Positions 1 to 64,000 of a stretch of DNA of 64,000 nucleotides are shown here, in pieces; position 1 is the stretch's first letter; each line of letters opens with the position of its first letter. A model generated the notes under the pieces. That model saw only the letters and a program-made list of their open reading frames with translations. It was not told the DNA's origin and did no database searches. This stretch comes from Rhodoglobus sp. GTDB taxonomy: Bacteria > Actinomycetota > Actinomycetes > Actinomycetales > Microbacteriaceae. The translations under genes were made by a program, and so were the position numbers. The stretch is from contig JAODAQ010000054.1 of the NCBI GenBank assembly GCA_025463515.1, positions 1 through 64,000 on the forward strand. The letters run 5' to 3'.

Positions 1-181
1 GAGCATGCTCTACATCACCCACGACCTGCTCTCGGCGCGGCTCGTGACCGACAACATCATGGTGCTCAACCACGGCAAGGTCGTCGAGCGCGGCGACACC
101 GCGGAGGTGCTGCGCCACCCGCAGGACGAGTACACGGTGAAGCTGCTCGACGCCATCCCGAACCCGCGGAAGGTGGCCTGA
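1..181 (+). CDS. Oligopeptide/dipeptide ABC transporter ATP-binding protein (3' end only)
   Basis: Only the last 59 codons are in the window; the frame opens at base 2. The fragment begins with SMLYITHDLL, which carries the switch (H-loop) histidine of an ABC ATPase. It ends with RHPQDEYTVKLLDAIPNP, typical of the extended C-terminus of DppD/DppF/OppF-type peptide-importer ATPases. The stop TGA shares its A with the ATG of the downstream glucosidase, so the two are translationally coupled. That suggests uptake of an oligosaccharide or glycoside that the neighbour hydrolyses; members of this family also import sugars. The substrate is an inference. Confidence 0.85.
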   Translation, partial: SMLYITHDLLSARLVTDNIMVLNHGKVVERGDTAEVLRHPQDEYTVKLLDAIPNPRKVA

Positions 182-1356
182 TGCCGCAGTTTCCCGAGGG
201 CTTTCTCTGGGGCGCGGCAACCGCCGCCCACCAGATCGAGGGCAACAACGTCAACAGCAACTGGTGGGTGCACGAGAACGAGCCGGGCACGACGATCGTC
301 GAGCCGAGCGGTGACGCGGCCGACAGCTACCACCGCTACCGCGAGGACATCGCGCTGCTGGCGGAGCTCGGGCTCAACTCCTACCGGTTCAGCATCGAGT
401 GGGCGCGCATCGAGCCGGAGCGCGGCATGCTGTCACGGGCATCCGTCGACCACTACCGCCGCATGGTCGATGCGTGCCACGAGTTCGGCCTCGAGCCCAT
501 CGTCACCCTCATGCACTTCACCGTGCCGCGGTGGTTCGAACGGGAGGGGTTCTGGCGGGCATCCGACGCCGCCGACCTGTTCGCGCGCTACACCGAGCTC
601 GCGCTGCCGGTGGTCGAGTCGGGCGTGCGGTACGTCTGCACGATCAACGAGCCGAACATCGCGGCCATGCTCGCGGGCGGTGAGGATGCCGCGAACCTGG
701 TGGCCTACGGTCTGCCGCGGCCCGACCTCGGCGTTGCGGATGCCCTCCTCGAGTCGCACCGGCGCTCGCGGGAGGTGCTGTCGCAGGTGCCCGGCATCAA
801 GTCCGGCTGGACGATCGCCACGCAGGCCTTCGAGGCCGCCGACGAGCCCGGCGCCGAGGAGAAGAGGCGCGAGATCGGCTACTCCGCCGAGGACTGGTAC
901 CTCGAGAACGCCGCCGGCGACGACTTCATCGGCGTGCAGGCGTATACCCGCAACATCGTCGGCCCGGAGGGCATCCGCCCGCCCGCGGACGACGTGGAGA
1001 AGACCCTCACGGGGTGGGAGTTCTTCCCGCCGGCCGCCGGCATCGGGGTGCGCGCGGCGTGGGAGCTGAGCGGCCATGTGCCCGTGATGGTGACGGAGAA
1101 CGGCATCGCCACCCAGGACGACTCCCGCCGCATCGAGTACACGAGGGGTGCGCTCGAGGGGCTCCTCGAGTGCATCGACGACGGTGTGACCCTGCTCGGG
1201 TACCAGCACTGGTCGGCCCTGGACAACTACGAGTGGGCATCCGGATTCGCCCCGACCTTCGGCCTCATCGCCTGGGACCGCGAGACCTTCGCGCGCACGC
1301 CGAAGCCGAGTGCGCGTTGGCTGGGAGAAGTCGCGAAGTCCAATGCGCTGACGTAG
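181..1356 (+). CDS. Glycoside hydrolase family 1 (beta-glucosidase-like)
   Basis: 391-residue GH1 enzyme that would hydrolyse beta-linked glucosides or galactosides with retention of configuration. The N-terminus FPEGFLWGAATAAHQIEG is the family signature. The acid/base glutamate lies in TINEPN (E157) and the nucleophile in VTENG (E306). The C-terminal HWSALDNYEWASGF block lines the aglycone pocket. No signal peptide is seen, so it is cytoplasmic. It is somewhat shorter than the usual 440-470 residues, so some surface loops are reduced. Its ATG overlaps the stop of the peptide/oligosaccharide transporter ATPase, which suggests hydrolysis of an imported glycoside. The exact sugar cannot be told from sequence. 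Confidence 0.93.
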   Translation: MPQFPEGFLWGAATAAHQIEGNNVNSNWWVHENEPGTTIVEPSGDAADSYHRYREDIALLAELGLNSYRFSIEWARIEPERGMLSRASVDHYRRMVDACHEFGLEPIVTLMHFTVPRWFEREGFWRASDAADLFARYTELALPVVESGVRYVCTINEPNIAAMLAGGEDAANLVAYGLPRPDLGVADALLESHRRSREVLSQVPGIKSGWTIATQAFEAADEPGAEEKRREIGYSAEDWYLENAAGDDFIGVQAYTRNIVGPEGIRPPADDVEKTLTGWEFFPPAAGIGVRAAWELSGHVPVMVTENGIATQDDSRRIEYTRGALEGLLECIDDGVTLLGYQHWSALDNYEWASGFAPTFGLIAWDRETFARTPKPSARWLGEVAKSNALT

Positions 1357-1366
1357 CGTGGAACAG

Positions 1367-1858
1367 ATGAGACTGCTCATCCCTGCACTCGCTGTTCTCG
1401 CGCTGGCCGGCTGTGCGACCGCGGAGCCGATGCCCGTGCCGACCGTCGTCCCCACCCCGACGACGACGGCGCCCACGATGCTGCCGCTGCCGGGCACGGA
1501 CTTCCTGCTCGACCAGCTCGACACGTTCGCCGACGACACCCGGGTGCCGACGATCCGCTTCTCGACCGCGCACATCGCGGGCGAGGGGGAGGACTTCGAG
1601 TTCACCCTCACCGAGGGAACCTGGCTGCTGCGCGTCACGTGCGCCACCGACGCGAGCGACAGCGTCGACGTGACGCTGACCTTCACCGACGGCCGGCCGG
1701 ATGTCACGTACGAGGCGTACTGCGGCGAGACCCCGCCGACCGGCATCGTCACCGCGACGACGCAGAGCCCGTCGTTCACCGGCGGCGGCGCGGTCACGAT
1801 GCGCCTCGAGTCCGACAGCCGCTTCGTCGCGGCCGCGGGGCTCGTCCCGGCTGGTTGA
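1367..1858 (+). CDS. Putative secreted lipoprotein
   Basis: Small lipoprotein of about 163 residues. A short charged start (MRLLIPALAVLALAGC) ends in a clear lipobox, LAGC. A Pro/Thr-rich linker of about 30 residues follows, then a beta-rich globular part (EGTWLLRVTCATDAS, DVTLTFTDGRPDVTYE) with two cysteines that could form a disulphide. I recognise no family. An alternative GTG start lies at 1358; the ATG at 1367 gives a better signal peptide. The gene follows the glucosidase by about 10 bases. Its TGA stop and last two residues (Ala-Gly) are encoded by a GGTTGAGTAG repeat, so the original C-terminus may have been altered. Confidence 0.75.
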   Translation: MRLLIPALAVLALAGCATAEPMPVPTVVPTPTTTAPTMLPLPGTDFLLDQLDTFADDTRVPTIRFSTAHIAGEGEDFEFTLTEGTWLLRVTCATDASDSVDVTLTFTDGRPDVTYEAYCGETPPTGIVTATTQSPSFTGGGAVTMRLESDSRFVAAAGLVPAG

Positions 1859-1977
1859 GTAGGCGCCCTAGCGCCGTATCGAAACCCCGTGGGTTGAGTA
1901 GGCACCCTAGCGCCGTATCGAAACCTTGAAGTCGAACAACCGGTTTCGATACGTGCGCCAGAGCGCCCTACTCAACC
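1853..1977. repeat. Three copies of the GGTTGAGTAG/CGTATCGAAACC palindromic repeat
   Basis: Copies lie at 1853-1886 (+), 1892-1925 (+) and 1942-1977 (-). The first two are 34-bp short forms with 5-bp stems and a CCTA loop; the third is a 36-bp long form with a TCTG loop. Each has conserved ends GGTTGAGTAG and CGTATCGAAACC around a central hairpin. The first copy supplies the stop codon of the lipoprotein gene. Copies two and three form a tail-to-tail pair. Confidence 0.95.
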
Positions 1978-2033
1978 CGCCTAACCGCGTTCTGGGGGCA
2001 GCGACTCCGCGGGCGTTCTGTGAGGCTTGAGCC

Positions 2034-2414
2034 ATGGGGAAAGTCGTTCGGCTGCACGACGGGCTGCGCGCGCTCTATCCGGAGGCGATCGTCTTCGGGG
2101 GCATCGGCACATCTGACGTGGTGCGCGAGCTCGACCGCATCCGCGCCCTGCTCGGCCACTCCGCCATGACCGGCGACCAGTCGGCGCTCTCGATCGCGGT
2201 CAGCGGCGACGGCCTCGTGATCTGGGCCGAGTCACCAGTGCTCACGCTGCGCCTGGGCCAGCTCGCCGCGATCGGCATCGACGACGGCGCGATGGATGTC
2301 ACGGCTGTCGTCGCCGGACGCACCGCCGCCTTCACCGTTCCGCTCGCCACCCCCGCCGAGGCGCACCACATCGCGGAACGCGTGCTCGTCGCGATCGCGG
2401 GCCGCTCCGCCTGA
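2034..2414 (+). CDS. Conserved hypothetical protein
   Basis: 126-residue cytoplasmic protein of no family I recognise. It has no signal peptide or membrane segment. The N-terminal third is predicted alpha-helical (DVVRELDRIRALLGHS), and the middle is beta-rich (LSIAVSGDGLVIWAESPVLTLRLGQLAAIGI). A GAGG precedes the ATG by about 8 bases. Codon use is typical of the neighbours, so the frame is probably real. It stands alone between a repeat cluster and a convergent DUF2277 gene. Confidence 0.7.
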   Translation: MGKVVRLHDGLRALYPEAIVFGGIGTSDVVRELDRIRALLGHSAMTGDQSALSIAVSGDGLVIWAESPVLTLRLGQLAAIGIDDGAMDVTAVVAGRTAAFTVPLATPAEAHHIAERVLVAIAGRSA

Positions 2415-2419
2415 GCGGC

Positions 2420-2701
2420 TCAGGCCGTCGCGCGCTCCGGGAACCGCTTCAGCGAGCGCTCCTTCGCCTTCGCCGCCTCGACCTCGCGGTCTTTGGGCGG
2501 CCCGAAGGCGACGAGGTCTTCGAGCAGGTGCTGCGTGATGTGGGCGATCTCGTGCACGGCGCGGTTGAACGCCTCCTCGTTGGCCTTGGAGGGCTTGGTC
2601 GATCCACTGATCTTGCGCACGTACTGCAGCGCGGCGGCCTCGACCTCCTCATTGTTGGCGGCGGGCTCGAAGTTGTGGAGGACGTGGATGTTTCTGCACA
2701 T
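2420..2701 (-). CDS. DUF2277 family protein
   Basis: About 93 residues beginning MCRNIHVLHNFEP, the invariant N-terminus of DUF2277. The core EEVEAAALQYVRKISGSTKPSK and the C-terminal PPKDREVEAAKAKER are also characteristic. I chose the ATG at 2701 because family members start MCRNI; a GTG at 2710 would add three residues. Function is unknown; the proteins are small, soluble and widespread in actinobacteria. It converges on the preceding hypothetical gene with a 5-base gap. A palindromic repeat lies just upstream. Confidence 0.9.
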   Translation of the reverse strand: MCRNIHVLHNFEPAANNEEVEAAALQYVRKISGSTKPSKANEEAFNRAVHEIAHITQHLLEDLVAFGPPKDREVEAAKAKERSLKRFPERATA

Positions 2702-2728
2702 GCCCTCCACGGTAGTCCGGGCACGGCG

Positions 2729-2764
2729 GGTTGAGTAGGGCGCTCCGGCGCACGTATCGAAACC
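2729..2764 (+). repeat. Single long-form palindromic repeat copy
   Basis: 36-bp copy with loop TCCG and stem GGGCGC/GCGCAC, which carries one mismatch. Unlike the other loci it lies between divergent genes, in the promoter region of DUF2277 and of the membrane protein that starts near 2876. Confidence 0.92.
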
Positions 2765-2875
2765 CTCTCCCTCTAGTTAAGCCTGAGCGACACGTACCCC
2801 GATTCGCGCGCGGACGGGTGACAATTGCACGAAAGTCGCGCGGTTCCGAAAATCGCGCGAGGATCGGGGAACGCC

Positions 2876-3733
2876 GTGCCAGTGCTGGGGAATGGTTCAC
2901 GAGACAGGGTCGACAGGATTGCCGCGGGGGTGGGCGGTGCCGCCTTTCTGGCCGGCATCGTGCTCATGGGGATCGGGGCCGCGGCTCCCGCGCCCGCCGC
3001 GCCGCCGAGCGCGCTGAGTACCACCGTCGTGTCGAGCCCGGTCCCGGGGAGCGCCACGACCGAGACCGTGACCACGACGAACCCGCCGACCCGGCCGACG
3101 CTCGCTCCCCGCATAGTGACCGAGACCACCGTCACGGAGGGCGGCGAGCAAGGCTCCGTTCTCGTCACGACGTCGCCGGCCGCGGCATCCGTCGACCAGC
3201 CGTTCTTGGGCAGCAAGGTCGCCGTCGTCGTCGTGCAGCTGCTGCTCATCACGCTCGCGTCGCTGTTCCTCGCGTTCGCGACCCAGCGCATCCTGCTCGG
3301 CGAGTACTGGCTGCGCCGCGTCGCGGTCGCGGGCGTGCGCAGCAGCCCGATCGACGAGGGCGAGGCGAAGGCGGTCAAACAGGACATCGTGGCGGCGACC
3401 GAGGCGCCCGACCTCTCGCGGCCGCTCTTCGAGAAAGCGGGGGTCGTGGATGCCCGGCTCCGCCTGCTCCAGAGCCGCATCGCCCTCGAGCTGGAAGTGC
3501 GCAAGCTCGCGCAAGACCACGACGTTCCCGCGAGCCTGTCGATCCCGTCGGTCGTGCGCGGCCTCGTCGAGAAGAAGAAGATGACGCCCAAACTCGCCTC
3601 GGGCATCACGTCGCTCAACGACCTCGGCGACCGGCTCGGCGGGGGAGCGGAGATCACCCCGGACGCGATCACCCTCCTGACGGAGAGTTACGCGCAGGCC
3701 CTCGCCAAGATCGGCGGGAAGATCAAGCGGTAG
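2876..3733 (+). CDS. Membrane protein with two transmembrane segments
   Basis: About 285 residues from the GTG at 2876, which has GGGGA five bases upstream; a TTG at 2825 would lengthen it. The first hydrophobic segment (GVGGAAFLAGIVLMGIGAAA) is near the N-terminus. A Thr/Pro-rich stretch follows, then a second segment (VAVVVVQLLLITLASLFLAF). The remaining 150 residues are charged and predicted helical (DARLRLLQSRIALELEVRKLA). The topology puts the Thr/Pro loop outside and the helical domain in the cytoplasm. I recognise no family. Its 3' end overlaps the convergent MarR gene by 11 bases. Confidence 0.75.
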   Translation: MPVLGNGSRDRVDRIAAGVGGAAFLAGIVLMGIGAAAPAPAAPPSALSTTVVSSPVPGSATTETVTTTNPPTRPTLAPRIVTETTVTEGGEQGSVLVTTSPAAASVDQPFLGSKVAVVVVQLLLITLASLFLAFATQRILLGEYWLRRVAVAGVRSSPIDEGEAKAVKQDIVAATEAPDLSRPLFEKAGVVDARLRLLQSRIALELEVRKLAQDHDVPASLSIPSVVRGLVEKKKMTPKLASGITSLNDLGDRLGGGAEITPDAITLLTESYAQALAKIGGKIKR

Positions 3734-4115
3734 GGCTGAGCTCCGACGCCAGAACCTCGCGGTACACCTTGCGGGCCTTGGTGTGCACGGACGCACCCTC
3801 GCTCGTGAGCGCCACGAACATCGAGCGGCGGTCGGTAGTGCACTCCTCGCGCGTGAGGAGACCGGCGCGGGCGAGGCGGTCGACCACGCGGGAGAGCGCG
3901 CTCTGCGTCATGGGGGTGAGGTCGACGATGTCGCGCATCGTGCACTCTGGGGTGTTCGACTCCCACACCAGGTCGAGGATCTCGAACTCGCTCAGCCCGA
4001 GGTCGAAGTTCTGCTCGAGGGCGCGGTCGAGGTTCGCCGCAGTGGCGAGGTAGGTGCGCTGCCGTTCGCGCCAGTCGTCAATGACGTCGGCGTCCGTTCG
4101 CTGGGTCGTACTCAT
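3723..4115 (-). CDS. MarR family transcriptional regulator
   Basis: About 130 residues with the MarR winged helix: LGLSEFEILDLVWES, then the recognition helix region DLTPMTQSALSRVVDRLARAGLLTREECTTDRRSMFVALT, which includes the wing Asp-Arg-Arg motif. I chose the ATG at 4115 (MSTTQRTD), since upstream starts would run into the operator. It is divergent from the MFS exporter at 4202. Tandem 15-bp repeats sit between them, as expected for a repressor controlling both its own gene and the pump. The ligand is unknown. Confidence 0.9.
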   Translation of the reverse strand: MSTTQRTDADVIDDWRERQRTYLATAANLDRALEQNFDLGLSEFEILDLVWESNTPECTMRDIVDLTPMTQSALSRVVDRLARAGLLTREECTTDRRSMFVALTSEGASVHTKARKVYREVLASELSPTA

Positions 4116-4135
4116 GAACACAGCGTAACGTATGA

Positions 4136-4180
4136 CGCAACATTTCATGCGTTTGCATTGCATGAGTTTGCATTACATGA
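4136..4180. promoter_or_regulatory. Tandem 15-bp repeats, candidate MarR operator
   Basis: On the minus strand three contiguous 15-mers run TCATGTAATGCAAAC, TCATGCAATGCAAAC and GCATGAAATGTTGCG. The first two differ at one position and the third is degenerate. They fill the gap between the marR and MFS starts and are AT-richer than their surroundings. Binding by the adjacent MarR protein is inferred. Confidence 0.65.
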
Positions 4181-4201
4181 CACAGCATGTATCTTTGACG
4201 G

Positions 4202-5659
4202 ATGCCTGATACCTCCCCAGCAACAACCGCCCGCTGGTCCCGCGCCAGCTGGCTCCTCCTTCTCGTCGTCTGCATCGTGATCATGCTCGACGGCCTCGAC
4301 GTCTCCATGGTCGGCGTGGCACTCCCGTCCATCGGCGAGGAGCTCGGGCTCGACACCGACAACCTCCAGTGGCTCGTGTCGGCGTACGTGCTCGGCTACG
4401 GCAGCCTCCTCCTCCTCGGCGGACGGCTTGCCGACCTGCTCGGGCGCCGTCGCATCCTGCTCATCGCCCTGTCGGTCTTCGCCATCGCGTCGCTCGCGGG
4501 CGGCCTCGTCGACGACCCGACGATCCTCATCGCGTCCCGCTTCGTGAAGGGCGTGGCCGCGGCCTTCACCGCTCCGGCGGCCTTCTCGCTCATCACCACG
4601 AACTTCGCGGAGGGGCCCGCTCGCAACAAGGCGATCTCGATCTTCACGACGTTCGCGGCGAGCGGCTTCTCGCTCGGCCTCATCGTGGGCGGGCTCATGA
4701 CGACGCTCAGCTGGCGCTGGACCTTCCTCTTCTCGGTGCCGTTCGCCGTGACCGCGGTCGTGCTCGGCCTGTTCTTCATCCCGCGCGTGAAGCCCGAGAC
4801 CGGGGGCGGCCACGATTTCTGGGGCGCGCTGACGCTGTCGGCAGGGATGCTCGGGCTCGTCTACACCGTCGTCTCAGCGCCGCACGTGGGCTGGGGCTCG
4901 CTCCAGACGATCGGCGGCCTGGTCGGATCCGCACTCGTACTCGCGGGCTTCGCCGTGATCGAGAGCCGGGTCAAGCACCCGCTCATCCGGTTCGGGATCC
5001 TCCGGCAGGGCTGGGTGGCGCGCGCCAACCTGAGCGCGATCGCGCTGTTCGGCTCGTACGTGAGCTTCCAGTTCATCCTGACCATCTACCTGCAGTCGGT
5101 GCTCGGCTGGTCGCCGCTCAGCATGGCGCTCGCCCTGCTCCCGACCGGGCTCGTGGTCGTCGGCAGCGCTCCGTTCGCCGACCGGCTGATCGCGCGCTTC
5201 GGCTCGCGCCGGCTGATCATCGTGGCGCTCGCAGCGCTCTCCGCCGGTTACCTGCTGTTCCTGCGGGTGGACGCGACGCCGAACTACGTGATCGACATCC
5301 TGCCGTCCGTCATCCTGCTCGGCATCGGGTTCGGCCTCGGCTTCCCGTCGATCCAGGTGCAGGCCACCGACGGCATCTCCGACAGCGAGCAGGGCCTCGC
5401 GGCCGGGCTCGTGCAGAGCAGCTCGCAGGTGGGCGCGGCTCTCGTGCTCGCCGTGACCACGGCTCTCATCGCCGGTGGCCAGGCGTCGCCGGATGCCACG
5501 GCCGGCCAGTTGCTCGACCAGTTCCGCCCCGGGCTCATCCTGAGCCTCGGCGTCGCGGTCGCGGGCTTCGTCATCACGGTGCTCCCGCGCCGACGCCGCG
5601 CGGCAGTAGTGGCGCCGGTCGAAGAGACCTCGGAGCGCGAGCCGGCCCTCACGCACTGA
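4202..5659 (+). CDS. MFS transporter, DHA2 (EmrB/QacA) drug:H+ antiporter type
   Basis: 485 residues with about 14 predicted transmembrane helices. LDVSMVGVALPSI in helix 1 is typical of EmrB/QacA proteins. The loop motif GGRLADLLGRRR is MFS motif A. The protein should exchange protons for hydrophobic drugs or metabolites at the cytoplasmic membrane. It is divergent from a MarR gene with operator-like repeats between them, so it is probably repressed until a toxic ligand binds MarR. No good ribosome binding site precedes the ATG, so translation may be leaderless. A strong hairpin follows the stop. Confidence 0.93.
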   Translation: MPDTSPATTARWSRASWLLLLVVCIVIMLDGLDVSMVGVALPSIGEELGLDTDNLQWLVSAYVLGYGSLLLLGGRLADLLGRRRILLIALSVFAIASLAGGLVDDPTILIASRFVKGVAAAFTAPAAFSLITTNFAEGPARNKAISIFTTFAASGFSLGLIVGGLMTTLSWRWTFLFSVPFAVTAVVLGLFFIPRVKPETGGGHDFWGALTLSAGMLGLVYTVVSAPHVGWGSLQTIGGLVGSALVLAGFAVIESRVKHPLIRFGILRQGWVARANLSAIALFGSYVSFQFILTIYLQSVLGWSPLSMALALLPTGLVVVGSAPFADRLIARFGSRRLIIVALAALSAGYLLFLRVDATPNYVIDILPSVILLGIGFGLGFPSIQVQATDGISDSEQGLAAGLVQSSSQVGAALVLAVTTALIAGGQASPDATAGQLLDQFRPGLILSLGVAVAGFVITVLPRRRRAAVVAPVEETSEREPALTH

Positions 5660-5667
5660 GCACCGGA

Positions 5668-5700
5668 CGCCGGCTGCCCCTAGGGGTGGTCGGCGTTCGC
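5668..5700 (+). terminator. Probable intrinsic terminator after the MFS gene
   Basis: A 13-bp stem (5668-5680 with 5683-5695) containing three G-U wobbles closes on CTAG at its centre. It sits 9 bases after the MFS stop. Only a weak T run follows, as is common in high-GC actinobacteria. Confidence 0.55.
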
Positions 5701-5792
5701 GCGTGCTCACTCTTCACAAAGTGCTCCATCAGCCCCGATCTGGGGCAACTTTTGACGTCTCGACGGGCGAGGCCGCCCAATAGAGTGAAGTC

Positions 5793-6812
5793 GTGGCTAA
5801 GAAACCGTGGTTCCGTCGCCCCTCTCGCGTGATCCCCGCCGGCGCTCTCGCCCTCGGTGTCATCGCAGCCCTGGTCTGGACGCTGAGTCCGTGGCCGGCG
5901 TCGCTGCTGATCCGCGCGATGTTCGAGAAGGGCGCGGACGACACCGTCAAGGAGATGCTCCCGTACGCGCCGGATGCCGCGCTGCTCGATGAGCACCTCG
6001 ACGTGCAGTACGGGACATCCGGAGCCGACACGACGCTCGATGTATTCACGCCGAACGCGACCGTCGGACCGCTCGCGACCGTGGTGTGGATCCACGGCGG
6101 TGCCTGGATCTCGGGAGACAAGGACAACGTGCGCCCGTACGTGCAGATCCTCGCGTCGCGCGGGTACACGACCGTGAGCCTCAACTACACGGTCGGGCCC
6201 GAGGCGACGTATCCGACCGCGCTCACCCAGCTCAACGATGCGCTCGGGTTCCTCGTCGCCCACGCGGACGAGTACAACATCGACCCCGACCGCATCATCA
6301 TCGCGGGCGACTCGGCAGGATCGAACCTCACGAGCCAGCTCGCGACCCTCACCACGTCGCCGGCCTACGCCTCGACTGTCGGGATCGAGCCCGTCCTCAC
6401 CAAGAACCAGCTGCGCGCCGTCATCCTCAACTGCGGCATCTACGACGTGAGCGAGATCCCGAACGCGCCCGGCATCGGCGGCTGGGGCTTCCGCATCGCT
6501 CTGTGGGCGTACCTCGGCGAGAAGGACTGGTCGAACACTCCCGGCGGCGAGGAGATGTCGACGCTCGACTACGTCACTGCGGACTTCCCCGAGACGTGGA
6601 TCTCGGGCGGCAACGACGACCCGCTCACCCCCGGGCAGTCGGAGAAGCTCGCGGCTCGACTCACCGACCTCGGCGTGCCGGTCACGAGCGTGTTCTACCC
6701 GAAGGACCACGAGCCGGCCCTGCCCCACGAGTACCAGTTCCACCTGGACTTCGCGGACGCCAGGGAGGCGCTGGAGCAGACTGTCGCGTTCCTCGACCGC
6801 GTGAGTGGGTAG
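5793..6812 (+). CDS. Alpha/beta hydrolase, esterase/lipase type
   Basis: 339-residue serine hydrolase. After an N-terminal hydrophobic segment (RVIPAGALALGVIAALVWTL, probably a membrane anchor) come the oxyanion-hole motif HGGAW (101-105) and the nucleophile elbow GDSAG with Ser174. The C-terminal FYPKDHEPALPHEYQFHL supplies the likely catalytic His, and DDPLTPG the acid. This arrangement fits the alpha/beta-hydrolase-3 / hormone-sensitive-lipase-like group, which acts on carboxyl esters. The GTG start is chosen because the anchor follows immediately. The natural substrate is unknown. It stands alone. Confidence 0.88.
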   Translation: MAKKPWFRRPSRVIPAGALALGVIAALVWTLSPWPASLLIRAMFEKGADDTVKEMLPYAPDAALLDEHLDVQYGTSGADTTLDVFTPNATVGPLATVVWIHGGAWISGDKDNVRPYVQILASRGYTTVSLNYTVGPEATYPTALTQLNDALGFLVAHADEYNIDPDRIIIAGDSAGSNLTSQLATLTTSPAYASTVGIEPVLTKNQLRAVILNCGIYDVSEIPNAPGIGGWGFRIALWAYLGEKDWSNTPGGEEMSTLDYVTADFPETWISGGNDDPLTPGQSEKLAARLTDLGVPVTSVFYPKDHEPALPHEYQFHLDFADAREALEQTVAFLDRVSG

Positions 6813-6855
6813 CCGCGCCGCCACCAGTCACGATAGGGGCTAGTCACGGAGCCGG

Positions 6856-6870
6856 GAGAGTTCTACTCTC
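6856..6870. promoter_or_regulatory. Perfect 6-bp inverted repeat upstream of the SDR gene
   Basis: GAGAGT-TCT-ACTCTC ends six bases before the ATG of the SDR. It is placed where a protein-binding operator or a translation-blocking hairpin could act. No regulator gene is adjacent. Confidence 0.3.
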
Positions 6871-6876
6871 GGCCCC

Positions 6877-7671
6877 ATGGACCTAGGACTCACTGACAAA
6901 GTCGCCGTCGTCACCGGCGCGAGCAAGGGCATCGGCCTCGCGATCACGCAGGCGCTCGTCGCCGAGGGTGCGAAGGTGGTGGCGGGCTCCCGATCGTCGT
7001 CGCCCGAGCTCGACGAGCTGGTCGCGAGCGGGTCGGTCCTCTTCGAGAGCGTCGATCTCTCGGCACCGGATGCCCCGGCACGCCTCGTGGCGCGGTCGGC
7101 CGAGTTCGGCGGCCTCGACATCCTTGTCAACAATGTGGGTGCCGTTGCGTTCAGGTTCGAGGGGTTCCTCGCGATCACCGACGAGCAGTGGCTCGACACG
7201 CTCAACCTGAGCTTCCTCGCGGCGGTGCGCACGACCCGTGCCGCGATCCCGCTCCTCATCGAGCGCGGCGGTGGCAACGTCGTCACGATCGGCTCCGTCA
7301 ACGCGTTCCTGCCCGACCCGCCCGTCGTCGACTACTCGGCGGCGAAGGCCGCGGTCTGGAACCTGTCGAAGTCGCTGTCGAAGGAGTTCGGAGCGCAGAA
7401 CCTGCGCTTCAACACGATCAGCCCCGGCCCCGTAGCCACCCAACTCTGGCTCGGGGAGAACGGCGTCGCCGCGACCGCGGCCCGCAGCATGGGCGTCGAC
7501 TTCGACACTGCCCGCGACCGGGTCGTCGCGAGCCAGGGCGGCTTCTCCACCGGGCGGTTCACCCAGCCCTCCGAGGTCGCCGACCTCGCCCTGATCCTCG
7601 CGAGCAACCGCGCGGGCAACGTCACCGGCTCGGACTTCCTGATCGACGGCGGCCTCATCAAGACCCTCTGA
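6877..7671 (+). CDS. Short-chain dehydrogenase/reductase
   Basis: 264-residue classical SDR that oxidises or reduces a hydroxyl/carbonyl substrate with NAD(P). The cofactor motif TGASKGIG is at 13-20, NNVG near residue 85, and the catalytic triad Ser140, Tyr153 and Lys157 (YSAAK) is intact. The end, GSDFLIDGGLIKTL, is the usual C-terminal signature. The basic residues after the first beta-alpha unit (AGSRSS) lean towards NADP. Substrate is not predictable. It is followed by a well-formed Shine-Dalgarno and a tiny reading frame that a repeat truncates. Confidence 0.92.
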   Translation: MDLGLTDKVAVVTGASKGIGLAITQALVAEGAKVVAGSRSSSPELDELVASGSVLFESVDLSAPDAPARLVARSAEFGGLDILVNNVGAVAFRFEGFLAITDEQWLDTLNLSFLAAVRTTRAAIPLLIERGGGNVVTIGSVNAFLPDPPVVDYSAAKAAVWNLSKSLSKEFGAQNLRFNTISPGPVATQLWLGENGVAATAARSMGVDFDTARDRVVASQGGFSTGRFTQPSEVADLALILASNRAGNVTGSDFLIDGGLIKTL

Positions 7672-7697
7672 TCCACCTCACCACTAAGGAGCAACGA

Positions 7698-7754
7698 ATG
7701 GCCGGGAAGGACGTGGCCGACGACGTGCTGGCATGGCTCGAGCGGGTTGAGTAG
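7698..7754 (+). pseudogene. 18-codon reading frame truncated by a palindromic repeat
   Basis: An ideal ribosome binding site (AAGGAG at 7686-7691, six bases before the ATG) starts the peptide MAGKDVADDVLAWLERVE. The last codons and the TAG stop (GAGTAG) belong to the long-form repeat that begins at 7745. The strong initiation signal with so short a product suggests the start of a former gene cut by repeat insertion or deletion. A genuine short peptide or a leader cannot be excluded. Confidence 0.45.
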
Positions 7755-7822
7755 CGCGCTCTGGCGCGCGTATCGAAACCGCGAGTGAGGTTTCGATGCG
7801 GCCGCGGGCGGCCTACTCAACC
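7745..7822. repeat. Tail-to-tail pair of palindromic repeats
   Basis: Long copy 7745-7780 (+; stem GCGCGC/GCGCGC, loop TCTG) and short copy 7789-7822 (-; stem GGCCG/CGGCC, loop CCCG), separated by 8 bases. The left copy ends the 18-codon frame, and the right copy provides the TGA of the hydrolase gene on the minus strand. Confidence 0.95.
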
Positions 7823-8602
7823 TGCCAAGAACTGAAGCGCCGCCTCGCGGAACTGCCGCGAGGTCGGGGCGTTGAAGTGATTGCGCCCGGGGATCTCGAA
7901 GAACGTGCCATCCGGGCTCGCCGCGCACAGCGTGCGCGACTTCTCGAGGATGCGGTCCTCGCTGCCCGTGGCGAACAGCAGCGGCTGCGAGGGCGCATTC
8001 TCGACGGTCGGCTGCTCGCCGTCGCGCATCCCCTCGACGAGCGCGATGAGCGCCGTGAGGTCGTTGCCGGGGATGCCCGCCGCCATCTGCACGTAGGCGG
8101 CCGTCAGCTGATCCTCCACCGGGGTGCCATCGGCGATGAACCGCCGCGCCTCGTCGAGCTTGAAGCGGGTGAGCGGGTCGCCGTCCGGAATGCCACCGAG
8201 CACTGCCCGTGTAATGCGGTCAGGGAATTCGCGCGCCGACTTCCACCCGACCCGCGCGCCGAGCGAGTAGCCCACGTACTGCACCTCGTCGAGCAAGAAC
8301 GTGTCGAGCACCGACAGCACGTCGTCGGCGAGGATGCCCATGCTGTACTGCTCCGGATGGTGCGGCTTGTCGCTGGCCCCGTGACCGCGCTGGTCGATCG
8401 CGATCACATGGAACCCGGCGCGCAGCAGGTCGCGCACCCACCCCGTGAGGTTCCAGTTGCCGAGGGCGCTCGACGCGAATCCGTGGACGAGCAGCACCGT
8501 GGAGCCTGAAGGCTCGCCCCACTCGTAGGTGGCGATCTTCGTGCCGTCGGCGGCGACCACCGCGCGCGGGGGCGGGGCATCCGGATTCGGCATGACTCCC
8601 AT
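7817..8602 (-). CDS. Alpha/beta hydrolase
   Basis: About 261 residues. LLVHGFASSALGNW gives the oxyanion region. DQRGHGASDKPHH is a common hydrolase motif. GYSLGARVGW contains the nucleophile Ser in a G-x-S-x-G elbow, and GRNHFNAP carries the catalytic His. Cytoplasmic, no signal peptide. The start is ATG at 8602 or 8593 (MPNPDAPPP); the region upstream of 8602 belongs to the divergent gene. The stop TGA and the final Ala-Gly are contributed by the short repeat copy. Substrate unknown. Confidence 0.88.
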   Translation of the reverse strand: MGVMPNPDAPPPRAVVAADGTKIATYEWGEPSGSTVLLVHGFASSALGNWNLTGWVRDLLRAGFHVIAIDQRGHGASDKPHHPEQYSMGILADDVLSVLDTFLLDEVQYVGYSLGARVGWKSAREFPDRITRAVLGGIPDGDPLTRFKLDEARRFIADGTPVEDQLTAAYVQMAAGIPGNDLTALIALVEGMRDGEQPTVENAPSQPLLFATGSEDRILEKSRTLCAASPDGTFFEIPGRNHFNAPTSRQFREAALQFLAG

Positions 8603-8632
8603 TGTGTCGGCTGCCGGACGTAACTTGGCGTT

Positions 8633-9424
8633 GTGCCGGAGCATGTCGAGACCTGGTGGGCGCGTCGTCAGCGCTCGAAGGTCGCGCGCGTGCCGTACCC
8701 GGTGGGCTCGTACCGAGAGTTCTGGGAGACCTACCCCGTGCTCGTGAACCAGTACCACCCCGAGCTCAACCGCGGCATCGTATTGTCGCAGGTGCCGCCG
8801 GCCGCCGACGTGTGGCTGCTCTGGCAGTGCGACATGGGGCACCTGTTCGTCGCGACTCCGACCGAGCAGCGGCTGCGGCCGGGGCGCTCGCGGCGCCGGT
8901 CCACGTGGTGCCCCGAGTGCACGGGGCTCGCCGGCGCGTCCGTGTCGAAGCCGCGCTCGACGCTGTGCGCGACGTCGCGCGCCGAGGAGTACGTCGTGGG
9001 GGAGGCCTTCGTGAGCGACTGTGCCCCGCGCCCGGCCTCGGCGGCAGAAGACCTGCTGCGCCAGAGGCTGCTCGACCGGCTGCCGCTCATCACGTCCAAC
9101 GCCGTGAGGGTGCCGCGCCCGTTCTTCACGCACCTCGAGGTGTGGCCGGACATCGTGCTGCCAGACTTGCGGGTCGCCATCGAGTACGACACGACGGGAC
9201 GCGACGGCCTCGAGCATGTCGGCAAGCGTGAGCTCGTCGATATCCGGAAAGACCGCCTGCTGCGCGCCGCGCACTGGGAGGTCGTCCGGGTGCGCACCGG
9301 AAAGCTCAAGCCGATCGGGCCGCACGACGTGCATGGCGGCACCTCGGCCCGCACGGTCGACCGCGTGCTCGACCGGCTGCGGGAGATCCGCGGCGACCTG
9401 ATCGTGAACTCCTGGCTGGCGTAG
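8633..9424 (+). CDS. Zinc-ribbon domain plus restriction-endonuclease-fold protein
   Basis: 263 residues with two apparent modules. The N-terminal part has a two-pair metal-binding pattern: WQCDMGHLF supplies Cys and His, and STWCPECTG supplies two Cys, as in DUF4379-like zinc ribbons. The C-terminal part (from about residue 140) reads HLEVWPDIVLPDLRVAIEYD then DIRKDRLLRAAHWEVVRVR. That is the PD-(D/E)xK pattern of Vsr/DUF559-type nucleases, with Asp, Glu/Asp and Lys candidates in order. The function is therefore a possible DNA nuclease or nicking enzyme; this is inference. The GTG start is close to the divergent hydrolase. No methylase is nearby. Confidence 0.6.
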   Translation: MPEHVETWWARRQRSKVARVPYPVGSYREFWETYPVLVNQYHPELNRGIVLSQVPPAADVWLLWQCDMGHLFVATPTEQRLRPGRSRRRSTWCPECTGLAGASVSKPRSTLCATSRAEEYVVGEAFVSDCAPRPASAAEDLLRQRLLDRLPLITSNAVRVPRPFFTHLEVWPDIVLPDLRVAIEYDTTGRDGLEHVGKRELVDIRKDRLLRAAHWEVVRVRTGKLKPIGPHDVHGGTSARTVDRVLDRLREIRGDLIVNSWLA

Positions 9425-9427
9425 GCG

Positions 9428-9503
9428 GGTTGAGTAGGGCGCTCTGGCGCCCGTATCGAAACCGGTAGGCCAAGGTTTCGATACGGCGCCGGGGCGCCTA
9501 CTC
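9428..9503. repeat. Tail-to-tail pair of palindromic repeats
   Basis: Long copy 9428-9463 (+; perfect stem GGGCGC/GCGCCC, loop TCTG) and short copy about 9474-9503 (-; stem GGCGC/GCGCC, loop CCCG). The outer end of the second copy has degenerated from GGTTGAGTAG to GCGCGAGTAG. Its TAG is the stop of the coiled-coil gene on the minus strand. Confidence 0.92.
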
Positions 9504-10340
9504 GCGCAGCCTGTCCGCCTCCGCACGGAGGTCGGACGAGCGCCGCGACGCCCGGTCGCGATCGCGGCCGAGGGCGCGCAAGTCGCGGTCCGACTCGCGC
9601 AGCTCGTCCTCGAGCGCGGCGACCTGCTCCTCGAGGTCGGCGAGCCGCGACTCGAGCCGCGACCGGCGGGTCTCGACGTCCGAGATGCTGCGCTCGATCC
9701 CGCGCACCTCGAGCTTGGCCTCGTCGGCCTTCTTCTCCGCTTCCTTCGCCGCCCGCACGACGGCGAGGTCGCGCACGGCTTTTCGCTCGGCGGCAGGGCG
9801 AGGGGCAGACAGCATGGATGCCTCGGGCGCCGCCACGGCATCCGTCAAGTCCACCGGCTCGATGCCGGTCGCCTCAAGCCCGCGCACCAGACGGCCACTT
9901 CGCACGGCCGCTGCGGCCGCCGGATCGTTCAGCGCCGCCTGGAGGGTCTTCGCGACCTCCTCGACCACGGTCGCGGTCAGGTTGTGGCGGGCGTCGGACG
10001 CGAGCCCGGATGCCTCCCTCGCGAGCGCGTTGACCAGCGCCCGGCGCTGGCGGGTGAGGTCTGCGAGCTGCGCTCGATCGAGCTCCTCCTGCGCCTCCCG
10101 CATGGTCTCCCCGAGCTCGGCGAGCTGCTCGAGCTCGTCGGCCCGCTCGCGTGCGAGCAGGTTCACCGCCCACGCCGCGGGGGAGGGCTTCTTCAGCTCC
10201 TGCACCCGGGCCGCGAGCTCGAGGTCTGCGGAGTCCTTCACCTCGCGCGCCGCGGCATTGCGGGCCGCGGTGAACTCCGCAGGCGCGAGTGCGTAGAGCG
10301 GGTCGGCTATCGAGGCGAGTGTGAGTTTCAGGCCGGCCAC
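9498..10340 (-). CDS. Coiled-coil protein of unknown function
   Basis: About 280 residues. The N-terminal half is helical and starts LTLASIADPLYALAPAEFTAARN, followed by KKPSPAAWAVNLLARER, a conserved-looking patch. From about residue 185 to the end it is a continuous Arg/Glu-rich heptad pattern (SRLESRLADLEEQVAALEDE), a long coiled coil. No enzymatic motif is seen and I recognise no named family. The GTG at 10340 overlaps the end of the upstream DUF1761 gene by 13 bases, so the two are probably co-transcribed. Its stop lies in a degenerate repeat copy. Confidence 0.7.
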   Translation of the reverse strand: MAGLKLTLASIADPLYALAPAEFTAARNAAAREVKDSADLELAARVQELKKPSPAAWAVNLLARERADELEQLAELGETMREAQEELDRAQLADLTRQRRALVNALAREASGLASDARHNLTATVVEEVAKTLQAALNDPAAAAAVRSGRLVRGLEATGIEPVDLTDAVAAPEASMLSAPRPAAERKAVRDLAVVRAAKEAEKKADEAKLEVRGIERSISDVETRRSRLESRLADLEEQVAALEDELRESDRDLRALGRDRDRASRRSSDLRAEADRLRE

Positions 10341-10750
10341 ACCCCGATGATGAGCGCCATGACCATGATGGTCACGAGCTCGTGCGCGACGTTGAGGACA
10401 GTGAGCCCGGTCGGGCGGCCGTCGAACGCGTCGTGCGTGATGAACCTCGCGGCGGTGAATCCGGCCCACAGGATCAGGCCCGTGAGCAGGGCGTTCACGA
10501 GGAAGCTGCCGCCGTAGAACTCGAACGAGATCGACACGGCACCGGCGAGCACCCACGCCGTGACGAAGCTCACGATGACGGTGATGACGATGGGCCGCAC
10601 CGCGTCCTTCGCATTGCCGGAGGGAGTGACGCCAGCGGCTTTCATCCAGTAGTTGCCGAAGACCTTCGGCGTGTACCAGATCGATCCGATGACCATGCTC
10701 GAGAGCGTGGCGAGGACTACGGCGATGTAGTTGATCGAGGGTGCGTTCAT
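10328..10750 (-). CDS. DUF1761 membrane protein
   Basis: 140 residues with four predicted transmembrane helices. The N-terminus (NYIAVVLATLSSMVIGSIWY) and the WYTPKVFGNYWMKAAG loop are the DUF1761 hallmarks. Family function is unknown. It lies between the UvrA-like ATPase and the coiled-coil gene on the same strand, and it overlaps the coiled-coil gene. That suggests a small operon with no obvious common theme. Confidence 0.9.
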   Translation of the reverse strand: MNAPSINYIAVVLATLSSMVIGSIWYTPKVFGNYWMKAAGVTPSGNAKDAVRPIVITVIVSFVTAWVLAGAVSISFEFYGGSFLVNALLTGLILWAGFTAARFITHDAFDGRPTGLTVLNVAHELVTIMVMALIIGVWPA

Positions 10751-10751
10751 G

Positions 10752-13094
10752 CTACGAAACGTACTCCTTGAGGTGCTTGCCGGTAAGGGTGGATGCGTCA
10801 GCGACGAGTGCGGCGGGCGTCCCCTCGAAGACGACGCTCCCGCCGTCGTGGCCGGCGCCGGGGCCGATGTCGATGATCCAGTCGGCGTGCGCCATGACCG
10901 CCTGGTGGTGCTCGATCACGATCACGGACTTGCCGGAGTCGACGAGCCGGTCGAGGAGGCCGAGCAATTGCTCGACATCGGCAAGGTGCAAGCCCGTGGT
11001 GGGCTCGTCGAGGACGTAGACGCCGCCCTTCTCCGCCATGTTGATCGCGAGCTTGAGCCGCTGGCGCTCGCCGCCCGACAGGGTGGTGAGGGGCTGGCCG
11101 AGGCTGAGGTACCCCAGGCCGACATCGACCATGCGGGAGAGGATCGCGTGCGCCGCCTTCACTCCGGTCTCGTCGAAGTACTCCTCGGCCTCGGTCACCG
11201 ACATCGCGAGGACCTCGGCGATGTTCTTGCCGCCGAGCGTGTACTCGAGCACCTCGGCCTGGAACCGCTTGCCCTCGCAGACCTCGCACACGTTCGCGAC
11301 GCTGCCCATCGCGCCGAGGTCGGTGTAGATGACGCCGTTGCCGTTGCAGGTGGGGCAGGCGCCCTCCGAGTTCGCGCTGAACAGGGCGGGCTTCACGCCA
11401 TTCTCCTTGGCGAATGCGGCGCGGATCGGGTCGAGCAGGCCCGTGTACGTCGCCGGATTGCTGCGGCGCGAGCCGCGGATCGGGGTCTGGTCCACCGAGA
11501 TGACGTCGGCGCCCCTGGGCAGGGAGCCGTGGATGAGCGAGCTCTTGCCCGAACCTGCGACGCCCGTGATCACGGTGAGGACTCCGAGCGGGACGTCGAC
11601 CGAGACATCCTTGAGGTTGTTGCGCGTTGCATTGCGGATCTCGAGCTTGCCGCTCGGGGTGCGCACTGACCCCTTGATCGCGGCGCGGTCGTCGAAGTGC
11701 TTTCCGGTGAGGGTGCCGCTCGCCCGCAGCTCCTCCACGGTGCCGGTGAACTGGATCTCTCCGCCGTTCACGCCCGCGCGCGGGCCCAGGTCGACGATGT
11801 GGTCGGCGATCGCGATCGTCTCCGGCTTGTGCTCGACGACGATCACGGTGTTGCCCTTGTCGCGCAGCTGGAGCAGGAGCGTGTTCATGCGCTGGATGTC
11901 GTGCGGGTGGAGGCCGATCGTCGGTTCGTCGAAGATGTACGACACGTCGGTGAGGCTCGAGCCGAGGTGCCGGATCATCTTGGTGCGCTGCGCCTCCCCG
12001 CCCGAGAGCGTGCCCGAGGGGCGGTCGAGCGTGAGGTACCCGAGGCCGACATCCACGAAGGAGTCGAGCGCGCCCTGCAGGTTCGCGAGCAGCGGTGCAA
12101 TACCGGGGGAGTCGACGCCGCGCACCCACTCGGCGAGGTCGCTGATCTGCATGGCGCAGGCCTCGGCGATGTTGATCCCACGGATCCTCGACGACCTGGC
12201 GCCCTCGTTGAGGCGGGTGCCGCCGCACTCGGGGCAGGCGGTGAAAGTCACGGCGCGCTCGACGAAGGCGCGGATGTGCGGCTGCATCGCCTCCACGTCC
12301 TTCGACAGGAACGACTTCTGCACCTTCGGGACGAGGCCCTCGTAGGTCATGTTGATGCCCGCGAGCTTGACCTTGGTGGGCTCCTTGTACAGGAAGTCGT
12401 GCACCTCGGTCGGGGTGAAGTCGCGGATCGGCTTGTCGGGCGGCACGAGGCCGGACTCGGTGAAGATGCGCACCATCCAGCCGTCCGCGCTGTAGCCCGG
12501 GATCGTGAACGCGCCCTCGCTGATCGCCTTGCTGTCGTCGTAGAGCTGGGTGAGGTCGATGTCGGTGACGCTGCCCATACCCTCGCACCGGGGGCACATG
12601 CCGCCGGTGATCGTGAACTCGCGCTTCTCGGCCTTCTTGTCGCCGACCTTGATCGCGCCGCCACCGGTGGCCGACGCCACGTTGAACGAGAAGGCCTGCG
12701 GCGAGCCGACGTGGGGCTCGCCGAGGCGGCTGAACAGGATGCGCAGCATCGCATTCGCGTCGGTGGCGGTGCCGACCGTGGAGCGCGAGTTCGCGCCCAT
12801 ACGCTCCTGGTCGACGATGATCGCGGTGGTGAGCCCGGTCATGACGTCGACGTCGGGGCGGCCGGGCGCGGCCATGAGCCCCTGCAGGAACGCGCTGTAG
12901 GTCTCGTTGATCAGGCGCTGGGATTCAGCGGCGATAGTCCCGAACACGAGGCTGGACTTGCCCGAGCCGGAGACGCCGGTGAAAACCGTGAGCCGCCGCT
13001 TGGGCAGGTCGACGTCCACATTCTTGAGATTGTTCTCGCGCGCGCCGCGAATCGTGATGGTGTCGTGGGAGTCGGCTGTGTTCACGGTGTCCAC
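10752..13094 (-). CDS. UvrA-like ATP-binding protein (short, DrrC-type)
   Basis: 780-residue twin-ABC protein of the UvrA family, against about 950 for housekeeping UvrA. Walker A motifs are GVSGSGKSS (40-48) and GVAGSGKSS. Signature motifs LSGGEAQR and LSGGERQR and both zinc modules (CPRC, CPECGG; CPTCNGNG with CEVCEGKRF) are present. The shorter length points to a reduced UvrB-binding region, as in UvrA2/DrrC proteins that accompany DNA-damaging drug resistance. It would bind damaged or drug-intercalated DNA and hydrolyse ATP. The GTG start directly abuts the TAA of the NUDIX gene, so the two form an operon. Confidence 0.88.
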   Translation of the reverse strand: MDTVNTADSHDTITIRGARENNLKNVDVDLPKRRLTVFTGVSGSGKSSLVFGTIAAESQRLINETYSAFLQGLMAAPGRPDVDVMTGLTTAIIVDQERMGANSRSTVGTATDANAMLRILFSRLGEPHVGSPQAFSFNVASATGGGAIKVGDKKAEKREFTITGGMCPRCEGMGSVTDIDLTQLYDDSKAISEGAFTIPGYSADGWMVRIFTESGLVPPDKPIRDFTPTEVHDFLYKEPTKVKLAGINMTYEGLVPKVQKSFLSKDVEAMQPHIRAFVERAVTFTACPECGGTRLNEGARSSRIRGINIAEACAMQISDLAEWVRGVDSPGIAPLLANLQGALDSFVDVGLGYLTLDRPSGTLSGGEAQRTKMIRHLGSSLTDVSYIFDEPTIGLHPHDIQRMNTLLLQLRDKGNTVIVVEHKPETIAIADHIVDLGPRAGVNGGEIQFTGTVEELRASGTLTGKHFDDRAAIKGSVRTPSGKLEIRNATRNNLKDVSVDVPLGVLTVITGVAGSGKSSLIHGSLPRGADVISVDQTPIRGSRRSNPATYTGLLDPIRAAFAKENGVKPALFSANSEGACPTCNGNGVIYTDLGAMGSVANVCEVCEGKRFQAEVLEYTLGGKNIAEVLAMSVTEAEEYFDETGVKAAHAILSRMVDVGLGYLSLGQPLTTLSGGERQRLKLAINMAEKGGVYVLDEPTTGLHLADVEQLLGLLDRLVDSGKSVIVIEHHQAVMAHADWIIDIGPGAGHDGGSVVFEGTPAALVADASTLTGKHLKEYVS

Positions 13095-13547
13095 TTAACC
13101 AGAGACTGCGGACAGAATGCTTCCTAGTATTGGCAGCTGCCCCTTGACGAGCTTCTCGCGCGCGGTGTCGAGGTCGAACCACTGCGCGGTCTCGAGCTCG
13201 GGAAAGTGCTGCATCCGCCCCGATCGCGGCGGCCACTCGACCTCGAAGGTGTTGCTCGCCACGAACGCGGCATCTCCTTCGGCCGTGAACACGGTCAGCC
13301 GCTTGCCGGAGGGCTGCCGGAACTCGCCGAGCAGCGTGTAGTCGGCTTCGGGCGCGGGTGCGCCGATCTCCTCCGCGAACTCGCGCAGGGCTGCGGCGAG
13401 CGGGTCCTCGTCGGTGTACAGCCCCTTCGGGATGCTCCAGGCCGCGGCATCCTTGCGAGCCCAGAACGGCCCGCCCATCTTGCCGATGAAGACCTCGAGG
13501 CCGGGCGTGCGCCGGTACAGCAGGATGCCCGCGCTGAACTCGACCAT
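13095..13547 (-). CDS. NUDIX hydrolase
   Basis: 150 residues. The NUDIX box runs from GLYTDEDPLAAALREF into the metal-binding AEEIGA, followed by typical EFRQPSGKRLTVF strands. The N-terminal SAGILLYRRTPGLEVFIGKMGGPFW and IPKG match NTP-pyrophosphohydrolases of the MutT/DR1025 type. It probably hydrolyses a nucleoside diphosphate-linked compound. I chose the ATG at 13547 (MVEFSAG). It is immediately upstream of the UvrA-like gene without spacing, so a joint role in coping with nucleotide or DNA damage is a reasonable inference. Confidence 0.88.
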   Translation of the reverse strand: MVEFSAGILLYRRTPGLEVFIGKMGGPFWARKDAAAWSIPKGLYTDEDPLAAALREFAEEIGAPAPEADYTLLGEFRQPSGKRLTVFTAEGDAAFVASNTFEVEWPPRSGRMQHFPELETAQWFDLDTAREKLVKGQLPILGSILSAVSG

Positions 13548-13586
13548 GCGCTCGACGTTACCCCCGCGCCCCGACACCCCCGCCCA

Positions 13587-13678
13587 ACCTTCCGAAATGA
13601 CGGAGATCGGGCCGCCGCGACGTGAATCCATGCGGACCCGCGCTCGACCGGACGCCTGAATCCGTCATTTCGGAAGGT
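13587..13678. repeat. Long inverted repeat, 18-bp perfect arms
   Basis: ACCTTCCGAAATGACGGA at 13587-13604 and its exact reverse complement at 13661-13678 flank a 56-base loop. It fills the gap upstream of the NUDIX gene and downstream of the ABC permease. The left side, CGCCCA-ACCTTCC, resembles the arm of the inverted repeat at 16185, suggesting a second family of intergenic palindromes. The whole 13548-13777 stretch holds no gene. Confidence 0.85.
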
Positions 13679-13777
13679 CACGGAGGGGACGGATCGGCGC
13701 GGAGGGACGAGGGCTGAGGTTAAACGGCTCCGCCCGCCTCCCGGAACGGGACGGCGGGGGAGTCCGGCCGAGTCGCC

Positions 13778-14542
13778 TCAGCCGACCTTGCGGCGGTAGA
13801 CCACGATCGCGAAGGCGTACGCGGCGATGAGGATGCCGACGAGCCACGCCAGCGCGATCCAGATGTCGTTGCCCACCGGCTCCTGGGCGAACAGCGCCCG
13901 GATCGTGTCCACGATCGACGTCACGGGCTGGTGCTCGGCGAACCAGGCGACGGGGCCGGGCATCGTGTCGGTGGGGACGAACGCCGAGCTGATGAACGGC
14001 AGGAAGATCAGCGGGTAGCTGAACGCGCTCGCGCCGTCCACGGTCTTGGCGGAGAGCCCGGCGATCACCGCGAGCCAGGTCAGCGCGAGGGTGAACAGCA
14101 CGAGGATGCCCGCCACCGCCAGCCACGCCCCGACCGACGCTCCCGTGCGGAAGCCCATGATCAGCGCGACGCCGATCACGATCGCCACGGAGACCAGGTT
14201 CGCCACCAGTGAGGTGAGCACGTGGGCCCACAGCACGCTCGACCGCGCGATCGGCATGGACTGGAAGCGGTCGACGATCCCGCCCTGCATGTCGAGGAAC
14301 AGCCGGTACGCCGTGTAGGCGATCCCCGACGCGATCGTGATCAGCAGGATGCCCGGGAGCATGTAGTTGATGTACGACTCGTCCGAGCCGGTCTTGATCG
14401 CCCCGCCGAGCACGTACACGAACAGCAGCATGAGCGCGATCGGGGTGACCGCGGTGGTGATGATCGTGTCCGGGCTGCGGAGGATGTGGCGCAGCGAGCG
14501 TCCGGTGAGGACACCGGTGTCACTGATGACGTGGGTGGTCAT
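13778..14542 (-). CDS. ABC-2 type transporter permease (DrrB-like)
   Basis: 254 residues with six predicted transmembrane helices. The segment GGIVDRFQSMPIARSSVLWAH is the conserved cytoplasmic ABC-2 permease motif. It pairs with the upstream ATPase (ATGA overlap) to form an exporter of the daunorubicin-resistance type, moving a drug, lipid or polyketide out of the cell. Being last in the PadR-DUF1048-ATPase-permease operon, it is probably derepressed by a PadR ligand. Confidence 0.92.
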   Translation of the reverse strand: MTTHVISDTGVLTGRSLRHILRSPDTIITTAVTPIALMLLFVYVLGGAIKTGSDESYINYMLPGILLITIASGIAYTAYRLFLDMQGGIVDRFQSMPIARSSVLWAHVLTSLVANLVSVAIVIGVALIMGFRTGASVGAWLAVAGILVLFTLALTWLAVIAGLSAKTVDGASAFSYPLIFLPFISSAFVPTDTMPGPVAWFAEHQPVTSIVDTIRALFAQEPVGNDIWIALAWLVGILIAAYAFAIVVYRRKVG

Positions 14543-15315
14543 GCGATTTCCCTTTCAGATTCGGTCTCCCCGACGAGGGCGAGGAACACGTCCTCGAGGG
14601 AGGGCTGCTTCTCGATGTACTCCTTCTCGGCGGGCGGCAGGAGCTGCTTGAGCTCGCTGAGCGTGCCGTTCTGGATGATCGTGCCTTTGTGCAGGATCGC
14701 GATCCGGTCGGCCAAGTGCTCGGCCTCGTCGAGGTACTGCGTGGTCAGGAGCACGGTCGTGCCCTGGTCGGCGAGCTGTTTGACGGTCTGCCAGACCTCG
14801 ATGCGCGCCTGCGGGTCGAGGCCGGTGGTCGGCTCGTCGAGGAAGATGATCGGCGGGTTGCCGATCAGGCTCATCGCGATGTCGAGCCGCCGCCGCATGC
14901 CGCCCGAGTACGTCGCCGCCTTGCGGTTGCCCGCGTCGGTGAGCGAGAAGCGGGAGAGCAGGTCGTCCGCGATCGCGCCCGGGTTCTTCAGGTGGCGGAG
15001 CTTGGCGACGAGCACCAGGTTCTCCCGGCCCGTGAGCACCCCGTCGACTGCGGCGAACTGACCGGTGAGGCTGATCGACTCACGCACGTCGCCGGGCTTC
15101 GCCGCCACGTCGAACCCGTACACGGTCGCCTCGCCCGCATCAGACTTCAGCAGCGTCGAGAGGATGCGCACGAGCGTGGTCTTGCCAGCGCCGTTCGATC
15201 CCAGCAGGGCGAAGATGGTGCCCGCCGCCACGTCGAAGTCGACGCCCTGCAGCACGTGCACCTCCTTGAACGACTTGGTGATGCCCTTCACCCGGATGGC
15301 GGGTTCGGTGGTCAC
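14539..15315 (-). CDS. ABC transporter ATP-binding protein (DrrA-like)
   Basis: About 258 residues. Walker A GSNGAGKTT (with Ser in place of the usual Pro), signature YSGGMRRRLDIA, Walker B FLDEPTTGLDPQ and the H-loop region are all present. TTQYLDEAEHLADRI is the DrrA form, with Gln where most ABC proteins have His. The C-terminal LEDVFLALVGE tail is typical of DrrA. The start GTG overlaps the DUF1048 stop (GTGA), and the stop overlaps the permease ATG. It powers the adjacent permease. Confidence 0.94.
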   Translation of the reverse strand: MTTEPAIRVKGITKSFKEVHVLQGVDFDVAAGTIFALLGSNGAGKTTLVRILSTLLKSDAGEATVYGFDVAAKPGDVRESISLTGQFAAVDGVLTGRENLVLVAKLRHLKNPGAIADDLLSRFSLTDAGNRKAATYSGGMRRRLDIAMSLIGNPPIIFLDEPTTGLDPQARIEVWQTVKQLADQGTTVLLTTQYLDEAEHLADRIAILHKGTIIQNGTLSELKQLLPPAEKEYIEKQPSLEDVFLALVGETESEREIA

Positions 15316-15680
15316 TTCTGATCGCCTCCTTCGAGGTCGTCGATCGCCTTGGTCAGGCGAGCGCGCTCCTTGTCGATCCACTGCTGGCCGCTGTAGGCCC
15401 GGGCGAACGTCTCGGCGAAGTCCACCGGGTCGTCGCCGACGATGTCGCGCACCGGGGTGCCGTCCAGGGAGGCGCGCTCCCAGAGGTCCGCCAGGTCGGT
15501 GAACATCGTGACGAGCGTCTCGCCGTCGGTGATGCCGCCGTAGTACATGAAGTACCGGTGCATCGCCTTCGCGGCGGATCCGTACGGCTCGGGGAGGGCC
15601 TCGATCCGTGCCTTGTCCTGCTTGTACTGCTTCTTCTGCTCGAGCGACCCGGTCAGGGCCTCGATCCACTTTGCTGCCAT
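15312..15680 (-). CDS. DUF1048 family protein
   Basis: 122 residues, helical, starting MAAKWIEALTGSLEQKKQYK. The middle contains AAKAMHRYFMYYGGITDGET, which is diagnostic of DUF1048. Members usually lie between a PadR regulator and an ABC exporter, as here, but their role is unknown. The ribosome binding site GGAGAG lies inside the last codons of padR, so translation is coupled. The ATG is chosen over upstream codons for that reason. Confidence 0.9.
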   Translation of the reverse strand: MAAKWIEALTGSLEQKKQYKQDKARIEALPEPYGSAAKAMHRYFMYYGGITDGETLVTMFTDLADLWERASLDGTPVRDIVGDDPVDFAETFARAYSGQQWIDKERARLTKAIDDLEGGDQK

Positions 15681-15682
15681 GA

Positions 15683-16048
15683 TTACTCTCCTTCGCCCTT
15701 GGGCTGTTCGGTCTGCTGGTGTTCGATGCTGTTGTGGAGCTGGCCGATCCGCTCTGAGAGGAAGCTCCAAGCCCCCCAGAACTCCTCGAGGTACTCGACG
15801 CCGGCGGCGTTGATCGAGTACACCTTGCGAGGCGGCCCCTTCTCTGACGGCACCTTCTCGACGTCCACGAAGCCGCGCTGCTCGATCCGGACCAGCAGCG
15901 CGTAGACGGTGCCCTCGACGATGTCGGAGAACCCCTGCTCGCGCAGTCGTGCCGTGATGTCATAGCCGTACGCCGGCTGGTCGGCCAGGAGTGCGAGAAC
16001 GATGCCCTCCAGCGTGCCCTTGAGCATCTCGGTCATCTGCTTGGCCAT
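15683..16048 (-). CDS. PadR family transcriptional regulator
   Basis: 121 residues. The winged helix KGTLEGIVLALLADQPAYGYDITARL and EGTVYALLVRIEQRGFVDVEKV is classic PadR. The C-terminal dimerisation helix is short (AWSFLSERIGQLHNSIEH). GGAGG lies a few bases before the ATG. As first gene of the export operon it is probably an autorepressor released by a toxic ligand. Three CTA-N4-5-TAG palindromes overlap its predicted promoter. Confidence 0.94.
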   Translation of the reverse strand: MAKQMTEMLKGTLEGIVLALLADQPAYGYDITARLREQGFSDIVEGTVYALLVRIEQRGFVDVEKVPSEKGPPRKVYSINAAGVEYLEEFWGAWSFLSERIGQLHNSIEHQQTEQPKGEGE

Positions 16049-16068
16049 GGAAACCTCCTTCCCTTTCT

Positions 16069-16127
16069 CTACTCAGTAGTGCTGACTACCACTAGATAGT
16101 AACGCCGACTACCGGTAGATAGCAACA
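16069..16127 (-). promoter_or_regulatory. padR operon promoter with three palindromic half-site repeats
   Basis: Read on the minus strand, TTGCTA, 18 bases, then TACTAT make a plausible -35/-10. CTACCGGTAG (16109-16118) is a perfect palindrome within the spacer. CTACCACTAG (16086-16095) and CTACTCAGTAG (16069-16079) follow downstream. The first two lie in 20-bp direct repeats (16084-16103 and 16107-16126) with three mismatches. PadR binding is inferred. Confidence 0.6.
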
Positions 16128-16184
16128 CTGAATAGCAAGAAAGTTTTCGGGCGCCGGTCAAGGGGCCGGATGCCCGTTGTGCCG

Positions 16185-16246
16185 CGCCCACCTTCCCCAA
16201 ACGGCTGTTCAGCGCTCGGCGAAGGTGCGTTTGGGGAAGATGGGCG
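16185..16246. repeat. Imperfect inverted repeat, 19-bp arms
   Basis: CGCCCACCTTCCCCAAACG (16185-16203) pairs with 16228-16246 at 18 of 19 positions. Its sequence and layout resemble the palindrome at 13587. It sits in the gene-free stretch between padR and the oxygenase. Confidence 0.75.
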
Positions 16247-16422
16247 GCACGGGAAGCGGCGCGGGAAGCGGCACGCGAAGCGGCGGGGCCGGCGGCACGG
16301 AGAGCGGCGGGGCCCGGCGGCGGGCGAAGCGGCGGGGCCGGCGGCACGGCGAGGGTGGGGGCCCGCGAAGGTCGCGCTCCAGAACGTGCCGAAGCCGCGC
16401 AGTTGCCGCAGAGCGGGGGAGG
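16247..16422. repeat. GC-extreme, low-complexity tandem-like stretch (no gene seen)
   Basis: Together with the promoter and inverted repeat, 16049-16422 is a gene-free region of about 370 bases. From about 16250 to 16365 it is almost purely G and C with scattered A. It is built of irregular repeats of GGGAAGCGGC and GCGGCGGGGCCGGCGGCAC. Many G-runs on the plus strand could form G-quadruplex or slipped structures. I see no coding frame with normal codon use. Confidence 0.7.
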
Positions 16423-17463
16423 CTAGCGGCCAGCCCCGAGCACGCGCGCCGCCTCCCGGGTGGCCGACGTGTTGAGCTGCCCCGCCCGCGAGCCGGCGAG
16501 TTTCGCGGCGATGTGCTCCGAGACGGTGATCGGCGCGTAGATCGGCTCCTCGCCGGGCTCGACGCACGTCGACAGCGCAGCGATGACGGCATCGGCGTTG
16601 CCGTCGTGGAAGTAGGCGGCAGAGCGCCGGCGCGCAATGGTTCCGTCGATGATGGGCGGCTTCACGCGGTGCAGGGTCGACTGCCAGCGCTCGTTCGTCC
16701 AGCGCGCGGTCAGATCGCCGAGGTTGATCAGGAGCGCGTCGTCATCCGGCGAGACGTCGTTCCACGACCCGTCCGCACCGAGCACCTGCAGGCCGCGCAC
16801 CTGGTCGGCCCAGAGCACGGTCACGATGCCGAAGTCGGTGTGCTCGCTCATGCCGATGAGGTCGCCGTCGAGGTCGACCGTGCCGGGCGGCAGCGCGTAG
16901 TTGTTCATCCGCAGCACGTCGATCGAGTGGTCGGTGAAGGCGTCGAAGAACCTGGCGGGAAGGCCCAGTGCGGCGGCGAAGATCTCGGTGAGGGTGCGCG
17001 AGACCCGCTGCGCCTCCGCGAAGTAGAGCTCGACCTTCAGCCGGAACTTCGGCACCTCCGGCCACACGTTCTCGGCGTAGTCGGCCCGGCCCTCCAGCCC
17101 AAGACCCGGGTAGTCGGATGCCGCGGCCCCCACATTGAACGCCTCGAAGAAGTCGTTCATGCGCGACGCGGACTCGACGCCCAGCGACAGCGACAGGGAC
17201 TCCGCCTTGGGCGGGCTGTACCCCCGGTTGATGCCCTTGGGCGTCACCGAGAGCTTCTTCTCCTCGAGGTCGCGCGAGAAGAAGCTGTCCATGGCCTCGG
17301 CGAGGCCGTCGGTGACGGAGGCGGGGATGCCGTGCCCGGTGACCTGGATGAAGCCGACCTGGCGGCACGCGGCATCCACCTCGGCGACGACGTCGGCGCG
17401 CTCCGCGGGGGAGCCGTCGCGCACCCAGGCGGAGATATCGACTGCGGGGACGTGGAATGCCAT
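16423..17463 (-). CDS. 2-oxoglutarate/Fe(II)-dependent oxygenase, isopenicillin N synthase family
   Basis: 346 residues. The N-terminal DIOX_N part (VPAVDISAWV, CRQVGFIQVTGHGIP) is followed by the jelly-roll core. The iron ligands are His208 and Asp210 (EHTDFG) and His265 (TLHRV). The R-x-S oxoglutarate motif is in RRRSAAYF. It would hydroxylate or desaturate a small molecule using O2, with 2-oxoglutarate as co-substrate. It is a single-gene unit upstream of the GC-rich stretch. The substrate cannot be told; plant-like gibberellin or flavone oxidases share this fold. Confidence 0.9.
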   Translation of the reverse strand: MAFHVPAVDISAWVRDGSPAERADVVAEVDAACRQVGFIQVTGHGIPASVTDGLAEAMDSFFSRDLEEKKLSVTPKGINRGYSPPKAESLSLSLGVESASRMNDFFEAFNVGAAASDYPGLGLEGRADYAENVWPEVPKFRLKVELYFAEAQRVSRTLTEIFAAALGLPARFFDAFTDHSIDVLRMNNYALPPGTVDLDGDLIGMSEHTDFGIVTVLWADQVRGLQVLGADGSWNDVSPDDDALLINLGDLTARWTNERWQSTLHRVKPPIIDGTIARRRSAAYFHDGNADAVIAALSTCVEPGEEPIYAPITVSEHIAAKLAGSRAGQLNTSATREAARVLGAGR

Positions 17464-17509
17464 GCCGACAACGCTACGGACGGCCCGTTTCGTGCAGGTT
17501 GCGGGCGTG

Positions 17510-17857
17510 TTAGAAGAGCACGTCGATGTAGGGGATGAGCAGGAGGCAGCCGATGACCGCGACGGGCGCTCCGATCACGAGCGCGATGATCGCGGCGACC
17601 TTGCCGTGCCCGGTCCTGGTGAGCGCGATGATCGCGAGGACGACGGCGATGAGGCACACGGCCCCCGCGACGGCGAACCCGAAGCCGGCGAAGACGAGAC
17701 CGCCGAGCACGGCCCATCCGGGAGTGTCCTTGGTCTGCTGGGGGCCGGTCAGGGTGCCGATGAGTCCGAGGATGAACGCGGCGAACGGCAGGAGCACTAC
17801 TGCGGCGACCGCGATGACGAGGGCGGCAATGCCGAGCTTGTTGCGAATCGGTTTCAC
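17510..17857 (-). CDS. DUF4190-like membrane protein
   Basis: About 115 residues with three predicted transmembrane helices and the pattern NKLGIAALVIAVAAVVLLPF and GHGKVAAIIALVIGA, usual for DUF4190-type small proteins. No known function. The GTG start overlaps the stop of the acyltransferase gene (GTGA), so it is co-translated with it. A TATACT lies a few bases upstream, but inside the acyltransferase gene. Confidence 0.7.
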   Translation of the reverse strand: MKPIRNKLGIAALVIAVAAVVLLPFAAFILGLIGTLTGPQQTKDTPGWAVLGGLVFAGFGFAVAGAVCLIAVVLAIIALTRTGHGKVAAIIALVIGAPVAVIGCLLLIPYIDVLF

Positions 17858-19164
17858 GGTCGAAGTATAGGGGCGGGCTGGCGCGCTTTCCATCGTCCGA
17901 GCATGAGCACCGAGACCGCCAGCAGCACGCTTCCGATGACAGCGAGCGTGAAGTCCATGAAGAACTCCATGACGAGGAACGACGGGATGAACGACAGGAT
18001 CGCGGCCACCGCGACAACGCTCGTGGGCGGCGTCGCCGTGACCTCGCGCGGCGCCTCCCACCGGCCGACGAGGAAGGACAGGCCGAACACCCCCGCGAGC
18101 ACGACGACGTAGAGGACCGGCCGCGACAGCCACCAGGCCGCCGACCCCGGTTCGGGCGCGGCCCCGGGGATGAGCAGCGACAGGCCCGTGATGATCAGGA
18201 TGATCGGCAGGTGCCACAGGTAGATCGTCATGAGCCGGGTGCCCACCACGAAGACCACTGCCCGCGCGGCGTGGGTGTTCATGAGCTTCGACAGCGCGGG
18301 CTTGAGCAGCCGCAGCACGCAGGCCTGCGCGACCGCGAGAGCCACGAGTGGCAGCGTCGGCGGGTTGAGGTTGGTGAGCATGTCGAACGAGTACGGGCCG
18401 ATGAACGTCATCGGTACGAGCGTCGCCCACGCGACCACGGCGATGAGGGCCAGCTGCCACCACGTCCGCGCGGCGAACCAGCCGTCGGCGTACCAGAAGC
18501 CGATCTGCTGCACGAGCAGCCAGACGAAGAACAGGTTGGCGAGCCCGATCTCCTGGATGCCCGTGCCGTAGCGCAGCGCGTCGACGACGATGGCGCCCGC
18601 GAGCAGGACCAGCAGTGTGGCGCGCGGTGCGCGGGTGTGCCATCCGACCATGAACGGGACCAGCGCCTGGCACAGCGTGTACGCCGCGAGGAACCACAGC
18701 GGGGACGCCGCACCCTGCACCGCGAGGTCGAGCAGCGCGGGATCGACGCCGAGCAGCTGCGCCCCGCCGATCACGACGACGTAGAAGATGAACAGCGGCA
18801 GCGCGGGCTGGGCGAGCCGAAGTACCCGGTTGCGCACGTAGTCCGCGGGGGTGCCGCCGCGCCGCACCATGCTGCGCCACGCGGTGATCGCCGCGAAGCC
18901 GCCCACGACGAAGAACAGCGGCATGATCTGCCCGGCCCACGTGACGCCCGCGAACCACGGCTGCGAGCCGAGCGGGCTGTCATTCGGCGACTGCGCGACC
19001 AGGTTGCCCTGGCCGTCGACGCCGACCCCCACCATCATGAGGTGGATCGCGACCACGAGCAGCACGCAGAACACCCGCGCGATATCGAGGGTCAGGTCGC
19101 GCTTGGAGAGATCGATCGACGACGACCGGTTCTCGACGGTTCGGGTTCGGGCGGCGTCGCTCAT
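17854..19164 (-). CDS. Acyltransferase 3 family membrane protein
   Basis: 436 residues with about ten transmembrane helices. LDIARVFCVLLVVAIHLMMVGV carries the conserved Arg and His of the acyltransferase-3 (OafA/YrhL) core. Such proteins O-acylate extracellular glycans, lipids or secondary metabolites using acyl groups carried across the membrane. The target is unknown; this version has the shape of heparan-acetyltransferase-like integral proteins without an SGNH domain. It follows a small hypothetical gene by 10 bases and overlaps the DUF4190 gene. Confidence 0.88.
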   Translation of the reverse strand: MSDAARTRTVENRSSSIDLSKRDLTLDIARVFCVLLVVAIHLMMVGVGVDGQGNLVAQSPNDSPLGSQPWFAGVTWAGQIMPLFFVVGGFAAITAWRSMVRRGGTPADYVRNRVLRLAQPALPLFIFYVVVIGGAQLLGVDPALLDLAVQGAASPLWFLAAYTLCQALVPFMVGWHTRAPRATLLVLLAGAIVVDALRYGTGIQEIGLANLFFVWLLVQQIGFWYADGWFAARTWWQLALIAVVAWATLVPMTFIGPYSFDMLTNLNPPTLPLVALAVAQACVLRLLKPALSKLMNTHAARAVVFVVGTRLMTIYLWHLPIILIITGLSLLIPGAAPEPGSAAWWLSRPVLYVVVLAGVFGLSFLVGRWEAPREVTATPPTSVVAVAAILSFIPSFLVMEFFMDFTLAVIGSVLLAVSVLMLGRWKARQPAPILRP

Positions 19165-19173
19165 GCGAACACT

Positions 19174-19623
19174 CTAGGAGAGGCGCTCCGGCCAGACCTC
19201 GTGCGCGCCGCGGAAGGTGCGAACCTCGCCGTACTCGGTGCGCCCGCCGAACTTGGGCCGCTTGTACGGCAGCAGCACGAGCAGCGAGATGCCGTCCCGG
19301 TGCTCGAGGCGCACCTCGATCGCGTCCGAGCGCTCCTTGCTCAGGCGCGTGTTGAGCGTGAGCGCAGTGGCCCGCACGGATGCCGCGAGCCCCACGAGCT
19401 GGGCGGTGGCGGCCTGGGCGATCTCCTCCGACTCGGGGTGCTTCTCGAGCTGCGAGCGGTCGACCTCGGCGGCGAGCATCCGGCCGTCTGCCCCGACGAC
19501 GAGGACGAAGGGGTCGAACGCCGCGGCCTGCGAGAGGTGCTGCTGCGCGATCCGCAGGGCTGCGGCGAGCAGCCCGTCGAGGTCGGAGCGCGCGGCGTCA
19601 CCGAGTGCGTCGGCCGTTGTCAT
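19174..19623 (-). CDS. Conserved hypothetical protein
   Basis: 149 residues, soluble, alternating helix and strand (DPFVLVVGADGRMLAAEVDRS, EVRLEHRDGISLLVLLPYKRP). The fold looks PAS/roadblock-like to me, but I recognise no family motif. It is the first gene of a three-gene minus-strand run with the acyltransferase and the DUF4190 protein. A sensory or accessory role is only a guess. Confidence 0.6.
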   Translation of the reverse strand: MTTADALGDAARSDLDGLLAAALRIAQQHLSQAAAFDPFVLVVGADGRMLAAEVDRSQLEKHPESEEIAQAATAQLVGLAASVRATALTLNTRLSKERSDAIEVRLEHRDGISLLVLLPYKRPKFGGRTEYGEVRTFRGAHEVWPERLS

Positions 19624-19632
19624 GCCTCAAAC

Positions 19633-20568
19633 CTAGGGGAAGGTGACTCCGGTGAGCTGCTCCGAAACCGTCCAGAGGCGGGCGTCGTCGGCGGCATTCC
19701 TCGCCTGGCGGGGCGGTTTTGCGGGGCCGGGGCCGCCGGTGAGGCCGAGGAGCCCGTTCGGTCCGTAGTACGCGCCGGGCGCGGCATCCGGGCTGGTGGC
19801 CGCGAAGAGCGCGGGCAGGATGCCCTGCGGGATCTGCTGGCTCATGCCGGGGAGGCGCATGACAGCGTCCATGCCCCGCGTCGACAGCGTCGCGCCGCCC
19901 TGCTTCGGGCCGGTGGTCTGCAGGTTGGTGTGGGTCGCGCCGGGGTGGGCAGCGGCGCTCAGGATGCCCCAGCCGCCGGCATCGCTGCGCCGCTGCAGCT
20001 CCTGCGCGAACATCAGCATGGCGAGCTTCGACAGGCCGTACGCGCGCGTGGGGGAGTAGCGCTTGGCAGACTGCAGGTCGTCCCAGTCGAGGCGGCCCTG
20101 GCTCGCAAGCCCGCTGCTGAGCGAGACGACGCGGGATGCCCCGGCCGCACGCAGCAGCGGAAGCAGTCGCGCGGTGAGGGCGAAGTGGCCGAGGTAGTTT
20201 CCGCCGAACTGCAGCTCGAAGCCGTCCTCGGTAACCTGGCGCTGGGGCGGCATCATGATGCCAGCGTTGTTGAGGAGGATGTCGACGGCGCGGCCGTCCT
20301 TCTCGAGCCCCGTCGCGAACGCTTCGACGCTGGCGAGCGAGCTGAGGTCGAACTCGCGGATCGTGAGCTTGGCGCCGGGCGTGACCGCCCTGACCGCTGC
20401 GACGGCCTCCTCGCCCTTCGCGCGGTTGCGCACGGCGAGGACGACCTCGGCGCCTGCGGCAGCGAGCCGGCCCGTGAGGCCGAAGCCCAGGCCGCTGTTC
20501 GCGCCGGTGACGACCGCGAGCCTGCCCGTGAGGTCGGGGACGGCGATATCGGGAAGGGGCTTGGCCAT
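19633..20568 (-). CDS. SDR oxidoreductase, retinol-dehydrogenase/WWOX-like
   Basis: About 311 residues, longer than a classical [11 protein letters not shown] is the cofactor motif and NNAGIM the structural one. [10 protein letters not shown] carries the catalytic Ser, and YGLSKLA the Tyr-Lys pair. The match is to the actinobacterial 'oxidoreductase' group related to retinol dehydrogenases. The ATG at 20568 has GGAGA four bases upstream. It is divergent from a TetR gene with two near-identical operators between them, so it is very likely under that repressor. The substrate is unknown. Confidence 0.92.
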
Positions 20569-20578
20569 GATCTCTCCT

Positions 20579-20600
20579 AAATGAATACTCATTCAATAAC
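20579..20600. promoter_or_regulatory. TetR operator copy 1
   Basis: AAATGAATACTCATTCAATA is a near-palindrome just upstream of the SDR start. It differs from copy 2 at one core base. Binding by the adjacent TetR protein is inferred from position and symmetry. Confidence 0.75.
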
Positions 20601-20635
20601 TAAGCACACTCAAGCACTCGCCGGTCGCGTTGTCA

Positions 20636-20657
20636 AATGAATATTCATTCAATAGGC
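20636..20657. promoter_or_regulatory. TetR operator copy 2
   Basis: Contains AATGAATATTCATT, a perfect 14-bp palindrome, followed by CAATA. It lies 57 bases from copy 1 and 8 bases before the tetR start. It is strikingly AT-rich for this genome. Confidence 0.78.
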
Positions 20658-20664
20658 TGGTGGC

Positions 20665-21234
20665 ATGGTCACCAGGGATCCGGACGCGAAGCGCCGCCAG
20701 CTCGTCCAGGCCGCGCTCGCCGAGTTCGCGGCGCACGGCATCGCGGGCGCGCGTATCGACCGCATCGCCAAGGCCGCCAATTGCAGCGCCGGGCTCGTGT
20801 ATACCTACTTCGGCTCCAAGGACGACCTGTTCTCCGCGGCGTTCGACTCGCTCATCGAGACCGTGCTCGAGGAGGCGCCCATCACCCCTGACGACCTGCC
20901 CGAGTACGCGGGCAAGCTGTTCGACGGCTACGAGGACCATCCCGAGGTCGCCCGGTTCCTGACCTGGCACCGGCTCGAGAGCGATCCCGACCGCGCGCCC
21001 AACGCGGCGGCCATCGCGAGCACTGCCGACAAGATCGCCGCGATCGAGGATGCCCAGCGCCGGGGCGTGCTGCCGGAGCACCTGGTTCCCGCCGAGCTGC
21101 TCGGCATGATCCTGCAGATCTCGGCGGTGTGGACCGCCGCGACTCCGGAGTTCGGCGAGGCCGTTGCGCAGTACACCCGCGCCGACCGCCGTCGAGTCGT
21201 CACGGACGCGGTGGCGGCGCTCATCCGGCCCTAG
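20665..21234 (+). CDS. TetR family transcriptional regulator
   Basis: 189 residues. The HTH is IAGARIDRIAKAANCSAGLVYTYFGSKDDLF, typical of TetR (residues about 25-60). The C-terminal ligand domain (LETVLEEAPITPDDLPEYAGKL) resembles TetR_C groups found with SDR genes. It should repress itself and the divergent SDR gene through two palindromes in the 96-base gap. Ligand unknown. Confidence 0.93.
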   Translation: MVTRDPDAKRRQLVQAALAEFAAHGIAGARIDRIAKAANCSAGLVYTYFGSKDDLFSAAFDSLIETVLEEAPITPDDLPEYAGKLFDGYEDHPEVARFLTWHRLESDPDRAPNAAAIASTADKIAAIEDAQRRGVLPEHLVPAELLGMILQISAVWTAATPEFGEAVAQYTRADRRRVVTDAVAALIRP

Positions 21235-21267
21235 CGGTGGCAGGCCGCACGCGGCTATGAATGAGAC

Positions 21268-21813
21268 ATGACGAAAGCCACACTCACGGGCGGCCAGGTC
21301 GGCGCCTCGATCTTCGCCGGCATCTTCGGCCACCTGCTGTTCGCAGCGGGGTGGATCATCCTCGGGGTGTCACTCCTCGGCGGAACCATTGCCGCGATAC
21401 TCGGCGGCACCGTCCAGAGCATCGGCGACGGCGCCGAGATCTTCGGCACGGCGGGAGGGGTGCTCGGCGGAATCGTGATCGGGTTCCTGATCGCGGCGGC
21501 CGTGCTCATCGTGCTCTCGATCGTGGTGAGCGGGCTGATCCTGCGCCGCGGCAAGGTGCGCAAGCCGTGGGCGACCACGTGGACTGCCGTAATCATCGCC
21601 GCCATCATCGACCTGCCGCTGATCCTCGCCTACTTCGCCATTGCCCGCTCGACGGACGGGCTGCCGTTCCCGCTCATCGCGCTCATCGGCACCGTGGTGG
21701 TCGGCATCCTCGTGTGGCTCTGGATGACGTGGGCGCACCGCGGCCCGGCGGTGGTCGTCGAGCCTGTCGAGGCCACCCCGACGAGCCCGTCGATCGACGT
21801 CAAGCGCGACTAG
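21268..21813 (+). CDS. Four-helix membrane protein of unknown function
   Basis: 181 residues with four predicted transmembrane segments, separated by short charged loops (LRRGKVRKPWATTW). A glycine-rich loop, GGTVQSIGDGAEIFGTAGG, lies between helices 1 and 2. I recognise no family. Single gene, 34 bases after tetR on the same strand, so possibly co-transcribed. The TAG stop overlaps the stop of the convergent hydrolase in a shared CTAG. Confidence 0.7.
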   Translation: MTKATLTGGQVGASIFAGIFGHLLFAAGWIILGVSLLGGTIAAILGGTVQSIGDGAEIFGTAGGVLGGIVIGFLIAAAVLIVLSIVVSGLILRRGKVRKPWATTWTAVIIAAIIDLPLILAYFAIARSTDGLPFPLIALIGTVVVGILVWLWMTWAHRGPAVVVEPVEATPTSPSIDVKRD

Positions 21814-22541
21814 CGCGGGTGGTCGAACAGGCTGCGCAGCTGGTCGGTGATCGCCGCGCGCTCCTGCTCGTCGGTGAGCGTCGCGACGCCGTCGCCGGGC
21901 TGCGCGCCGTAGTCGCCGAAGCCCGCGTGGTTGAGCCCCTCGATCTCGACCACGTTGGCCTGCGACGGCAGCAGGTGCCGCGCGGCCTCGATCTTGTCGG
22001 GCGTGCTGAGGCCGTCGTCGCTGCCCGAGATGCTCAGCACCTCGAGGCCTGAGCCGCTCAGGTCGTTGGCGCAGTAGCTGCCGAAGAGGACGAGCCCCAC
22101 CACGTCGCCGGACTCGGCGAGCTGGCACGCCCGGACGCCGCCCAGGGAGTGCCCGCCCACGAACCAGCGCGTGACATCCGGAGCGTCTGCCTCGAAGTAG
22201 GAGACCGGGCGCGTGTCGAAGAAGGCGAGGTTGAGGGTCGGCTTCGTGATCACGACGGTCGCGCCGCTCTGGGCCACGATGCCGGAGAGCTTGTAGAGGT
22301 AGGCGTACGGGTCGACCTTGGCACCGGGGATGAAGACGAGGCCGGCGCCGGTCGCGCCGCCCGTGGGGGAGATGACGATCGAGTGGTCTGTCGAGGTGAT
22401 CTGCACCGCCGGGTCGTTCCAGGCCTCGAGGGCGGCCGCGCGGTCGCCCCGCATCACCATGCTCGAGTAGAACAGGAACGCGACGACCGCGAGCACCACC
22501 ACGACGATGACGACGGCGATGGTGCGCCGGAAGATTCTCAT
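21810..22541 (-). CDS. Membrane-anchored alpha/beta hydrolase
   Basis: About 243 residues. The N-terminus RTIAVVIVVVVLAVVAFLFYSS is a signal anchor. GLVFIPGAKVDPYAY contains the oxyanion segment, GGHSLGGVRA the nucleophile Ser, and GLNHAGFGDYG the catalytic His. It matches the DLH/alpha-beta hydrolase-5 (PF12695) type, acting outside the membrane. Start ATG at 22541 because the anchor follows. Substrate unknown. Divergent from the YCII/sigma operon. Confidence 0.85.
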   Translation of the reverse strand: MRIFRRTIAVVIVVVVLAVVAFLFYSSMVMRGDRAAALEAWNDPAVQITSTDHSIVISPTGGATGAGLVFIPGAKVDPYAYLYKLSGIVAQSGATVVITKPTLNLAFFDTRPVSYFEADAPDVTRWFVGGHSLGGVRACQLAESGDVVGLVLFGSYCANDLSGSGLEVLSISGSDDGLSTPDKIEAARHLLPSQANVVEIEGLNHAGFGDYGAQPGDGVATLTDEQERAAITDQLRSLFDHPR

Positions 22542-22560
22542 GTCGCGAGTTTCCCATGGA

Positions 22561-22588
22561 TGTCGATTTCGCCCTCGCCCCGTTCGTC
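22561..22588 (+). promoter_or_regulatory. Possible ECF-type promoter of the YCII-sigma operon
   Basis: TGTCGA (22561-22566) and CGTC (22585-22588) are separated by 18 bases, about 35 bases before the ATG. From memory, ECF42 autoregulated promoters have TGTCGA at -35 and a CGA/TC-type -10. The match is suggestive only. Confidence 0.35.
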
Positions 22589-22621
22589 GCACTTGCGTAA
22601 CGTCACCCCAAGGAGGAAAAC

Positions 22622-22966
22622 ATGCAGTACCTGCTCTTCATCAACAACTCGCCCGACATCGACCCGTCGGCTCCGCCCGAGAAGGAGCCGATGGACATCG
22701 AGGACTGGGTAGACCAGATGGACGCCCGCGGTGTCCGCAAGTTCGGCGACCGCCTGCAGTCGGCAGCGGATGCCACGACGGTCCGGGTGCGCAAGGGCGA
22801 GCTGCTCGTCACCGACGGCCCCTTCGTCGAGGGCAAGGACTACATCGCCGGCATCGACATCATCGAGTGCGCGGACCTGGATGAGGCGATCGAGATCGCG
22901 CGCCTACACCCCATGGCCACCGCCGGCAACATCGAGATCCGCCCGTTCTGGGTGTGGGAGGACTAG
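22622..22966 (+). CDS. YCII/DGPF-domain protein
   Basis: 114 residues. LVTDGPFVEGKDYIAGIDIIEC contains the DGPF motif that names this group. Residues DLDEAIEIARLHP and IEIRPFW complete the YCII-like ferredoxin fold. A perfect AAGGAGG precedes the ATG. DGPF genes are routinely partnered with ECF42 sigma factors, as here, where the sigma gene overlaps the 3' end by 13 bases. The biochemical function is unknown; the genetic link predicts stress-response control by that sigma factor. Confidence 0.93.
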   Translation: MQYLLFINNSPDIDPSAPPEKEPMDIEDWVDQMDARGVRKFGDRLQSAADATTVRVRKGELLVTDGPFVEGKDYIAGIDIIECADLDEAIEIARLHPMATAGNIEIRPFWVWED

Positions 22967-24171
22967 TCGAGGAGGCGGTCGCCCGCGCGCACCGCGAGGA
23001 GTGGGGGCGCATCGTCGCCACACTCATCCGCGTGACGGGCGACTGGAGCCTCGCCGAGGACTGCGCGCAGGATGCGTTCGAGTCCGCCCTCGCGCGCTGG
23101 GGCCGCGACGGCGTGCCCGACAACCCGGGCGCGTGGCTCACGACCGTGGCGAAGAACCACGCGATCGACCGGCTGCGCAGGCGCGCCAATGAGCAGTCGA
23201 AGCTGAAGGAGGTGATGGCGCTGGACGACCCCGAAGACGACCAGCTCGACGACCGCCTGCGGCTCATCTTCACCTGCTGCCACCCGGCCCTCACCCTCGA
23301 GTCACGGGTGGCGCTCACCCTGCGCACCGTCGCCGGACTCACGACGGGCGAGATCGCGCGCGCGTTCCTGGTTCCGGAGGCGACGATGGCACAGCGGCTC
23401 GTGCGGGCGAAGGGCAAGATCAGGAACGCGGGCATCCCGTACCGCGTTCCTCCCGGCCACCTGCTCGGCGAGCGGCTGCCGGGCGTCCTCGCGGTGCTCT
23501 ACGTGCTCTTCACGGAGGGCTACTCGGCGTCGTCGGGCGAGCGCCTCGTGCGCGAGCCCCTCGCCGAGGAGGCGATCCGTGTCGCGCGGATCCTCGCGCT
23601 GCTCATGCCCGACGAGCCGGAGGTGGGCGGACTGCTCGCGCTCATGGTGCTGCAGCACGCACGGCGGGCGGGGCGCACGGATGCCGCGGGCGACCCGGTC
23701 TCGATCGAGGAGCAGGATCGCGGCTCCTGGGACCGCGCCGCCATCGCCGAGGGCCTGTCGATCCTGCGGCGCGCGCTCCGGCGCCACCGTGTGGGCGGCT
23801 ACCAGCTCCAGGCCGTGATCGCCGCCGAGCACGCCTCGGCGCCGAACTGGGGGCAGACCGACTTCCGCGCGATAGTCCGGGCATACGACGACCTGGCCCG
23901 GCTCGACCCGTCCCCGGTGATCGCCTTCAACCGCGCGATCGCGTGGGGCATGGCGGAGGGCCCGACGGTCGGCCTCGAGCGGCTCGACCTGATCGCGGAC
24001 CGGCTCGAGGGCTACTACCTCCTCCCTGCCGCGCGGGCGGACTTCCTGCGCCGGCTCGGGCGCCGACGGGAGGCCGCGGAGCAGTACGAGCGCGCGCTCG
24101 GCCTCGCGCCCTCCGAGCCGGAGACCCGCTTCCTGGAGCGGCGATTGGCCGAGGTCACGGCGCGCGAGTAG
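22954..24171 (+). CDS. ECF sigma factor, ECF42-like with long C-terminal extension
   Basis: 405 residues, about twice a normal ECF sigma. Region 2 is DWSLAEDCAQDAFESALARW with DNPGAWLTTVAKNHAIDRLRR. Region 4 is LTLRTVAGLTTGEIARAFLVPEATMAQRLVRAKGKI. From about residue 190 a TPR-like helical extension follows (GYQLQAVIAAEHA, DDLARLDPSPVIAFNRAIA), as in ECF42 proteins where it regulates activity without an anti-sigma factor. The GTG overlaps the YCII gene, so expression is coupled. The signal is unknown. Confidence 0.93.
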   Translation: MGGLVEEAVARAHREEWGRIVATLIRVTGDWSLAEDCAQDAFESALARWGRDGVPDNPGAWLTTVAKNHAIDRLRRRANEQSKLKEVMALDDPEDDQLDDRLRLIFTCCHPALTLESRVALTLRTVAGLTTGEIARAFLVPEATMAQRLVRAKGKIRNAGIPYRVPPGHLLGERLPGVLAVLYVLFTEGYSASSGERLVREPLAEEAIRVARILALLMPDEPEVGGLLALMVLQHARRAGRTDAAGDPVSIEEQDRGSWDRAAIAEGLSILRRALRRHRVGGYQLQAVIAAEHASAPNWGQTDFRAIVRAYDDLARLDPSPVIAFNRAIAWGMAEGPTVGLERLDLIADRLEGYYLLPAARADFLRRLGRRREAAEQYERALGLAPSEPETRFLERRLAEVTARE

Positions 24172-24181
24172 GGTCAGCCGG

Positions 24182-25537
24182 GTGGCACAGAACATCGGCA
24201 CCCTCGTCATCCTCGGTGCGGGAGGGGACCTCACGTCGAGGCTCCTGCTGCCCGGCCTCGCGTCGCTCCTGGGCTCCTCGCGGGGCAAGGAGCTCCAGCT
24301 GATCGGCGTCGACCGCGGTGACCTGACGGATGCCCAGTGGCGCTCGCGGGTCAAGGGCGCATTCAAGGCGGAGCCGTCGGCGCTCGCGGCATCCGTGGCA
24401 TCGAGCGCACGCTACATCAAGGCGGACGTGACGAATCCGGATGACCTCGCGCGCGTGCTCGCCGAGGCCACCGGCCGCGTCGCCCTGTACTTCGCGCTGC
24501 CGCCCGCGGTGACGATCCTCGCGTGCCAGACCCTCGCGACCATGACGCTGCCGAAGGGCATCATGTTCGCCCTCGAGAAGCCGTTCGGCACCGACCTCGC
24601 GAGCGCGAAGAAGCTCAACCGGCTGCTCGAGACGATCCTGCCGGAGGAGCAGCTGTTCCGGGTCGACCACTTCCTCGGCAAGTCGACGGTGCTCAACCTG
24701 CTCGGGCTGCGCTTCGCGAACCGCATCTTCGAGCCGCTGTTCTCCGCGCCGAACGTCGAGAAGGTGGAGGTCGTGTTCGACGAGAGCCTCGCCCTCGAGA
24801 ACCGGGCCGGCTACTACGACAAGGCGGGGGCGATGGTCGACATGGTCCAGAGCCACCTGCTTCTCGTGCTCGCCCTCACCGCGATGGAGCCGCCGGCCAG
24901 CCTCGACGCGAACGACCTGCGCGGCAACATGGCGCAGGTGCTGCGCGCGACCCGGCTGCGCGACCGCAAGGGCACGTCGAGCCGCCGCGCGCGCTACGGC
25001 GCCGGCACCATCGGCGGCCGCAAGCTTCCCGCCTACGTGAAAGAGGAGGGGGTCGACCCCGTCCGCGGCACCGAGACCCTCGCCGAGCTCACGCTCGAGA
25101 TCGACAACTGGCGCTGGGCAGGGGTGCCGTTCATCCTGCGCTCGGGCAAGGCTCTCGGCGACACCCGCCAGGACATCCTCGTGACGTTCAAAGAGGTGCC
25201 GCACCTTCCTGCCGGCCTCACGGGCGTGCCCGGGCCGTCGTGCCTGCGCATCTCGCTCAAGCCCGCGACCCTCGAGCTCGACCTCATCATCAACGGGCAG
25301 GGCGACCCGTTCGTCCTCGAGCGCAACGTTCTGCACAGCGACCTCGGCGCGGGCGAACTGAGCGCCTACGGCGAGGTGCTGGCCGGGATCATGGAGTGCG
25401 ACCCCACCCTCTCGGTGCGCGGCGATGTCGCCGAGGAGTGCTGGCGAATCGTCGAGCCCGTGCTCGCGGCCTGGCGCAAGGACGCGGTGCCGCTCGAGAC
25501 CTACGCGGCAGGCTCGAGCGGTCCGAAGGGCTGGTGA
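24182..25537 (+). CDS. Glucose-6-phosphate dehydrogenase family protein
   Basis: 451 residues with the G6PD fold. The NADP motif is GAGGDLTSRLLLPGL (canonical GASGDL-x-x-R). EKPFGTDLASAKKLN is the conserved helix. RVDHFLGK stands where canonical enzymes have RIDHYLGK, keeping the catalytic His but replacing Tyr by Phe. GRCENGTTSRRARYG-like positions (RKGTSSRRARYG) are altered in the C-terminal part. It may be a divergent paralogue rather than the main Zwf; no opcA, tal or gnd is beside it. GTG start. It follows the sigma gene by 10 bases on the same strand. Confidence 0.82.
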   Translation: MAQNIGTLVILGAGGDLTSRLLLPGLASLLGSSRGKELQLIGVDRGDLTDAQWRSRVKGAFKAEPSALAASVASSARYIKADVTNPDDLARVLAEATGRVALYFALPPAVTILACQTLATMTLPKGIMFALEKPFGTDLASAKKLNRLLETILPEEQLFRVDHFLGKSTVLNLLGLRFANRIFEPLFSAPNVEKVEVVFDESLALENRAGYYDKAGAMVDMVQSHLLLVLALTAMEPPASLDANDLRGNMAQVLRATRLRDRKGTSSRRARYGAGTIGGRKLPAYVKEEGVDPVRGTETLAELTLEIDNWRWAGVPFILRSGKALGDTRQDILVTFKEVPHLPAGLTGVPGPSCLRISLKPATLELDLIINGQGDPFVLERNVLHSDLGAGELSAYGEVLAGIMECDPTLSVRGDVAEECWRIVEPVLAAWRKDAVPLETYAAGSSGPKGW

Positions 25538-25545
25538 CCTTGGCG

Positions 25546-25616
25546 GGTTGAGTAGAGCGCTCTGGCGCTCGTATCGAAACCAGGTTTCGATACGGCCGCG
25601 GGCGGCCTACTCAACC
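25546..25616. repeat. Tail-to-tail pair of palindromic repeats
   Basis: Long copy 25546-25581 (+; stem GAGCGC/GCGCTC, loop TCTG) and short copy 25583-25616 (-; stem GGCCG/CGGCC, loop CCCG), only one base apart. The second copy supplies the TGA stop and final Ala-Gly of the VOC gene. The first starts 8 bases after the G6PD stop. Confidence 0.95.
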
Positions 25617-25982
25617 AGCCTGCGGCACCAGCTCCTGCAGCGCCCAGCCGTTGCCGTCCACGTCGTCGAAGTAGACGAAGCGGCCCCAGGGCTGCTCGTC
25701 GACGTCGCTGGCCTCGATGCCCCGCTCCCGGAGGAACGCGAGCGCCTCGTCGGCACTCGCGACGACGCACTGGATGCCCTTCTGCGAGCCCGGCGCCATC
25801 GGCGAGAAGTTGAGGTCGAGCACGATCGAGCAGGCGGACCCCGGGGGAGTGAGCTGCACGAAGCGGACCTCGTCGCTCACGGTGATGTCGTGGTCGGCGT
25901 TGAAGCCGGCCTTCACGTAGAAGTCCTTGGCCTTGTCGATGTCGGCAACGGGTACGGAGAGGAGTTCGATTTTCATGTCCAT
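25611..25982 (-). CDS. VOC (glyoxalase/bleomycin-resistance) family protein
   Basis: 123 residues, one VOC module: KIELLSVPVADIDKAKDFYVKAGF at the N-terminus and GRFVYFDDVDGNGWALQEL at the C-terminus. The latter contains the usual metal-ligand Glu near the end. It could be a metal-dependent lyase/dioxygenase or a drug-binding protein; the sequence does not say which. The start is ATG 25982 or 25976. Its stop comes from the repeat. Upstream sits a 36-bp element also found before the WYL-linked ABC exporter, so it may belong to that regulon. Confidence 0.88.
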   Translation of the reverse strand: MDMKIELLSVPVADIDKAKDFYVKAGFNADHDITVSDEVRFVQLTPPGSACSIVLDLNFSPMAPGSQKGIQCVVASADEALAFLRERGIEASDVDEQPWGRFVYFDDVDGNGWALQELVPQAG

Positions 25983-25990
25983 GTCTCAAG

Positions 25991-26026
25991 GCTACGAACC
26001 ACTGCGGACGCTTTCTGTCCTCAATC
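25991..26026. promoter_or_regulatory. Shared 36-bp upstream element, copy 1 (GGAC-N7-GTCC)
   Basis: Matches 28301-28336 at 30 of 36 positions. The core is TACGAACCA, then TGCGGAC, then CTGTCCTC, containing the inverted repeat GGAC-N7-GTCC. It begins 9 bases upstream of the VOC start and 63 bases before the SRPBCC gene end of the gap. Likely operator/promoter of a WYL regulon (inference). Confidence 0.65.
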
Positions 26027-26088
26027 AACCGAAGCCCCAAACGCGAACCCCGGATGCTACGAATAGCAGTAGACCGAAGGGCGGACCC

Positions 26089-26580
26089 ATGGCGGGCTCA
26101 AGCGCAACAGCAGTGGCGATGGCGGCGGCTACGCCCAAGGAGGCGTACGAGATCTCCGGCCCGCTCGACCCCGCTAGGTTCTACCCGAAGTCGGGAGCGC
26201 TGCCCGCCGTCGTCGGGGTGCGCGACCAGTCCGGCACCTGGGACGCTGTCGGCCGGACCCGCAGGCTCGAGCTCTCCGACGGCGGCCACGTCATCGAGAC
26301 GATCACCGACACTGACTCGCCGACCTACTTCGCCTACGAGCTGAGTGACTTCCAGAAGCTGTTCGGGGCGCTCGTGACGGGCGCTCGCGCCGAGTGGCGG
26401 TTCGACCGCGAGGCCGAGGGGACGAGCATCCGGTGGACCTACACGTTCTTCGGCAAGCCGGGGCGCGGCTGGATCGTGAGCCTCATCGTCAGGCTGCTCT
26501 GGGCGCCGTACATGCGCAAGGTGCTGCCGCCCATCGCGAACGAGGTGTCGCGACAGGCGGCAGCGCAAGCGAAGGCCTAG
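26089..26580 (+). CDS. SRPBCC (polyketide cyclase/START-like) family protein
   Basis: 163 residues from ATG 26089. ARFYPKSGALPAVVGVRDQSG and RRLELSDGGHVIETITDTDSP lead into WRFDREAEGTSIRWTYTFFGKPG, the pattern of SRPBCC ligand-binding proteins. The C-terminal helix (YMRKVLPPIANEV) covers the cavity. It probably binds a hydrophobic small molecule. The 106-base gap to the divergent VOC gene carries the shared element. The TAG stop overlaps the convergent permease stop (CTAG). Confidence 0.82.
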   Translation: MAGSSATAVAMAAATPKEAYEISGPLDPARFYPKSGALPAVVGVRDQSGTWDAVGRTRRLELSDGGHVIETITDTDSPTYFAYELSDFQKLFGALVTGARAEWRFDREAEGTSIRWTYTFFGKPGRGWIVSLIVRLLWAPYMRKVLPPIANEVSRQAAAQAKA

Positions 26581-27332
26581 GCGGCCTTCTTCATGGCCCG
26601 GATGCCCACGCTCAGCCCGATCACGGCGAGCACGGCGGCGGCCACGAATCCCCAGACCACCGTCATCGACGCGAGGTCGCCGGAGAGTAGCGCCCGCTCC
26701 GCGGCGACCACGTAGCTGATCGGGTTGAACGCGGCGGCGACCTGCATCCACTGCGGAGCATGTTCGAGCGGCAGCAGCATTCCCGACAGGATCATCAGCG
26801 GGAACAGGGTCGCCTGCTGGATTCCCCAGAACATCCAGTCGTTGTTGCGGCTCGCGAGGGCGAGCGAGTAGCTGAGCGCGCCGAACCCGAGGCCGAACAG
26901 CGCCAGCAGCACGAGCCCGAGAGCCAACCCGATCGGGTTCACGCTGAACCCGAACGGGATGGTCACGAGCGCGATGATGCACGCCTGCACCATGATCGGC
27001 ACCATCTCCTTGAGCGCGCGCCCGACGAGCAGGCTCGAGCGCGAGATCGGCGCGACCAGGGTGCGCTCGTGCGAGCCGGTCTGCATCTCGTAGAGGAGGT
27101 TCGAGCCGGTCGTGCCGGTGCCGAACAGGGCGATCATGACGAGGATGCCCGGCACGAACGACTGCAGGGTCGCCGCCGCGGGCTGCCCGGAGGTCGCGAC
27201 CAGGAGCGGCCCGAACAGCCCCAGGAACACGAGCGGCTGCACGAGGCTGAAGATGAGCGAGAACGGGTCTCGAAGCACGGGCCGCAGCTCGCGGGTGAGG
27301 ACATTCCAGGTGTCTGTGGTGATGGTGCTCAT
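26577..27332 (-). CDS. ABC-2 type transporter permease
   Basis: 251 residues, six predicted transmembrane helices. SHERTLVAPISRSSLLVGRALKEMVP is the conserved ABC-2 loop, and WGIQQATLFPLMILSGMLLPLEHAP lies before the last helices. Partner of the ATPase that starts upstream (ATGA overlap). Together they form a second daunorubicin-type exporter in this window, in an operon divergent from a WYL regulator. Exported compound unknown. Confidence 0.92.
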   Translation of the reverse strand: MSTITTDTWNVLTRELRPVLRDPFSLIFSLVQPLVFLGLFGPLLVATSGQPAAATLQSFVPGILVMIALFGTGTTGSNLLYEMQTGSHERTLVAPISRSSLLVGRALKEMVPIMVQACIIALVTIPFGFSVNPIGLALGLVLLALFGLGFGALSYSLALASRNNDWMFWGIQQATLFPLMILSGMLLPLEHAPQWMQVAAAFNPISYVVAAERALLSGDLASMTVVWGFVAAAVLAVIGLSVGIRAMKKAA

Positions 27333-28291
27333 GCGTTGATCTCTTCCTTGCTGGTGGCGGCGTCTTCGCGCAGGCTGCGCCCGGTGAGGGCGAGGAACAC
27401 GTCGTCGAGGGTGGGTTGGCGGAGGGTGGCGGATGTCACGGAGTCCAGCTCGCGGAGCAGCCGGGGCAGCACCAGCTCCCCGTGGTCGACCGTGAGGCTG
27501 AGCGAGGAGCCCGCTGCCGTGCCGCCCGCCCGCGCGGCCGCCGCTCGCGCATCCGCCTCACTGGCGAACCCCAGTGTGATCACGTCGCCCGCGAGCGTGG
27601 TCTTGAGGTTGCCGGCGGTGTCGTCGGCGATCATCCGGCCGTGGTCCATGACGAGCACGCGCTCGGCGAAGAGGTCGGCCTCCTCGAGGAAGTGCGTCGT
27701 CACGAAGATGGTCGTGCCGTGCTCGCGGCGCAGGTCGAGGATGTGCTGCCACAGGTTCGCGCGGCTCTGCGGGTCGAGGCCGGTGGAGGGCTCGTCGAGG
27801 AACAGCAGCTCGGGAGAGTGGATGAGCCCCAGCGCGATGTCGAGCCGCCGCTTCTGCCCTCCGCTCAGCCCGAGCACCTTGCGCGTGGCGAGCGGCGCCA
27901 GGTCGAGCGACTCGAGCAGCTCGTCGGCCCGCGTCGCGGCGGCCCTGCGGCCCATTCCGTAGAACGCGCCCTGGCTGAGCAGCTCATCCCGCACGCGCTG
28001 GTTGTGGCCGGCGCTCGTGCCCTGGCCGATGTAGCCGATGCGCCGCCGCACTCCGGCCGGGTCGCGGGCGATGTCGTGCCCGACGACGGTCGCGGTGCCG
28101 GAGGTCGGCGGGAGCAGGGTGGTGAGCATCCGGAGGCTCGTCGACTTTCCGGCGCCGTTGGGGCCGAGGAAGGCGACGAGCTCGCCGCGCTGCACATCGA
28201 GGTCGAGGTCGGTGACGGCCTCCACGACGGCCTTCCGGACGGTGAACGTCTTGGTCAGGCCGCGGGCGGTGATGATGGTGTCTGTGGTCAT
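27329..28291 (-). CDS. ABC transporter ATP-binding protein (DrrA-like)
   Basis: 320 residues from ATG 28291. Walker A GPNGAGKST, Q-loop IGYIGQGTSAGHN, signature LSGGQKRRLDIA, Walker B LFLDEPSTGLDP and H-loop VTTHFLEEADLFAER are all intact. The C-terminal domain ends with LDDVFLALTGRSLRE, as in DrrA/nodulation-type ATPases. It energises the overlapping permease. The shared 36-bp element starts 10 bases upstream. Confidence 0.95.
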   Translation of the reverse strand: MTTDTIITARGLTKTFTVRKAVVEAVTDLDLDVQRGELVAFLGPNGAGKSTSLRMLTTLLPPTSGTATVVGHDIARDPAGVRRRIGYIGQGTSAGHNQRVRDELLSQGAFYGMGRRAAATRADELLESLDLAPLATRKVLGLSGGQKRRLDIALGLIHSPELLFLDEPSTGLDPQSRANLWQHILDLRREHGTTIFVTTHFLEEADLFAERVLVMDHGRMIADDTAGNLKTTLAGDVITLGFASEADARAAAARAGGTAAGSSLSLTVDHGELVLPRLLRELDSVTSATLRQPTLDDVFLALTGRSLREDAATSKEEINA

Positions 28292-28300
28292 GGATGCCAC

Positions 28301-28336
28301 GGTACGAACCAATGCGGACTGTTCCTGTCCTCGATC
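28301..28336. promoter_or_regulatory. Shared 36-bp upstream element, copy 2 (GGAC-N7-GTCC)
   Basis: Second copy of the element at 25991, in the same orientation and at almost the same distance from a minus-strand start. It lies between the ABC operon and the WYL regulator gene, the expected place for an autoregulatory site. Confidence 0.68.
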
Positions 28337-28353
28337 CGAGGCAGAATCGACTC

Positions 28354-29316
28354 ATGTCCGATTCGACGACAACCTCCCGGGTCTTGGCCCTGCTCAACCT
28401 GCTGCAGACGCACCGGCACTGGCCCGGTCCGGAGTTGGCAGCGCGGCTGGATGTCACGGCCCGCACGCTGCGCCGCGACGTGGAGCGCCTGCGCGAGCTC
28501 GGCTACCGCGTGGAGTCGGTGCCGGGCGCGGGCGGCGGTTACCGGCTCGAGGCCGGCGCCGCGCTTCCGCCGCTGCTGCTCACGGACGACGAGGCCGTCA
28601 CGATGGCGATCGGCCTGCGGGTCGCGGCAACACAGGGACTCGCGGACGGCGCGACGACGACCCTCACTGCCCTCGCGAAGCTCGAGCAGGTGCTGCCGTC
28701 GGCCCTCCGCCAGCGGGTGAACGCGCTCGCCTCGAGCGTCCAGTCGGGGGAGTCACGGCAGTCGGTGGTCTCGCCCGAGATCCTCGGGCAGCTCGCCCTC
28801 GCGTGCCGCGACCAGGAGCGCATCCGCTTCGACTACGTCGCCGCCGACGGCACCGAGTCGCAGCGCGTCGTCGAGCCGCACTCCCTCGTGCCGCGCGGCC
28901 GCCACTGGTTCCTCGTGTGCTGGGACGTGCGCCGCGACGACTGGCGCACCTTCCGCGTCGACCGCCTGTCGAACTTCTTCGGCACCCGCCTCGCGTTCGT
29001 GGCGCGCGACCTCCCGGCCGAGACTGCAGCCGAGTTCGTGGCCATCGCCCACGGCAAGCTGCGCGCGCGGCTCACCGCCATCGTGCACATCGCCATGCCG
29101 CTCGACCAGATGCGCCTGCATTTCGGCCCCTACGCGACCTACGCGACGCCGCTGGACGAGCGCACCACGCGCTGGCCGATCGGCGGGCAGACCGTCGAGG
29201 AGATGTTCGGCGCTCTCGCCTGGATCCCGGCGGGCGTCGAGTTCACCGTGCACGAGAGCGACGAGCTCGCGGGCTTCGTCCGCGACATCGCCGCACGCCT
29301 GGGCCGGGCCGCCTGA
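28354..29316 (+). CDS. HTH and WYL domain transcriptional regulator
   Basis: 320 residues. The N-terminal HTH_11 is SRVLALLNLLQTHRHWPGPELAARLDVTARTLRRDVERL, followed by GYRVESVPGAGGGYRLEAG. The central WYL domain contains ERIRFDYVAADG, VVEPHSLVPRGRHWFLVCWD and DDWRTFRVDRLS; here the eponymous W-Y-L reads WFL. The C-terminal WCX extension follows. It belongs to the YafY/PafBC-like group, which senses ligands or nucleic acids. It is divergent from the ABC exporter with a GGAC-N7-GTCC site between them, and an identical-type site lies before the VOC gene. Confidence 0.93.
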   Translation: MSDSTTTSRVLALLNLLQTHRHWPGPELAARLDVTARTLRRDVERLRELGYRVESVPGAGGGYRLEAGAALPPLLLTDDEAVTMAIGLRVAATQGLADGATTTLTALAKLEQVLPSALRQRVNALASSVQSGESRQSVVSPEILGQLALACRDQERIRFDYVAADGTESQRVVEPHSLVPRGRHWFLVCWDVRRDDWRTFRVDRLSNFFGTRLAFVARDLPAETAAEFVAIAHGKLRARLTAIVHIAMPLDQMRLHFGPYATYATPLDERTTRWPIGGQTVEEMFGALAWIPAGVEFTVHESDELAGFVRDIAARLGRAA

Positions 29317-29388
29317 GGCGCTGCCAAGACCCGCCCCGACGGGCACCGCGTCCGGTCGCCAGCTGAGGCGGTCCTCCCTCCGCCCGTT

Positions 29389-29441
29389 CCGCCAGCTCAG
29401 GACATTAGTTCGGGACCCTTACGAATGTCCTGAGTTGCCGG
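29389..29441. repeat. Inverted repeat, 18-bp imperfect arms
   Basis: CCGCCAGCTCAGGACATT (29389-29406) pairs with AATGTCCTGAGTTGCCGG (29424-29441) with two mismatches and a 17-base loop. It lies in the 245-base gene-free gap between convergent WYL and FBP genes. No T run follows, so it looks more like a palindromic element than a simple terminator. Confidence 0.7.
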
Positions 29442-29561
29442 AGCGCCGGGGTTGAGGAGGCGCAGGCCCCGCGGGGTGGTCGAGTCGGTGGCCGGGTACG
29501 CGGCAACCATTGCCGCACGCTCGCGCGGGTACGTGGGTGTCGGAGAGCACGACGACTGACG

Positions 29562-30053
29562 TCACGCCGTCTTCATCACGTCGGCGGTGAACGCCCGCAC
29601 GCGCGTCACGAGACCCTCGATGCGCGTGGCGAGCAGTTCCTCGGGGTTGAGCAGGTCGTGCGCGGGCGGAAGGATGCGGATCATGTGCGAGCACGCCAGG
29701 TCGTCGCACACGTAGGTGCCGATGGTGTTGCCGTCCCTGCCGGACTGGCCAGCGCGCGGGGCGGAGAACAGCGAGATCTCGTCGGAGCGGCGGGTGATGC
29801 GGCACCACGAGCACATCGCGGCGATCCCGGGGCGCAGGGAGAACTCGGAGGCGCGCAGCACGAGCCCGACCGGCCGCTCGTCGACCCAGTGCACGAGGTA
29901 GCCGCGCTGCGGGGACTGCTGGTCGCGCCAGCCGAGGTACTCCCGCTGCTCCCAGAGCACGTCGTGCAGGCCCGGCATGGGCACCCGGCCCGCCTCGCCC
30001 TTGGAGGCGTTGACGAAGCTCTCGCGAATGTCGTCGGGTGTCAGCTGCTTCAC
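29562..30053 (-). CDS. FBP-domain protein (treble-clef zinc finger)
   Basis: 163 residues. The C-terminal half has paired cysteines CSWC and CDDLAC, which form the zinc site of the FBP (fibronectin-binding-like, EF-G-binding FusB-type) fold. The N-terminus is helical (LTPDDIRESFVNASKGEA). FusB-type proteins bind elongation factor G; in actinobacteria the role is not established. The GTG start overlaps the TetR stop (GTGA), so the two are an operon. A nearby zinc or ribosome-stress role is only a guess. Confidence 0.82.
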   Translation of the reverse strand: MKQLTPDDIRESFVNASKGEAGRVPMPGLHDVLWEQREYLGWRDQQSPQRGYLVHWVDERPVGLVLRASEFSLRPGIAAMCSWCRITRRSDEISLFSAPRAGQSGRDGNTIGTYVCDDLACSHMIRILPPAHDLLNPEELLATRIEGLVTRVRAFTADVMKTA

Positions 30054-30691
30054 GCCGTAAAGCCTGCCTCAACCATGTCGATAACGCGCTGTGTGACGGC
30101 ATCGGCCTGATCGCGCGGCAGGGCGCGCAGCGGCCCGTCGATGCAGAGCAGCGCGAATCCGTGCACGGACGACCACGCCAGGAACTCTGCCTGCGGGCGG
30201 CGGGCCGCGGGCATGATCCCGGATGCCACGAACTCGTCGAGCGCGACGCTGAGCAGTTCGAGCGGCGACCTGCCGCTGGGGCCCGACTTGCTCGCCGCAG
30301 ACGACGTCTCGAGGTTCGTCGGAACGAAGAACGCGGCGCGGAACAGGCCCGGCTCGTCGAGGGCGAACGCGACGTAGCCCGTGCCGACCGCCCGGAGCTG
30401 GGCCCGCGCGACCGCTTCCTTCGTGCCCGCCGGGATGCCGTCGAACAGGGCGTCGATGCGGGTGGCGAGCATCGCCAGGGCCTCGTCGCTCACGGCGGAG
30501 AGCAGAGCGTCGCGATCGGCGAAGTGCCGGTAGGCGGCGTTCGGGGAGACGCCGACGCGGCGGGTGGCCTCGCGCAGGACTACGGCGTCCGGTCCGCCTT
30601 CGCGGGCGAGCTCCATGCCCGCGGCGAGCAGGGCGTGCCGGAGGTCGCCGTGATGGTAGTTGGGTCGGGACAGTGCGCCGGCAGTGGTCAC
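30050..30691 (-). CDS. TetR family regulator with WHG domain
   Basis: 213 residues. The N-terminal HTH (YHHGDLRHALLAAGMELARE, VLREATRRVGVSPNAAYRHFADRDALL) is followed by a TetR_C_33/WHG-type C-terminus. WSSVHGFALLCIDGPL carries the WxxxHG signature. The GTG start is chosen because YHHGDLR conventionally lies about 10 residues in. It is divergent from a VOC gene, with symmetrical sequences between them. It is co-translated with the FBP-domain gene. Confidence 0.92.
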   Translation of the reverse strand: MTTAGALSRPNYHHGDLRHALLAAGMELAREGGPDAVVLREATRRVGVSPNAAYRHFADRDALLSAVSDEALAMLATRIDALFDGIPAGTKEAVARAQLRAVGTGYVAFALDEPGLFRAAFFVPTNLETSSAASKSGPSGRSPLELLSVALDEFVASGIMPAARRPQAEFLAWSSVHGFALLCIDGPLRALPRDQADAVTQRVIDMVEAGFTA

Positions 30692-30730
30692 GCGACTCCC
30701 TTCTGCGAGCGACGGGGTCTTGGTCGCTCT

Positions 30731-30762
30731 GTCATCTTATGACAGTGTTTACAGCGTTAACA
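30731..30762. promoter_or_regulatory. Candidate TetR operators in the tetR-VOC gap
   Basis: GTCAT-CTT-ATGAC (30731-30743) is a perfect 5-bp inverted repeat. TGTTTAC-AGC-GTTAACA (30746-30762) is a 7-bp one with one mismatch. Both lie between the divergent starts, 17 to 40 bases before the VOC gene. Confidence 0.5.
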
Positions 30763-30778
30763 TCAAAGGAGATCAGGC

Positions 30779-31162
30779 ATGTTCGGTGACACCAAGGCAT
30801 TCAGCGGGTTCTCGGTCGACGACATCGACGAGGCCCGCACGTTCTACCGCGACACCCTCGGCCTCACGGTCGAGGACAACGCGATGGGCTTCCTCAACAT
30901 CCACCTCGCGACGGGCGGTGTGATCCTCGTCTACCCGAAGCCCGACCACGCCCCCGCCACATACACGATCTTGAACTTCCCGGTGCCGAGCGTCGACGCC
31001 GCCGTCGACGAGCTGAACGCGAAGGGCGTCGTGACGAAGATCTACGAGGGCGATTCGACCGACTCCCGCGGCATCGCCCGCCCGGACAAGCCCGAGTGGG
31101 GCCCGGTGATCTGCTGGTTCAAGGATCCGGCCGGCAACGTGCTCTCCGTACTCGAAGACTGA
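30779..31162 (+). CDS. VOC family protein
   Basis: 127 residues: SGFSVDDIDEARTFYRDTLGLTVED at the N-terminus and ICWFKDPAGNVLSVLED at the C-terminus, a standard VOC chain. The Glu in the last motif is the usual metal ligand. AAAGGAG lies 7 bases before the ATG. It is divergent from the WHG TetR gene, which probably controls it. Its last 121 bases overlap the C-terminal codons of the convergent acyltransferase. Confidence 0.9.
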   Translation: MFGDTKAFSGFSVDDIDEARTFYRDTLGLTVEDNAMGFLNIHLATGGVILVYPKPDHAPATYTILNFPVPSVDAAVDELNAKGVVTKIYEGDSTDSRGIARPDKPEWGPVICWFKDPAGNVLSVLED

Positions 31163-32238
31163 AGCTTCCGCCCGACGAGCTTCGCCAGGCGGTGGGTCGG
31201 CCGCTCCACCACCAGGTGGAACAGCCAGCCGAGCAGCAGGCTCCCCGGGATCGCGATCGCGGCGACGAGCTTCCAGTGCGCGTCCCCGAGCGCGAAGGCG
31301 AGCGTTCCGATGAGGGGCGCCTGCACGAGGTAGAGGCTGAACGAGATCTTCCCGAGCCAGCGCGGCACGGCACTCGACAGCGCGCGCTCCGCGGTCGGCG
31401 AGCCGACGGCGACGACGACAAGACCCGCGGCGCCCACGCCGGCGAGGCCCCACAGCACGTCGGCGCCGATGGTGCCCTCGATGGGCCGGCCGAGCCAGCT
31501 GCCGATGAGCAGGGCTCCGGATGCCACGGCCAGCGCCACCCGGCCCAGCCGCGGCCACGCCCCGACGGCGCTGCGCAGCTCCGGCAGCCGCACCGCCATG
31601 AGCGCGCCGAGGAAGAACACCGGCAGGTACACGAGCGCGTCGACATCCACGAGCCGGCCGGTGACGGTCGCCGCCGTGGCCAGAACGGCGGCGAACACCC
31701 AGTGGCGCCGCAGCGCCCGCGCCACGATCACGAAGAGCGGCAGGCTGAGGGAGAACACGAGCTCCCAGCGCAGCGACCACAGCACGTTGTTGACGTCGTA
31801 GGACGCCTTCCAGAGGCTGCCCTCCTGCAGGAGCTGGGGCCACGAGAGCACGAGGGCGTTCCCGCGCGCGAGCCACGAGTCGGGCGTGACCGAGGCGAGG
31901 TCGCGCGGCAGGAGCGCGATGGCAAGGGCCGCCAGGGCCAGCGAAGCCCACACGGGGAGGTAGAGCCGCAGCATCCGGCCGCCGTAGTAGCCGAGCCAGC
32001 CGAAGCCGTCGCGCAAGGCCGGCAGGGTGACCACGAGCCCGCTCAGCACGAAGAAGACCAGCACGGACTCGGTGCCGGCGGTGAACAGCTTGAGCGGCGT
32101 CTGGGTGAGCAGCGACCACTCGGCGGGGCTCAGGAAGGGCCGCGCGACGAGGCTCACGTGGTAGAGGACGACGACGAGTGCCGCGATTCCGCGGAGCCCG
32201 TCGAGCCCGGTGAGACGGGTGTTCGCAGTGCTTGTCAC
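31042..32238 (-). CDS. Acyltransferase 3 family membrane protein
   Basis: 398 residues with ten or so transmembrane helices. LTGLDGLRGIAALVVVLYHVS contains the conserved Arg and His of the acyltransferase-3 family. HRLAKLVGRKL near the end is the usual cytoplasmic tail. It probably O-acetylates a surface polymer or exported metabolite. The final 40 residues (PAGSLNQQITGPHSG) are antisense to the VOC gene and look non-conserved, so the stop may have moved. GTG start at 32238. Confidence 0.86.
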   Translation of the reverse strand: MTSTANTRLTGLDGLRGIAALVVVLYHVSLVARPFLSPAEWSLLTQTPLKLFTAGTESVLVFFVLSGLVVTLPALRDGFGWLGYYGGRMLRLYLPVWASLALAALAIALLPRDLASVTPDSWLARGNALVLSWPQLLQEGSLWKASYDVNNVLWSLRWELVFSLSLPLFVIVARALRRHWVFAAVLATAATVTGRLVDVDALVYLPVFFLGALMAVRLPELRSAVGAWPRLGRVALAVASGALLIGSWLGRPIEGTIGADVLWGLAGVGAAGLVVVAVGSPTAERALSSAVPRWLGKISFSLYLVQAPLIGTLAFALGDAHWKLVAAIAIPGSLLLGWLFHLVVERPTHRLAKLVGRKLQSSSTESTLPAGSLNQQITGPHSGLSGRAMPRESVESPS

Positions 32239-32304
32239 TCACTCCACGGTAGGCACCCCGTCTGGACGGTTGCTGGACGGGCGCTCGGCAGTACTAGTGG
32301 TTGA

Positions 32305-33786
32305 ATGGCGGGAATGACCGCCATTGCCGACCTCGCCGCCGACCTTTCGGCGGCCCGCTTCACCGTCGACGCGCTAGGTGAGCTCTGGGGCGAGGATGCC
32401 GCGGCAGCACTGCACCGCGGCCAGCGGGTCCCGGCCCTCCGCGCCCTGTCGGCGGTCGAGCTCGTCGAGGCGCCGCCGCTCGCCACGCTCGCCCGCGCGT
32501 TCGTGCTGGGACTGCCCGTCGTGCCGTCGGCGCTCGCCGCAGCCCTCCCGGTGCTGGGCTTCGAGGGTGCTGTCGCCCTCGGGCTGGTCGACGAGGCGGG
32601 CGCCCCGCTGCTCGACCTGCGCCCCTACTCCTTCGTCGACGGGAGCGGCGTCGTCTCCTGGTGGATCGCCTCCGACCTGGGCGAGCTCGCCCTAGGCCAC
32701 GCGATCCCCGAGCAGCACGTCCTCGGTGTGGGCGGCGCCTCGACGACACTGAGCGGCCTCATGGTCTCGCGGCCGGTCGAGCTCGCGCTCGACCTCGGCA
32801 CCGGCTGCGGCATCCAGGCACTGCACGCCGCCCGGCACGCCAAGCGCGTCATCGCGACGGATATCTCGGAGCGCGCCCTCGAGCTCGCCCGGTTCAACGC
32901 CGAGCTCAACGGGGTGGCGAACATCGAGTTCCGGCTCGGGAGCCTGTTCGAGCCCGTGCCCGAGCGGTTCGGCCACGTCGTCTCCAACCCGCCCTTCGTC
33001 ATCACGCCGCGCAGTGCCGAGGGCGTTCCCGCCTACGAGTACCGCGACGGCGGGATGGTGGGCGACGCACTGGTGGCCTCCGTCATCAAGGACGTCGAGG
33101 CGCACCTCGAGCCCGGCGGCGTCGCGCAGCTGCTCGGCAACTGGGAGTACGGATCACAGGACGGCCTGGCCCGCGTCGAGCAGTGGGTGCGGTTCACGGG
33201 CCTCGACGCGTGGGTGGTCGAGCGCGAGCGGCAGGATGTCGAGCAGTACGCCGAGACCTGGATCCGGGACGGCGGCACGCGCTCCGGGGCGGAGTTCGAC
33301 AGGCTGTACGGCGCGTGGCTCGACGACTTCGCGGCGCGCGGGGTCACGCACGTCGGCTTCGGCTACGTGACTCTTCGCCGGCCGGTCACGGGCGCCCCGA
33401 CGCTGCGGCGGTTCGAGGTGCTCGACGGCCCGATCGCCGGCGCACCGGATGTCTCGGCCCTCCTCACCGCGCACGACTGGCTGCGCGATCGCGACCTGCT
33501 CGCCGAGTCGCTCACCGTGGCGCCGGATGTGACGGAGCAACGGCACTACTGGCCAGGGGACGAGCATCCGACAGTCATGGATCTCCGCCAGGGATCGGGC
33601 TTCGCCCGCACCGTCCCGCTCGGGACGGCGCTCGCCGCGGTCGTGGGCGCGTGCGACGGCAGCCTGCCGCTCGGTGCCATCTGCGACGCCGTCGCCCAGC
33701 TGCTCGAGGTCGATGCCGCGGAGCTCACGGCCGAGGTGCTGCCGCAGGTGCGCGAGCTCGTGCTGACCGGGCTGCTGCTGCCCTAG
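32305..33786 (+). CDS. Class I SAM-dependent methyltransferase
   Basis: 493 residues. After a helical N-terminal domain of about 130 residues (DUF7059-like), the SAM-binding motif LDLGTGCG is at 162-169. The catalytic loop NPPF at 228-231 is shared by N6-adenine, RsmC and PrmC N5-glutamine methyltransferases. The C-terminal 170 residues form an extra beta-rich domain, typical of a conserved actinobacterial family. Likely targets are rRNA, tRNA or protein glutamine; the sequence does not decide. ATG at 32305 or 32314. Confidence 0.85.
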   Translation: MAGMTAIADLAADLSAARFTVDALGELWGEDAAAALHRGQRVPALRALSAVELVEAPPLATLARAFVLGLPVVPSALAAALPVLGFEGAVALGLVDEAGAPLLDLRPYSFVDGSGVVSWWIASDLGELALGHAIPEQHVLGVGGASTTLSGLMVSRPVELALDLGTGCGIQALHAARHAKRVIATDISERALELARFNAELNGVANIEFRLGSLFEPVPERFGHVVSNPPFVITPRSAEGVPAYEYRDGGMVGDALVASVIKDVEAHLEPGGVAQLLGNWEYGSQDGLARVEQWVRFTGLDAWVVERERQDVEQYAETWIRDGGTRSGAEFDRLYGAWLDDFAARGVTHVGFGYVTLRRPVTGAPTLRRFEVLDGPIAGAPDVSALLTAHDWLRDRDLLAESLTVAPDVTEQRHYWPGDEHPTVMDLRQGSGFARTVPLGTALAAVVGACDGSLPLGAICDAVAQLLEVDAAELTAEVLPQVRELVLTGLLLP

Positions 33787-34340
33787 CGCGGGTCGCGCCC
33801 CGTGAGGGCGAGCAGCCGCTGCTGCAGGGGAGCATCGTCGGGCAGCGGCACCGGTGCCGCGTACAGGCCGCTCGCGGCGAGGGTGTCCTTCTGGGGCTCG
33901 AACACCGTCCAGACCGCCTCGACGATCTCAGCGTCGAGCTCCTCGTCGGCGCCGATGGCACGGGCGAGGTCCCAGGTGTGGATCGCGACGTCGGCGACCT
34001 GCTCCCGGAGGTAGTCGGCCATCGTCACGGTGTCGTAGGAGAGCTGCACGCGCGTGTCGGGCGTCGTCGCCATCCACGCTGCGTTCGCGGCGAAGGCGTA
34101 CAGGTCCCATTCCTCGCGCAGGTTCTCGCGCAGCGGCTGGATGTCTTTCTTGGCGCTCGTGATGCTCTGCCCGGCCAGCAGGTAGGGCACCCACTGCTGC
34201 TCCTCGATCACGTGGGAGACGAGGTCGCGCACGCTCCACTCGTCGTCGGGTGTCGGTGCGTCCCAGTCGGTGACGGCGGCGATGCGCCGCGAGAACTCGC
34301 CCTGCACGCGCTTCTGCAGTGACAGCCAGTCGTACTCCAT
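33783..34340 (-). CDS. TIGR03086/DinB-like mycothiol-dependent maleylpyruvate isomerase-type protein
   Basis: About 185 residues. DDEWSVRDLVSHVIEEQQWVPYLLAG supplies the first His ligand. VADVAIHTWDLARAIGAD gives the later His, as in the TIGR03086 group of the DinB/MDMPI four-helix fold. Such proteins use mycothiol or a divalent metal, but most are uncharacterised. Start ATG 34340 (MEYDW). Convergent with the methyltransferase through a shared CTAG stop. Confidence 0.87.
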   Translation of the reverse strand: MEYDWLSLQKRVQGEFSRRIAAVTDWDAPTPDDEWSVRDLVSHVIEEQQWVPYLLAGQSITSAKKDIQPLRENLREEWDLYAFAANAAWMATTPDTRVQLSYDTVTMADYLREQVADVAIHTWDLARAIGADEELDAEIVEAVWTVFEPQKDTLAASGLYAAPVPLPDDAPLQQRLLALTGRDPR

Positions 34341-34417
34341 CGATGTCCTCCCAGACGATTGATCCGAGGGTAGCAACAGGGCGTCGTCGCGGCAGATTCC
34401 CGCGTTAAAGTTGCCTC

Positions 34418-36145
34418 GTGGCGAAACCATCGAAAGACGAGCCGGCCAAGCCCTCCCGCAGGCGCTTCCTGCAGACCACGGCGGCCGCCGGGCTGGGCGG
34501 CTTCGCCGCCGGTGCGGCCGTCGTCGCCGGGATCGACGGCGCCGTCAACTCCGCCAAGCCGGTCGCGGGCTTCGACCCGCTCGAGCCGCGCAGCGAGCCG
34601 GGGTTCGACCACGTGGTCGTGATGATGTTCGAGAACCGCTCGTTCGACAACATCCTCGGCTACCTCTACACCGACGCCGAACTGCCCGAGGGCCAGACCT
34701 TCGACGGCCTCAACCAGGGCGACTACTCCAACGTGGGGCCGGCGGGCGAGGTGATTCCCGCGCACGTGTACATCGGCGAGACCGATGCCGTCATGCGCCA
34801 CCCCTCGCCAGACCCCGGCGAGCACTACCCGCACGTCAACACCCAGGTCTTCGGCATCGTCGACCCCGAGTCGAACGCCGACCTGTTCTCGAACGAGCTG
34901 CGCGAGCCGTACAACGCACCGGTGAAGGACTCGAGGCCCGACATGTCCGGCTTCGTGAAGGACTACGTCGTCAACTGGCGCGAGCTCAAGAAGGGCGCCG
35001 AGCCGGTCTACGACGACTACCGCGTCGTTATGGGCAGCTTCTCCACCGAGATGCTGCCGGTGTTCTCGGCGATCGCCAAGGGCTTCGCGGTGTACGACGC
35101 CTGGCATGCTGGCGTGCCGTCCCAGACGTTCTGCAACCGATCCTTCTTCCACGCGTCCACCTCGCACGGCTTCGTGACCAACAAGGACGGCGGCGGCTAC
35201 GACAAGTGGATCGACGCGCCGGCCGCCCCCACGATCTTCAACCGCCTCCAGGATGCCGGGCTCACCTGGCGCGTGTACTACGACGCCCAGCAGATGGTGT
35301 CGTTCACCGGGATGCTCCACGCCGCAGTCCTCGAGCCGTACTGGAAGAGCAACTTCCGCAGCATGGAGCAGTTCCACGACGACGTGAAGAACGGCACCCT
35401 GCCCGAGTACGCCTTCATCGAGCCGCGGATGGTCTTCAACCACAACGACATGCACCCGCCGTTCGGCACTCTGCGCGAGGGGGAGTACGAGGGGCAGAAG
35501 GTCTACAACTCGGCACTCTCCGACGTGCGCGCGGGGGAGGCACTGCTGCACTCCGTGTACACCTCGCTGCGCGGGGCGAAGTCTGCACAGGGGTCGAACG
35601 CGCTCAATACGGCGTTCGTCGTGACCTTCGACGAGCACGGCGGCACCTACGACCACGTGCCGCCGCCCAGCGCGGTTCCGCCCGAGTCGGGCGCTCCGTC
35701 CGGCGAGATGGGCTTCACCTTCGACCGGCTCGGCTGCCGCGTTCCCGCCATCGTCGTGAGCGCGTACACCGCGGCCGGCTCGATCGTGCACGACGAGATG
35801 CACCACGGGTCGATCATCTCGACGCTCAACCGCCTCCACGGCCTCGAGCCGCTCACGCGCCGGGATGCCACGGCGAACAACGTCTTCAACGCGATAAACC
35901 TGACCACGCCGAGGCAGCCGTACGAGTGGCCGTCCACGCACCCGCAGTACACGCCCCCGAACCCGGAGGCGGTGCCCGCGCCGCACGAGGAGCACAAGCA
36001 CCGCCCGCTCAGCGCACCCGCGGAGGGGCTCCTCGGCCTGCTGCTGGCCAAGTACGAGCCGAAACGGGACGTGCCGAAGACCTTCGGCGACGCCTACGAC
36101 GTGCTCGTGAAGCACGGCAAGGGCTTGTTCGGAGACCGCGACTAG
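34418..36145 (+). CDS. Tat-exported phosphoesterase/phospholipase C
   Basis: 575 residues. The N-terminus KPSRRRFLQTTAAAGLGGFA is a twin-arginine signal (RRR at 14-16). DHVVVMMFENRSFDNILGYL is the defining motif of the phosphoesterase (PF04185) family, which includes non-haemolytic phospholipase C and acid phosphatase AcpA. The metal site also uses FDEHGGTYDHV and the MHPP region. It would hydrolyse phosphate esters of phospholipids or nucleotides outside the cell. Function beyond that is unknown. It is divergent from the DinB-like gene. Confidence 0.9.
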   Translation: MAKPSKDEPAKPSRRRFLQTTAAAGLGGFAAGAAVVAGIDGAVNSAKPVAGFDPLEPRSEPGFDHVVVMMFENRSFDNILGYLYTDAELPEGQTFDGLNQGDYSNVGPAGEVIPAHVYIGETDAVMRHPSPDPGEHYPHVNTQVFGIVDPESNADLFSNELREPYNAPVKDSRPDMSGFVKDYVVNWRELKKGAEPVYDDYRVVMGSFSTEMLPVFSAIAKGFAVYDAWHAGVPSQTFCNRSFFHASTSHGFVTNKDGGGYDKWIDAPAAPTIFNRLQDAGLTWRVYYDAQQMVSFTGMLHAAVLEPYWKSNFRSMEQFHDDVKNGTLPEYAFIEPRMVFNHNDMHPPFGTLREGEYEGQKVYNSALSDVRAGEALLHSVYTSLRGAKSAQGSNALNTAFVVTFDEHGGTYDHVPPPSAVPPESGAPSGEMGFTFDRLGCRVPAIVVSAYTAAGSIVHDEMHHGSIISTLNRLHGLEPLTRRDATANNVFNAINLTTPRQPYEWPSTHPQYTPPNPEAVPAPHEEHKHRPLSAPAEGLLGLLLAKYEPKRDVPKTFGDAYDVLVKHGKGLFGDRD

Positions 36146-36209
36146 AGTCCACAGGCGCCGCTCACAGTTCTCACATCTTTCATCGAGCCGATCGAGAGAT
36201 ACTGGCGGA

Positions 36210-36617
36210 ATGCGCGCGCGACGATACCTCCTCACAGGGATCGCCGCGATCTATTTCGGGGCGCTCATCGGCCTGACCTTCGTGCCGGGCTCGGCGTCCA
36301 ACCGGGCGCTCTGGGTCTGGCCGTTCGTGGCGTTCGTGCCCGTCGGCATCCTTCTGCTCCTCCTGCTCGGCCGCCGTCGCTGGTGGGCCGCCATCGGGTT
36401 CGCGGTGCTCGGTTCTGCGTGGATCGAGGCCGCCCAGTCCGTGTGGATGCCCGTGGGCTACGCCGAGGTCTGGGACATCGTCTGGGCGAGCTCGGGCGCG
36501 ATCGCGGGCGTGCTCGTCGCGGGCATCCTCACCTCGATCAAGGTCCGTTCCATGCGTGTACATGAACCTCACAGGATCGTCGCGCAGGCTGGACGCAGGG
36601 AAATACCCCAGGACTGA
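36210..36617 (+). CDS. VanZ-like family membrane protein
   Basis: 135 residues with four predicted transmembrane helices. WIEAAQSVWMPVGYAEVWDIVWASSGAIAGV fits the VanZ consensus (E-x3-Q, then D-x2-W/N, then G). VanZ confers low-level teicoplanin resistance by an unknown mechanism; most relatives are uncharacterised. About 65 bases downstream of the phosphoesterase, so it may share its transcript. Confidence 0.85.
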   Translation: MRARRYLLTGIAAIYFGALIGLTFVPGSASNRALWVWPFVAFVPVGILLLLLLGRRRWWAAIGFAVLGSAWIEAAQSVWMPVGYAEVWDIVWASSGAIAGVLVAGILTSIKVRSMRVHEPHRIVAQAGRREIPQD

Positions 36618-36766
36618 GCAAGCGCCGGCGTGAATTACCGCCGGGATGACGCTTCCTTCGTGAGTCCGTGCAGCACCACCCGGTGCCAGACCCAACCCGA
36701 TGTGCCGTTGTTGCACGTGCCTGCTGTGCCTATCGCGCGGGGCGCCCAGTTCGAAAGTCAGTCGCT

Positions 36767-37447
36767 TTGCTTACCTCTCCACGTTTGTCGTTCCCGTCCG
36801 CCCGCCCGCTCTCGGAGCCCCGCCTCATCGGCTTCCTCAACGCCAACCGGCGCCTGCTGGTCATGACCGCCGTGGTGGCCACCGGGCTGCTCACGAGCGT
36901 CCCGTCGCTGCCCGCCCAGGCCGAGGCGCTGCTCAACCCGCCGCCCGCACCCGTCGTCCTGCAGTCGTTCACCGCCCCGGCCGCCGTCGAGGCGCCCGTC
37001 GTGCGCGACGGCTTCAGCATCTCCACGTACTCGGTAGTGCAGTGGCCAGTGCCCGTGGGCACCCCCATCAGCAGCGGTTTCGGCCTGCGCGAGTGCGACG
37101 GCTGCAGCACGGACCACACGGGAACCGACTTCAACCCCGGCAACGGCTTCGCGATCCCCGCGATCGCGGACGGCGTCGTGACCGAGGCGGGCTGGGACTC
37201 GACCGGCTACGGCAACAAGGTAGTGATCCAGCACAACATCGACGGCCAGATCGTCTCGACCCTCTACGCGCACATGCAGGACGACTCGATCGCCGTCACC
37301 GTCGGCCAGGTCATCACGCGCGGCACCATCCTCGGCCTCGTCGGCGAGACGGGCGAGGCCACCGGCCCGCACCTGCACTTCAGCGTCATCATCGACGGCA
37401 CCATGGTCGACCCGTACCCGTGGCTGCTGTCGCACGTGAATGTGTGA
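36767..37447 (+). CDS. Secreted M23 peptidase (LytM-like)
   Basis: About 226 residues from the TTG at 36767. The start is uncertain; a GTG at 36668 would add 33 residues of unlikely composition. NRRLLVMTAVVATGLLTSVPS followed by LPAQAEA looks like a signal peptide. The LytM domain has DHTGTDF (first His and Asp zinc ligands) and GPHLHF (HxH). Intact motifs suggest an active endopeptidase that cuts peptidoglycan cross-links. Signal peptide plus a short Pro/Ala linker suggests release into the wall. Confidence 0.88.
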   Translation: MLTSPRLSFPSARPLSEPRLIGFLNANRRLLVMTAVVATGLLTSVPSLPAQAEALLNPPPAPVVLQSFTAPAAVEAPVVRDGFSISTYSVVQWPVPVGTPISSGFGLRECDGCSTDHTGTDFNPGNGFAIPAIADGVVTEAGWDSTGYGNKVVIQHNIDGQIVSTLYAHMQDDSIAVTVGQVITRGTILGLVGETGEATGPHLHFSVIIDGTMVDPYPWLLSHVNV

Positions 37448-37450
37448 GTT

Positions 37451-37479
37451 GAACAGAGCCTGATTCTCAGGTTCTGTTC
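37451..37479 (+). terminator. Hairpin between the peptidase and the GGGDF-repeat gene
   Basis: GAACAGAGCCTGA (37451-37463) pairs with TCAGGTTCTGTTC (37467-37479), one G-U wobble, three-base loop TTC. It starts 4 bases after the peptidase stop and ends 13 bases before the next ATG. It probably ends the peptidase transcript but could also affect translation of the next gene. Confidence 0.55.
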
Positions 37480-37492
37480 CTAGGCTTCCGCC

Positions 37493-38062
37493 ATGGGACT
37501 CTTCGATCGACTCTTCGGATCCGAACAGCAGAACACACAGCCGCCGCCCGCGCGGGCGCGCACGACGGACGAGATCGCCGTCGAGCGCTACCGGTACCTC
37601 CTGCGCACAGCCCCGCCCGAGACGCTCGAGCAGGTGCACGCCGAGGCCTTCGCCAAGCTCACCGACGAGCAGCGCACGCTCGTCTACCAGGAGCTCTCGC
37701 AGTCCGGCGAGCAGCCCAAGGGCACGGATGCCGCATCCCTCGCCCAGGCCGCGACCCGCTCCGAGCTCCGCCAGCCCGGCACCCTCGAGCGGTCGTTCCA
37801 GGGCCCGAGCTTCGGCGCGATGGTCGGCAGCTCCCTCCTCGGCACGGTCGCCGGCTACGTGATCGGGTCGGCCATCGTCTCGGCCTTCCTCCCGACGGAC
37901 ATGGGCGGCACGGATGCCTCGGCCGACGGCTCTTCGGACGCCTCCGCCGATTCGGCCGATGCGGGCGCCTCGGCTGACTCGTCCGGCGGCGACTCGGGCT
38001 TCGGCGACTTCGGCGGCGGGGGTGACTTCGGCGGCGGCGATTTCGGCGGCGGCGACTTCTAG
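37493..38062 (+). CDS. Hypothetical protein with Ser/Asp and GGGDF repeat tail
   Basis: 189 residues. The N-terminal 90 residues are helical (VERYRYLLRTAPPETLEQVHAE). A hydrophobic glycine-zipper segment (AMVGSSLLGTVAGYVIGSAIV) follows at about 110-130. An acidic Ser/Ala/Asp linker leads to the tail FGGGGDFGGGDFGGGDF. No known family. The tail is low-complexity and could be a membrane-associated or phase-separating element. A regular actinobacterial orphan, not in an operon. Confidence 0.75.
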   Translation: MGLFDRLFGSEQQNTQPPPARARTTDEIAVERYRYLLRTAPPETLEQVHAEAFAKLTDEQRTLVYQELSQSGEQPKGTDAASLAQAATRSELRQPGTLERSFQGPSFGAMVGSSLLGTVAGYVIGSAIVSAFLPTDMGGTDASADGSSDASADSADAGASADSSGGDSGFGDFGGGGDFGGGDFGGGDF

Positions 38063-38137
38063 CCGCGGCTCGGCGACCCGCAGCCGACCGCGGCGCGCCA
38101 ACCGCACCGTGCGCGGCAGGTCCCTTACCCTCGACCG

Positions 38138-38971
38138 GTGACTGACGACCGGTATGGCAGCGATGTCCTCGCGGGGTTCCGCCAGCAGCGCGGCCCCGCT
38201 CCCGTTCCGGCCCTGGAGGTCGAGAAGGGCCTCGTGCTCGAGGAGACCGGCACCGGTTTCGTGGGCGCGATCATCGCCTACGCGAACGGCCTCATCGAGC
38301 TGGAGGACCGCAAGGGCTCCGTGCGCACCTTCTCGCTCGGGGCGGGATTCCTCGTCGACGGCAAGGCCGTCAAGCTCGTCAAGCCGACCCCCGGCGCCGC
38401 TCCCGCCCTGCGCAGCGCGTCTGGCTCCGTGGCTGTCACGGACCACACCGCGCGTGTCGCGCTGCCCAGCCGCATCTTCGTGGAGGGCCGCCACGACGCC
38501 GAGCTCGTGGAGAAGGTCTGGGGCCACGACCTGCGCGTCGAGGGTGTCGTCGTCGAGTACCTCGGGGGCGTGGACGACCTGGAGGCGCTCCTGAAGGAGT
38601 TCGGGCCGAGCCCGGAGAAGAAGGTCGGTGTACTCGTCGACCACCTCGTGACCGGGTCGAAGGAGAGCCGTATCGCCGAGGCGGTCGGCCGCGGGCCGTA
38701 TCGCGACGATGTGCTCGTGGTCGGGCATCCGTTCATCGATGTCTGGCAGGCGGTCAAGCCGCAGCGCCTCGGGCTCGCGGCGTGGCCGGTGATCCCGCGC
38801 GGTACCGAGTGGAAGCACGGCATCTGCGCCGCGCTCGGCTGGCCGCACGAGGACCAGGCGGACATCGCGCGCGCCTGGCAGCACATCCTCGGCAGGGTCG
38901 ACAGCTACGCGGACCTGGAACCCGAACTGCTCGGCCGGGTCGAGCAGCTTATCGACTTCGTCACGGCCTAG
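38138..38971 (+). CDS. DUF3097 family protein
   Basis: 277 residues matching DUF3097 end to end: DRYGSDVLAGFRQQRG at the start, GKAVKLVKPTP, FVEGRHDAELVEKVWGHDLR in the centre and GRVDSYADLEPELLGRVEQLIDFV at the end. The RIFVEGRHDAELVEKVWG block resembles a TOPRIM-like fold. Function unknown. GTG start. Soluble. Confidence 0.9.
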   Translation: MTDDRYGSDVLAGFRQQRGPAPVPALEVEKGLVLEETGTGFVGAIIAYANGLIELEDRKGSVRTFSLGAGFLVDGKAVKLVKPTPGAAPALRSASGSVAVTDHTARVALPSRIFVEGRHDAELVEKVWGHDLRVEGVVVEYLGGVDDLEALLKEFGPSPEKKVGVLVDHLVTGSKESRIAEAVGRGPYRDDVLVVGHPFIDVWQAVKPQRLGLAAWPVIPRGTEWKHGICAALGWPHEDQADIARAWQHILGRVDSYADLEPELLGRVEQLIDFVTA

Positions 38972-39033
38972 ACGCACCAAACTCTCAGCACAACCCCTGA
39001 AAACATCCAGAGGCGCGACGTACGGTCGAAGGG

Positions 39034-40536
39034 ATGGACGACTACCGCTCAGCCCCCGCGGACCACCCCCAGGTGCACTTCCCTGCGGGGCGCCAGTTCG
39101 CGCTCACGTGGGGCATCCCCGACGACTTCGGGGGCATGACCAGCGCTCTCCTGCACCGGTCGCGCGCGATCGTCCGGCTCGCGGGCCAGCCCGTCGACCT
39201 CCTGACGTTCGACGCCCGGCCCGACTACCCCTCCGTCGACCGCGACCTGCGCGATCGCGGCGAGCTCATCGACGGCGTGACGCTCATCAACCTCTGGGAC
39301 TGGTTCCGCGAGCACGACCTGCCGACGGATGCCCCGGGCTCCCTCAACCTCGAGAAGCACCCGTTCACCCCGCTGGGCGCCGACCAGGCCCACGTGTCGA
39401 CGTGGCGCGGCGACCGCGAGCTCAGCCGCGCGCGAGTGGACGGTGGTACGACCCTCCAGGTCGACTACTACCGCGAGGACGGCACGCTGCTCGCGAGCGA
39501 CCGCCGCGATGTCGACCAGGAGGGCGCCGCCGGCAAGCGCGCCGTCGTGCTGTGCGACCGCCAGGGCCGGCCTGTGCGCTCGTGGAGCGGCGTCTGGGCC
39601 TTCTACCGGTACTGGCTAGATGCACTCCGGCAGCGCGAGCCGTCGTTCATGATCGTCGACTCGAAGCCCGTCGCGGCCTTCATGGCCACCTACAAGCGCA
39701 AGCGCGCCGTGGTCGTGCACGTCGTCCACAGCTCGCACCTCGCCGAGGACGACACCGAGAGTGCGCGCCTCAAGGCCAGTCGCCGGCCGGTGTTCGAGAA
39801 CCTCGACGGCTACGACGCCGTGGTATTGCTCACGCAGCGGCAGAAGGCGGATGTCGAGCGCCTCGCCGGAGTCCGCGACAATGTCGTGGTCATCGGCAAC
39901 GGGCGCGAGCTGCCCACCGTCAGCAAGCAGGAGCCGCGGGCGGTCGGCGACGGGATCATGCTCGCGTCGCTCACGACGCGCAAGCGCGTCGACCACGCCG
40001 TGCGTGCTGTCTCGCGAGCCGCGGTCGGGCATCCGGAGCTCTCGCTCGATGTGTACGGCGACGGCCCCGACCGCGACCACGTTGCGGCGACGGTCGCCGA
40101 GCTCGACGCGCCGGTGCGGCTGCGCGGCCACGTCCCGGACGCGCGGGAGCTCCTCGGCAGCGCCTCGTTCCTCCTGCTCACGAGCACCTCGGAGGGGCTG
40201 CCTCTCGTTCTCGTCGAGTCGATGGCGGTGGGGTGCATCCCGATCGCCTACGACATCCCCTACGGGCCGGCCGACGTGATCCAGCCGGGCCGCAACGGCT
40301 ATCTCGTGCCCGGCGGCGACCCGGACGCGGTGGCCCGCGCCATCGACGACCTCCTCGCGCTCAGCCCGCGCCAGGTGGCACGGCTTCGGCGGCACGCCCG
40401 CCGGTCGGCGCAGCAGTTCTCCGACCTCGCGATCACCCGCCTGTGGAGCCGTGAGCTGCGCGCCGCCGCCGCGCGGAAGGCCGCCGCATGGGCGTCGTCG
40501 TCCCAGCAGCAGGCGTCCGAGCAGCAGGTGGGCTAG
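39034..40536 (+). CDS. Glycosyltransferase family 4 (TagE-like)
   Basis: 500 residues. FALTWGIPDDFGGMTSALLHRS opens the donor-fold domain of GT-B enzymes. STSEGLPLVLVESMAVGCIPIAYDIPYGPAD contains the E-x7-E signature of GT4. The N-terminus resembles poly(glycerol-phosphate) alpha-glucosyltransferases (TagE), which decorate teichoic acids. It would transfer a sugar from an NDP-donor to a cell-surface polymer. AGGG-like RBS precedes the ATG. It stands alone, so the acceptor is unknown. Confidence 0.85.
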   Translation: MDDYRSAPADHPQVHFPAGRQFALTWGIPDDFGGMTSALLHRSRAIVRLAGQPVDLLTFDARPDYPSVDRDLRDRGELIDGVTLINLWDWFREHDLPTDAPGSLNLEKHPFTPLGADQAHVSTWRGDRELSRARVDGGTTLQVDYYREDGTLLASDRRDVDQEGAAGKRAVVLCDRQGRPVRSWSGVWAFYRYWLDALRQREPSFMIVDSKPVAAFMATYKRKRAVVVHVVHSSHLAEDDTESARLKASRRPVFENLDGYDAVVLLTQRQKADVERLAGVRDNVVVIGNGRELPTVSKQEPRAVGDGIMLASLTTRKRVDHAVRAVSRAAVGHPELSLDVYGDGPDRDHVAATVAELDAPVRLRGHVPDARELLGSASFLLLTSTSEGLPLVLVESMAVGCIPIAYDIPYGPADVIQPGRNGYLVPGGDPDAVARAIDDLLALSPRQVARLRRHARRSAQQFSDLAITRLWSRELRAAAARKAAAWASSSQQQASEQQVG

Positions 40537-40793
40537 CGGCGGGAGTACTCGCGGCGCACCATGCCCACGCAGTGGTCCCACGAGAGCGACTGCCCGACCT
40601 CGACGGCGCGGGCCAGATCCGGGCCGTAGAGGGCGACGAAGACCGCGCCCACGCGCTCCACGAAGCCCATGGTCTCCCGGGCGGCGAGGACCGCGTACAG
40701 GTCGTCGCGCACGATCGCGATCTGCGGCTCCGTCGAAGTGTTCTGATGCTGCGGCCGCCGGCGGCGCTCGCCGGTCTGCAGTGTGTCCGTCAT
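40533..40793 (-). CDS. Small hypothetical protein
   Basis: 86 residues, charged at both ends. The core RDDLYAVLAARETMGFVERVGAVFVALYGPDLARAVEVGQSL is predicted helical. I recognise no family. The C-terminal RREYSRR and N-terminal RRRRP suggest nucleic-acid or acidic-partner contacts. The stop overlaps that of the glycosyltransferase in a CTAG. Codon use looks genuine. Confidence 0.6.
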   Translation of the reverse strand: MTDTLQTGERRRRPQHQNTSTEPQIAIVRDDLYAVLAARETMGFVERVGAVFVALYGPDLARAVEVGQSLSWDHCVGMVRREYSRR

Positions 40794-40900
40794 GGGCAGC
40801 TCCTCACCGAGTTACCGAAATGGCCCCCGAACGGGGTTGGACTAGTCCATCATCGACAAACGATTTCGACCAGAGCTTGACAAGGTCGAGACTGGGCCCC

Positions 40901-41404
40901 ATGAGCGACCGGACGAAGACCATCACCTGGCAGGACCCGATGATCGGGGCGAAGGCCATGACCGCCCTGAGCGGGCTCGACTACATGCGCGCGCTGCTCG
41001 CGGGGGAGTATCCGCCGCCGCCCATCCTCGAGGTCATGAACCTGCACCTCGAGTCGGTCGAGGTGGGCACCGTGACGTTCACCGCGCAGCCCGACGAGTC
41101 CCACTACAACCCGATCGGCGCCGTCCACGGGGGTTTCGCGTGCACGGTGCTCGACTCGGTTGCCGGATGCGCCGTGCAGACGACCCTCCCGCTGGGCTTC
41201 GGCTACACCTCCCTCGAGATCAAGGTGAACTACCTCGCGGGCATCACCGCGACGACCGGGCCGCTCACGGCGGTGGGAACGGTCATCAAGCCGGGCAAGC
41301 GGGTGGCCTTCGCCGAGGGCGTGCTCACCGACTCGAGCGGCAAGGTGGTGGCGACGGCGAGCAGCACGCTGCTGGTCTTCCCGATCCCGCCCCAGGCGGG
41401 TTGA
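40901..41404 (+). CDS. PaaI/YdiI-type acyl-CoA thioesterase (hotdog fold)
   Basis: 167 residues. HYNPIGAVHGGFACTVLDSVAGCAV is the central hotdog helix with the active-site H-G-G and Asp. GYTSLEIKVNYLAGI and GTVIKPGKRVAFAEGVLTDSSGKVVATASS complete the fold. It hydrolyses aromatic or fatty acyl-CoA thioesters. ATG at 40901 (MSDRTKT). The TGA stop with the final Ala-Gly is supplied by the GGTTGAGTAG repeat. Confidence 0.92.
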   Translation: MSDRTKTITWQDPMIGAKAMTALSGLDYMRALLAGEYPPPPILEVMNLHLESVEVGTVTFTAQPDESHYNPIGAVHGGFACTVLDSVAGCAVQTTLPLGFGYTSLEIKVNYLAGITATTGPLTAVGTVIKPGKRVAFAEGVLTDSSGKVVATASSTLLVFPIPPQAG

Positions 41405-41431
41405 GTAGGCCGCCCGCGGCCGTATCGAACC
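41399..41431 (+). repeat. Single short-form palindromic repeat copy
   Basis: 33 bp, stem GGCCG/CGGCC, loop CCCG; the 3' end has GAACC with one A missing. It forms the stop codon of the thioesterase gene. Confidence 0.92.
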
Positions 41432-41480
41432 GGGGGTTACCCCGATACCGTCGGCGCATCTCCGGTGGCATGGTTTAACC

Positions 41481-41684
41481 ATGGCTATTTTGCGCAGACC
41501 CAGAACCGGCCGAGTCATCGCGGGAGTGTGTGCAGGGCTCGCCCAGCGCTTCGGATGGAACGCCAACATCGTGCGCCTGCTGTTCGTGCTCTCGTTCCTG
41601 CTCCCCGGCCCGCAGCTGATCTTCTACTTCGTGGCCTGGATCGTCATCCCGAACGAGCTCGAGAGCACTACCGCGCTACGTTGA
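41481..41684 (+). CDS. PspC-domain protein
   Basis: 67 residues. GRVIAGVCAGLAQRFGWNANIVRLLFVLSFLLPGPQLIFYFVAWIVIP is a complete PspC domain with one or two transmembrane segments. It senses or supports membrane integrity as a partner of phage-shock or envelope-stress systems. The ATG is the only sensible start. Its stop overlaps the end of the convergent SPFH gene by 17 bases. Confidence 0.92.
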   Translation: MAILRRPRTGRVIAGVCAGLAQRFGWNANIVRLLFVLSFLLPGPQLIFYFVAWIVIPNELESTTALR

Positions 41685-42657
41685 CCAGCCCGTTGAACCC
41701 CTCGGGCACCACCACGAGGTTGCCCGCAGCGGCTAGCTCCTTGAGGGTGTCCAGATAGCGCTGCTGGAGGATCGCGTCCGTCAGCGACGCGTTGAGGATC
41801 GCGTTGGCGTCGGCTTCCGCCTGCGCCTGCACGACCTTCTGCTGGGCTGACACCTTCGACGCCTCGAGCTTGGCCTGCTCGGTCTGCACGTTGATCTGCG
41901 CCTCCTGGGCGGCGGCGTAGGCGGCGGTCACACTCTCGCCGTAGCGGATCTCCTGCAGCGCGACATCCTCGACGATGATGCCGTCGTCCTCCCAGCGGTC
42001 CTCGAGCGCTTCGAGGATCGCCTCCTGCACCGCGTTCCGGTCGGTGAGCATGTCGATGGTACTGAACTTGCCGGGGATCGAGCGGACCACCGAGCGGATG
42101 TCGTTGAAGATGAGCCGCGTGCGCAGGTTCTCCTCGTTGAAGTACTGGCTGTAGATGTCGATCACGGCGTCGGGCTTGAGCGAGTAGCGGATCGCGATGT
42201 CGATGTTCGCGGTGACGCCCTCGGAGTCCTGCACGGTGATCTGCGGGCCATCCGGAGCGCCGCCGATGTTGTCGCCCTCGCCGCTGACCTGCTCGGTCAC
42301 GAACACGGCGCGCTGGTTGCGCACGTCGAAGGTCACGACGTCGACCCACGGCGCCTTCGGGTGCAGGCCGCTCGCGGTCTCGTAGCCGACGATGTTGCCG
42401 GTCCAGTCGCGCAGCACGTTCGCCTGGCCTACGTCCTGGCGGAAGAACGAGCTGAAGGCGATGAGCACGACGCCGAGCACGAACAGCAGCGCCGCGGCCC
42501 AGCGGGCGAACCGCGAGATCGTGACATTGCCGCCGGAGCGGAACGCGCTGCCGACGGGAGTCTCGCCTGAGGCGACCACTCGCCGCTTGGCGTTGGAGCC
42601 GGCGACGACGAGCGCGACCACTCCGAGCAGGATGGCGATGATGGCGATGATGAACAT
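41668..42657 (-). CDS. SPFH/band-7 (prohibitin-like) membrane protein
   Basis: 329 residues. Two N-terminal membrane segments (MFIIAIIAILLGVVALVVAG, WAAALLFVLGVVLIAFSSFF) precede the SPFH domain (about 90-230). It contains FDVRNQRAVF, NIDIAIRYSLKPD and DIRSVVRSIPGKFS. A coiled-coil tail (AYAAAQEAQINVQTEQAKLEA) supports ring assembly. Such proteins scaffold membrane microdomains or control proteases. Convergent with PspC, which is also a membrane-stress protein. Confidence 0.92.
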   Translation of the reverse strand: MFIIAIIAILLGVVALVVAGSNAKRRVVASGETPVGSAFRSGGNVTISRFARWAAALLFVLGVVLIAFSSFFRQDVGQANVLRDWTGNIVGYETASGLHPKAPWVDVVTFDVRNQRAVFVTEQVSGEGDNIGGAPDGPQITVQDSEGVTANIDIAIRYSLKPDAVIDIYSQYFNEENLRTRLIFNDIRSVVRSIPGKFSTIDMLTDRNAVQEAILEALEDRWEDDGIIVEDVALQEIRYGESVTAAYAAAQEAQINVQTEQAKLEASKVSAQQKVVQAQAEADANAILNASLTDAILQQRYLDTLKELAAAGNLVVVPEGFNGLVNVAR

Positions 42658-42686
42658 GGCGTCAGGATAGCGGGTACCGTGTTGGC

Positions 42687-43508
42687 ATGCTCCCGCTGCC
42701 GACCGTTTCGATCGTCATCCCCGCATACAACGAGCAGGACACCATCAAAGCCTGTGTCCTCGCGGCTCTCGACCAGACGGTCATGCCGTTCGAGATCATC
42801 GTTGTCGACAACAAGTCGACGGATTCCACGGCCGCCGTGGTCCGCGCCCTGCAGAGCGCCTACCCCGAGGCGCCCATCGTCTACCTGCAGCAGAACGAGG
42901 TGCAGGGGCTCATCCCGACTCGCAACTTCGGACTCGACAACGCCCGCGGCGACATCATCGGCCGCATCGACGCCGACTCGGTGCTCGAGCCCACCTGGGT
43001 GGCGGAGGTCATCCGGGCCTTCGACGACCCGAACGTCGCCGCGTGCACCGGGCCGGTCCTGTACTACGACATGCCCCTGCGCCGCTTCGGGCACATCGCC
43101 GACGACGCGATCCGCCGCGCGATGATCGTGATCACCCGCGACTACCACCTGCTGTTCGGCAGCAACATGGCACTGCGCGCGACCGCGTGGCAGGCGATCC
43201 GGGATGAGGCCTGCCTCGACCCCGACGACGAGCTGCACGAGGACATCGACCTCTCGATCCACCTGCACGAGAAGGGGCTGAAGGTCACCTACTCGTCCGA
43301 GATGGTGACGGGGATGTCTGCGCGGCGCCTGGACAACAATCCGCGCCAGTACTACAGCTACGTGATGCGGTTCGAGCGCACGTACAAGAAGCACAAGATC
43401 CGCAGTGTGGCGCTGCGGGCCCCCATGGCCGTACTGCTGTCCGCGTATCCGGCCCTCAAGGCAATGCGGCAGAACGAGCTGCGCAAGGAGGCGAGGGCGG
43501 CCGAATGA
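42687..43508 (+). CDS. Glycosyltransferase family 2
   Basis: 273 residues. VSIVIPAYNEQDTIKACVLAALDQTVMPFEIIVVDNKSTD is the GT2 nucleotide-binding start. The metal-binding DxD is in IDADSVLEP. The C-terminal HEDIDLSIHLHEKG matches the ED catalytic base segment. It would use an NDP-sugar at the inner membrane face for a glycan or lipid. Its stop overlaps the DUF1697 ATG (ATGA). Acceptor unknown. Confidence 0.92.
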   Translation: MLPLPTVSIVIPAYNEQDTIKACVLAALDQTVMPFEIIVVDNKSTDSTAAVVRALQSAYPEAPIVYLQQNEVQGLIPTRNFGLDNARGDIIGRIDADSVLEPTWVAEVIRAFDDPNVAACTGPVLYYDMPLRRFGHIADDAIRRAMIVITRDYHLLFGSNMALRATAWQAIRDEACLDPDDELHEDIDLSIHLHEKGLKVTYSSEMVTGMSARRLDNNPRQYYSYVMRFERTYKKHKIRSVALRAPMAVLLSAYPALKAMRQNELRKEARAAE

Positions 43509-43993
43509 CGCGCTCGGTGGCACTCCTGCGCGGCATCAACGTCGGCCCGACGACGAAGGTGCCGATGGCGCTGCTGCGGGAGCTGTTCGCCGCGGCCGGC
43601 GCGACCGACGTGGTGACGCTGCTGAACAGCGGCAACGTGGTGTTCTCGGGCTCGGTGGATGTTCCCGCTCTGCTCGCGCGCATCCGCGCCGAGACCGGGG
43701 TGCAGACGCACCTGCTCATCGTGCCGGGGGAGCAGCTGCGGCGGATCGCCTCGGCCTTTCCCTACGAGGGCGACGAGTCGCGCCTCGTGGTCGCGTTCAT
43801 GCCTTCGGTGCCGGCCGTCGAACTTCCGGATGTCGCACCCGAGTTGATCTCGCTCGGCAAGGAGGCTGTGTACCAGTCGCTGCCGAACGGAGTCTCGCAG
43901 ACGAAGCTGAAGCCGGCGTTCTGGAAGCAGTTCCCGCCGGAGACGACCGCCCGCAATCTGCGCACCGTGAAGAAGCTGGTGGAGCTGCTGTGA
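43505..43993 (+). CDS. DUF1697 family protein
   Basis: 162 residues: VALLRGINVGPTTKVPMALLRELF at the start, VVTLLNSGNVVFSG and GNVVF motifs, and a C-terminal FWKQFPPETTARNLRTVKKL. All are typical of DUF1697. The role is unknown. It overlaps the glycosyltransferase and the next small membrane gene (GTGA), so the three are one operon. Confidence 0.93.
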   Translation: MTRSVALLRGINVGPTTKVPMALLRELFAAAGATDVVTLLNSGNVVFSGSVDVPALLARIRAETGVQTHLLIVPGEQLRRIASAFPYEGDESRLVVAFMPSVPAVELPDVAPELISLGKEAVYQSLPNGVSQTKLKPAFWKQFPPETTARNLRTVKKLVELL

Positions 43994-44208
43994 GCGCAGC
44001 GCGCTGGAGTTCTCCCGCCACCCTCGTCATCGCCGCGATAGAGCTCGCGGTGAGCGCGTGCTTCGCGGTGCTGGCCGTAGTTCTCTTCGTCCGAGGCGAC
44101 CTTCTGGGCCTGTTCATCCTCGTCCTCGCAGCAATGGCCGGCATACCGGGAGCTCTGCGCATCCACGTCTTCCTGAAGGTGCGCGCCGCGCCCATGGCGC
44201 CCGACTAG
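43990..44208 (+). CDS. Small two-helix membrane protein
   Basis: 72 residues from the GTG at 43990, which overlaps the DUF1697 stop. Two predicted membrane segments, TLVIAAIELAVSACFAVLAVVLF and LGLFILVLAAMAGIPGALRI, are joined by VRGDL. No family is recognised. Position as last gene of the GT2-DUF1697 operon is the only clue. Confidence 0.65.
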   Translation: MSAARWSSPATLVIAAIELAVSACFAVLAVVLFVRGDLLGLFILVLAAMAGIPGALRIHVFLKVRAAPMAPD

Positions 44209-44336
44209 GCGGCTCGCGCGTCCAGGCTAGATTCCGGAAGTCGTTGTGCCTCCTCCACAAACCCGGGTCCCGCCCGCTGTCCCGAGACTCGATCGACCGG
44301 GCGGCCAATGTCGGCGGCGGATGATCTAATACAGGT

Positions 44337-45542
44337 ATGCCGCATCTCCTCGACCCCGCCAACGCCGACGTGCGCGTCGAGTTTGGCATGGCCGAGGCCG
44401 AGGTGGCCCTCCACGCGCAGTGGCGGGCGGCGGCCGCCACATTTCGGGCGATCGAGAAGGTCATGCGCGAGGCAGCGCTTCATCCCGTGCTCTTCGCCCC
44501 AGCCGGTCGGATGAGTGCCCGCGACACTCTGGAGTATGCCCAGCGCGCCGCGGCGGCCGACCTCGCCGTGCGGCTCAATATGGCCGAGGGCACCGTCCGG
44601 TCGCAGGCTGACATCGCCGCGAAGCTGCGCACGCGCCTTCCGGGCCTTTGGGCCGCGTTCGGCGACGGCGAGCTCTCAACGCAGAACGCCCGCGAGGCAG
44701 CGGCTCTCGTCTCCGACCTTCCCGAGGTGCACTGGGCGGCTTTCGATCTCGCGATCGCCGAGCCCGCTCAACAACTGTCGCCGCCGCGGTTTCGCGTGCG
44801 GGCGCGGGCGCTGCGCGACAAGCTCCTCATCCAGACCGCCGTCGAGCGGCACGAGCGCGGGCTGCTCGAGCGCGGCGTGTGGTCGGAGCACGACCGCGAC
44901 GGCATGGGATGGATGAGTGCCCGCCTTTCCTCTGAGCAGATCGTCCTTGCCGAGGCCCACATCGACGCGCTGGCGTTCGAGCTGCACAAGTCAGACGAGG
45001 AGAGCCGCACCATGCAGCAGCTCCGCGCCGACGTCGTCGCCAACCTGCTCACCGGGCGCGAGACGGGCGCGGCACGGGTCGCGGTGGCTCTGACCGTGCC
45101 GGTATTGACCCTGCTTGGCGAGACGGATGACCCCGCCGTCCTCGAAGGGGTCGGTCCGATCGACCTCGAGACCGCACGCGCGCTGTGCGCCACCGCCCCG
45201 TCTTTCACCCGGTTGCTGACCGATCCGATCCGCAACACCGTCCTCGCCATGGATCCGCAGCAGTACCGGCCCAGCCTGGCGCTCAAGCGCTGGCTCGAGC
45301 ACCGGGATGTGACCTGCACGTTCCCCGGCTGCGGCCGCCGCGCGGCCAGCTGCGACCTCGATCACGTGACGGCCTGGGCGGAGGGCGGCACCACCACCGC
45401 CGACAATCTCGCGCACCTCTGCCGCAAGCACCACACCATGAAGCACAGCACCCGATGGCGGGTGGAGAAGCCGCCCGGCCGAACCTCGGTGTGGACCAGC
45501 CCTACTGGGTTCGTACGAACGTCCGATCCGCCGCCGTTCTGA
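44337..45542 (+). CDS. DUF222/HNH endonuclease protein (13E12-like)
   Basis: 401 residues. The N-terminal two thirds is the helical DUF222 domain (ARDTLEYAQRAAAADLAVRLN, GTVRSQADIAAKLR). The C-terminal HNH module starts TCTFPGCGRRAASCDLDHV, then TTADNLAHLCRKHHTMKH. The zinc cysteines and the catalytic His (DLDH) are intact. The family is numerous in Microbacteriaceae and mycobacteria; its role is unsettled, and some members look like mobile or defence nucleases. No clear RBS; ATG start. Confidence 0.93.
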   Translation: MPHLLDPANADVRVEFGMAEAEVALHAQWRAAAATFRAIEKVMREAALHPVLFAPAGRMSARDTLEYAQRAAAADLAVRLNMAEGTVRSQADIAAKLRTRLPGLWAAFGDGELSTQNAREAAALVSDLPEVHWAAFDLAIAEPAQQLSPPRFRVRARALRDKLLIQTAVERHERGLLERGVWSEHDRDGMGWMSARLSSEQIVLAEAHIDALAFELHKSDEESRTMQQLRADVVANLLTGRETGAARVAVALTVPVLTLLGETDDPAVLEGVGPIDLETARALCATAPSFTRLLTDPIRNTVLAMDPQQYRPSLALKRWLEHRDVTCTFPGCGRRAASCDLDHVTAWAEGGTTTADNLAHLCRKHHTMKHSTRWRVEKPPGRTSVWTSPTGFVRTSDPPPF

Positions 45543-45566
45543 CAGCGACTGAGGACGAACTCTCCG

Positions 45567-46127
45567 CTAGAACTTGCGCGTGAACGGCAGCGGCTTCCGC
45601 ATCCGGATCAGGAGCAGCAGCGGCACGAGCACGTACGGCAGGTTGAACGCCAGGAACTTCGCCGGGTTCTGGGTCTGGAACTCCGGCTCGCCGAAGAACT
45701 CCACGCCGAACACGATGATGCCGGTGATGCCCGCGATCATCGTCGCGTAGATGGTGGCCGGGAACTGGATCCAGTTGCGGCCGCGGATGAGCGCGTACAC
45801 CAGGAAGAAGTAGAACGGCATGTAGACGAAGGCCGAGAGGCCGGTCACGATCCGCATCCAGGTCGGCGGGTGCATGAAGAGCGGGTCGGCGTCGTGCGCG
45901 TACCAGTAGTTCGAGTTCGCGAAGAAGTTCGACGACGGCTCCGTGAAGTCCACGCCGATCGTCGGCAGCAGGTCGCTGATGAAGCAGGTGATGATGAAGA
46001 TCGAGAAGAAGACGGCGAAGACGATGTCGATGGGCCGCTTGCGAAGAGGCAGATTGTCCGGATGCACGGTCGATAGGCTATCGCGCCAGCTGAGGCAGCA
46101 CGTCCCGGCGTGGGAGAAGCCGTCCAT
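45567..46127 (-). CDS. EXPERA/emopamil-binding-like membrane protein
   Basis: 186 residues with four predicted transmembrane helices. KRPIDIVFAVFFSIFIITCFISDLLPTIG, then WYAHDADPLFMHPPTWMRIVTG, and TIYATMIAGITGIIVFGVEFFG match the TMEM97/EBP (EXPERA) fold, including the internal acidic residues that bind the ligand. In eukaryotes this fold includes sterol isomerases and the sigma-2 receptor. A bacterial role is unknown. ATG at 46127. Convergent with HNH; upstream is the TPP riboswitch. Confidence 0.75.
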   Translation of the reverse strand: MDGFSHAGTCCLSWRDSLSTVHPDNLPLRKRPIDIVFAVFFSIFIITCFISDLLPTIGVDFTEPSSNFFANSNYWYAHDADPLFMHPPTWMRIVTGLSAFVYMPFYFFLVYALIRGRNWIQFPATIYATMIAGITGIIVFGVEFFGEPEFQTQNPAKFLAFNLPYVLVPLLLLIRMRKPLPFTRKF

Positions 46128-46160
46128 GGTTCGACCCTACGAGCCCTAGACTGGTGCCGA

Positions 46161-46249
46161 ACACGGGAGTCCGGTGAGCCGGGCTGAGAGGAAGCTTCTC
46201 CAAGCTTCGACCGTCGAACCTGATCTGGATCATGCCAGCGCAGGGAGGC
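46161..46249 (+). promoter_or_regulatory. TPP riboswitch (THI element)
   Basis: The conserved ligand-binding cores CTGAGAG (46184-46190) and CCTGATCTGGATCATGCCAG with GCGCAGGGA (46216-46246 region) are present in order, joined by the variable P3 stem. The 5' P1/P2 strand is ACGGGAGTCCGGTGAGCC. A TAGACT -10 at 46147-46152 puts the start at about 46158. Binding of thiamine pyrophosphate should lower expression of the transport operon that begins 41 bases after the aptamer. Confidence 0.95.
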
Positions 46250-46290
46250 ATTCTCGAAACCCGTGCCGTTTCCTAGTGGAAGGCACGTCC

Positions 46291-47325
46291 TTGAAGTACG
46301 CAATCATCGCGGGGGCACTCGTCCTCGTCCTCGCCGGGTGCAGCGCGCCCAGCACAGACACCAAGCCCCTCGTGCTCGTCACGCACGACTCGTTCGCGCT
46401 GAGCGAGGGCATCCTCGAGCAGTTCACCGAGCAGACCGGCCTCGAAGTGCAGGTGCAGTCGTCTGGGGATGCCGGCCAGCTCGTGAACACGCTCGTCCTG
46501 ACGAAGGACTCGCCGCTCGGCGACGTCGTGTTCGGCATCGACAACACCTTTGCGAGCCGCGCCGTGGAGAACGGCGTGCTCGCCGACTACTCGTCGAAGG
46601 ACCTGACGAGCGCGGAGGACCAGTACCTCCTGCCGGAGGGCCAGGGCCGCGAGCAGCTCACCCCGATCGACAACGGCGACGTGTGCGTGAACGTCGACCA
46701 CGAGTGGTTCGCCGAGAAGGGCATCGCCGAGCCGACCTCGCTCGACGACCTCATCAAGCCCGAGTACAAAGACCTCTTCGTGACAGAGGCCGCCAACTCG
46801 AGCTCGCCCGGCCTTGCGTTCCTGCTCGCCACGATCGCCAAGTACGGCGATGACGGCTGGCAGGACTACTGGACCAAGCTCATGGCCAACGGCACCAAGG
46901 TCGACGCAGGCTGGAGCGACGCGTACTACGTCGACTTCTCCGGTCCGTCGAGCGAGGGCGACCGGCCCATCGTCGTCTCCTACGCGTCATCCCCGCCGTT
47001 CGAGGTGCCCGAAGGGGCAACTGTGGCTCCGACGGGCGCTCTGCTCGACACGTGCTTCCGCCAGACGGAGTACGCCGGCGTGATCGCCGGGACGAAGAAC
47101 CAGGCCGGCGCGCAGAAGCTCGTCGACTTCCTGTTCTCCACGACCGTGCAGAACGACATCCCGGAGACCATGTACGTCTACCCGGTGAACGCGAAGGCGA
47201 CCCTGCCCGAGTCGTTCACCAAGTTCGCCAAGATCGCGGAGGACCCCTTCGTGGTGAGCCCCGGCGATATCGACAAGAACCGTGAGACCTGGCTCTCCCA
47301 GTGGGCAGCAATAGCGACCCCGTGA
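46291..47325 (+). CDS. thiB: Thiamine ABC transporter substrate-binding lipoprotein
   Basis: About 344 residues from the TTG at 46291, which has GGAAGG seven bases upstream. Earlier starts would lie inside the riboswitch. KYAIIAGALVLVLAGCSAP is a lipoprotein signal. The mature part follows ThiB/TbpA (LVTHDSFALSEGILEQFTEQTG, GIDNTFASRAVENGVL, SPGLAFLLATIAKYGDDGWQDYW). It binds thiamine outside the membrane for ThiP and ThiQ. Regulation by the upstream TPP riboswitch is near certain. Confidence 0.94.
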   Translation: MKYAIIAGALVLVLAGCSAPSTDTKPLVLVTHDSFALSEGILEQFTEQTGLEVQVQSSGDAGQLVNTLVLTKDSPLGDVVFGIDNTFASRAVENGVLADYSSKDLTSAEDQYLLPEGQGREQLTPIDNGDVCVNVDHEWFAEKGIAEPTSLDDLIKPEYKDLFVTEAANSSSPGLAFLLATIAKYGDDGWQDYWTKLMANGTKVDAGWSDAYYVDFSGPSSEGDRPIVVSYASSPPFEVPEGATVAPTGALLDTCFRQTEYAGVIAGTKNQAGAQKLVDFLFSTTVQNDIPETMYVYPVNAKATLPESFTKFAKIAEDPFVVSPGDIDKNRETWLSQWAAIATP

Positions 47326-48935
47326 CCCGCATCCGCACGTCGCCGGGCACCGTCATTGCGACGGTGCTCGGCGTCGGCGTGCCTGTCGCGTTCCTCGCGG
47401 TGTTCTTCGCGTGGCCTGTTGCCGCGATGATCGGCCGCGGCTTCGCTGACGGGCTCGGCGGCTTCGGCGAGGTGTTCTCCCGGCCGCGCACGATCCGACT
47501 CGTGGGCCTCACGCTCGGCCAGGCCGCGCTCGCGTCCGTGGTCTGCGTCATGCTCGGGCTTCCCGTGGCGCACGTGCTCTACCGGCTGCGGTTCCGCGGT
47601 CGGGCGATCGTGCGCGCGCTCGTGATCCTGCCGTTCGTGCTGCCCACGGTGGTCGTCGGCGTCGCCTTCCGCACCCTGCTGCGCGACACGCCCCTCGACG
47701 GCACCTTTGCCGCGATCATGATGGCGCTCGTGTTCTTCAACATCGCAGTGGTGGTGCGCACGGTCGGCAGCGCGTGGGAGGGGCTGGATCCGCGCCAAGA
47801 GGATGCCGCCCGAGTGCTCGGGGCGAGCCCGGCCCGCGTGTTCTTCACGATCACGCTGCCGCGGCTCGGTCCGTCAATCGCGGCCGCGGCATCCATCGTC
47901 TTCCTGTTCTGCGCCACCGCGTTCGGCGTGGTCCTCGTGCTCGGCGGCACGAAGTTCGGCACCATCGAGACCGAGATCTACCTGCTCACCACGCAGTTCC
48001 TCGACCTGCGCGCGGCAAGCGTGCTGAGCGTCACCCAGCTCGTGATCGTGGTCGCCCTCCTCGCGGTCGTGGGCCGCGTGCGGGGCAGCACCCAGCGCCG
48101 CGTCGCCGCCGCGCGGAAGCCCAGGCGCACGGATGCCGCCGCCATCGTCGCCGCGATCCTCGTGACCGCGGCTCTGGCGATCCCGGTGCTGTCACTCGTC
48201 GAGCGCTCACTGCGCACGTCAACGGGCTACGGACTCGCCAACTACGCCCTCCTCTCGGGCACCGGCACGCGCAACGCCCTCGTCGTGCCGGTCTGGGTCG
48301 CCCTCGGCAACTCACTCACGACGGCGGTGCAGGCAACGCTGATCGCCGTGATCATCGGGGTCGTCGCGAGCCTCGTGCTGAGCCGCAGCCCGCGCAGCCC
48401 GCTCGCCCGTCGAGCGCTCGCCGCGTTCGACGGCGCCCTGCTGCTGCCGCTGGGGGTCTCCGCGGTCACTGTCGGCTTTGGCTTCCTCATCACCCTCAAC
48501 CAGCCGCCGCTCGACCTGCGATCGTCGCCGATCCTCGTGCCGATCGCGCAGGCGCTCGTCGCGCTGCCGCTCGTCGTGCGGACCGTGCTGCCGGTACTGC
48601 GGTCGATCGACCCGCGGCTGCGGGAGTCCGCCGCCGTGCTCGGCGCGGCGCCGTGGCGGGTGCTGCGGGACGTGGACCTGAGCATCGTCGCGCGGCCGGT
48701 GCTCGCGGCATCCGGCTTCGCCTTCGCTGTTGCCCTGGGCGAGTTCGGCGCGACGAGCTTCCTTGCCCGCCCCGACCGGCCGACGCTGCCGGTGGTGATC
48801 GTGCGGCTGATCGGGCTGCCCGGCGGCGACAACCTCGGCATGGCGATTGCGGCATCCGTCGTGCTCGCGGGAGTGACGGTCGCCGCGATCGCGCTGGTCG
48901 AGCGGCTGCGCGTCGATACGGTGGGAGCATTCTGA
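47322..48935 (+). CDS. thiP: Thiamine ABC transporter permease
   Basis: 537 residues from GTG 47322, which overlaps the thiB stop (GTGA). It is a fused double permease with about 12 transmembrane helices. The EAA loops are EDAARVLGASPARVFFTITLPRLGP and RESAAVLGAAPWRVLRDVDLSIV. This two-repeat arrangement is typical of ThiP and Fe3+-type permeases. With ThiB and ThiQ it forms the thiamine importer. The stop shares a base with the thiQ ATG. Confidence 0.93.
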   Translation: MTRIRTSPGTVIATVLGVGVPVAFLAVFFAWPVAAMIGRGFADGLGGFGEVFSRPRTIRLVGLTLGQAALASVVCVMLGLPVAHVLYRLRFRGRAIVRALVILPFVLPTVVVGVAFRTLLRDTPLDGTFAAIMMALVFFNIAVVVRTVGSAWEGLDPRQEDAARVLGASPARVFFTITLPRLGPSIAAAASIVFLFCATAFGVVLVLGGTKFGTIETEIYLLTTQFLDLRAASVLSVTQLVIVVALLAVVGRVRGSTQRRVAAARKPRRTDAAAIVAAILVTAALAIPVLSLVERSLRTSTGYGLANYALLSGTGTRNALVVPVWVALGNSLTTAVQATLIAVIIGVVASLVLSRSPRSPLARRALAAFDGALLLPLGVSAVTVGFGFLITLNQPPLDLRSSPILVPIAQALVALPLVVRTVLPVLRSIDPRLRESAAVLGAAPWRVLRDVDLSIVARPVLAASGFAFAVALGEFGATSFLARPDRPTLPVVIVRLIGLPGGDNLGMAIAASVVLAGVTVAAIALVERLRVDTVGAF

Positions 48936-49672
48936 TGACATTGGACGCCGAACACCTGACGGTCTCGTACCTGCGCGAGAAGGGGCGGAGCGCGCTCGCG
49001 ATCGACGACGTCTCGCTCAGCCTCGACGCCGGCCAGGTGCTCGCGGTACTCGGGCCGTCGGGCAGCGGCAAGTCCACGCTGCTGCGCGCGATCGCGGGCC
49101 TCGAGGTGCTCGACAGCACTGTCACGGGCACCGGCCGCGTGCTGTGGGAGGGCGTCGACATCACCGCGATGCCCGTGCACAAGCGCGGCTTCGCCCTCAT
49201 GTTCCAAGACGGCCAGCTGTTCGCCCATCGCTCGGTGGCCTCGAACGTCGCCTACGCCCTTCAGATCGCCCGGATGCCCCAGCTCGAGCAGCGCGACCGG
49301 GTCGCCGAGCTGCTCGCTCTCGTCGGCCTCGAGGGGTTCGGCGACCGGCGGGTCACTGAGCTCTCCGGCGGGGAGCAGCAGCGCGTCGCACTCGCCCGCG
49401 CGCTCGCCGCGCGCCCGCGGCTGCTGCTGCTCGACGAGCCGCTCAGCTCGCTCGACCGGGAGCTGCGCGAGCGCCTCGGGCGCGACCTGCGGCGCATCCT
49501 CGTCGAGACCGGGACCACCGCGCTCTTCGTCACGCACGACCAGGGCGAGGCCGTGCTCGTGGCCGACCGCATCGCGATCATGATGGACTCCCACCTCGTG
49601 CAGATCGGCTCGGCGGCCGAGGTGCTCGAGGCCCCCGCGACGCCCGAGGTCGAGCGGTTCCTGGGCCGATGA
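48935..49672 (+). CDS. thiQ: Thiamine ABC transporter ATP-binding protein
   Basis: 245 residues. Walker A GPSGSGKST, signature LSGGEQQRVALARAL, Walker B LLLLDEPLSSLD and the switch His in VTHDQGEAVLVADRI are present. It resembles ThiQ/PotA-type import ATPases. ATG overlaps the thiP stop, and the stop overlaps the next kinase-like gene (ATGA). It energises thiamine uptake through ThiP. Confidence 0.93.
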   Translation: MTLDAEHLTVSYLREKGRSALAIDDVSLSLDAGQVLAVLGPSGSGKSTLLRAIAGLEVLDSTVTGTGRVLWEGVDITAMPVHKRGFALMFQDGQLFAHRSVASNVAYALQIARMPQLEQRDRVAELLALVGLEGFGDRRVTELSGGEQQRVALARALAARPRLLLLDEPLSSLDRELRERLGRDLRRILVETGTTALFVTHDQGEAVLVADRIAIMMDSHLVQIGSAAEVLEAPATPEVERFLGR

Positions 49673-50154
49673 TCATCCTGATCGACGGCCGGTCGGGCTC
49701 AGGCAAGACAGAGCTCGCGACCCTGCTCGCCGCGAGGCTCGGCGCGCAGGTCGTGCGGCTCGATGACGTCTACCCGGGGTGGGACGGGCTGGATGCCGGC
49801 AGCGCGGCGGTGCCGGGCATCCTGTCGTCCGGCCGCTGGCAGCGGTGGGACTGGGCCACGTCGCAGCCCGCGGAATGGCACTCGGTCGACCCCGATCGGG
49901 CGCTGATCGTGGAGGGGGTCGGCGCGATCACCCGTGCCTCGCTGCCGCTCGCCGACCACGCGCTGTGGGTCGAGCTCGACGGCGAGACGCGCAAGGAGCG
50001 CGCGCTCGCGCGAGACGAGTACTTCGCGGCGCACTGGGACGAGTGGGCCGCGCAGGAAGCCCGTCTCATCGCGCGGGAGGACCCGCGGTCACTTGCCGAC
50101 TCCGTCGTGGACGGGCGCGCGGTCGAGGCGTTCTCCTTAGAGTGGACACCATGA
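49669..50154 (+). CDS. P-loop kinase-like protein (uridine kinase/AAA_33 type)
   Basis: 161 residues. GRSGSGKTELATLLA is the Walker A motif. LDDVYPGWDG and WDWATSQPAEWHSVDPDRALIVEG follow the pattern of uridine-kinase-like P-loop proteins that bind an acceptor. ATP-dependent phosphotransfer is likely; the substrate is unknown. It overlaps thiQ and the rhodanese gene by 4 bases each. A link to thiamine metabolism (for example pyrophosphorylation) is possible but unproven. Confidence 0.85.
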   Translation: MIILIDGRSGSGKTELATLLAARLGAQVVRLDDVYPGWDGLDAGSAAVPGILSSGRWQRWDWATSQPAEWHSVDPDRALIVEGVGAITRASLPLADHALWVELDGETRKERALARDEYFAAHWDEWAAQEARLIAREDPRSLADSVVDGRAVEAFSLEWTP

Positions 50155-51080
50155 CCTCCCCGTTCATCTCGGTCGGCGAACTCGCCGACGCGCTCTCCGG
50201 TTCCACCCCGCCCGCCGTGCTCGACGCCAGCTTCGTGCTGCACCCGGCGAAGGAGGACGGCGACTACCGCACCGACTCCGGGCGGCCGAAGTGGCTCGAG
50301 GCGCACATCCCCGGCTCGCAGCACGTCGACGTCTCGACCCAGTTCAGCGACCCGACGGCGACCCTTCACTACACGCACCCGGAGCCGCAGGCGATCGCCG
50401 ACGAGCTCGCGCGCCTGGGCATCCGGCACGACCGCGCTGTCGTCATCTACGACTCGACCGGCAACCTGTTCGCGGCCCGCCTGTGGTACCTGCTGCGCTG
50501 GATCGGAGTGCCGGCCCGCGTGCTCGACGGCGGTTTCGCCGCCTGGCAGACCGCGGGGGAGCGCACCGAGAGCGGCGAGGGCGAGGTGCCCGAGCCGGTG
50601 CCCGGCTGGCAGGCCTCGGCCGTGCGCAAGGCCTGGGTGAGCAAGAGCGAACTGCTCGAGCGCGATCCGGATGACCCGAGGCCCCTGGTCTGCGGGCTGC
50701 CCGCCGGCTCCTTCACCGGGGCTGACCCCACGAGGTACTCCCGCCGCGGCCGGATCCCCGGCAGTGTCAACGTCTCGAGCCGCGACCTGTTCTCCAAGGA
50801 CGGGCACGTGAAGACCCGCGTCGAGCTGATACTCGCGTACGACGCCGCGGGCATCGACGTGGCACCGCGCAGTTCCGAACGAGCACAGGGCAGTTCCGAA
50901 CGAGCACAGGGCAGCGACGAGGAGGTGCTGCTCTACTGCGGGGGCGGCATCTCTGCCGCGGCCAATGCGCTCACCCTCGCGGCGATCGGCACCTCGGCGG
51001 TGCGGATCTACGACGGGTCGCTCGAGGAGTGGTCGGCCGACCAGACCCTGCCGCTCGAGGTCGGAGAGCCTACTTCTTAG
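50151..51080 (+). CDS. Thiosulfate/mercaptopyruvate sulfurtransferase (two rhodanese domains)
   Basis: 309 residues, two rhodanese repeats. In the first, the active-site Cys position is Asp (VIYDSTGNLFAAR), as is normal for the inactive domain. The second has LLYCGGGISAAANA with the catalytic Cys. GSQHVDVSTQF and GSVNVSSRDLF are the inter-domain motifs. It transfers sulfane sulfur to cyanide or thiols. A 21-bp in-frame tandem duplication (SSERAQG twice) sits just before the active loop. Last gene of the thi run; sulfur transfer could serve thiamine, which is speculation. Confidence 0.9.
   Translation: MTSPFISVGELADALSGSTPPAVLDASFVLHPAKEDGDYRTDSGRPKWLEAHIPGSQHVDVSTQFSDPTATLHYTHPEPQAIADELARLGIRHDRAVVIYDSTGNLFAARLWYLLRWIGVPARVLDGGFAAWQTAGERTESGEGEVPEPVPGWQASAVRKAWVSKSELLERDPDDPRPLVCGLPAGSFTGADPTRYSRRGRIPGSVNVSSRDLFSKDGHVKTRVELILAYDAAGIDVAPRSSERAQGSSERAQGSDEEVLLYCGGGISAAANALTLAAIGTSAVRIYDGSLEEWSADQTLPLEVGEPTS
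50870..50911 (+). repeat. 21-bp perfect tandem duplication inside the rhodanese gene
   Basis: Two identical copies (50870-50890, 50891-50911) encode SSERAQG twice, in frame. They fall in a predicted surface loop immediately before the second active-site loop. Confidence 0.95.
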
Positions 51081-51666
51081 CCCACGTCAGGGTGAGGTCG
51101 CTGCCGCGCTGGTGGGTGGTCATCGTGCCGCCGTCGCAGGTGAGCTCCACGCCGACCGAGTCGTCGATGTCGGTCTGCACGAGCGTGTAGGGGAGCGTCT
51201 CGGCGGCGACACCCTTGACGGTGGCGGTCGTGTCGACGTTGAGGCCGGTGGCATCCCAGTCCCGCGGGATCGCCACCTCGGCGTTGATGTAGGCGATACC
51301 GGTGGCCTTGCCCGAGTGCTTGTCGGTGACGACGGTCAGGTTGTCCTCGGCGCCCGAGGTGAGCGTGAGCGTGTAGTCGGTGTCGAGCGCGACCTTGCCG
51401 TCGAGGGCCCAGGTGAGGGTCTGGCTGCCGTCGATGGCGGCGGTCGCGGTGATCGCGCGGGTCGCGAGCTCGGCCTGCATGGCCGTCGCGAGCGCGGCGG
51501 TGTCGAGCGACCAGGTGTTGCCGAGCACGCACTTCGCGATGCCGGTGAGGGGGGCCGGGGGAGCGACTTCGACGAGCGAGCAGCCCGCGAGGCCGACCGC
51601 CGCCAGGATCGCCAGTGCGCCTGCCGTCGAACGGCGTACGGACAACGAGCGTCGTGCTGTGGACAA
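51070..51666 (-). CDS. Putative lipoprotein (DUF4333-type domains not certain)
   Basis: 198 residues from a TTG at 51666 with GGGGAGG five bases upstream. RRSTAGALAILAAVGLAGCSL is a lipoprotein signal with lipobox GLAGC. The mature part is beta-rich (DYTLTLTSGAEDNLTVVTD, GSDLTLTWAKK) with two cysteines that could pair. No family is certain. Convergent with the rhodanese gene with an 11-base overlap. Confidence 0.8.
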   Translation of the reverse strand: MSTARRSLSVRRSTAGALAILAAVGLAGCSLVEVAPPAPLTGIAKCVLGNTWSLDTAALATAMQAELATRAITATAAIDGSQTLTWALDGKVALDTDYTLTLTSGAEDNLTVVTDKHSGKATGIAYINAEVAIPRDWDATGLNVDTTATVKGVAAETLPYTLVQTDIDDSVGVELTCDGGTMTTHQRGSDLTLTWAKK

Positions 51667-51759
51667 GAGGGCCTCCCCGGTAACGGTCTCCTAGCGAATC
51701 TTAGTTCGAGATTCCGTGAGCACCGTGAGGCCCGGCGGTGGGGCGCAGACCGGCCGTTC

Positions 51760-52116
51760 CTATCCCCAGCCCAGCTCGTGGAGCTGCTCGTCGTCGATCC
51801 CGTAGAAGTGGGCGATCTCGTGCACGAGCGTCACGTGGATCTGGTCTTTGAGCTCGTCGAGGTCCTCGCTCACATCCAGGAGGGGCTCGCGGTACAGGAT
51901 GATCCGGTCCGGCAGCTCGCCGAAGCCGTAGTTGCCCCGCTCGGTGAGCGCAACGCCGTCGTACAGGCCGAGGAGGTCGAGCGAGCCGTCCTCCGGGCGG
52001 TCCTCGGTGACGAACACGACATTGTCGAGGCCGTCGATCATGTCGTCCGGCAGCAGGTCGAGCTCGTCCACGACGAGGCGCTCGAACGCGTCGGCGTCCA
52101 CCTCGTCGGGGCTCAC
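51760..52116 (-). CDS. Zincin-like metallopeptidase (DUF1025-type)
   Basis: 118 residues. HVTLVHEIAHFYGIDD carries HExxH plus the downstream Asp, the minimal-zincin motif. The N-terminal FERLVVDELDLLPDDMIDGLDNV is also typical. The GTG start overlaps the DUF2017 stop (GTGA). Family members accompany clpS and DUF2017 in actinobacteria; their substrate is unknown but may be protein quality control. Confidence 0.92.
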   Translation of the reverse strand: MSPDEVDADAFERLVVDELDLLPDDMIDGLDNVVFVTEDRPEDGSLDLLGLYDGVALTERGNYGFGELPDRIILYREPLLDVSEDLDELKDQIHVTLVHEIAHFYGIDDEQLHELGWG

Positions 52117-52622
52117 TCGATCACCTCCACCAGGGTGCCCTGCAGGTAGCCGAGCCAGTCGTAGAGGTCGAGCATCCCCTCGTCGCCGTTGCCCTCGTCG
52201 CCGTCGTCCTCGATCTGCAGCCGGGCCGCGAGAACGAGCCGAAGGTCGGTGAGGTGCCGGAGCCAGGCCTGCACGTCGCCCTGGTCGAGCACCGCGACCT
52301 TGGTCGAGACCGTCCGGATGACCGCCAGCGCGTTCGCGACCTTGCGGTCCACCAGCCCGAGCTCCGTGAGCCGCCGGTGCTCGGAGGCGGCCCCGGCATC
52401 GCCACGGTAGGCGTCGGGGAGCAGCCGGGCCATCGCGGGGTCGAGAGGCGGTGCGGAGGGGCCGCCGATTCCCAGCTGCGCGTAGAGCACGTCGGCGGGG
52501 GACTCGGCGGCGCGCTCCTCGAGCAGCGCCACGAGCTGGCGCGCGAGAGCTTCGAGCAGCTCGCGCTCGCCCGGCGTGAAGCGGGCGGTCACGAGCTCGC
52601 CATCGCGCGCGAACGGGATCAC
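52113..52622 (-). CDS. DUF2017 family protein
   Basis: About 169 residues: IPFARDGELVTARFTPGERELLEALARQLVALL at the start, LLPDAYRGDAGAASEHRRLTELGLV and DLYDWLGYLQGTLV near the end. All are characteristic of DUF2017. The GTG start overlaps the clpS stop (GTGA). It is a conserved companion of ClpS, function unknown. Confidence 0.92.
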   Translation of the reverse strand: MIPFARDGELVTARFTPGERELLEALARQLVALLEERAAESPADVLYAQLGIGGPSAPPLDPAMARLLPDAYRGDAGAASEHRRLTELGLVDRKVANALAVIRTVSTKVAVLDQGDVQAWLRHLTDLRLVLAARLQIEDDGDEGNGDEGMLDLYDWLGYLQGTLVEVIE

Positions 52623-52903
52623 GAGCCCTCCTTCGCGAGGGTCGCCCACAGGCCGAAGTCGTGCATGGCCTCGACATGTCGCTCCATGTCCTCGCGGCCG
52701 CCGGATGCCACGACCGCGCGCCCCTCGTTGTGCACGAGCAGCATCAGCCGGTCAGCCTCCTGCGCACTGTGCCCGAAGTAGCTGCGGAACACGTAGGAGA
52801 CGTAGTTCATGAGGTTCACCGGGTCGTTCCACACGATGGTGACCCACGGCTGGTCGCTGAGGGTCTCGGAGCGGAGCTCCACATCCTCGAGGACCTCGGC
52901 CAC
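52619..52903 (-). CDS. clpS: ATP-dependent Clp protease adaptor ClpS
   Basis: 94 residues. WVTIVWNDPVNLMNYVSYVFRSYFGHSAQEADRLMLLVHNEGRAVV contains the N-degron binding Asn-Asp and the MLxxH segment of ClpS. It delivers N-end-rule substrates to ClpAP/ClpC. GTG start at 52903 with GGAGG six bases upstream. First gene of clpS-DUF2017-peptidase. A terminator hairpin separates it from tRNA-His upstream. Confidence 0.96.
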   Translation of the reverse strand: MAEVLEDVELRSETLSDQPWVTIVWNDPVNLMNYVSYVFRSYFGHSAQEADRLMLLVHNEGRAVVASGGREDMERHVEAMHDFGLWATLAKEGS

Positions 52904-52926
52904 GCGAACCTCCTGAAACGGAAAAC

Positions 52927-52948
52927 GGCCTGACTTTGCAGTCAGGCC
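52927..52948 (-). terminator. Terminator of tRNA-His
   Basis: GGCCTGAC and GTCAGGCC form a perfect 8-bp stem with a six-base loop (TTTGCA on plus). On the minus strand the stem is followed by GTTTTCC. It lies 10 bases after the tRNA and would also lie in the leader of clpS. Confidence 0.8.
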
Positions 52949-52957
52949 ATCTTCACT

Positions 52958-53034
52958 TGGGGTGATCGACGGGGCTCGAACCCGCGACATCCGGCTCCAC
53001 AAGCCAGCGCTCTGCCAACTGAGCTACGACCACC
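52958..53034 (-). tRNA. tRNA-His (GTG)
   Basis: Full cloverleaf on the minus strand: acceptor GTGGTCG/CGATCAC with encoded G-1 opposite C73 (the histidine identity pair), D arm GCTC, anticodon stem CTGGC/GCCGG with loop TTGTGGA (anticodon GTG), T loop GTTCGA, and an encoded CCA end. It lies just downstream of orn, as in many actinobacteria. Confidence 0.97.
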
Positions 53035-53088
53035 ATGGATGCTGCGCTTGCGGCACAGCCCGTCAAGTGTATTACAGACTCACGCGGT

Positions 53089-53709
53089 TCACAGACGCCG
53101 TGCAAATCCCTCCACCACTTCGGCGGAGATCGCCTGCACCTCTTCCGTGGTCAGACCGGGCTCGGGCGTGAACACCGCCTTGCGGTAGTACTCGAGCTCG
53201 CGGATCGACTCGCGGATGTCGGCGAGGGCGCGGTGACCGCCGTCCTTCGCGGGAGCGTTAAAGTACACGCGGGGGAACCAGCGGCGCGACAGCTCCTTGA
53301 TCGAGGAGACGTCGATGCTGCGGTAGTGCAGGTGCGAGTCGACGCGCGGCATGTACTTCGCGAGGAACGTGCGGTCGGTGCCGATCGTGTTGCCCGCGAG
53401 CGGCGCCGTCTGCGGCGTCGGCACGAACTTCAGGATGTACTCGTTCACCGCGTACTCCGCGTCGGCCAGCGCTACTCCGTTCGGGATCTCCTCGAGGAGG
53501 CCGCTCTCCCTGTGCATGTTGAGCACGAAGTCGCCCATGTTGTCGAAGGCGGACTGGTCTGGCTTGATCACGATCGAGAACCCGGGGTCGACGGCCACGA
53601 GGTCGTAGTCCGTGATGACCACGGCGACCTCGACGAGCTCGTCGATCGATATGTCCAGCCCCGTCATCTCGCAGTCGATCCAGACGAGCAGGTCAGAGGT
53701 GGAAGCCAT
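53089..53709 (-). CDS. orn: Oligoribonuclease
   Basis: 206 residues of the DEDDh exonuclease family. LVWIDCEMTGLD is motif I, FDNMGDFVLNMHRESGLLEEI contains the oligoribonuclease pattern, and GGHRALADIRESIRELEYYR carries the final His-Asp. It degrades 2-5-nt RNA and pGpG. The start is ATG at 53709. The gene is followed by tRNA-His and a terminator, a common order. Confidence 0.97.
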   Translation of the reverse strand: MASTSDLLVWIDCEMTGLDISIDELVEVAVVITDYDLVAVDPGFSIVIKPDQSAFDNMGDFVLNMHRESGLLEEIPNGVALADAEYAVNEYILKFVPTPQTAPLAGNTIGTDRTFLAKYMPRVDSHLHYRSIDVSSIKELSRRWFPRVYFNAPAKDGGHRALADIRESIRELEYYRKAVFTPEPGLTTEEVQAISAEVVEGFARRL

Positions 53710-53718
53710 GCGGAAAGT

Positions 53719-54954
53719 CTAGGCCGCGTCACCGATAGTGATCGCCTGGGCCTCCGTCACCGCCGGCTCCGACTGCGCGCCGTTCACTCTCGCGAGCGCG
53801 CGGCGCCCCACGATGATGAGCGTCGCCGAGAGCGCGACGGAGAATGCGCCGACGAAGTACGGCGTCGCCGAGGTGAACGTCGCGGCGAGGGTCGTCGCGA
53901 GCGGGGGTGCCACCGCTCCGCCGATGAACCGCACCGCCGAGTAGGCGGAGGACGCCACCGAGCGGGGCAGGTCGGTCGCCTCCATCACGGACTCGGTGAG
54001 CACGGTGTTCAGCACCCCGAGGAGCAGCCCGCCCACGACTACCGCGGTCACGAGGCCGGCCTGCGAGTGGATGAACACGCCGGCCACCACCAGGTCGAGC
54101 GCGAGCAGCGGCAGCACGATCGACAGGACTGTGGTGCGCGGCATCCGTGCAGTCAGTATCGGTGCCACCCACACGCTCGTCACCGCCAGCGCGACGCCCC
54201 AGCCGAAGAAGGTCAGGCCGATGCCCATCGCCTCGAAGCCCAGCGGGAACGGCGTGTAGGCGAGCAGGACGAAGAAGCCGATGTTGTACAGCAGCGCGGC
54301 GCCGGCCAGGAGCGCGAGCGCCGGGTTGCGCAGCGCGCGCAGGGGAGCGGAGAGCCGCGTGGGCTGCAGTTGCGACCGGTCCTCCTTCTTCAGGAGCACC
54401 GTGATCGCGATGAACCCGATCGCCATCAGGGTGGCGGTGCCGAAGAACGGGCCGCGCCAGCTGATCGAGCCGAGCAGGCCGCCGAGCAGCGGTCCGATCG
54501 CGATGCCGAGGCCCAGAGCGGCCTCGTACAGGATGATCGCTGCCGATGTTCCGCCGCTGGCCGCCCCCACGATCGTGGCGAGAGCCGTGGAGATGAAGAG
54601 CGCGTTGCCCAGGCCCCAGCCGGCGCGGAAGGCGATGACGGCCTCGACGCTGCCGCCGAGTGCCGCGAGGAGCGCGAAGAGGACGATCAGGCCGAGGCCG
54701 ATCATGAGCGTGCGCTTCGGGCCGATGCGGCTCGACACCCAGCTCGTGACGAGCATGGCGAGGCCGGTGATGAGCAGGTAGCTGGTGAAGAGCAGCTCGG
54801 TCTCCGTGGGGGTCGCCTTCAGGTCGGCGGCGATGACGGGGAGGATGGGGTCGACCAGGCCGATGCCCATGAACGCGATCACGCACGCGAAGGCGACAGC
54901 CCAGACCTGCTTGGGCTGCTTCAGGATGCTGCCGGCGCTTTCCCCCGTGCTCAT
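53719..54954 (-). CDS. MFS transporter, drug efflux type
   Basis: 411 residues with 12 predicted transmembrane helices. WAVAFACVIAFMGIGLVDPILPVIAADL opens it, and GPKRTLMIGLGL is the MFS motif-A loop region. The start ATG overlaps the MarR stop (ATGA), so expression is coupled to the repressor. It probably exports a hydrophobic drug or metabolite by proton antiport. Confidence 0.92.
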   Translation of the reverse strand: MSTGESAGSILKQPKQVWAVAFACVIAFMGIGLVDPILPVIAADLKATPTETELLFTSYLLITGLAMLVTSWVSSRIGPKRTLMIGLGLIVLFALLAALGGSVEAVIAFRAGWGLGNALFISTALATIVGAASGGTSAAIILYEAALGLGIAIGPLLGGLLGSISWRGPFFGTATLMAIGFIAITVLLKKEDRSQLQPTRLSAPLRALRNPALALLAGAALLYNIGFFVLLAYTPFPLGFEAMGIGLTFFGWGVALAVTSVWVAPILTARMPRTTVLSIVLPLLALDLVVAGVFIHSQAGLVTAVVVGGLLLGVLNTVLTESVMEATDLPRSVASSAYSAVRFIGGAVAPPLATTLAATFTSATPYFVGAFSVALSATLIIVGRRALARVNGAQSEPAVTEAQAITIGDAA

Positions 54955-55382
54955 GCCGCCACCGCCACGGACCCGACCCGCTCCGACAGGATGGCCGCCG
55001 TGCGCTCGATGGCCTGCCAGCCCTCGGCATCCAGATCGACGAAGAAGGGCGCCATTGCGCTGGCCAGCTCCACGCGCCATCCGGCCAGAGCGGATCGGCC
55101 CCTGTCGCTGATGGCGATGAGCCACGCGCGCGAGTCCTCGACGTCGGCGATGCGGTACACCCACTCGTCCTCGACGAGGCCCTGGAGGAGCTTGGTCATG
55201 CCGGGCTGGCTGATGCGGGCGGCCTTCGCGAGGTCGCCGATGCGGTGCGGGCCGTCCGTGGAGAGCACGGACAGGGCAGACCAGGTGGCGGAGGAGACGG
55301 CGGATCCGGTGGTCTGCGCGGCAATGCGGGTAAGGCGGTGGCTCGAGACCAGGAGCGTCTCGAGGATCTGCGTGGTGTTCAT
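54951..55382 (-). CDS. MarR family transcriptional regulator
   Basis: 143 residues from ATG 55382. SSATWSALSVLSTDGPHRIGDLAKAARISQPGMTKLLQGLVEDEWVYRIADVEDSRAWLIAIS is the winged helix with the Asp-Ser-Arg wing. Directly upstream is a perfect 8-bp inverted repeat, a typical autoregulatory operator, and the MFS gene is co-transcribed. Ligand unknown. Confidence 0.93.
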   Translation of the reverse strand: MNTTQILETLLVSSHRLTRIAAQTTGSAVSSATWSALSVLSTDGPHRIGDLAKAARISQPGMTKLLQGLVEDEWVYRIADVEDSRAWLIAISDRGRSALAGWRVELASAMAPFFVDLDAEGWQAIERTAAILSERVGSVAVAA

Positions 55383-55390
55383 GATCAAAG

Positions 55391-55409
55391 TATATAACCA
55401 AGTTATATA
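55391..55409. promoter_or_regulatory. MarR operator: TATATAAC-CAA-GTTATATA
   Basis: Perfect 8-bp arms separated by 3 bases, almost purely AT in a GC-rich genome. It sits 9 bases before the marR ATG and overlaps its likely -10. It may also affect the divergent small gene at 55435. Confidence 0.82.
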
Positions 55410-55434
55410 ACTCATCGTCTGGTAAGACTTGAGC

Positions 55435-55710
55435 ATGAGCGATTCAGCACCCCAGGTCAGCCGCGGCGACGAGTACGTCGTCTTCTACGTGGGCGGCCCC
55501 TACGACGGCCAGAACGACAAGCGCATCAGCACGGATGGCACGTGGGAGACCGAGATCACGGTCATCGCCGCCGTCGACGGCAAGGAGACGCAGCTCGTCT
55601 ACGTCTCGCCGGTGGCCCGCGAGGTCGGCGAGCAGGTGCAGGTCACGTACACCTGGGACCAGTCCGACAGCGACCCGCTCGAGGCTCTCGACGAGCGCGG
55701 CGAGGAATAG
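55435..55710 (+). CDS. Small hypothetical protein
   Basis: 91 residues, acidic and beta-rich: GDEYVVFYVGGPYDGQNDKRIS, EITVIAAVDGKETQLVYVSP and QVQVTYTWDQSDSD. No known family. It is divergent from the marR gene across the operator, so MarR might influence it. The ATG at 55435 is chosen; a TTG at 55429 would add two residues. Confidence 0.7.
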   Translation: MSDSAPQVSRGDEYVVFYVGGPYDGQNDKRISTDGTWETEITVIAAVDGKETQLVYVSPVAREVGEQVQVTYTWDQSDSDPLEALDERGEE

Positions 55711-55739
55711 CCCGCACCCTCTCTCGGGTTGGCCCCCGT

Positions 55740-56000
55740 GTGAACCTTCTCTTCTTCTCGTCCAACTTCTGCGAGCCGTGCATGGTGACGCGCAAGGTCC
55801 TGGGCGAGGTGTCGGCCCTCGTGCCGAGCGCGCGCATCGCCGAGCTGGACGTCGTCCGCGATTCCGACGAGGCCGAGCGGGCGGGCATCCGGTCGACGCC
55901 CACCGTCGTGGTGCTCAAGGATGACGGTACCGAGGTATTCCGCGCGGAGGGCGTGCCCAGCCTGAACCAGGTGCTCGTGGCGCTCGCGAAGGCGGTCTGA
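55740..56000 (+). CDS. Thioredoxin-fold protein
   Basis: 86 residues, a minimal thioredoxin domain. NLLFFSSNFCEPCMVTRKVL holds the C-E-P-C redox motif. IRSTPTVVVLKDDGTEVFRAEG contains the cis-Pro (TP). Length is shorter than TrxA (about 105), so it lacks some N-terminal helix. It could be a thiol-disulfide reductase. GTG start at 55740, 30 bases after the previous stop. Confidence 0.86.
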   Translation: MNLLFFSSNFCEPCMVTRKVLGEVSALVPSARIAELDVVRDSDEAERAGIRSTPTVVVLKDDGTEVFRAEGVPSLNQVLVALAKAV

Positions 56001-56018
56001 GTCAGCTCGACGATCGAG

Positions 56019-56091
56019 TGCCCCCGGCGCGATTCGAACGCGCGACAAACGGATTAGAAGGCCGCTGCTCTATCCACTGAGCTACGGGGGC
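56019..56091 (-). tRNA. tRNA-Arg (TCT)
   Basis: Acceptor GCCCCCG/CGGGGGC, D arm GCTC-AGTGGATA-GAGC, anticodon loop CTTCTAA (anticodon TCT), T arm GCGCG-TTCGAAT-CGCGC, discriminator A. CCA is not encoded (CTC follows). The anticodon stem GCGGC/TCCGT has a C-U mismatch next to the loop and a G-U at the base. Confidence 0.93.
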
Positions 56092-56150
56092 GTGAGTCAA
56101 GTTTAGGTGCGCGCTGGCACACTGCCGGTCTGCGCAATACGCTGGCGCCC

Positions 56151-56546
56151 ATGATGCGAACTCTGGGAATCGCCGCGACGGCCGCGCTGGCCGCACTCGC
56201 CCTCGCCGGCTGCGTGCAGTCCGGCCCGACGGTCGTGACCTTCGAGGTCGCCGATCAGGGCACCTACAAGATCGAGCTCATCACCGACGAGCAGATCCAG
56301 CACGTCAAAGACCTGATGGCCGGCAGCGAAGAGGGGCGCATCCCGCTCGGAACGATCGTGCGCGACGATCCGAGTGTGAACGCGCCGTGGTCGTGGCACA
56401 TCGACCCGAAGACTCTCGAGTTCGCCGACCAGGCCATCGAGGTGTGCGACGGCCTGCCGGAGTACGTCGAGGACGGCACCCTGACGTCAGACACCTACTG
56501 CCCGTGGTCGGCCGTGCCGATCAAGCTGGAGGGCCCGGGCTCCTAG
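56151..56546 (+). CDS. BP74-like lipoprotein
   Basis: 131 residues. RTLGIAATAALAALALAGC is a lipoprotein signal. The mature domain VTFEVADQGTYKIELITDEQ, APWSWHIDPKTLEFADQAIEVCDG and PEYVEDG, then TYCPWSAVPIKLE, matches the BP74 N-terminal domain consensus (WSWH-x-DP, EVCDG, CPW). Its function is unknown; eukaryotic and bacterial members are secreted. ATG at 56151 (or 56154). Stop shared with the next gene as CTAG. Confidence 0.82.
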   Translation: MMRTLGIAATAALAALALAGCVQSGPTVVTFEVADQGTYKIELITDEQIQHVKDLMAGSEEGRIPLGTIVRDDPSVNAPWSWHIDPKTLEFADQAIEVCDGLPEYVEDGTLTSDTYCPWSAVPIKLEGPGS

Positions 56547-57145
56547 GCCGTCGGAAGCACCGTGGTCGTCGCGGCCTTGTCGTCGGAGTGCTGCGCGGCG
56601 TTCCACGCCTGCTGCTTGCTGGCGAGGTCGTCCACGGGCGGAGCGGCAGCCTCGTACTTCCACGCCGCAAGGTCCTGCGCGAACAGCTTGCGGGCGCGAG
56701 CCGGCTTGGCCTGCCACGCAATGAGCCCGTCCTGGAAGTCGGCCAGATCCTGCTCGGCCTGGAAGCTGTAGTTCGCGGAGTTCGCCTTCATCGTGGCGAG
56801 CTGGTGGGCGGCCCAGTCGGCGGCAAGACCGGCGCCGGCGACGGGCAGGAGGCGCACTCGAACCTCGGCCTCGCTCGTCTGGTGGTCGACGTGGTCTTTC
56901 TCCGCGGCGGACAGGGTGTTCCAGCCCGCGGCACGACGGCCGGAAGCGATGAGGGCGGCGATCGCGGAGGCTTTGTGCTCGCGATCCTGTTGCGCGATGA
57001 GGCGCTTGATCGAGCCGCGCGCGATGAGCGTGGCCACGACTCCGGCGACGAGAATCGCGATCACAGGCACGACTGCGCCTATCGTGACGCGCCCGTCATA
57101 CGAGCTGAACCACTTGACGATGTCATTCCACCAGGCCTCTAACAT
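56543..57145 (-). CDS. Membrane-anchored hypothetical protein
   Basis: 200 residues with one N-terminal membrane segment (VTIGAVVPVIAILVAGVVATLIA). The rest is Ala/Glu-rich and predicted helical (DREHKASAIAALIASGRRAA, VRVRLLPVAGAGLAADWAAHQ). No family. The sequence looks like a cytoplasmic helical domain on a membrane anchor. Orphan gene. Confidence 0.75.
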   Translation of the reverse strand: MLEAWWNDIVKWFSSYDGRVTIGAVVPVIAILVAGVVATLIARGSIKRLIAQQDREHKASAIAALIASGRRAAGWNTLSAAEKDHVDHQTSEAEVRVRLLPVAGAGLAADWAAHQLATMKANSANYSFQAEQDLADFQDGLIAWQAKPARARKLFAQDLAAWKYEAAAPPVDDLASKQQAWNAAQHSDDKAATTTVLPTA

Positions 57146-57197
57146 GCAGGCACTGTAACCCCGGGGTACGCGGGGTCAGAGGAGCGACAGCGGAGTG

Positions 57198-57440
57198 TTA
57201 GAACCTGAAGCACTCCATCGCGGCGCCGAAATCCCAGAATTCACCGACGGGCAGGAACCGCCGCTGGCGCTGCAGCATCCGCTTCGCCAGGAATCGGGGG
57301 CCCGCGGGAGTCGCGCTGCGCTCGACATAGCCGAGCACCTCGCCGTCTGCACGGGTGATGCGCCAGAGGTCTTCGTGAAGCTGCACGGTTGCGACGCCAT
57401 CCTTGACACGGGTGGCCGGTGCGAAGTCGAGAATCGTCAT
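57198..57440 (-). CDS. Small hypothetical protein
   Basis: 80 residues. TILDFAPATRVKDGVATVQL starts it, followed by HEDLWRITRADGEVLGYVERSATPAGPRFLAKRM and GEFWDFGAAMECFRF. I recognise no family, though it looks like a single beta-rich domain. ATG at 57440. Ends 52 bases from the preceding gene's start. Confidence 0.65.
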   Translation of the reverse strand: MTILDFAPATRVKDGVATVQLHEDLWRITRADGEVLGYVERSATPAGPRFLAKRMLQRQRRFLPVGEFWDFGAAMECFRF

Positions 57441-57478
57441 GGTTCGAAGATATGTTCGACCACTGACATTCGCCGTCG

Positions 57479-58417
57479 CTAGTCGAGCGGCCTCTCCAGC
57501 GCGAGGTCTGCGTCGATCACCCGGTGCGCGCGGGAGGTCTGCGCCAGCACGATGCCCACGAGCACTACTGCAGCGCCGACCAGCTGCAGGGCATCCAGCT
57601 CCTCGCCGAGCCACAGCCACGCGACGACGAACGCGAAGATCACCTCCGACGACGCGACGATGCCGGCGGGGGTCGCCTTCAAACGGCCGATCGCGGCGAA
57701 CGACAGCAGGAACGGCGCGAACGAGCCCAGCACCACCAGCACGACCACCGGTATCCAGAGCGGCAGCACCACGTCGGCGAGGTTGCCGCCGAGCGACACC
57801 GACTTGGCCGCGAGCGCGGGGTCCACGTTCCACCACCCGCTGAAGAAGGCCCAGAAGAGCGTCGCGAATCCACTGGTCCAGAAGGCGACGGCAAGGGGGG
57901 ATGTCGCGGTGACCTGCCTCTCGCCGACCAGGAAGTAGATCGCCAGCGTGACCGCCGCAGCCAGGGCCATCGCCACGCCGAAGCCGTCGAGGGAGCTCGA
58001 CCAGACCTGCGCGACCACCGCCAGCCCGACCAGCACGAGCCCGATCGCGACCCACAGCCGTGCCTTGACCTTCTCCTTGAGGAAGAAGAACGCGACGACG
58101 GCCACCAGCAGGACGGCCAGGTACTCGAACAGCAGCGCGATGCCGACCGGCAGCAGCTGGATCGCGTAGGCGTAGGTCGCCTGCAGTGCGGCGATCCCGA
58201 CTACGCCGAGGACGGCCATCACCGCGATCTGGCGCGGCGGCAGCCTGAAGCCCCGCCGGTCGACGACGAGCATCACCGCGCCGGCGATGACGCACGTGCC
58301 GAGCGTGCGGAACTGCGTGACCTGCATCGGGTCGAGGCCGTTCTCCAGGATGACCTTCGTCATGCTCCCGTTCGCGCCGAACAGCAGCGCTGCGAGGAAC
58401 CCGAAGAGGTAGCCCAC
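57479..58417 (-). CDS. EamA/DMT family transporter
   Basis: 312 residues with ten transmembrane helices in two EamA repeats (GYLFGFLAALLFGANGSMTK and FWTSGFATLFWAFFSGWW). ALQATYAYAIQLLPVGIALLFEYLAVLLVA is the conserved first-repeat end. It probably exports a metabolite such as an amino acid. GTG start one base after the aldo/keto reductase stop, so it belongs to that operon. Confidence 0.9.
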   Translation of the reverse strand: MGYLFGFLAALLFGANGSMTKVILENGLDPMQVTQFRTLGTCVIAGAVMLVVDRRGFRLPPRQIAVMAVLGVVGIAALQATYAYAIQLLPVGIALLFEYLAVLLVAVVAFFFLKEKVKARLWVAIGLVLVGLAVVAQVWSSSLDGFGVAMALAAAVTLAIYFLVGERQVTATSPLAVAFWTSGFATLFWAFFSGWWNVDPALAAKSVSLGGNLADVVLPLWIPVVVLVVLGSFAPFLLSFAAIGRLKATPAGIVASSEVIFAFVVAWLWLGEELDALQLVGAAVVLVGIVLAQTSRAHRVIDADLALERPLD

Positions 58418-58418
58418 C

Positions 58419-59429
58419 TCAGGAGGGGGAGCCGGTGCCGTGCACCGCGAACGGCTCGATGGCCGCGATCTCCTCCGCCGTGAGCGGCGCCGAGTCGAGC
58501 GCCGCGAGGTTGTCGTCGAGCTGCGCGACGCTGCTCGCGCCGATGAGGGCCGAGGTCACCTCCGGCACCCGCAGGACCCACGACAGCGCGAGCTGGGCGA
58601 GCGACTGTCCACGGCCGTCGGCGATCTGCTGCAGGCCGCGGACGCGGTCGAGGTACTCGGGCGTCATGTTGCGCTCACTGAGCCACTGCGTGGTGGCTGC
58701 GCGCGAGTCATCCGGAATGCCGTTCAGGTAGCGGTTGGTGAGCAGGCCCTGAGCGAGCGGGGAGAAGACGATGCTGCCCACGCCGAGCTCGGCGAGCACG
58801 GGGAAGAGGCCGTCGTCCTCGATGTGGCGGTCGAACATGTTGTAGCGCGGCTGGTGGATGAGCAGGGGCACCTTGTGCTCGGCGAGGGCCGCGTACGCCG
58901 CGCGGGTCTGCTCGGCGTTGTAGTTCGAGATTCCGACGTAGAGGGCCTTGCCGGAGTGCACCGCGCTCGCGAGGGCGCCCATCGTCTCCTCGATCGGGGT
59001 CTCGGGGTCGGGGCGGTGCGAGTAGAAGATGTCGAAGTAGTCGAGTCCGGTGCGCTTGAGCGAGGCGTCGAGCGAGGAGAGCACGTACTTGCGCGAGCCG
59101 AAGTCCTGGTACGGGCCGGTCCACATCGAGTAGCCGGCCTTGGACGAGATGATGAGCTCGTCGCGGTACGGGGCGAGGTCCTGGGCGAAGATCGCGCCGA
59201 AGTTGCTCTCCGCCGAGCCGGGGGGCGGGCCGTAGTTGTTCGCGATGTCGATGTGGGTCACACCGCGGTCGAACGCGCGCCGAAGGATCGCGCGCTGGGT
59301 GTCGAGGGGGCGGTCGTACCCGAAGTTGTTCCAGATCCCGAGGGAGATCTTCGGGAGCTTGAGGCCGCTGCGGCCCGTTCTCACGTATTCGAGCTGGTCG
59401 TAGCGGGCGGCGTCGGCGTCGTAGGGCAT
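58419..59429 (-). CDS. Aldo/keto reductase, L-glyceraldehyde 3-phosphate reductase type
   Basis: 336 residues. The catalytic Tyr is in DIANNYGPPPGSAE and the Lys in SSKAGYSMW. Asp and His follow in the FDIFYSHRPD block. This form (WNNFGYDRPLDTQRAILRRAFDRG) matches YghZ/MgrA, which reduces L-glyceraldehyde 3-phosphate and methylglyoxal with NADPH. It lies one base from the EamA transporter, possibly exporting a detoxified product. Confidence 0.92.
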   Translation of the reverse strand: MPYDADAARYDQLEYVRTGRSGLKLPKISLGIWNNFGYDRPLDTQRAILRRAFDRGVTHIDIANNYGPPPGSAESNFGAIFAQDLAPYRDELIISSKAGYSMWTGPYQDFGSRKYVLSSLDASLKRTGLDYFDIFYSHRPDPETPIEETMGALASAVHSGKALYVGISNYNAEQTRAAYAALAEHKVPLLIHQPRYNMFDRHIEDDGLFPVLAELGVGSIVFSPLAQGLLTNRYLNGIPDDSRAATTQWLSERNMTPEYLDRVRGLQQIADGRGQSLAQLALSWVLRVPEVTSALIGASSVAQLDDNLAALDSAPLTAEEIAAIEPFAVHGTGSPS

Positions 59430-59508
59430 GCTCCAAGCCTAGGGGGCGTCGCGTGGCGCATCCTGTGCAGGCGGCGTAACGTCGAAGGGCAACGAAAGGG
59501 GCTCAACG

Positions 59509-59721
59509 ATGAGCGACATGACCATGACCGGGCAGACCTGGGTGGCCTTCGGGCCGGCAGGAGCGGTCGGCTCCGTCCACGGAGTGGACGGCGGCTTCAC
59601 CTTCAAGCTGGTAACGGATGACGGCTTCCGCGCCGTGTACCCGACCCTGGAGGCCGCGCAGGGCGCGCTCTACTCGAGCCTGCTGCCCGGATCGGAGTGG
59701 CCGGAGTTCAAGGAGCACTAA
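59509..59721 (+). CDS. Small hypothetical protein
   Basis: 70 residues: TWVAFGPAGAVGSVHGVDGGFTFKLVTDDGFRAVYPTLEAAQGALYSSLLPGSEWPEFKEH. The fold looks like a small beta-sheet with one helix. I recognise no family. Weak GAAAGGGG upstream. A strong terminator follows, so it is probably a single-gene transcript. Confidence 0.7.
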   Translation: MSDMTMTGQTWVAFGPAGAVGSVHGVDGGFTFKLVTDDGFRAVYPTLEAAQGALYSSLLPGSEWPEFKEH

Positions 59722-59743
59722 GCCTCCTCCCCAGCACGCTCGA

Positions 59744-59780
59744 CGGCGATCGCTCCCCTGTTGGGGAGCGGTCGCCGTTT
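59744..59780 (+). terminator. Strong terminator hairpin
   Basis: CGGCGATCGCTCCCC (59744-59758) pairs with GGGGAGCGGTCGCCG (59763-59777), one G-U, four-base loop, then TTTCG. It ends the small-gene transcript before the SSB gene. Confidence 0.85.
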
Positions 59781-59904
59781 CGCTGTTGCGGGCCGGATGA
59801 CACTGGCTGCGACGGATCCCGGGGGCGGCTTTCCCGGCACGAGTGCCGCACCCCGGGGTCTGTCTCCCATCCGAGCAGCATCTCCCCGAGTAGACGGAGC
59901 AGCC

Positions 59905-60387
59905 ATGACAGACACCATCACGATCACGGGCGTGGTCGCCACGATCCCGCGCCACATCCTCACGAGCGAAGGGCTCTCGATCACCTCGTTCCGCCTCGCG
60001 TCCGCCCAGCGCCGCTTCGACCGCTCGAAGGAGCGCTGGATCGACGTCGAGACGAACTGGTACACGATTACGTCCTTCCGCCAGCTCGCGCTGAACGCCT
60101 CGATGTCGGTCGAGAAGGGCCAGCGGGTGCTCGTCACCGGGCGCCTGCGCATCCGGGAGTGGGACAACGGCGAGCGCGTCGGCACCACCGTCGACGTCGA
60201 GGCCGAGTCGATCGGCCACGACCTGGCGTGGGGCACGGCGACGTTCTCGCGCAGCATCGTCTCGAGTGCCGTGCCGACGGCGGCGGTGCCAGAGGCTGAG
60301 GCGGACGAGAGCCACGAGGAGTTGGAGCGGGACGAGGTGCACGACGGCGCGCCTGTCCTGGTGGAGGAACAGGCCGTGCCGTTCTAG
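59905..60387 (+). CDS. Single-stranded DNA-binding protein paralogue
   Basis: 160 residues, one OB fold: ITITGVVATIPRHILTSEGLSITSFRLASAQRRF, then WIDVETNWYTITSFRQLALNASMSVEKGQRVLVTGRL. The acidic tail ends EEQAVPF, close to the SSB C-terminal DDDIPF. No replication genes are near, so it is probably a second SSB rather than the main one. ATG at 59905. The 180-base region before it carries only the terminator. Confidence 0.92.
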   Translation: MTDTITITGVVATIPRHILTSEGLSITSFRLASAQRRFDRSKERWIDVETNWYTITSFRQLALNASMSVEKGQRVLVTGRLRIREWDNGERVGTTVDVEAESIGHDLAWGTATFSRSIVSSAVPTAAVPEAEADESHEELERDEVHDGAPVLVEEQAVPF

Positions 60388-60465
60388 GTGCCGCCCAGCC
60401 GGCGCACTCTAGAATCACTCAGGGACAGCGCCAACGGGCGCCGCAGCGATCGTCGGAAGGGCACC

Positions 60466-60948
60466 ATGGCTCGGAGTACTACTGCGGCCGCCGGGCTCGT
60501 GGGCGTTGCGCTCGTGGCGGTCCTGGCGCTCGCCGGCTGCGTGCCGTCGGCACCGACACCGGTGCCCACGGAGACTGCCGCGGTTCCCAGTTCGGGGCCG
60601 ACCTCGACGGCTCCGGCTGTACCGGTGCTCGTGGAGGGCGGCACCGCGAAGGAGAACCAGCCGTACTTCGACAAGGTGAACCTCGAGTACTTCACGGCCA
60701 ACGGCACCGGGTCGAGCAAGGGCATCGTCGACAGCCTCGTCACGGCCGGCTTCCGGAAACAGGACATCGAGGTCACACCCGACCGCACCTCGATCGACCT
60801 GCAGGCGGACTCGATCGTCGTCTCGGTGCGGCTCAAGGGGGAGTGCCTGATCGGCGACTTCCAGGCGTCCGGCCTCAAGAGCATCGTGGCACCACTGCTC
60901 GGCACGGGCGGCTGCCTCATCGGCAAGACGCTCACCATCGACTGGTAG
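60466..60948 (+). CDS. Putative lipoprotein (DUF6993-like)
   Basis: 160 residues. RSTTAAAGLVGVALVAVLALAGC is a lipoprotein signal. A Thr/Pro/Ser-rich linker follows (TPVPTETAAVPSSGPTSTAPAVP). The C-terminal domain (LEYFTANGTGSSKGIVDSLVTAGFRKQDIE, CLIGDFQASGLKSIVAPLLG) looks like the family I remember as DUF6993, but I cannot confirm it. Two cysteines may pair. ATG 60466 with GGAAGGG upstream. Followed directly by ettA. Confidence 0.75.
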   Translation: MARSTTAAAGLVGVALVAVLALAGCVPSAPTPVPTETAAVPSSGPTSTAPAVPVLVEGGTAKENQPYFDKVNLEYFTANGTGSSKGIVDSLVTAGFRKQDIEVTPDRTSIDLQADSIVVSVRLKGECLIGDFQASGLKSIVAPLLGTGGCLIGKTLTIDW

Positions 60949-60976
60949 CCCTCCCGCGCTCTCCTAGAATCGACCC

Positions 60977-62659
<1,683 letters not shown>

Positions 62660-62664
62660 CGCCG

Positions 62665-63135
62665 ATGACAAGGCTCCACGTTGCGATCCCGCTCCGCTGG
62701 AGCGACTTCGACGCGTACGCCCACGTCAACAACGCCGAGATGCTGCGCCTCCTGGAGGAGGCGCGCATCCAGGCGTTCTGGCGGCCGGATGAGGGCGTGG
62801 GGCTCGACACCGCGATCCTGGACGCCCGCCCCGGCGCCGAGACGATCGGCCTCATCGCGCGCCAGGAGGTCGAGTACCTCGCGCCCATCCCGTACATGCG
62901 CTCGCCGATCGACATCGAGATGTGGATCGGGCGCCTCGGCGGGGCGAGCATCGAGATCTGCTACGAGATGTTCTCGCCCGAGGGCGTGACACCGCGGATC
63001 CTGTTCACGAAGGCGGCCACCACCCTGGTCATGGTGAACGCGGAGACGGGGCGTCCGGTGCGCATCTCCGACAGCCTGCGCGAGGTCTGGGAGCCGTACG
63101 TCGAAGAGCCGGTGACGTTCACCAAGCGCGGCTAG
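62665..63135 (+). CDS. Acyl-CoA thioesterase, 4-hydroxybenzoyl-CoA thioesterase type
   Basis: 156 residues. IPLRWSDFDAYAHVNNAEMLRLLEEARIQ is the 4HBT active-site helix with the catalytic Asp and the H-V-N-N motif. VEYLAPIPYMRSPIDIEMWI and ATTLVMVNAETGRPVRIS complete the hotdog. It hydrolyses acyl-CoA, possibly short or branched chains. ATG 62665 follows ettA by 5 bases, so the two are co-transcribed. Stop overlaps the convergent tesB-like gene (CTAG). Confidence 0.9.
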   Translation: MTRLHVAIPLRWSDFDAYAHVNNAEMLRLLEEARIQAFWRPDEGVGLDTAILDARPGAETIGLIARQEVEYLAPIPYMRSPIDIEMWIGRLGGASIEICYEMFSPEGVTPRILFTKAATTLVMVNAETGRPVRISDSLREVWEPYVEEPVTFTKRG

Positions 63136-64000
63136 CTCGACGGCACCCGCACGGTGATCTCCTGCGCGACGCTCGCGAGCAGCAGGCCGTCACGGCTGTA
63201 GATGCGCCCCTGCGAGAGGCCGCGCCCGCCGACGGCGGTCGGGGACTCCTGCACGTAGAGCATCCATTCGTCCACCCGCCCGAACCGGTGCAGCCACATC
63301 GCGTGGTCGAGGCTCGCGACCTTCAGCCCGGGCGTCGCCCACGGCAGGCCGTGCGCGCGCAGCACCGACTCCTGGATCGAGTAGTCGCTCGCGTAGACGA
63401 GGGCCGCGCGGTGCAGGGCGGGGTCGTCGGGCATCGGGCCGATGGTCTTGAGCCACACCGCCTGGTGGGGAACGGTGCCGCCCTCGACGGCGAGGTAGAT
63501 CGGGCTCGTGACGTAGCGGAGGTCGAAAGCGCGCCCGCTCGACCAGCCGCGGGCGACCGGATGATCGAAGCCGGCGAGCACGTCGGCCGCCGTGGGCAGC
63601 GAATCGGGGTCGGGGAGGTCGACGGGCATGTCGATCTGGTGGTCGAGGCCGGTGTCCTCGTCCTGGAAGGAGGCGATCATCGACAGGATGGGGAGCCCGC
63701 CCTGGTAGGCCTGAGTGCGGCGGGTCGAGAACGAGCGCCCGTCGTGGATGCGGTCGACCGAGAACGTGATGGGGAGGCCGATGTCGCCGGGCCGGAGGAA
63801 GTAGCCGTGCATCGAGTGGGGGTGGCGGCCGGCCTCGATGGTGCGCTGCGCCGCGACGAGGGACTGGGCGAGCACCTGCCCGCCGAAGACCCGCCCGTGG
63901 GGCATCCACTGGGTGGGGCCGGTGAAGATGTCCTCACTCGTGCGCGCGCCCGTGTCGGTGAGGTCGAGCGTCTCGAGGAGGCCGGTGAGTGGGTCGCTCA
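63132..64000 (-). CDS. Acyl-CoA thioesterase II (TesB-like), start one base beyond the window
   Basis: 289 visible codons; the frame reads SDPLTGLLETLDLTDTG at the right edge and the start codon's first base is at 64001. PHGRVFGGQVLAQSL and HSMHGYFLRPGD are the TesB signature. The second hotdog is SLDHAMWLHRFGRVDEWMLYVQESPTA. The Asp in SLDH and the downstream Gln (LSQGRIYS) are the catalytic pair. It hydrolyses medium- to long-chain acyl-CoA. Convergent with the 4HBT gene. Confidence 0.95.
   Translation of the reverse strand, partial: SDPLTGLLETLDLTDTGARTSEDIFTGPTQWMPHGRVFGGQVLAQSLVAAQRTIEAGRHPHSMHGYFLRPGDIGLPITFSVDRIHDGRSFSTRRTQAYQGGLPILSMIASFQDEDTGLDHQIDMPVDLPDPDSLPTAADVLAGFDHPVARGWSSGRAFDLRYVTSPIYLAVEGGTVPHQAVWLKTIGPMPDDPALHRAALVYASDYSIQESVLRAHGLPWATPGLKVASLDHAMWLHRFGRVDEWMLYVQESPTAVGGRGLSQGRIYSRDGLLLASVAQEITVRVPSS

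Follow-up and report, generated by a model that had tools for sequence, protein, structure and literature searches.

The window analysed here, a 64-kb stretch of DNA, carries eleven copies of a short palindromic repeat at six loci, eight of them exact and three altered. The exact pattern GGTTGAGTAG-N8-25-TATCGAAACC matched eight times in the window and never in 100 shuffles; ten copies matched when up to two mismatches per half were allowed, and the eleventh, at 9474, was recognised by its tail, its head lacking GGTT. These exact and mismatch-tolerant searches returned every one of the eleven start coordinates and six loci listed in an earlier note on this DNA. The first locus is a three-copy cluster, made up of copy 1853..1886 (+ strand, 34 nt), inside which lies the TGA stop of ORF 1358-1858, copy 1892..1925 (+, 34 nt), with a single mispair in its stem, where A faces C at position 4, and copy 1942..1977 (-, 36 nt), which stands tail-to-tail with copy 1892 and has G opposite A at stem position 2. 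The single copy 2729..2764 (+, 36 nt) has G opposite A at the same position. Three tail-to-tail pairs follow: 7745..7780 (+, 36 nt, C-G at stem position 2) as the left half with 7789..7822 (-, 34 nt, one tail mismatch) as the right half, where a predicted minus-strand gene (product ending ..FLAG) stops at the TGA of copy 7789; 9428..9463 (+, 36 nt, G-C at stem position 2), 3 bases past the TAG that ends ORF 8633-9424, with 9474..9503 (-), which is truncated and has lost the outer GGTT; and 25546..25581 (+, 36 nt, A-T at stem position 2) on the left with 25583..25616 (-, 34 nt) on the right. The last copy, 41399..41431 (+), is single, has a tail one base short, and contains the TGA stop of ORF 40451-41404. 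No Rfam family was matched at the repeats, and only two tRNAs and a TPP riboswitch scored above the cut-off in the window.

The earlier note had held that the centre of the repeat varies while it keeps pairing. Its three variants at stem position 2 were confirmed (G-C at 9428, C-G at 7745, A-T at 25546) and the stem covaries overall, but the wording was too strong, given mismatches in three window copies (1892, 1942, 2729); across 19 distinct 36-mers of the genome, stem position 2 was paired in 14 and unpaired in 5. For the whole stem, 96.8% of cells were paired vs 92.6% after shuffling, a value above all 500 shuffles, and the covariation of 0.126 vs 0.053 likewise exceeded 500 of 500 shuffles; two stricter counts were attained by 24 and 31 of 500 shuffles. 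When the search was run without imposing a stem, the outer stem was complementary at four of four positions in 207 of 251 cores. The internal loop GAG/TCGA is asymmetric and invariant, and the sequence of the inner stem is free. A single-stranded copy would probably form an imperfect hairpin composed of an outer stem (w/w'), the internal loop GAG/TCGA and the covarying inner stem. Folded as one DNA strand, the pair at 25536-25626 gave a four-way junction (z -6.6); the minimum-energy DNA folds of five single copies folded alone showed the inner hairpin only, and the fold of copy 25583-25616 alone did not stand out from those of shuffled sequence (54 of 200 shuffles). GTAG occupies the 5' base of the inner stem in the repeat class of this genome.

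The genome-wide search suggested by the earlier note yielded 195 exact copies, and the reversed-pattern control yielded 0. The copies lie mostly at gene ends and often in inverted pairs like REPINs and BIMEs: by approximate gene prediction, 19 of 40 repeat clusters fell in convergent gaps, 15 in tandem and 3 in divergent ones, 2 inside predicted genes and 1 at an edge, compared with 40 convergent, 74 tandem and 56 divergent among all gaps between predicted genes. In the examined stretches of this genome, away from the nuclease gene described below, 20 of the 27 neighbouring pairs spaced by up to 200 nt were tail-to-tail, 7 had the same direction and none was head-to-head. A stop inside a copy serves as the end of a predicted gene in 22 cases with TGA and 4 with TAG. 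Insertion of copies at a TGA stop that was already there became less likely as an explanation, because at the one gene end compared two relatives continue with other residues. The pair 7745/7789 was also found in genome G171. The sequence that could be aligned from G156 and from G164 has no such element, and in G164 this alignment starts just past the pair; comparison of two pair sites with relatives gave no clean empty site, clean ends or target duplication.

A gene flanked by copies, which the earlier note had proposed to look for, is present, but it codes for a GIY-YIG nuclease and not a Y1 transposase. The gene is located at G000:C69:106363-106635, a different contig of this genome, bounded by two copies on one side and four on the other, and its product is a small single-domain protein of 96 residues of the UPF0213 type (PF01541, E 2e-17). 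Residues Y5, Y15, G17, R25, H29 and E62 were invariant in 23 of 23 aligned proteins. In a Foldseek search with the protein model, UPF0213 structures were nearest (E 1e-5 and 3e-3), followed weakly by the structure-specific nuclease Slx1 (E 0.04). The six nuclease loci of the genus occupied five different neighbourhoods, as judged over the few kilobases compared. A PF01797 profile search detected no Y1 transposase in this genome, whereas 5 of the 14 known genomes used as a control, that of E. coli included, were matched; among 150 genomes of the family it gave a single match, in a genome without repeats, and none among the 30 that carry the exact repeat. RAYT was therefore rejected as the partner on these searches of the genome itself and the family genomes. 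The dispersed palindromic family with conserved, REP- or REPIN-like structure is supported, and the RAYT link that the earlier note had attached to it is not.

The nuclease tracked the repeats across genomes. Among 27 genomes of the genus, repeats and nuclease were matched in the same 6 (Fisher p 3e-6), and among the 150 family genomes the gene was present in 26 of the 37 repeat-rich ones (10 or more copies from three repeat classes), as compared with 14 of the 113 others. Both sets of counts ignore shared ancestry. The remaining 11 repeat-rich genomes have no nuclease gene, including G045 with 636 copies; a GIY-YIG domain search of those 11 gave one frame of at least 643 residues (UvrC size) in 10. 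In G040 two further weak matches came from frames about 320 residues long, and G012, 82% complete, gave no match. In G171, with 88 repeat copies, another repeat class flanks the only nuclease found, and G156, scored as lacking both repeats and nuclease, holds at least one decayed copy. The repeat class adjoining the gene was the commonest class of its genome in 18 of the 19 genomes scored, as good a result being reached in 0 of 100,000 shuffles, in a test that left out 11 genomes for which the fetched flank was empty or belonged to a different class; five of these genomes (G127, G053, G036, G077, G140) do reach the threshold of 10 copies in the three classes.

A common rule, w-GAG-x-TCGA-w', described the hairpins beyond the family. 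A hairpin of this form occurred within 300 nt of the nuclease gene at 72 of 80 loci, which come from eleven or more phyla, vs 83 of 1015 control windows of the same loci, and at 35 of 37 family and genus loci, the rule having been derived partly from loci later counted with it; five altered motifs gave 11 to 96 matches vs 484 for the rule itself. Where a copy was present on each side of the gene, the nearest copies were tail-to-tail at 52 of 77 loci. Repeat class also followed the protein tree (44 changes vs 62.5 shuffled, sd 2.7), more weakly within the family alone (14 changes vs 19.3 shuffled, minimum 15), where the first x base alone gave 11 changes vs 11.9. No such repeat was present in the adjoining stretches examined of E. 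coli yhbQ and two Bacillaceae genes. The two Bacillaceae UPF0213 genes share one gene order.

The reading that we put forward takes up the observed structure, copy number, nuclease-repeat linkage, co-occurrence and class matching: the repeats may be miniature non-autonomous elements which the partner GIY-YIG nuclease nicks and so spreads, a proposal to which we attach an even probability. By the route of cleavage, mobilisation and insertion that we infer, the nuclease would recognise the imperfect-hairpin shape and the outer bases, and would nick the repeat in a single-stranded state such as arises on the lagging-strand template; repair or copying of the freed ends would then give rise to further copies, chiefly at gene 3' ends. 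A unit consisting of repeat, nuclease gene and repeat would, by deletion, have yielded the frequent tail-to-tail pair. Further, we tentatively suggest a broader claim, possible though on the less probable side: that a class of mobile miniature DNA obeying w-GAG-x-TCGA-w', repeats such as CCCTGAGCTTGTCGAAGGG included, is spread in at least eleven phyla by a nuclease of about 95 residues without a transposase, and that the tail-to-tail pair forms a four-way junction which the nuclease resolves.

The same linkage evidence (genus co-occurrence, flanking hairpins, class match) would fit a nuclease that is paired with the repeats but cuts single-stranded DNA with a different function. That function might be to process or screen DNA taken up in transformation, to take part in repair or to resolve hairpins, as attributed to the Ssn nuclease of Neisseria, while the repeats multiply through recombination and gene conversion. 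We regard this as a serious but somewhat improbable alternative. GIY-YIG nucleases are known for cutting and have no known joining activity, which counts against a role in spreading; the Foldseek order of UPF0213 and then, weakly, Slx1, the four-way junction of the folded pair, and the annotation of YhbQ, an E. coli protein with this domain, as a DNA damage response nuclease also agree with a nuclease that does not spread the repeats. Such a nuclease alone, however, leaves unexplained both the patchy gain of many copies along with the gene within the genus and the presence of the gene at different places within a unit bounded by repeats.

That the repeats are transcription terminators or mRNA ends spread by ordinary recombination, with the nuclease gene as a hitch-hiker in repeat-rich DNA, we consider unlikely. 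The position of the 40 clusters at gene ends and the predicted genes that end at the TGA or TAG of a copy would suit terminators, but the hairpin frequency at nuclease loci against that in control windows and the match of the nuclease to its own genome's class in 18 of 19 cases do not. Largely refuted, and in our view very improbable, is a REP/RAYT system in which the Y1 transposase either falls outside the assembly, 95% complete in 78 contigs, or is too diverged to detect. The GTAG of this genome's class recalls canonical REPs, which carry GTAG at the 5' foot of the stem according to the portions of PMC6006769 consulted; yet GTAG is not kept across the related repeat classes, in which GAGGAG and GAGC forms are common and others occur, and PF01797 was matched in none of the repeat-bearing family genomes.

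For some REP-like repeats neither a RAYT nor any other enzyme is known. The small nuclease family described here tracks REP-like repeats in presence, place and sequence class, and its relatives do likewise in several phyla, so that the spread of transposase-free repeats becomes testable by a simple cleavage assay that needs a 96-residue protein and a 36-nt oligonucleotide. Spreading by the nuclease, if true, would explain many palindromic repeats at once and would provide nucleases whose single-strand target sites are readable.

The term GIY-YIG does not occur in the text of PMC3733652, and PMC9465073 contains the terms GIY-YIG, RAYT and BIME, both genes being listed in a clade table in the portions consulted. 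Literature searches combining GIY-YIG with REP, RAYT, REPIN, natural transformation or Ssn gave no description of the pairing among the matches listed, and a search by repeat sequence gave nothing on these repeats among the matches listed; this is weak evidence of novelty, since most subscription papers were outside the scope. Integron attC sites were dropped as a candidate, the order of the boxes being wrong. The nuclease shares its domain and similar length with the UPF0213 proteins BH0048 of B. halodurans (1zg2), EF2693 of E. faecalis (1ywl), YhbQ of E. coli and YazA of B. subtilis, but differs from E. coli yhbQ and the two Bacillaceae genes in the adjoining repeats. Ssn proteins are site-specific single-strand GIY-YIG nucleases, and Neisseria SsnA has a repeated genomic target. 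The present system resembles them in joining a small stand-alone GIY-YIG protein to a repeated genomic element, here its putative target; the Neisseria target, to our knowledge, does not follow GAG/TCGA. CGTC-tagged REPs, described in the portions of PMC3733652 consulted as a REP-like family without a known transposase, are similar in having no dedicated transposase and differ in the tag sequence. As far as the consulted portions of PMC6006769 and PMC3733652 describe them, REP/BIME and REPIN repeats with RAYT (TnpA-REP, the 'REPtron') are likewise short high-copy palindromes, mostly at gene ends and in inverted pairs, with a gene flanked by its own repeats and a patchy distribution. Unlike the REPtron, whose partner is an HUH/Y1 transposase and whose repeats have a GT[AG]G foot, the system described here pairs a GIY-YIG nuclease with repeats whose conserved part is the internal loop GAG/TCGA.

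All eleven copies of GGTTGAGTAG...CGTATCGAAACC are present in the window at the positions where the earlier note had placed them. The exact pattern matches 8 times (none in 100 shuffles) and a looser scan finds 10 copies, while the eleventh (9474-9503) lacks the outer GGTT. In the whole genome (G000; 3.32 Mb in 78 contigs, 95% complete) there are 195 exact copies against 0 for the reversed-pattern control, and 211 copies by a looser core pattern. The organism is placed in Microbacteriaceae by a 90% similarity between one locus from that family (L100) and Aurantimicrobium (L139); a weaker similarity, 84% across 256 bases between L075 of the same genus and L168, points towards Agrococcus. The Rfam search gave no family at the repeat positions; a TPP riboswitch at 46162-46263 (+) was barely over the Rfam cut-off (54.7 vs 54.3 bits), and tRNA-His and tRNA-Arg genes lie at 52958-53033 (-) and 56018-56091 (-).

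The window repeats are structured REP-like repeats. The 70 intact copies from stretches of G000 comprised 37 distinct sequences, 33 of which were 34 or 36 nt long. Among the 19 distinct 36-mers, the proposed structure was paired in 96.8% of cells (92.6% shuffled) and covariation was 0.126 (0.053 shuffled), both values being reached by 0 of 500 shuffles; two-sided changes occurred in three stem pairs, a count equalled by 24 of 500 shuffles, and nine pairs were invariant. The stem covaries, as the earlier note had supposed, but the note's claim of constant pairing was too strong, because the second stem pair (C-G 5, G-C 4, G-U 3, A-U 1, U-G 1) was unpaired in 5 of the 19. Across related genomes the outer stem was compensated: with only the core fixed in the search, 207 of 251 distinct cores were complementary at all four outer positions. 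The constant part is an asymmetric internal loop formed by GAG (5' side) and TCGA (3' side), letters which were imposed by the search and which gave far fewer matches when altered. Moreover, a G three bases 5' of the outer stem was kept in 627/746 elements and has no counterpart on the other side.

Neighbouring copies at most 200 nt apart in the G000 stretches, counted without the nuclease locus described below, were tail-to-tail in 20 of 27 pairs, same-direction in 7 and head-to-head in none, and the tail-to-tail pairs within 60 nt (that locus included) joined a 34-mer to a 36-mer in 15/19. One such pair folded as single-stranded DNA gave a predicted four-way junction in which heads pair with heads and tails pair with tails (z -6.6). 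None of the five single copies folded had the outer stem in its minimum-energy fold, and one of these (25583-25616) had a predicted fold no better than chance. By rough gene calls, 40 clusters lay between convergent (19), tandem (15) and divergent (3) genes, inside predicted genes (2) and at an edge (1), compared with 40 convergent, 74 tandem and 56 divergent among all gaps between predicted genes. When predicted genes end inside a copy (n = 26; G000 and two congeners, G159 and G165), the stop is TGA in 22, with a C-terminal Ala-Gly in 21 of these, and the TAG of GGTTGAGTAG in 4.

The earlier note had advised looking for a gene flanked by full copies, especially a Y1 transposase (RAYT). A flanked gene was indeed found in G000 (G000:C69:106363-106635, with two repeats at one end and four at the opposite end, one of them supplying its stop codon), but it encodes a small GIY-YIG nuclease. 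The RAYT reading is not supported: a search with PF01797, positive in 5 of 14 known control genomes including E. coli, found no match in G000 or in any of the 30 family genomes with the exact repeat. The sole match among 150 family genomes (G011:C11:24558-24878) is in a genome with 0 copies of the three repeat classes. A 94-residue GIY-YIG gene with repeat pairs on both sides was also present in a repeat-dense stretch of G159, and a search with this protein found the nuclease in 6 of 27 genus genomes, identical to the six with looser-pattern repeats (G000 211, G165 136, G171 88, G159 35, G169 7, G152 1); the remaining 21 matched neither (Fisher p 3e-6, a statistic that ignores ancestry). In the family sample 40 of 150 genomes carry the gene, namely 26 of 37 with at least 10 copies of the three classes together vs 14 of 113 others (odds ratio 17). 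Beside the G171 gene lies a tandem array of the half-element TCGAGCGGAGC with a period of 23 bases (L078, about 1790-1915). We consider it very probable that the nuclease is the partner of the repeats; that it also spreads them appears to us about evenly balanced.

The association extends beyond the family. A GTDB scan gave at least 571 relatives, of which the 80 best were retained; these are the nearest and not a random draw. Words of at least 14 bases were common to both flanks in 53 of 78 loci (two with short flanks left out) vs 14/999 control windows. These flanks yielded a rule, w-GAG-x-TCGA-w', in which w stands for four bases and w' for their complement. Within 300 nt of the gene, 72/80 loci satisfied it on one side or both, and 47/80 on both; among control windows from the same loci, which may include real dispersed copies, 83/1015 did. 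Five altered motifs gave 15, 24, 13, 11 and 96 matches vs 484 for the true motif. An element stood on at least one side in Actinomycetota (27/30), Bacteroidota (25/27), Pseudomonadota (6/6), Chloroflexota (5/5), Fibrobacterota (1/2), loci of unplaced phylum (2/3), six further phyla (1/1 each) and Cloacimonadota (0/1); a phylum with a single locus carries little weight, because 8% of control windows also contain an element. With genes placed by tblastn, 108/117 loci overall had an element, 77 on both sides. Because the rule was first seen in the 80, a small but fairer test comes from five further loci that were fetched afterwards: Methylobacterium and Sphingomonas satisfied it, and E. coli yhbQ and two Bacillaceae genes, whose proteins are more distant, had no element by the rule. 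Outside Actinomycetota, in the flanks of L202, L194 and L177, elements are overlapped or broken by their own copies, as in BIME arrays. The CCCTGAGCTTGTCGAAGGG-type repeats, familiar from many genomes, also obey the rule.

The repeat classes are set apart by compensated changes (GGTT..AACC vs GGTC..GACC; GAGT..A vs GAGG..C). Of the 40 gene-bearing genomes, 19 had one of the three classes in the fetched flank, and in 18 of these 19 the class beside the gene was the genome's commonest (0/100,000 shuffles as good); the mismatch, G018, has a second gene between copies of its commoner class. Unscored were 10 genomes without a fetched flank and 11 with a flank of another class, mixed or empty. Possible counter-examples are five of the latter (G127, G053, G036, G077, G140), with at least 10 copies of the three classes each; one of them, G036, has another copy of the gene between copies of its commonest class. 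Outside the family sample G171, with 88 copies, is an exception, the only nuclease found being flanked by another class. A tree of 108 proteins required 44 changes of flanking class vs 62.5 (sd 2.7) with shuffled labels, and 14 vs 19.3 (minimum 15) within the family alone; the first x base alone gave no signal there (11 vs 11.9).

One gene per genome (second copies in G159 and G165 left out) lay in five different neighbourhoods among the six genus genomes. The neighbourhood common to G165 and G169 has the gene in opposite orientation (L237 5499-5783 and L235 4634-4909), as if inverted between flanking repeats. G171 carries a pair of this kind at the position of 7745-7822. In G156 the aligned sequence has none and the adjoining gene ends differently, and the G164 stretch, whose alignment starts just past the pair, has no such element. 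This comparison fits insertion but does not define its ends. Against a role in spreading the repeats, eleven of the 37 repeat-rich genomes have no nuclease gene: G045 (636 copies), G069 (126), G025 (109), G079, G057, G037, G040, G012, G143, G089 and G009. A domain search of these gave a UvrC-size frame in 10, two additional weak matches in G040 (frames of about 320 residues) and nothing in G012 (82% complete). No small GIY-YIG gene was found in G045, whose 636 copies are of the GGTC class and whose estimated completeness is 100%; the gene is present, together with 172 copies, in its congener G116. The eleven genomes would be explained by loss after spread, but also by a nuclease that is no more than auxiliary. 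At least one decayed copy missed by the pattern, with two conserved letters changed, is present in G156 (L232 904-937 (-)), one of the 21 genus genomes without matches; it is likely a relic, and past loss is therefore likely there. For REPs without a RAYT, loss after spread is suspected in PMC6006769.

By sequence the nuclease, very probably the partner of these repeats, matches PF01541 and two UPF0213 proteins of solved structure. Its AlphaFold model (mean pLDDT 92) has as nearest structural neighbours 1zg2 (E 1e-5), 1ywl (3e-3) and, weakly, Slx1 (0.04). It looks like an active enzyme, because Y5, Y15, G17, R25, H29, E62 and K63 do not vary among 23 sequences, positions which we take to include the catalytic residues assigned in the GIY-YIG literature. 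Stand-alone GIY-YIG nucleases of the Ssn type, which cleave a repeated target in single-stranded DNA, occur in Neisseria; since these are already known, we do not call the pairing of repeat and nuclease a new category.
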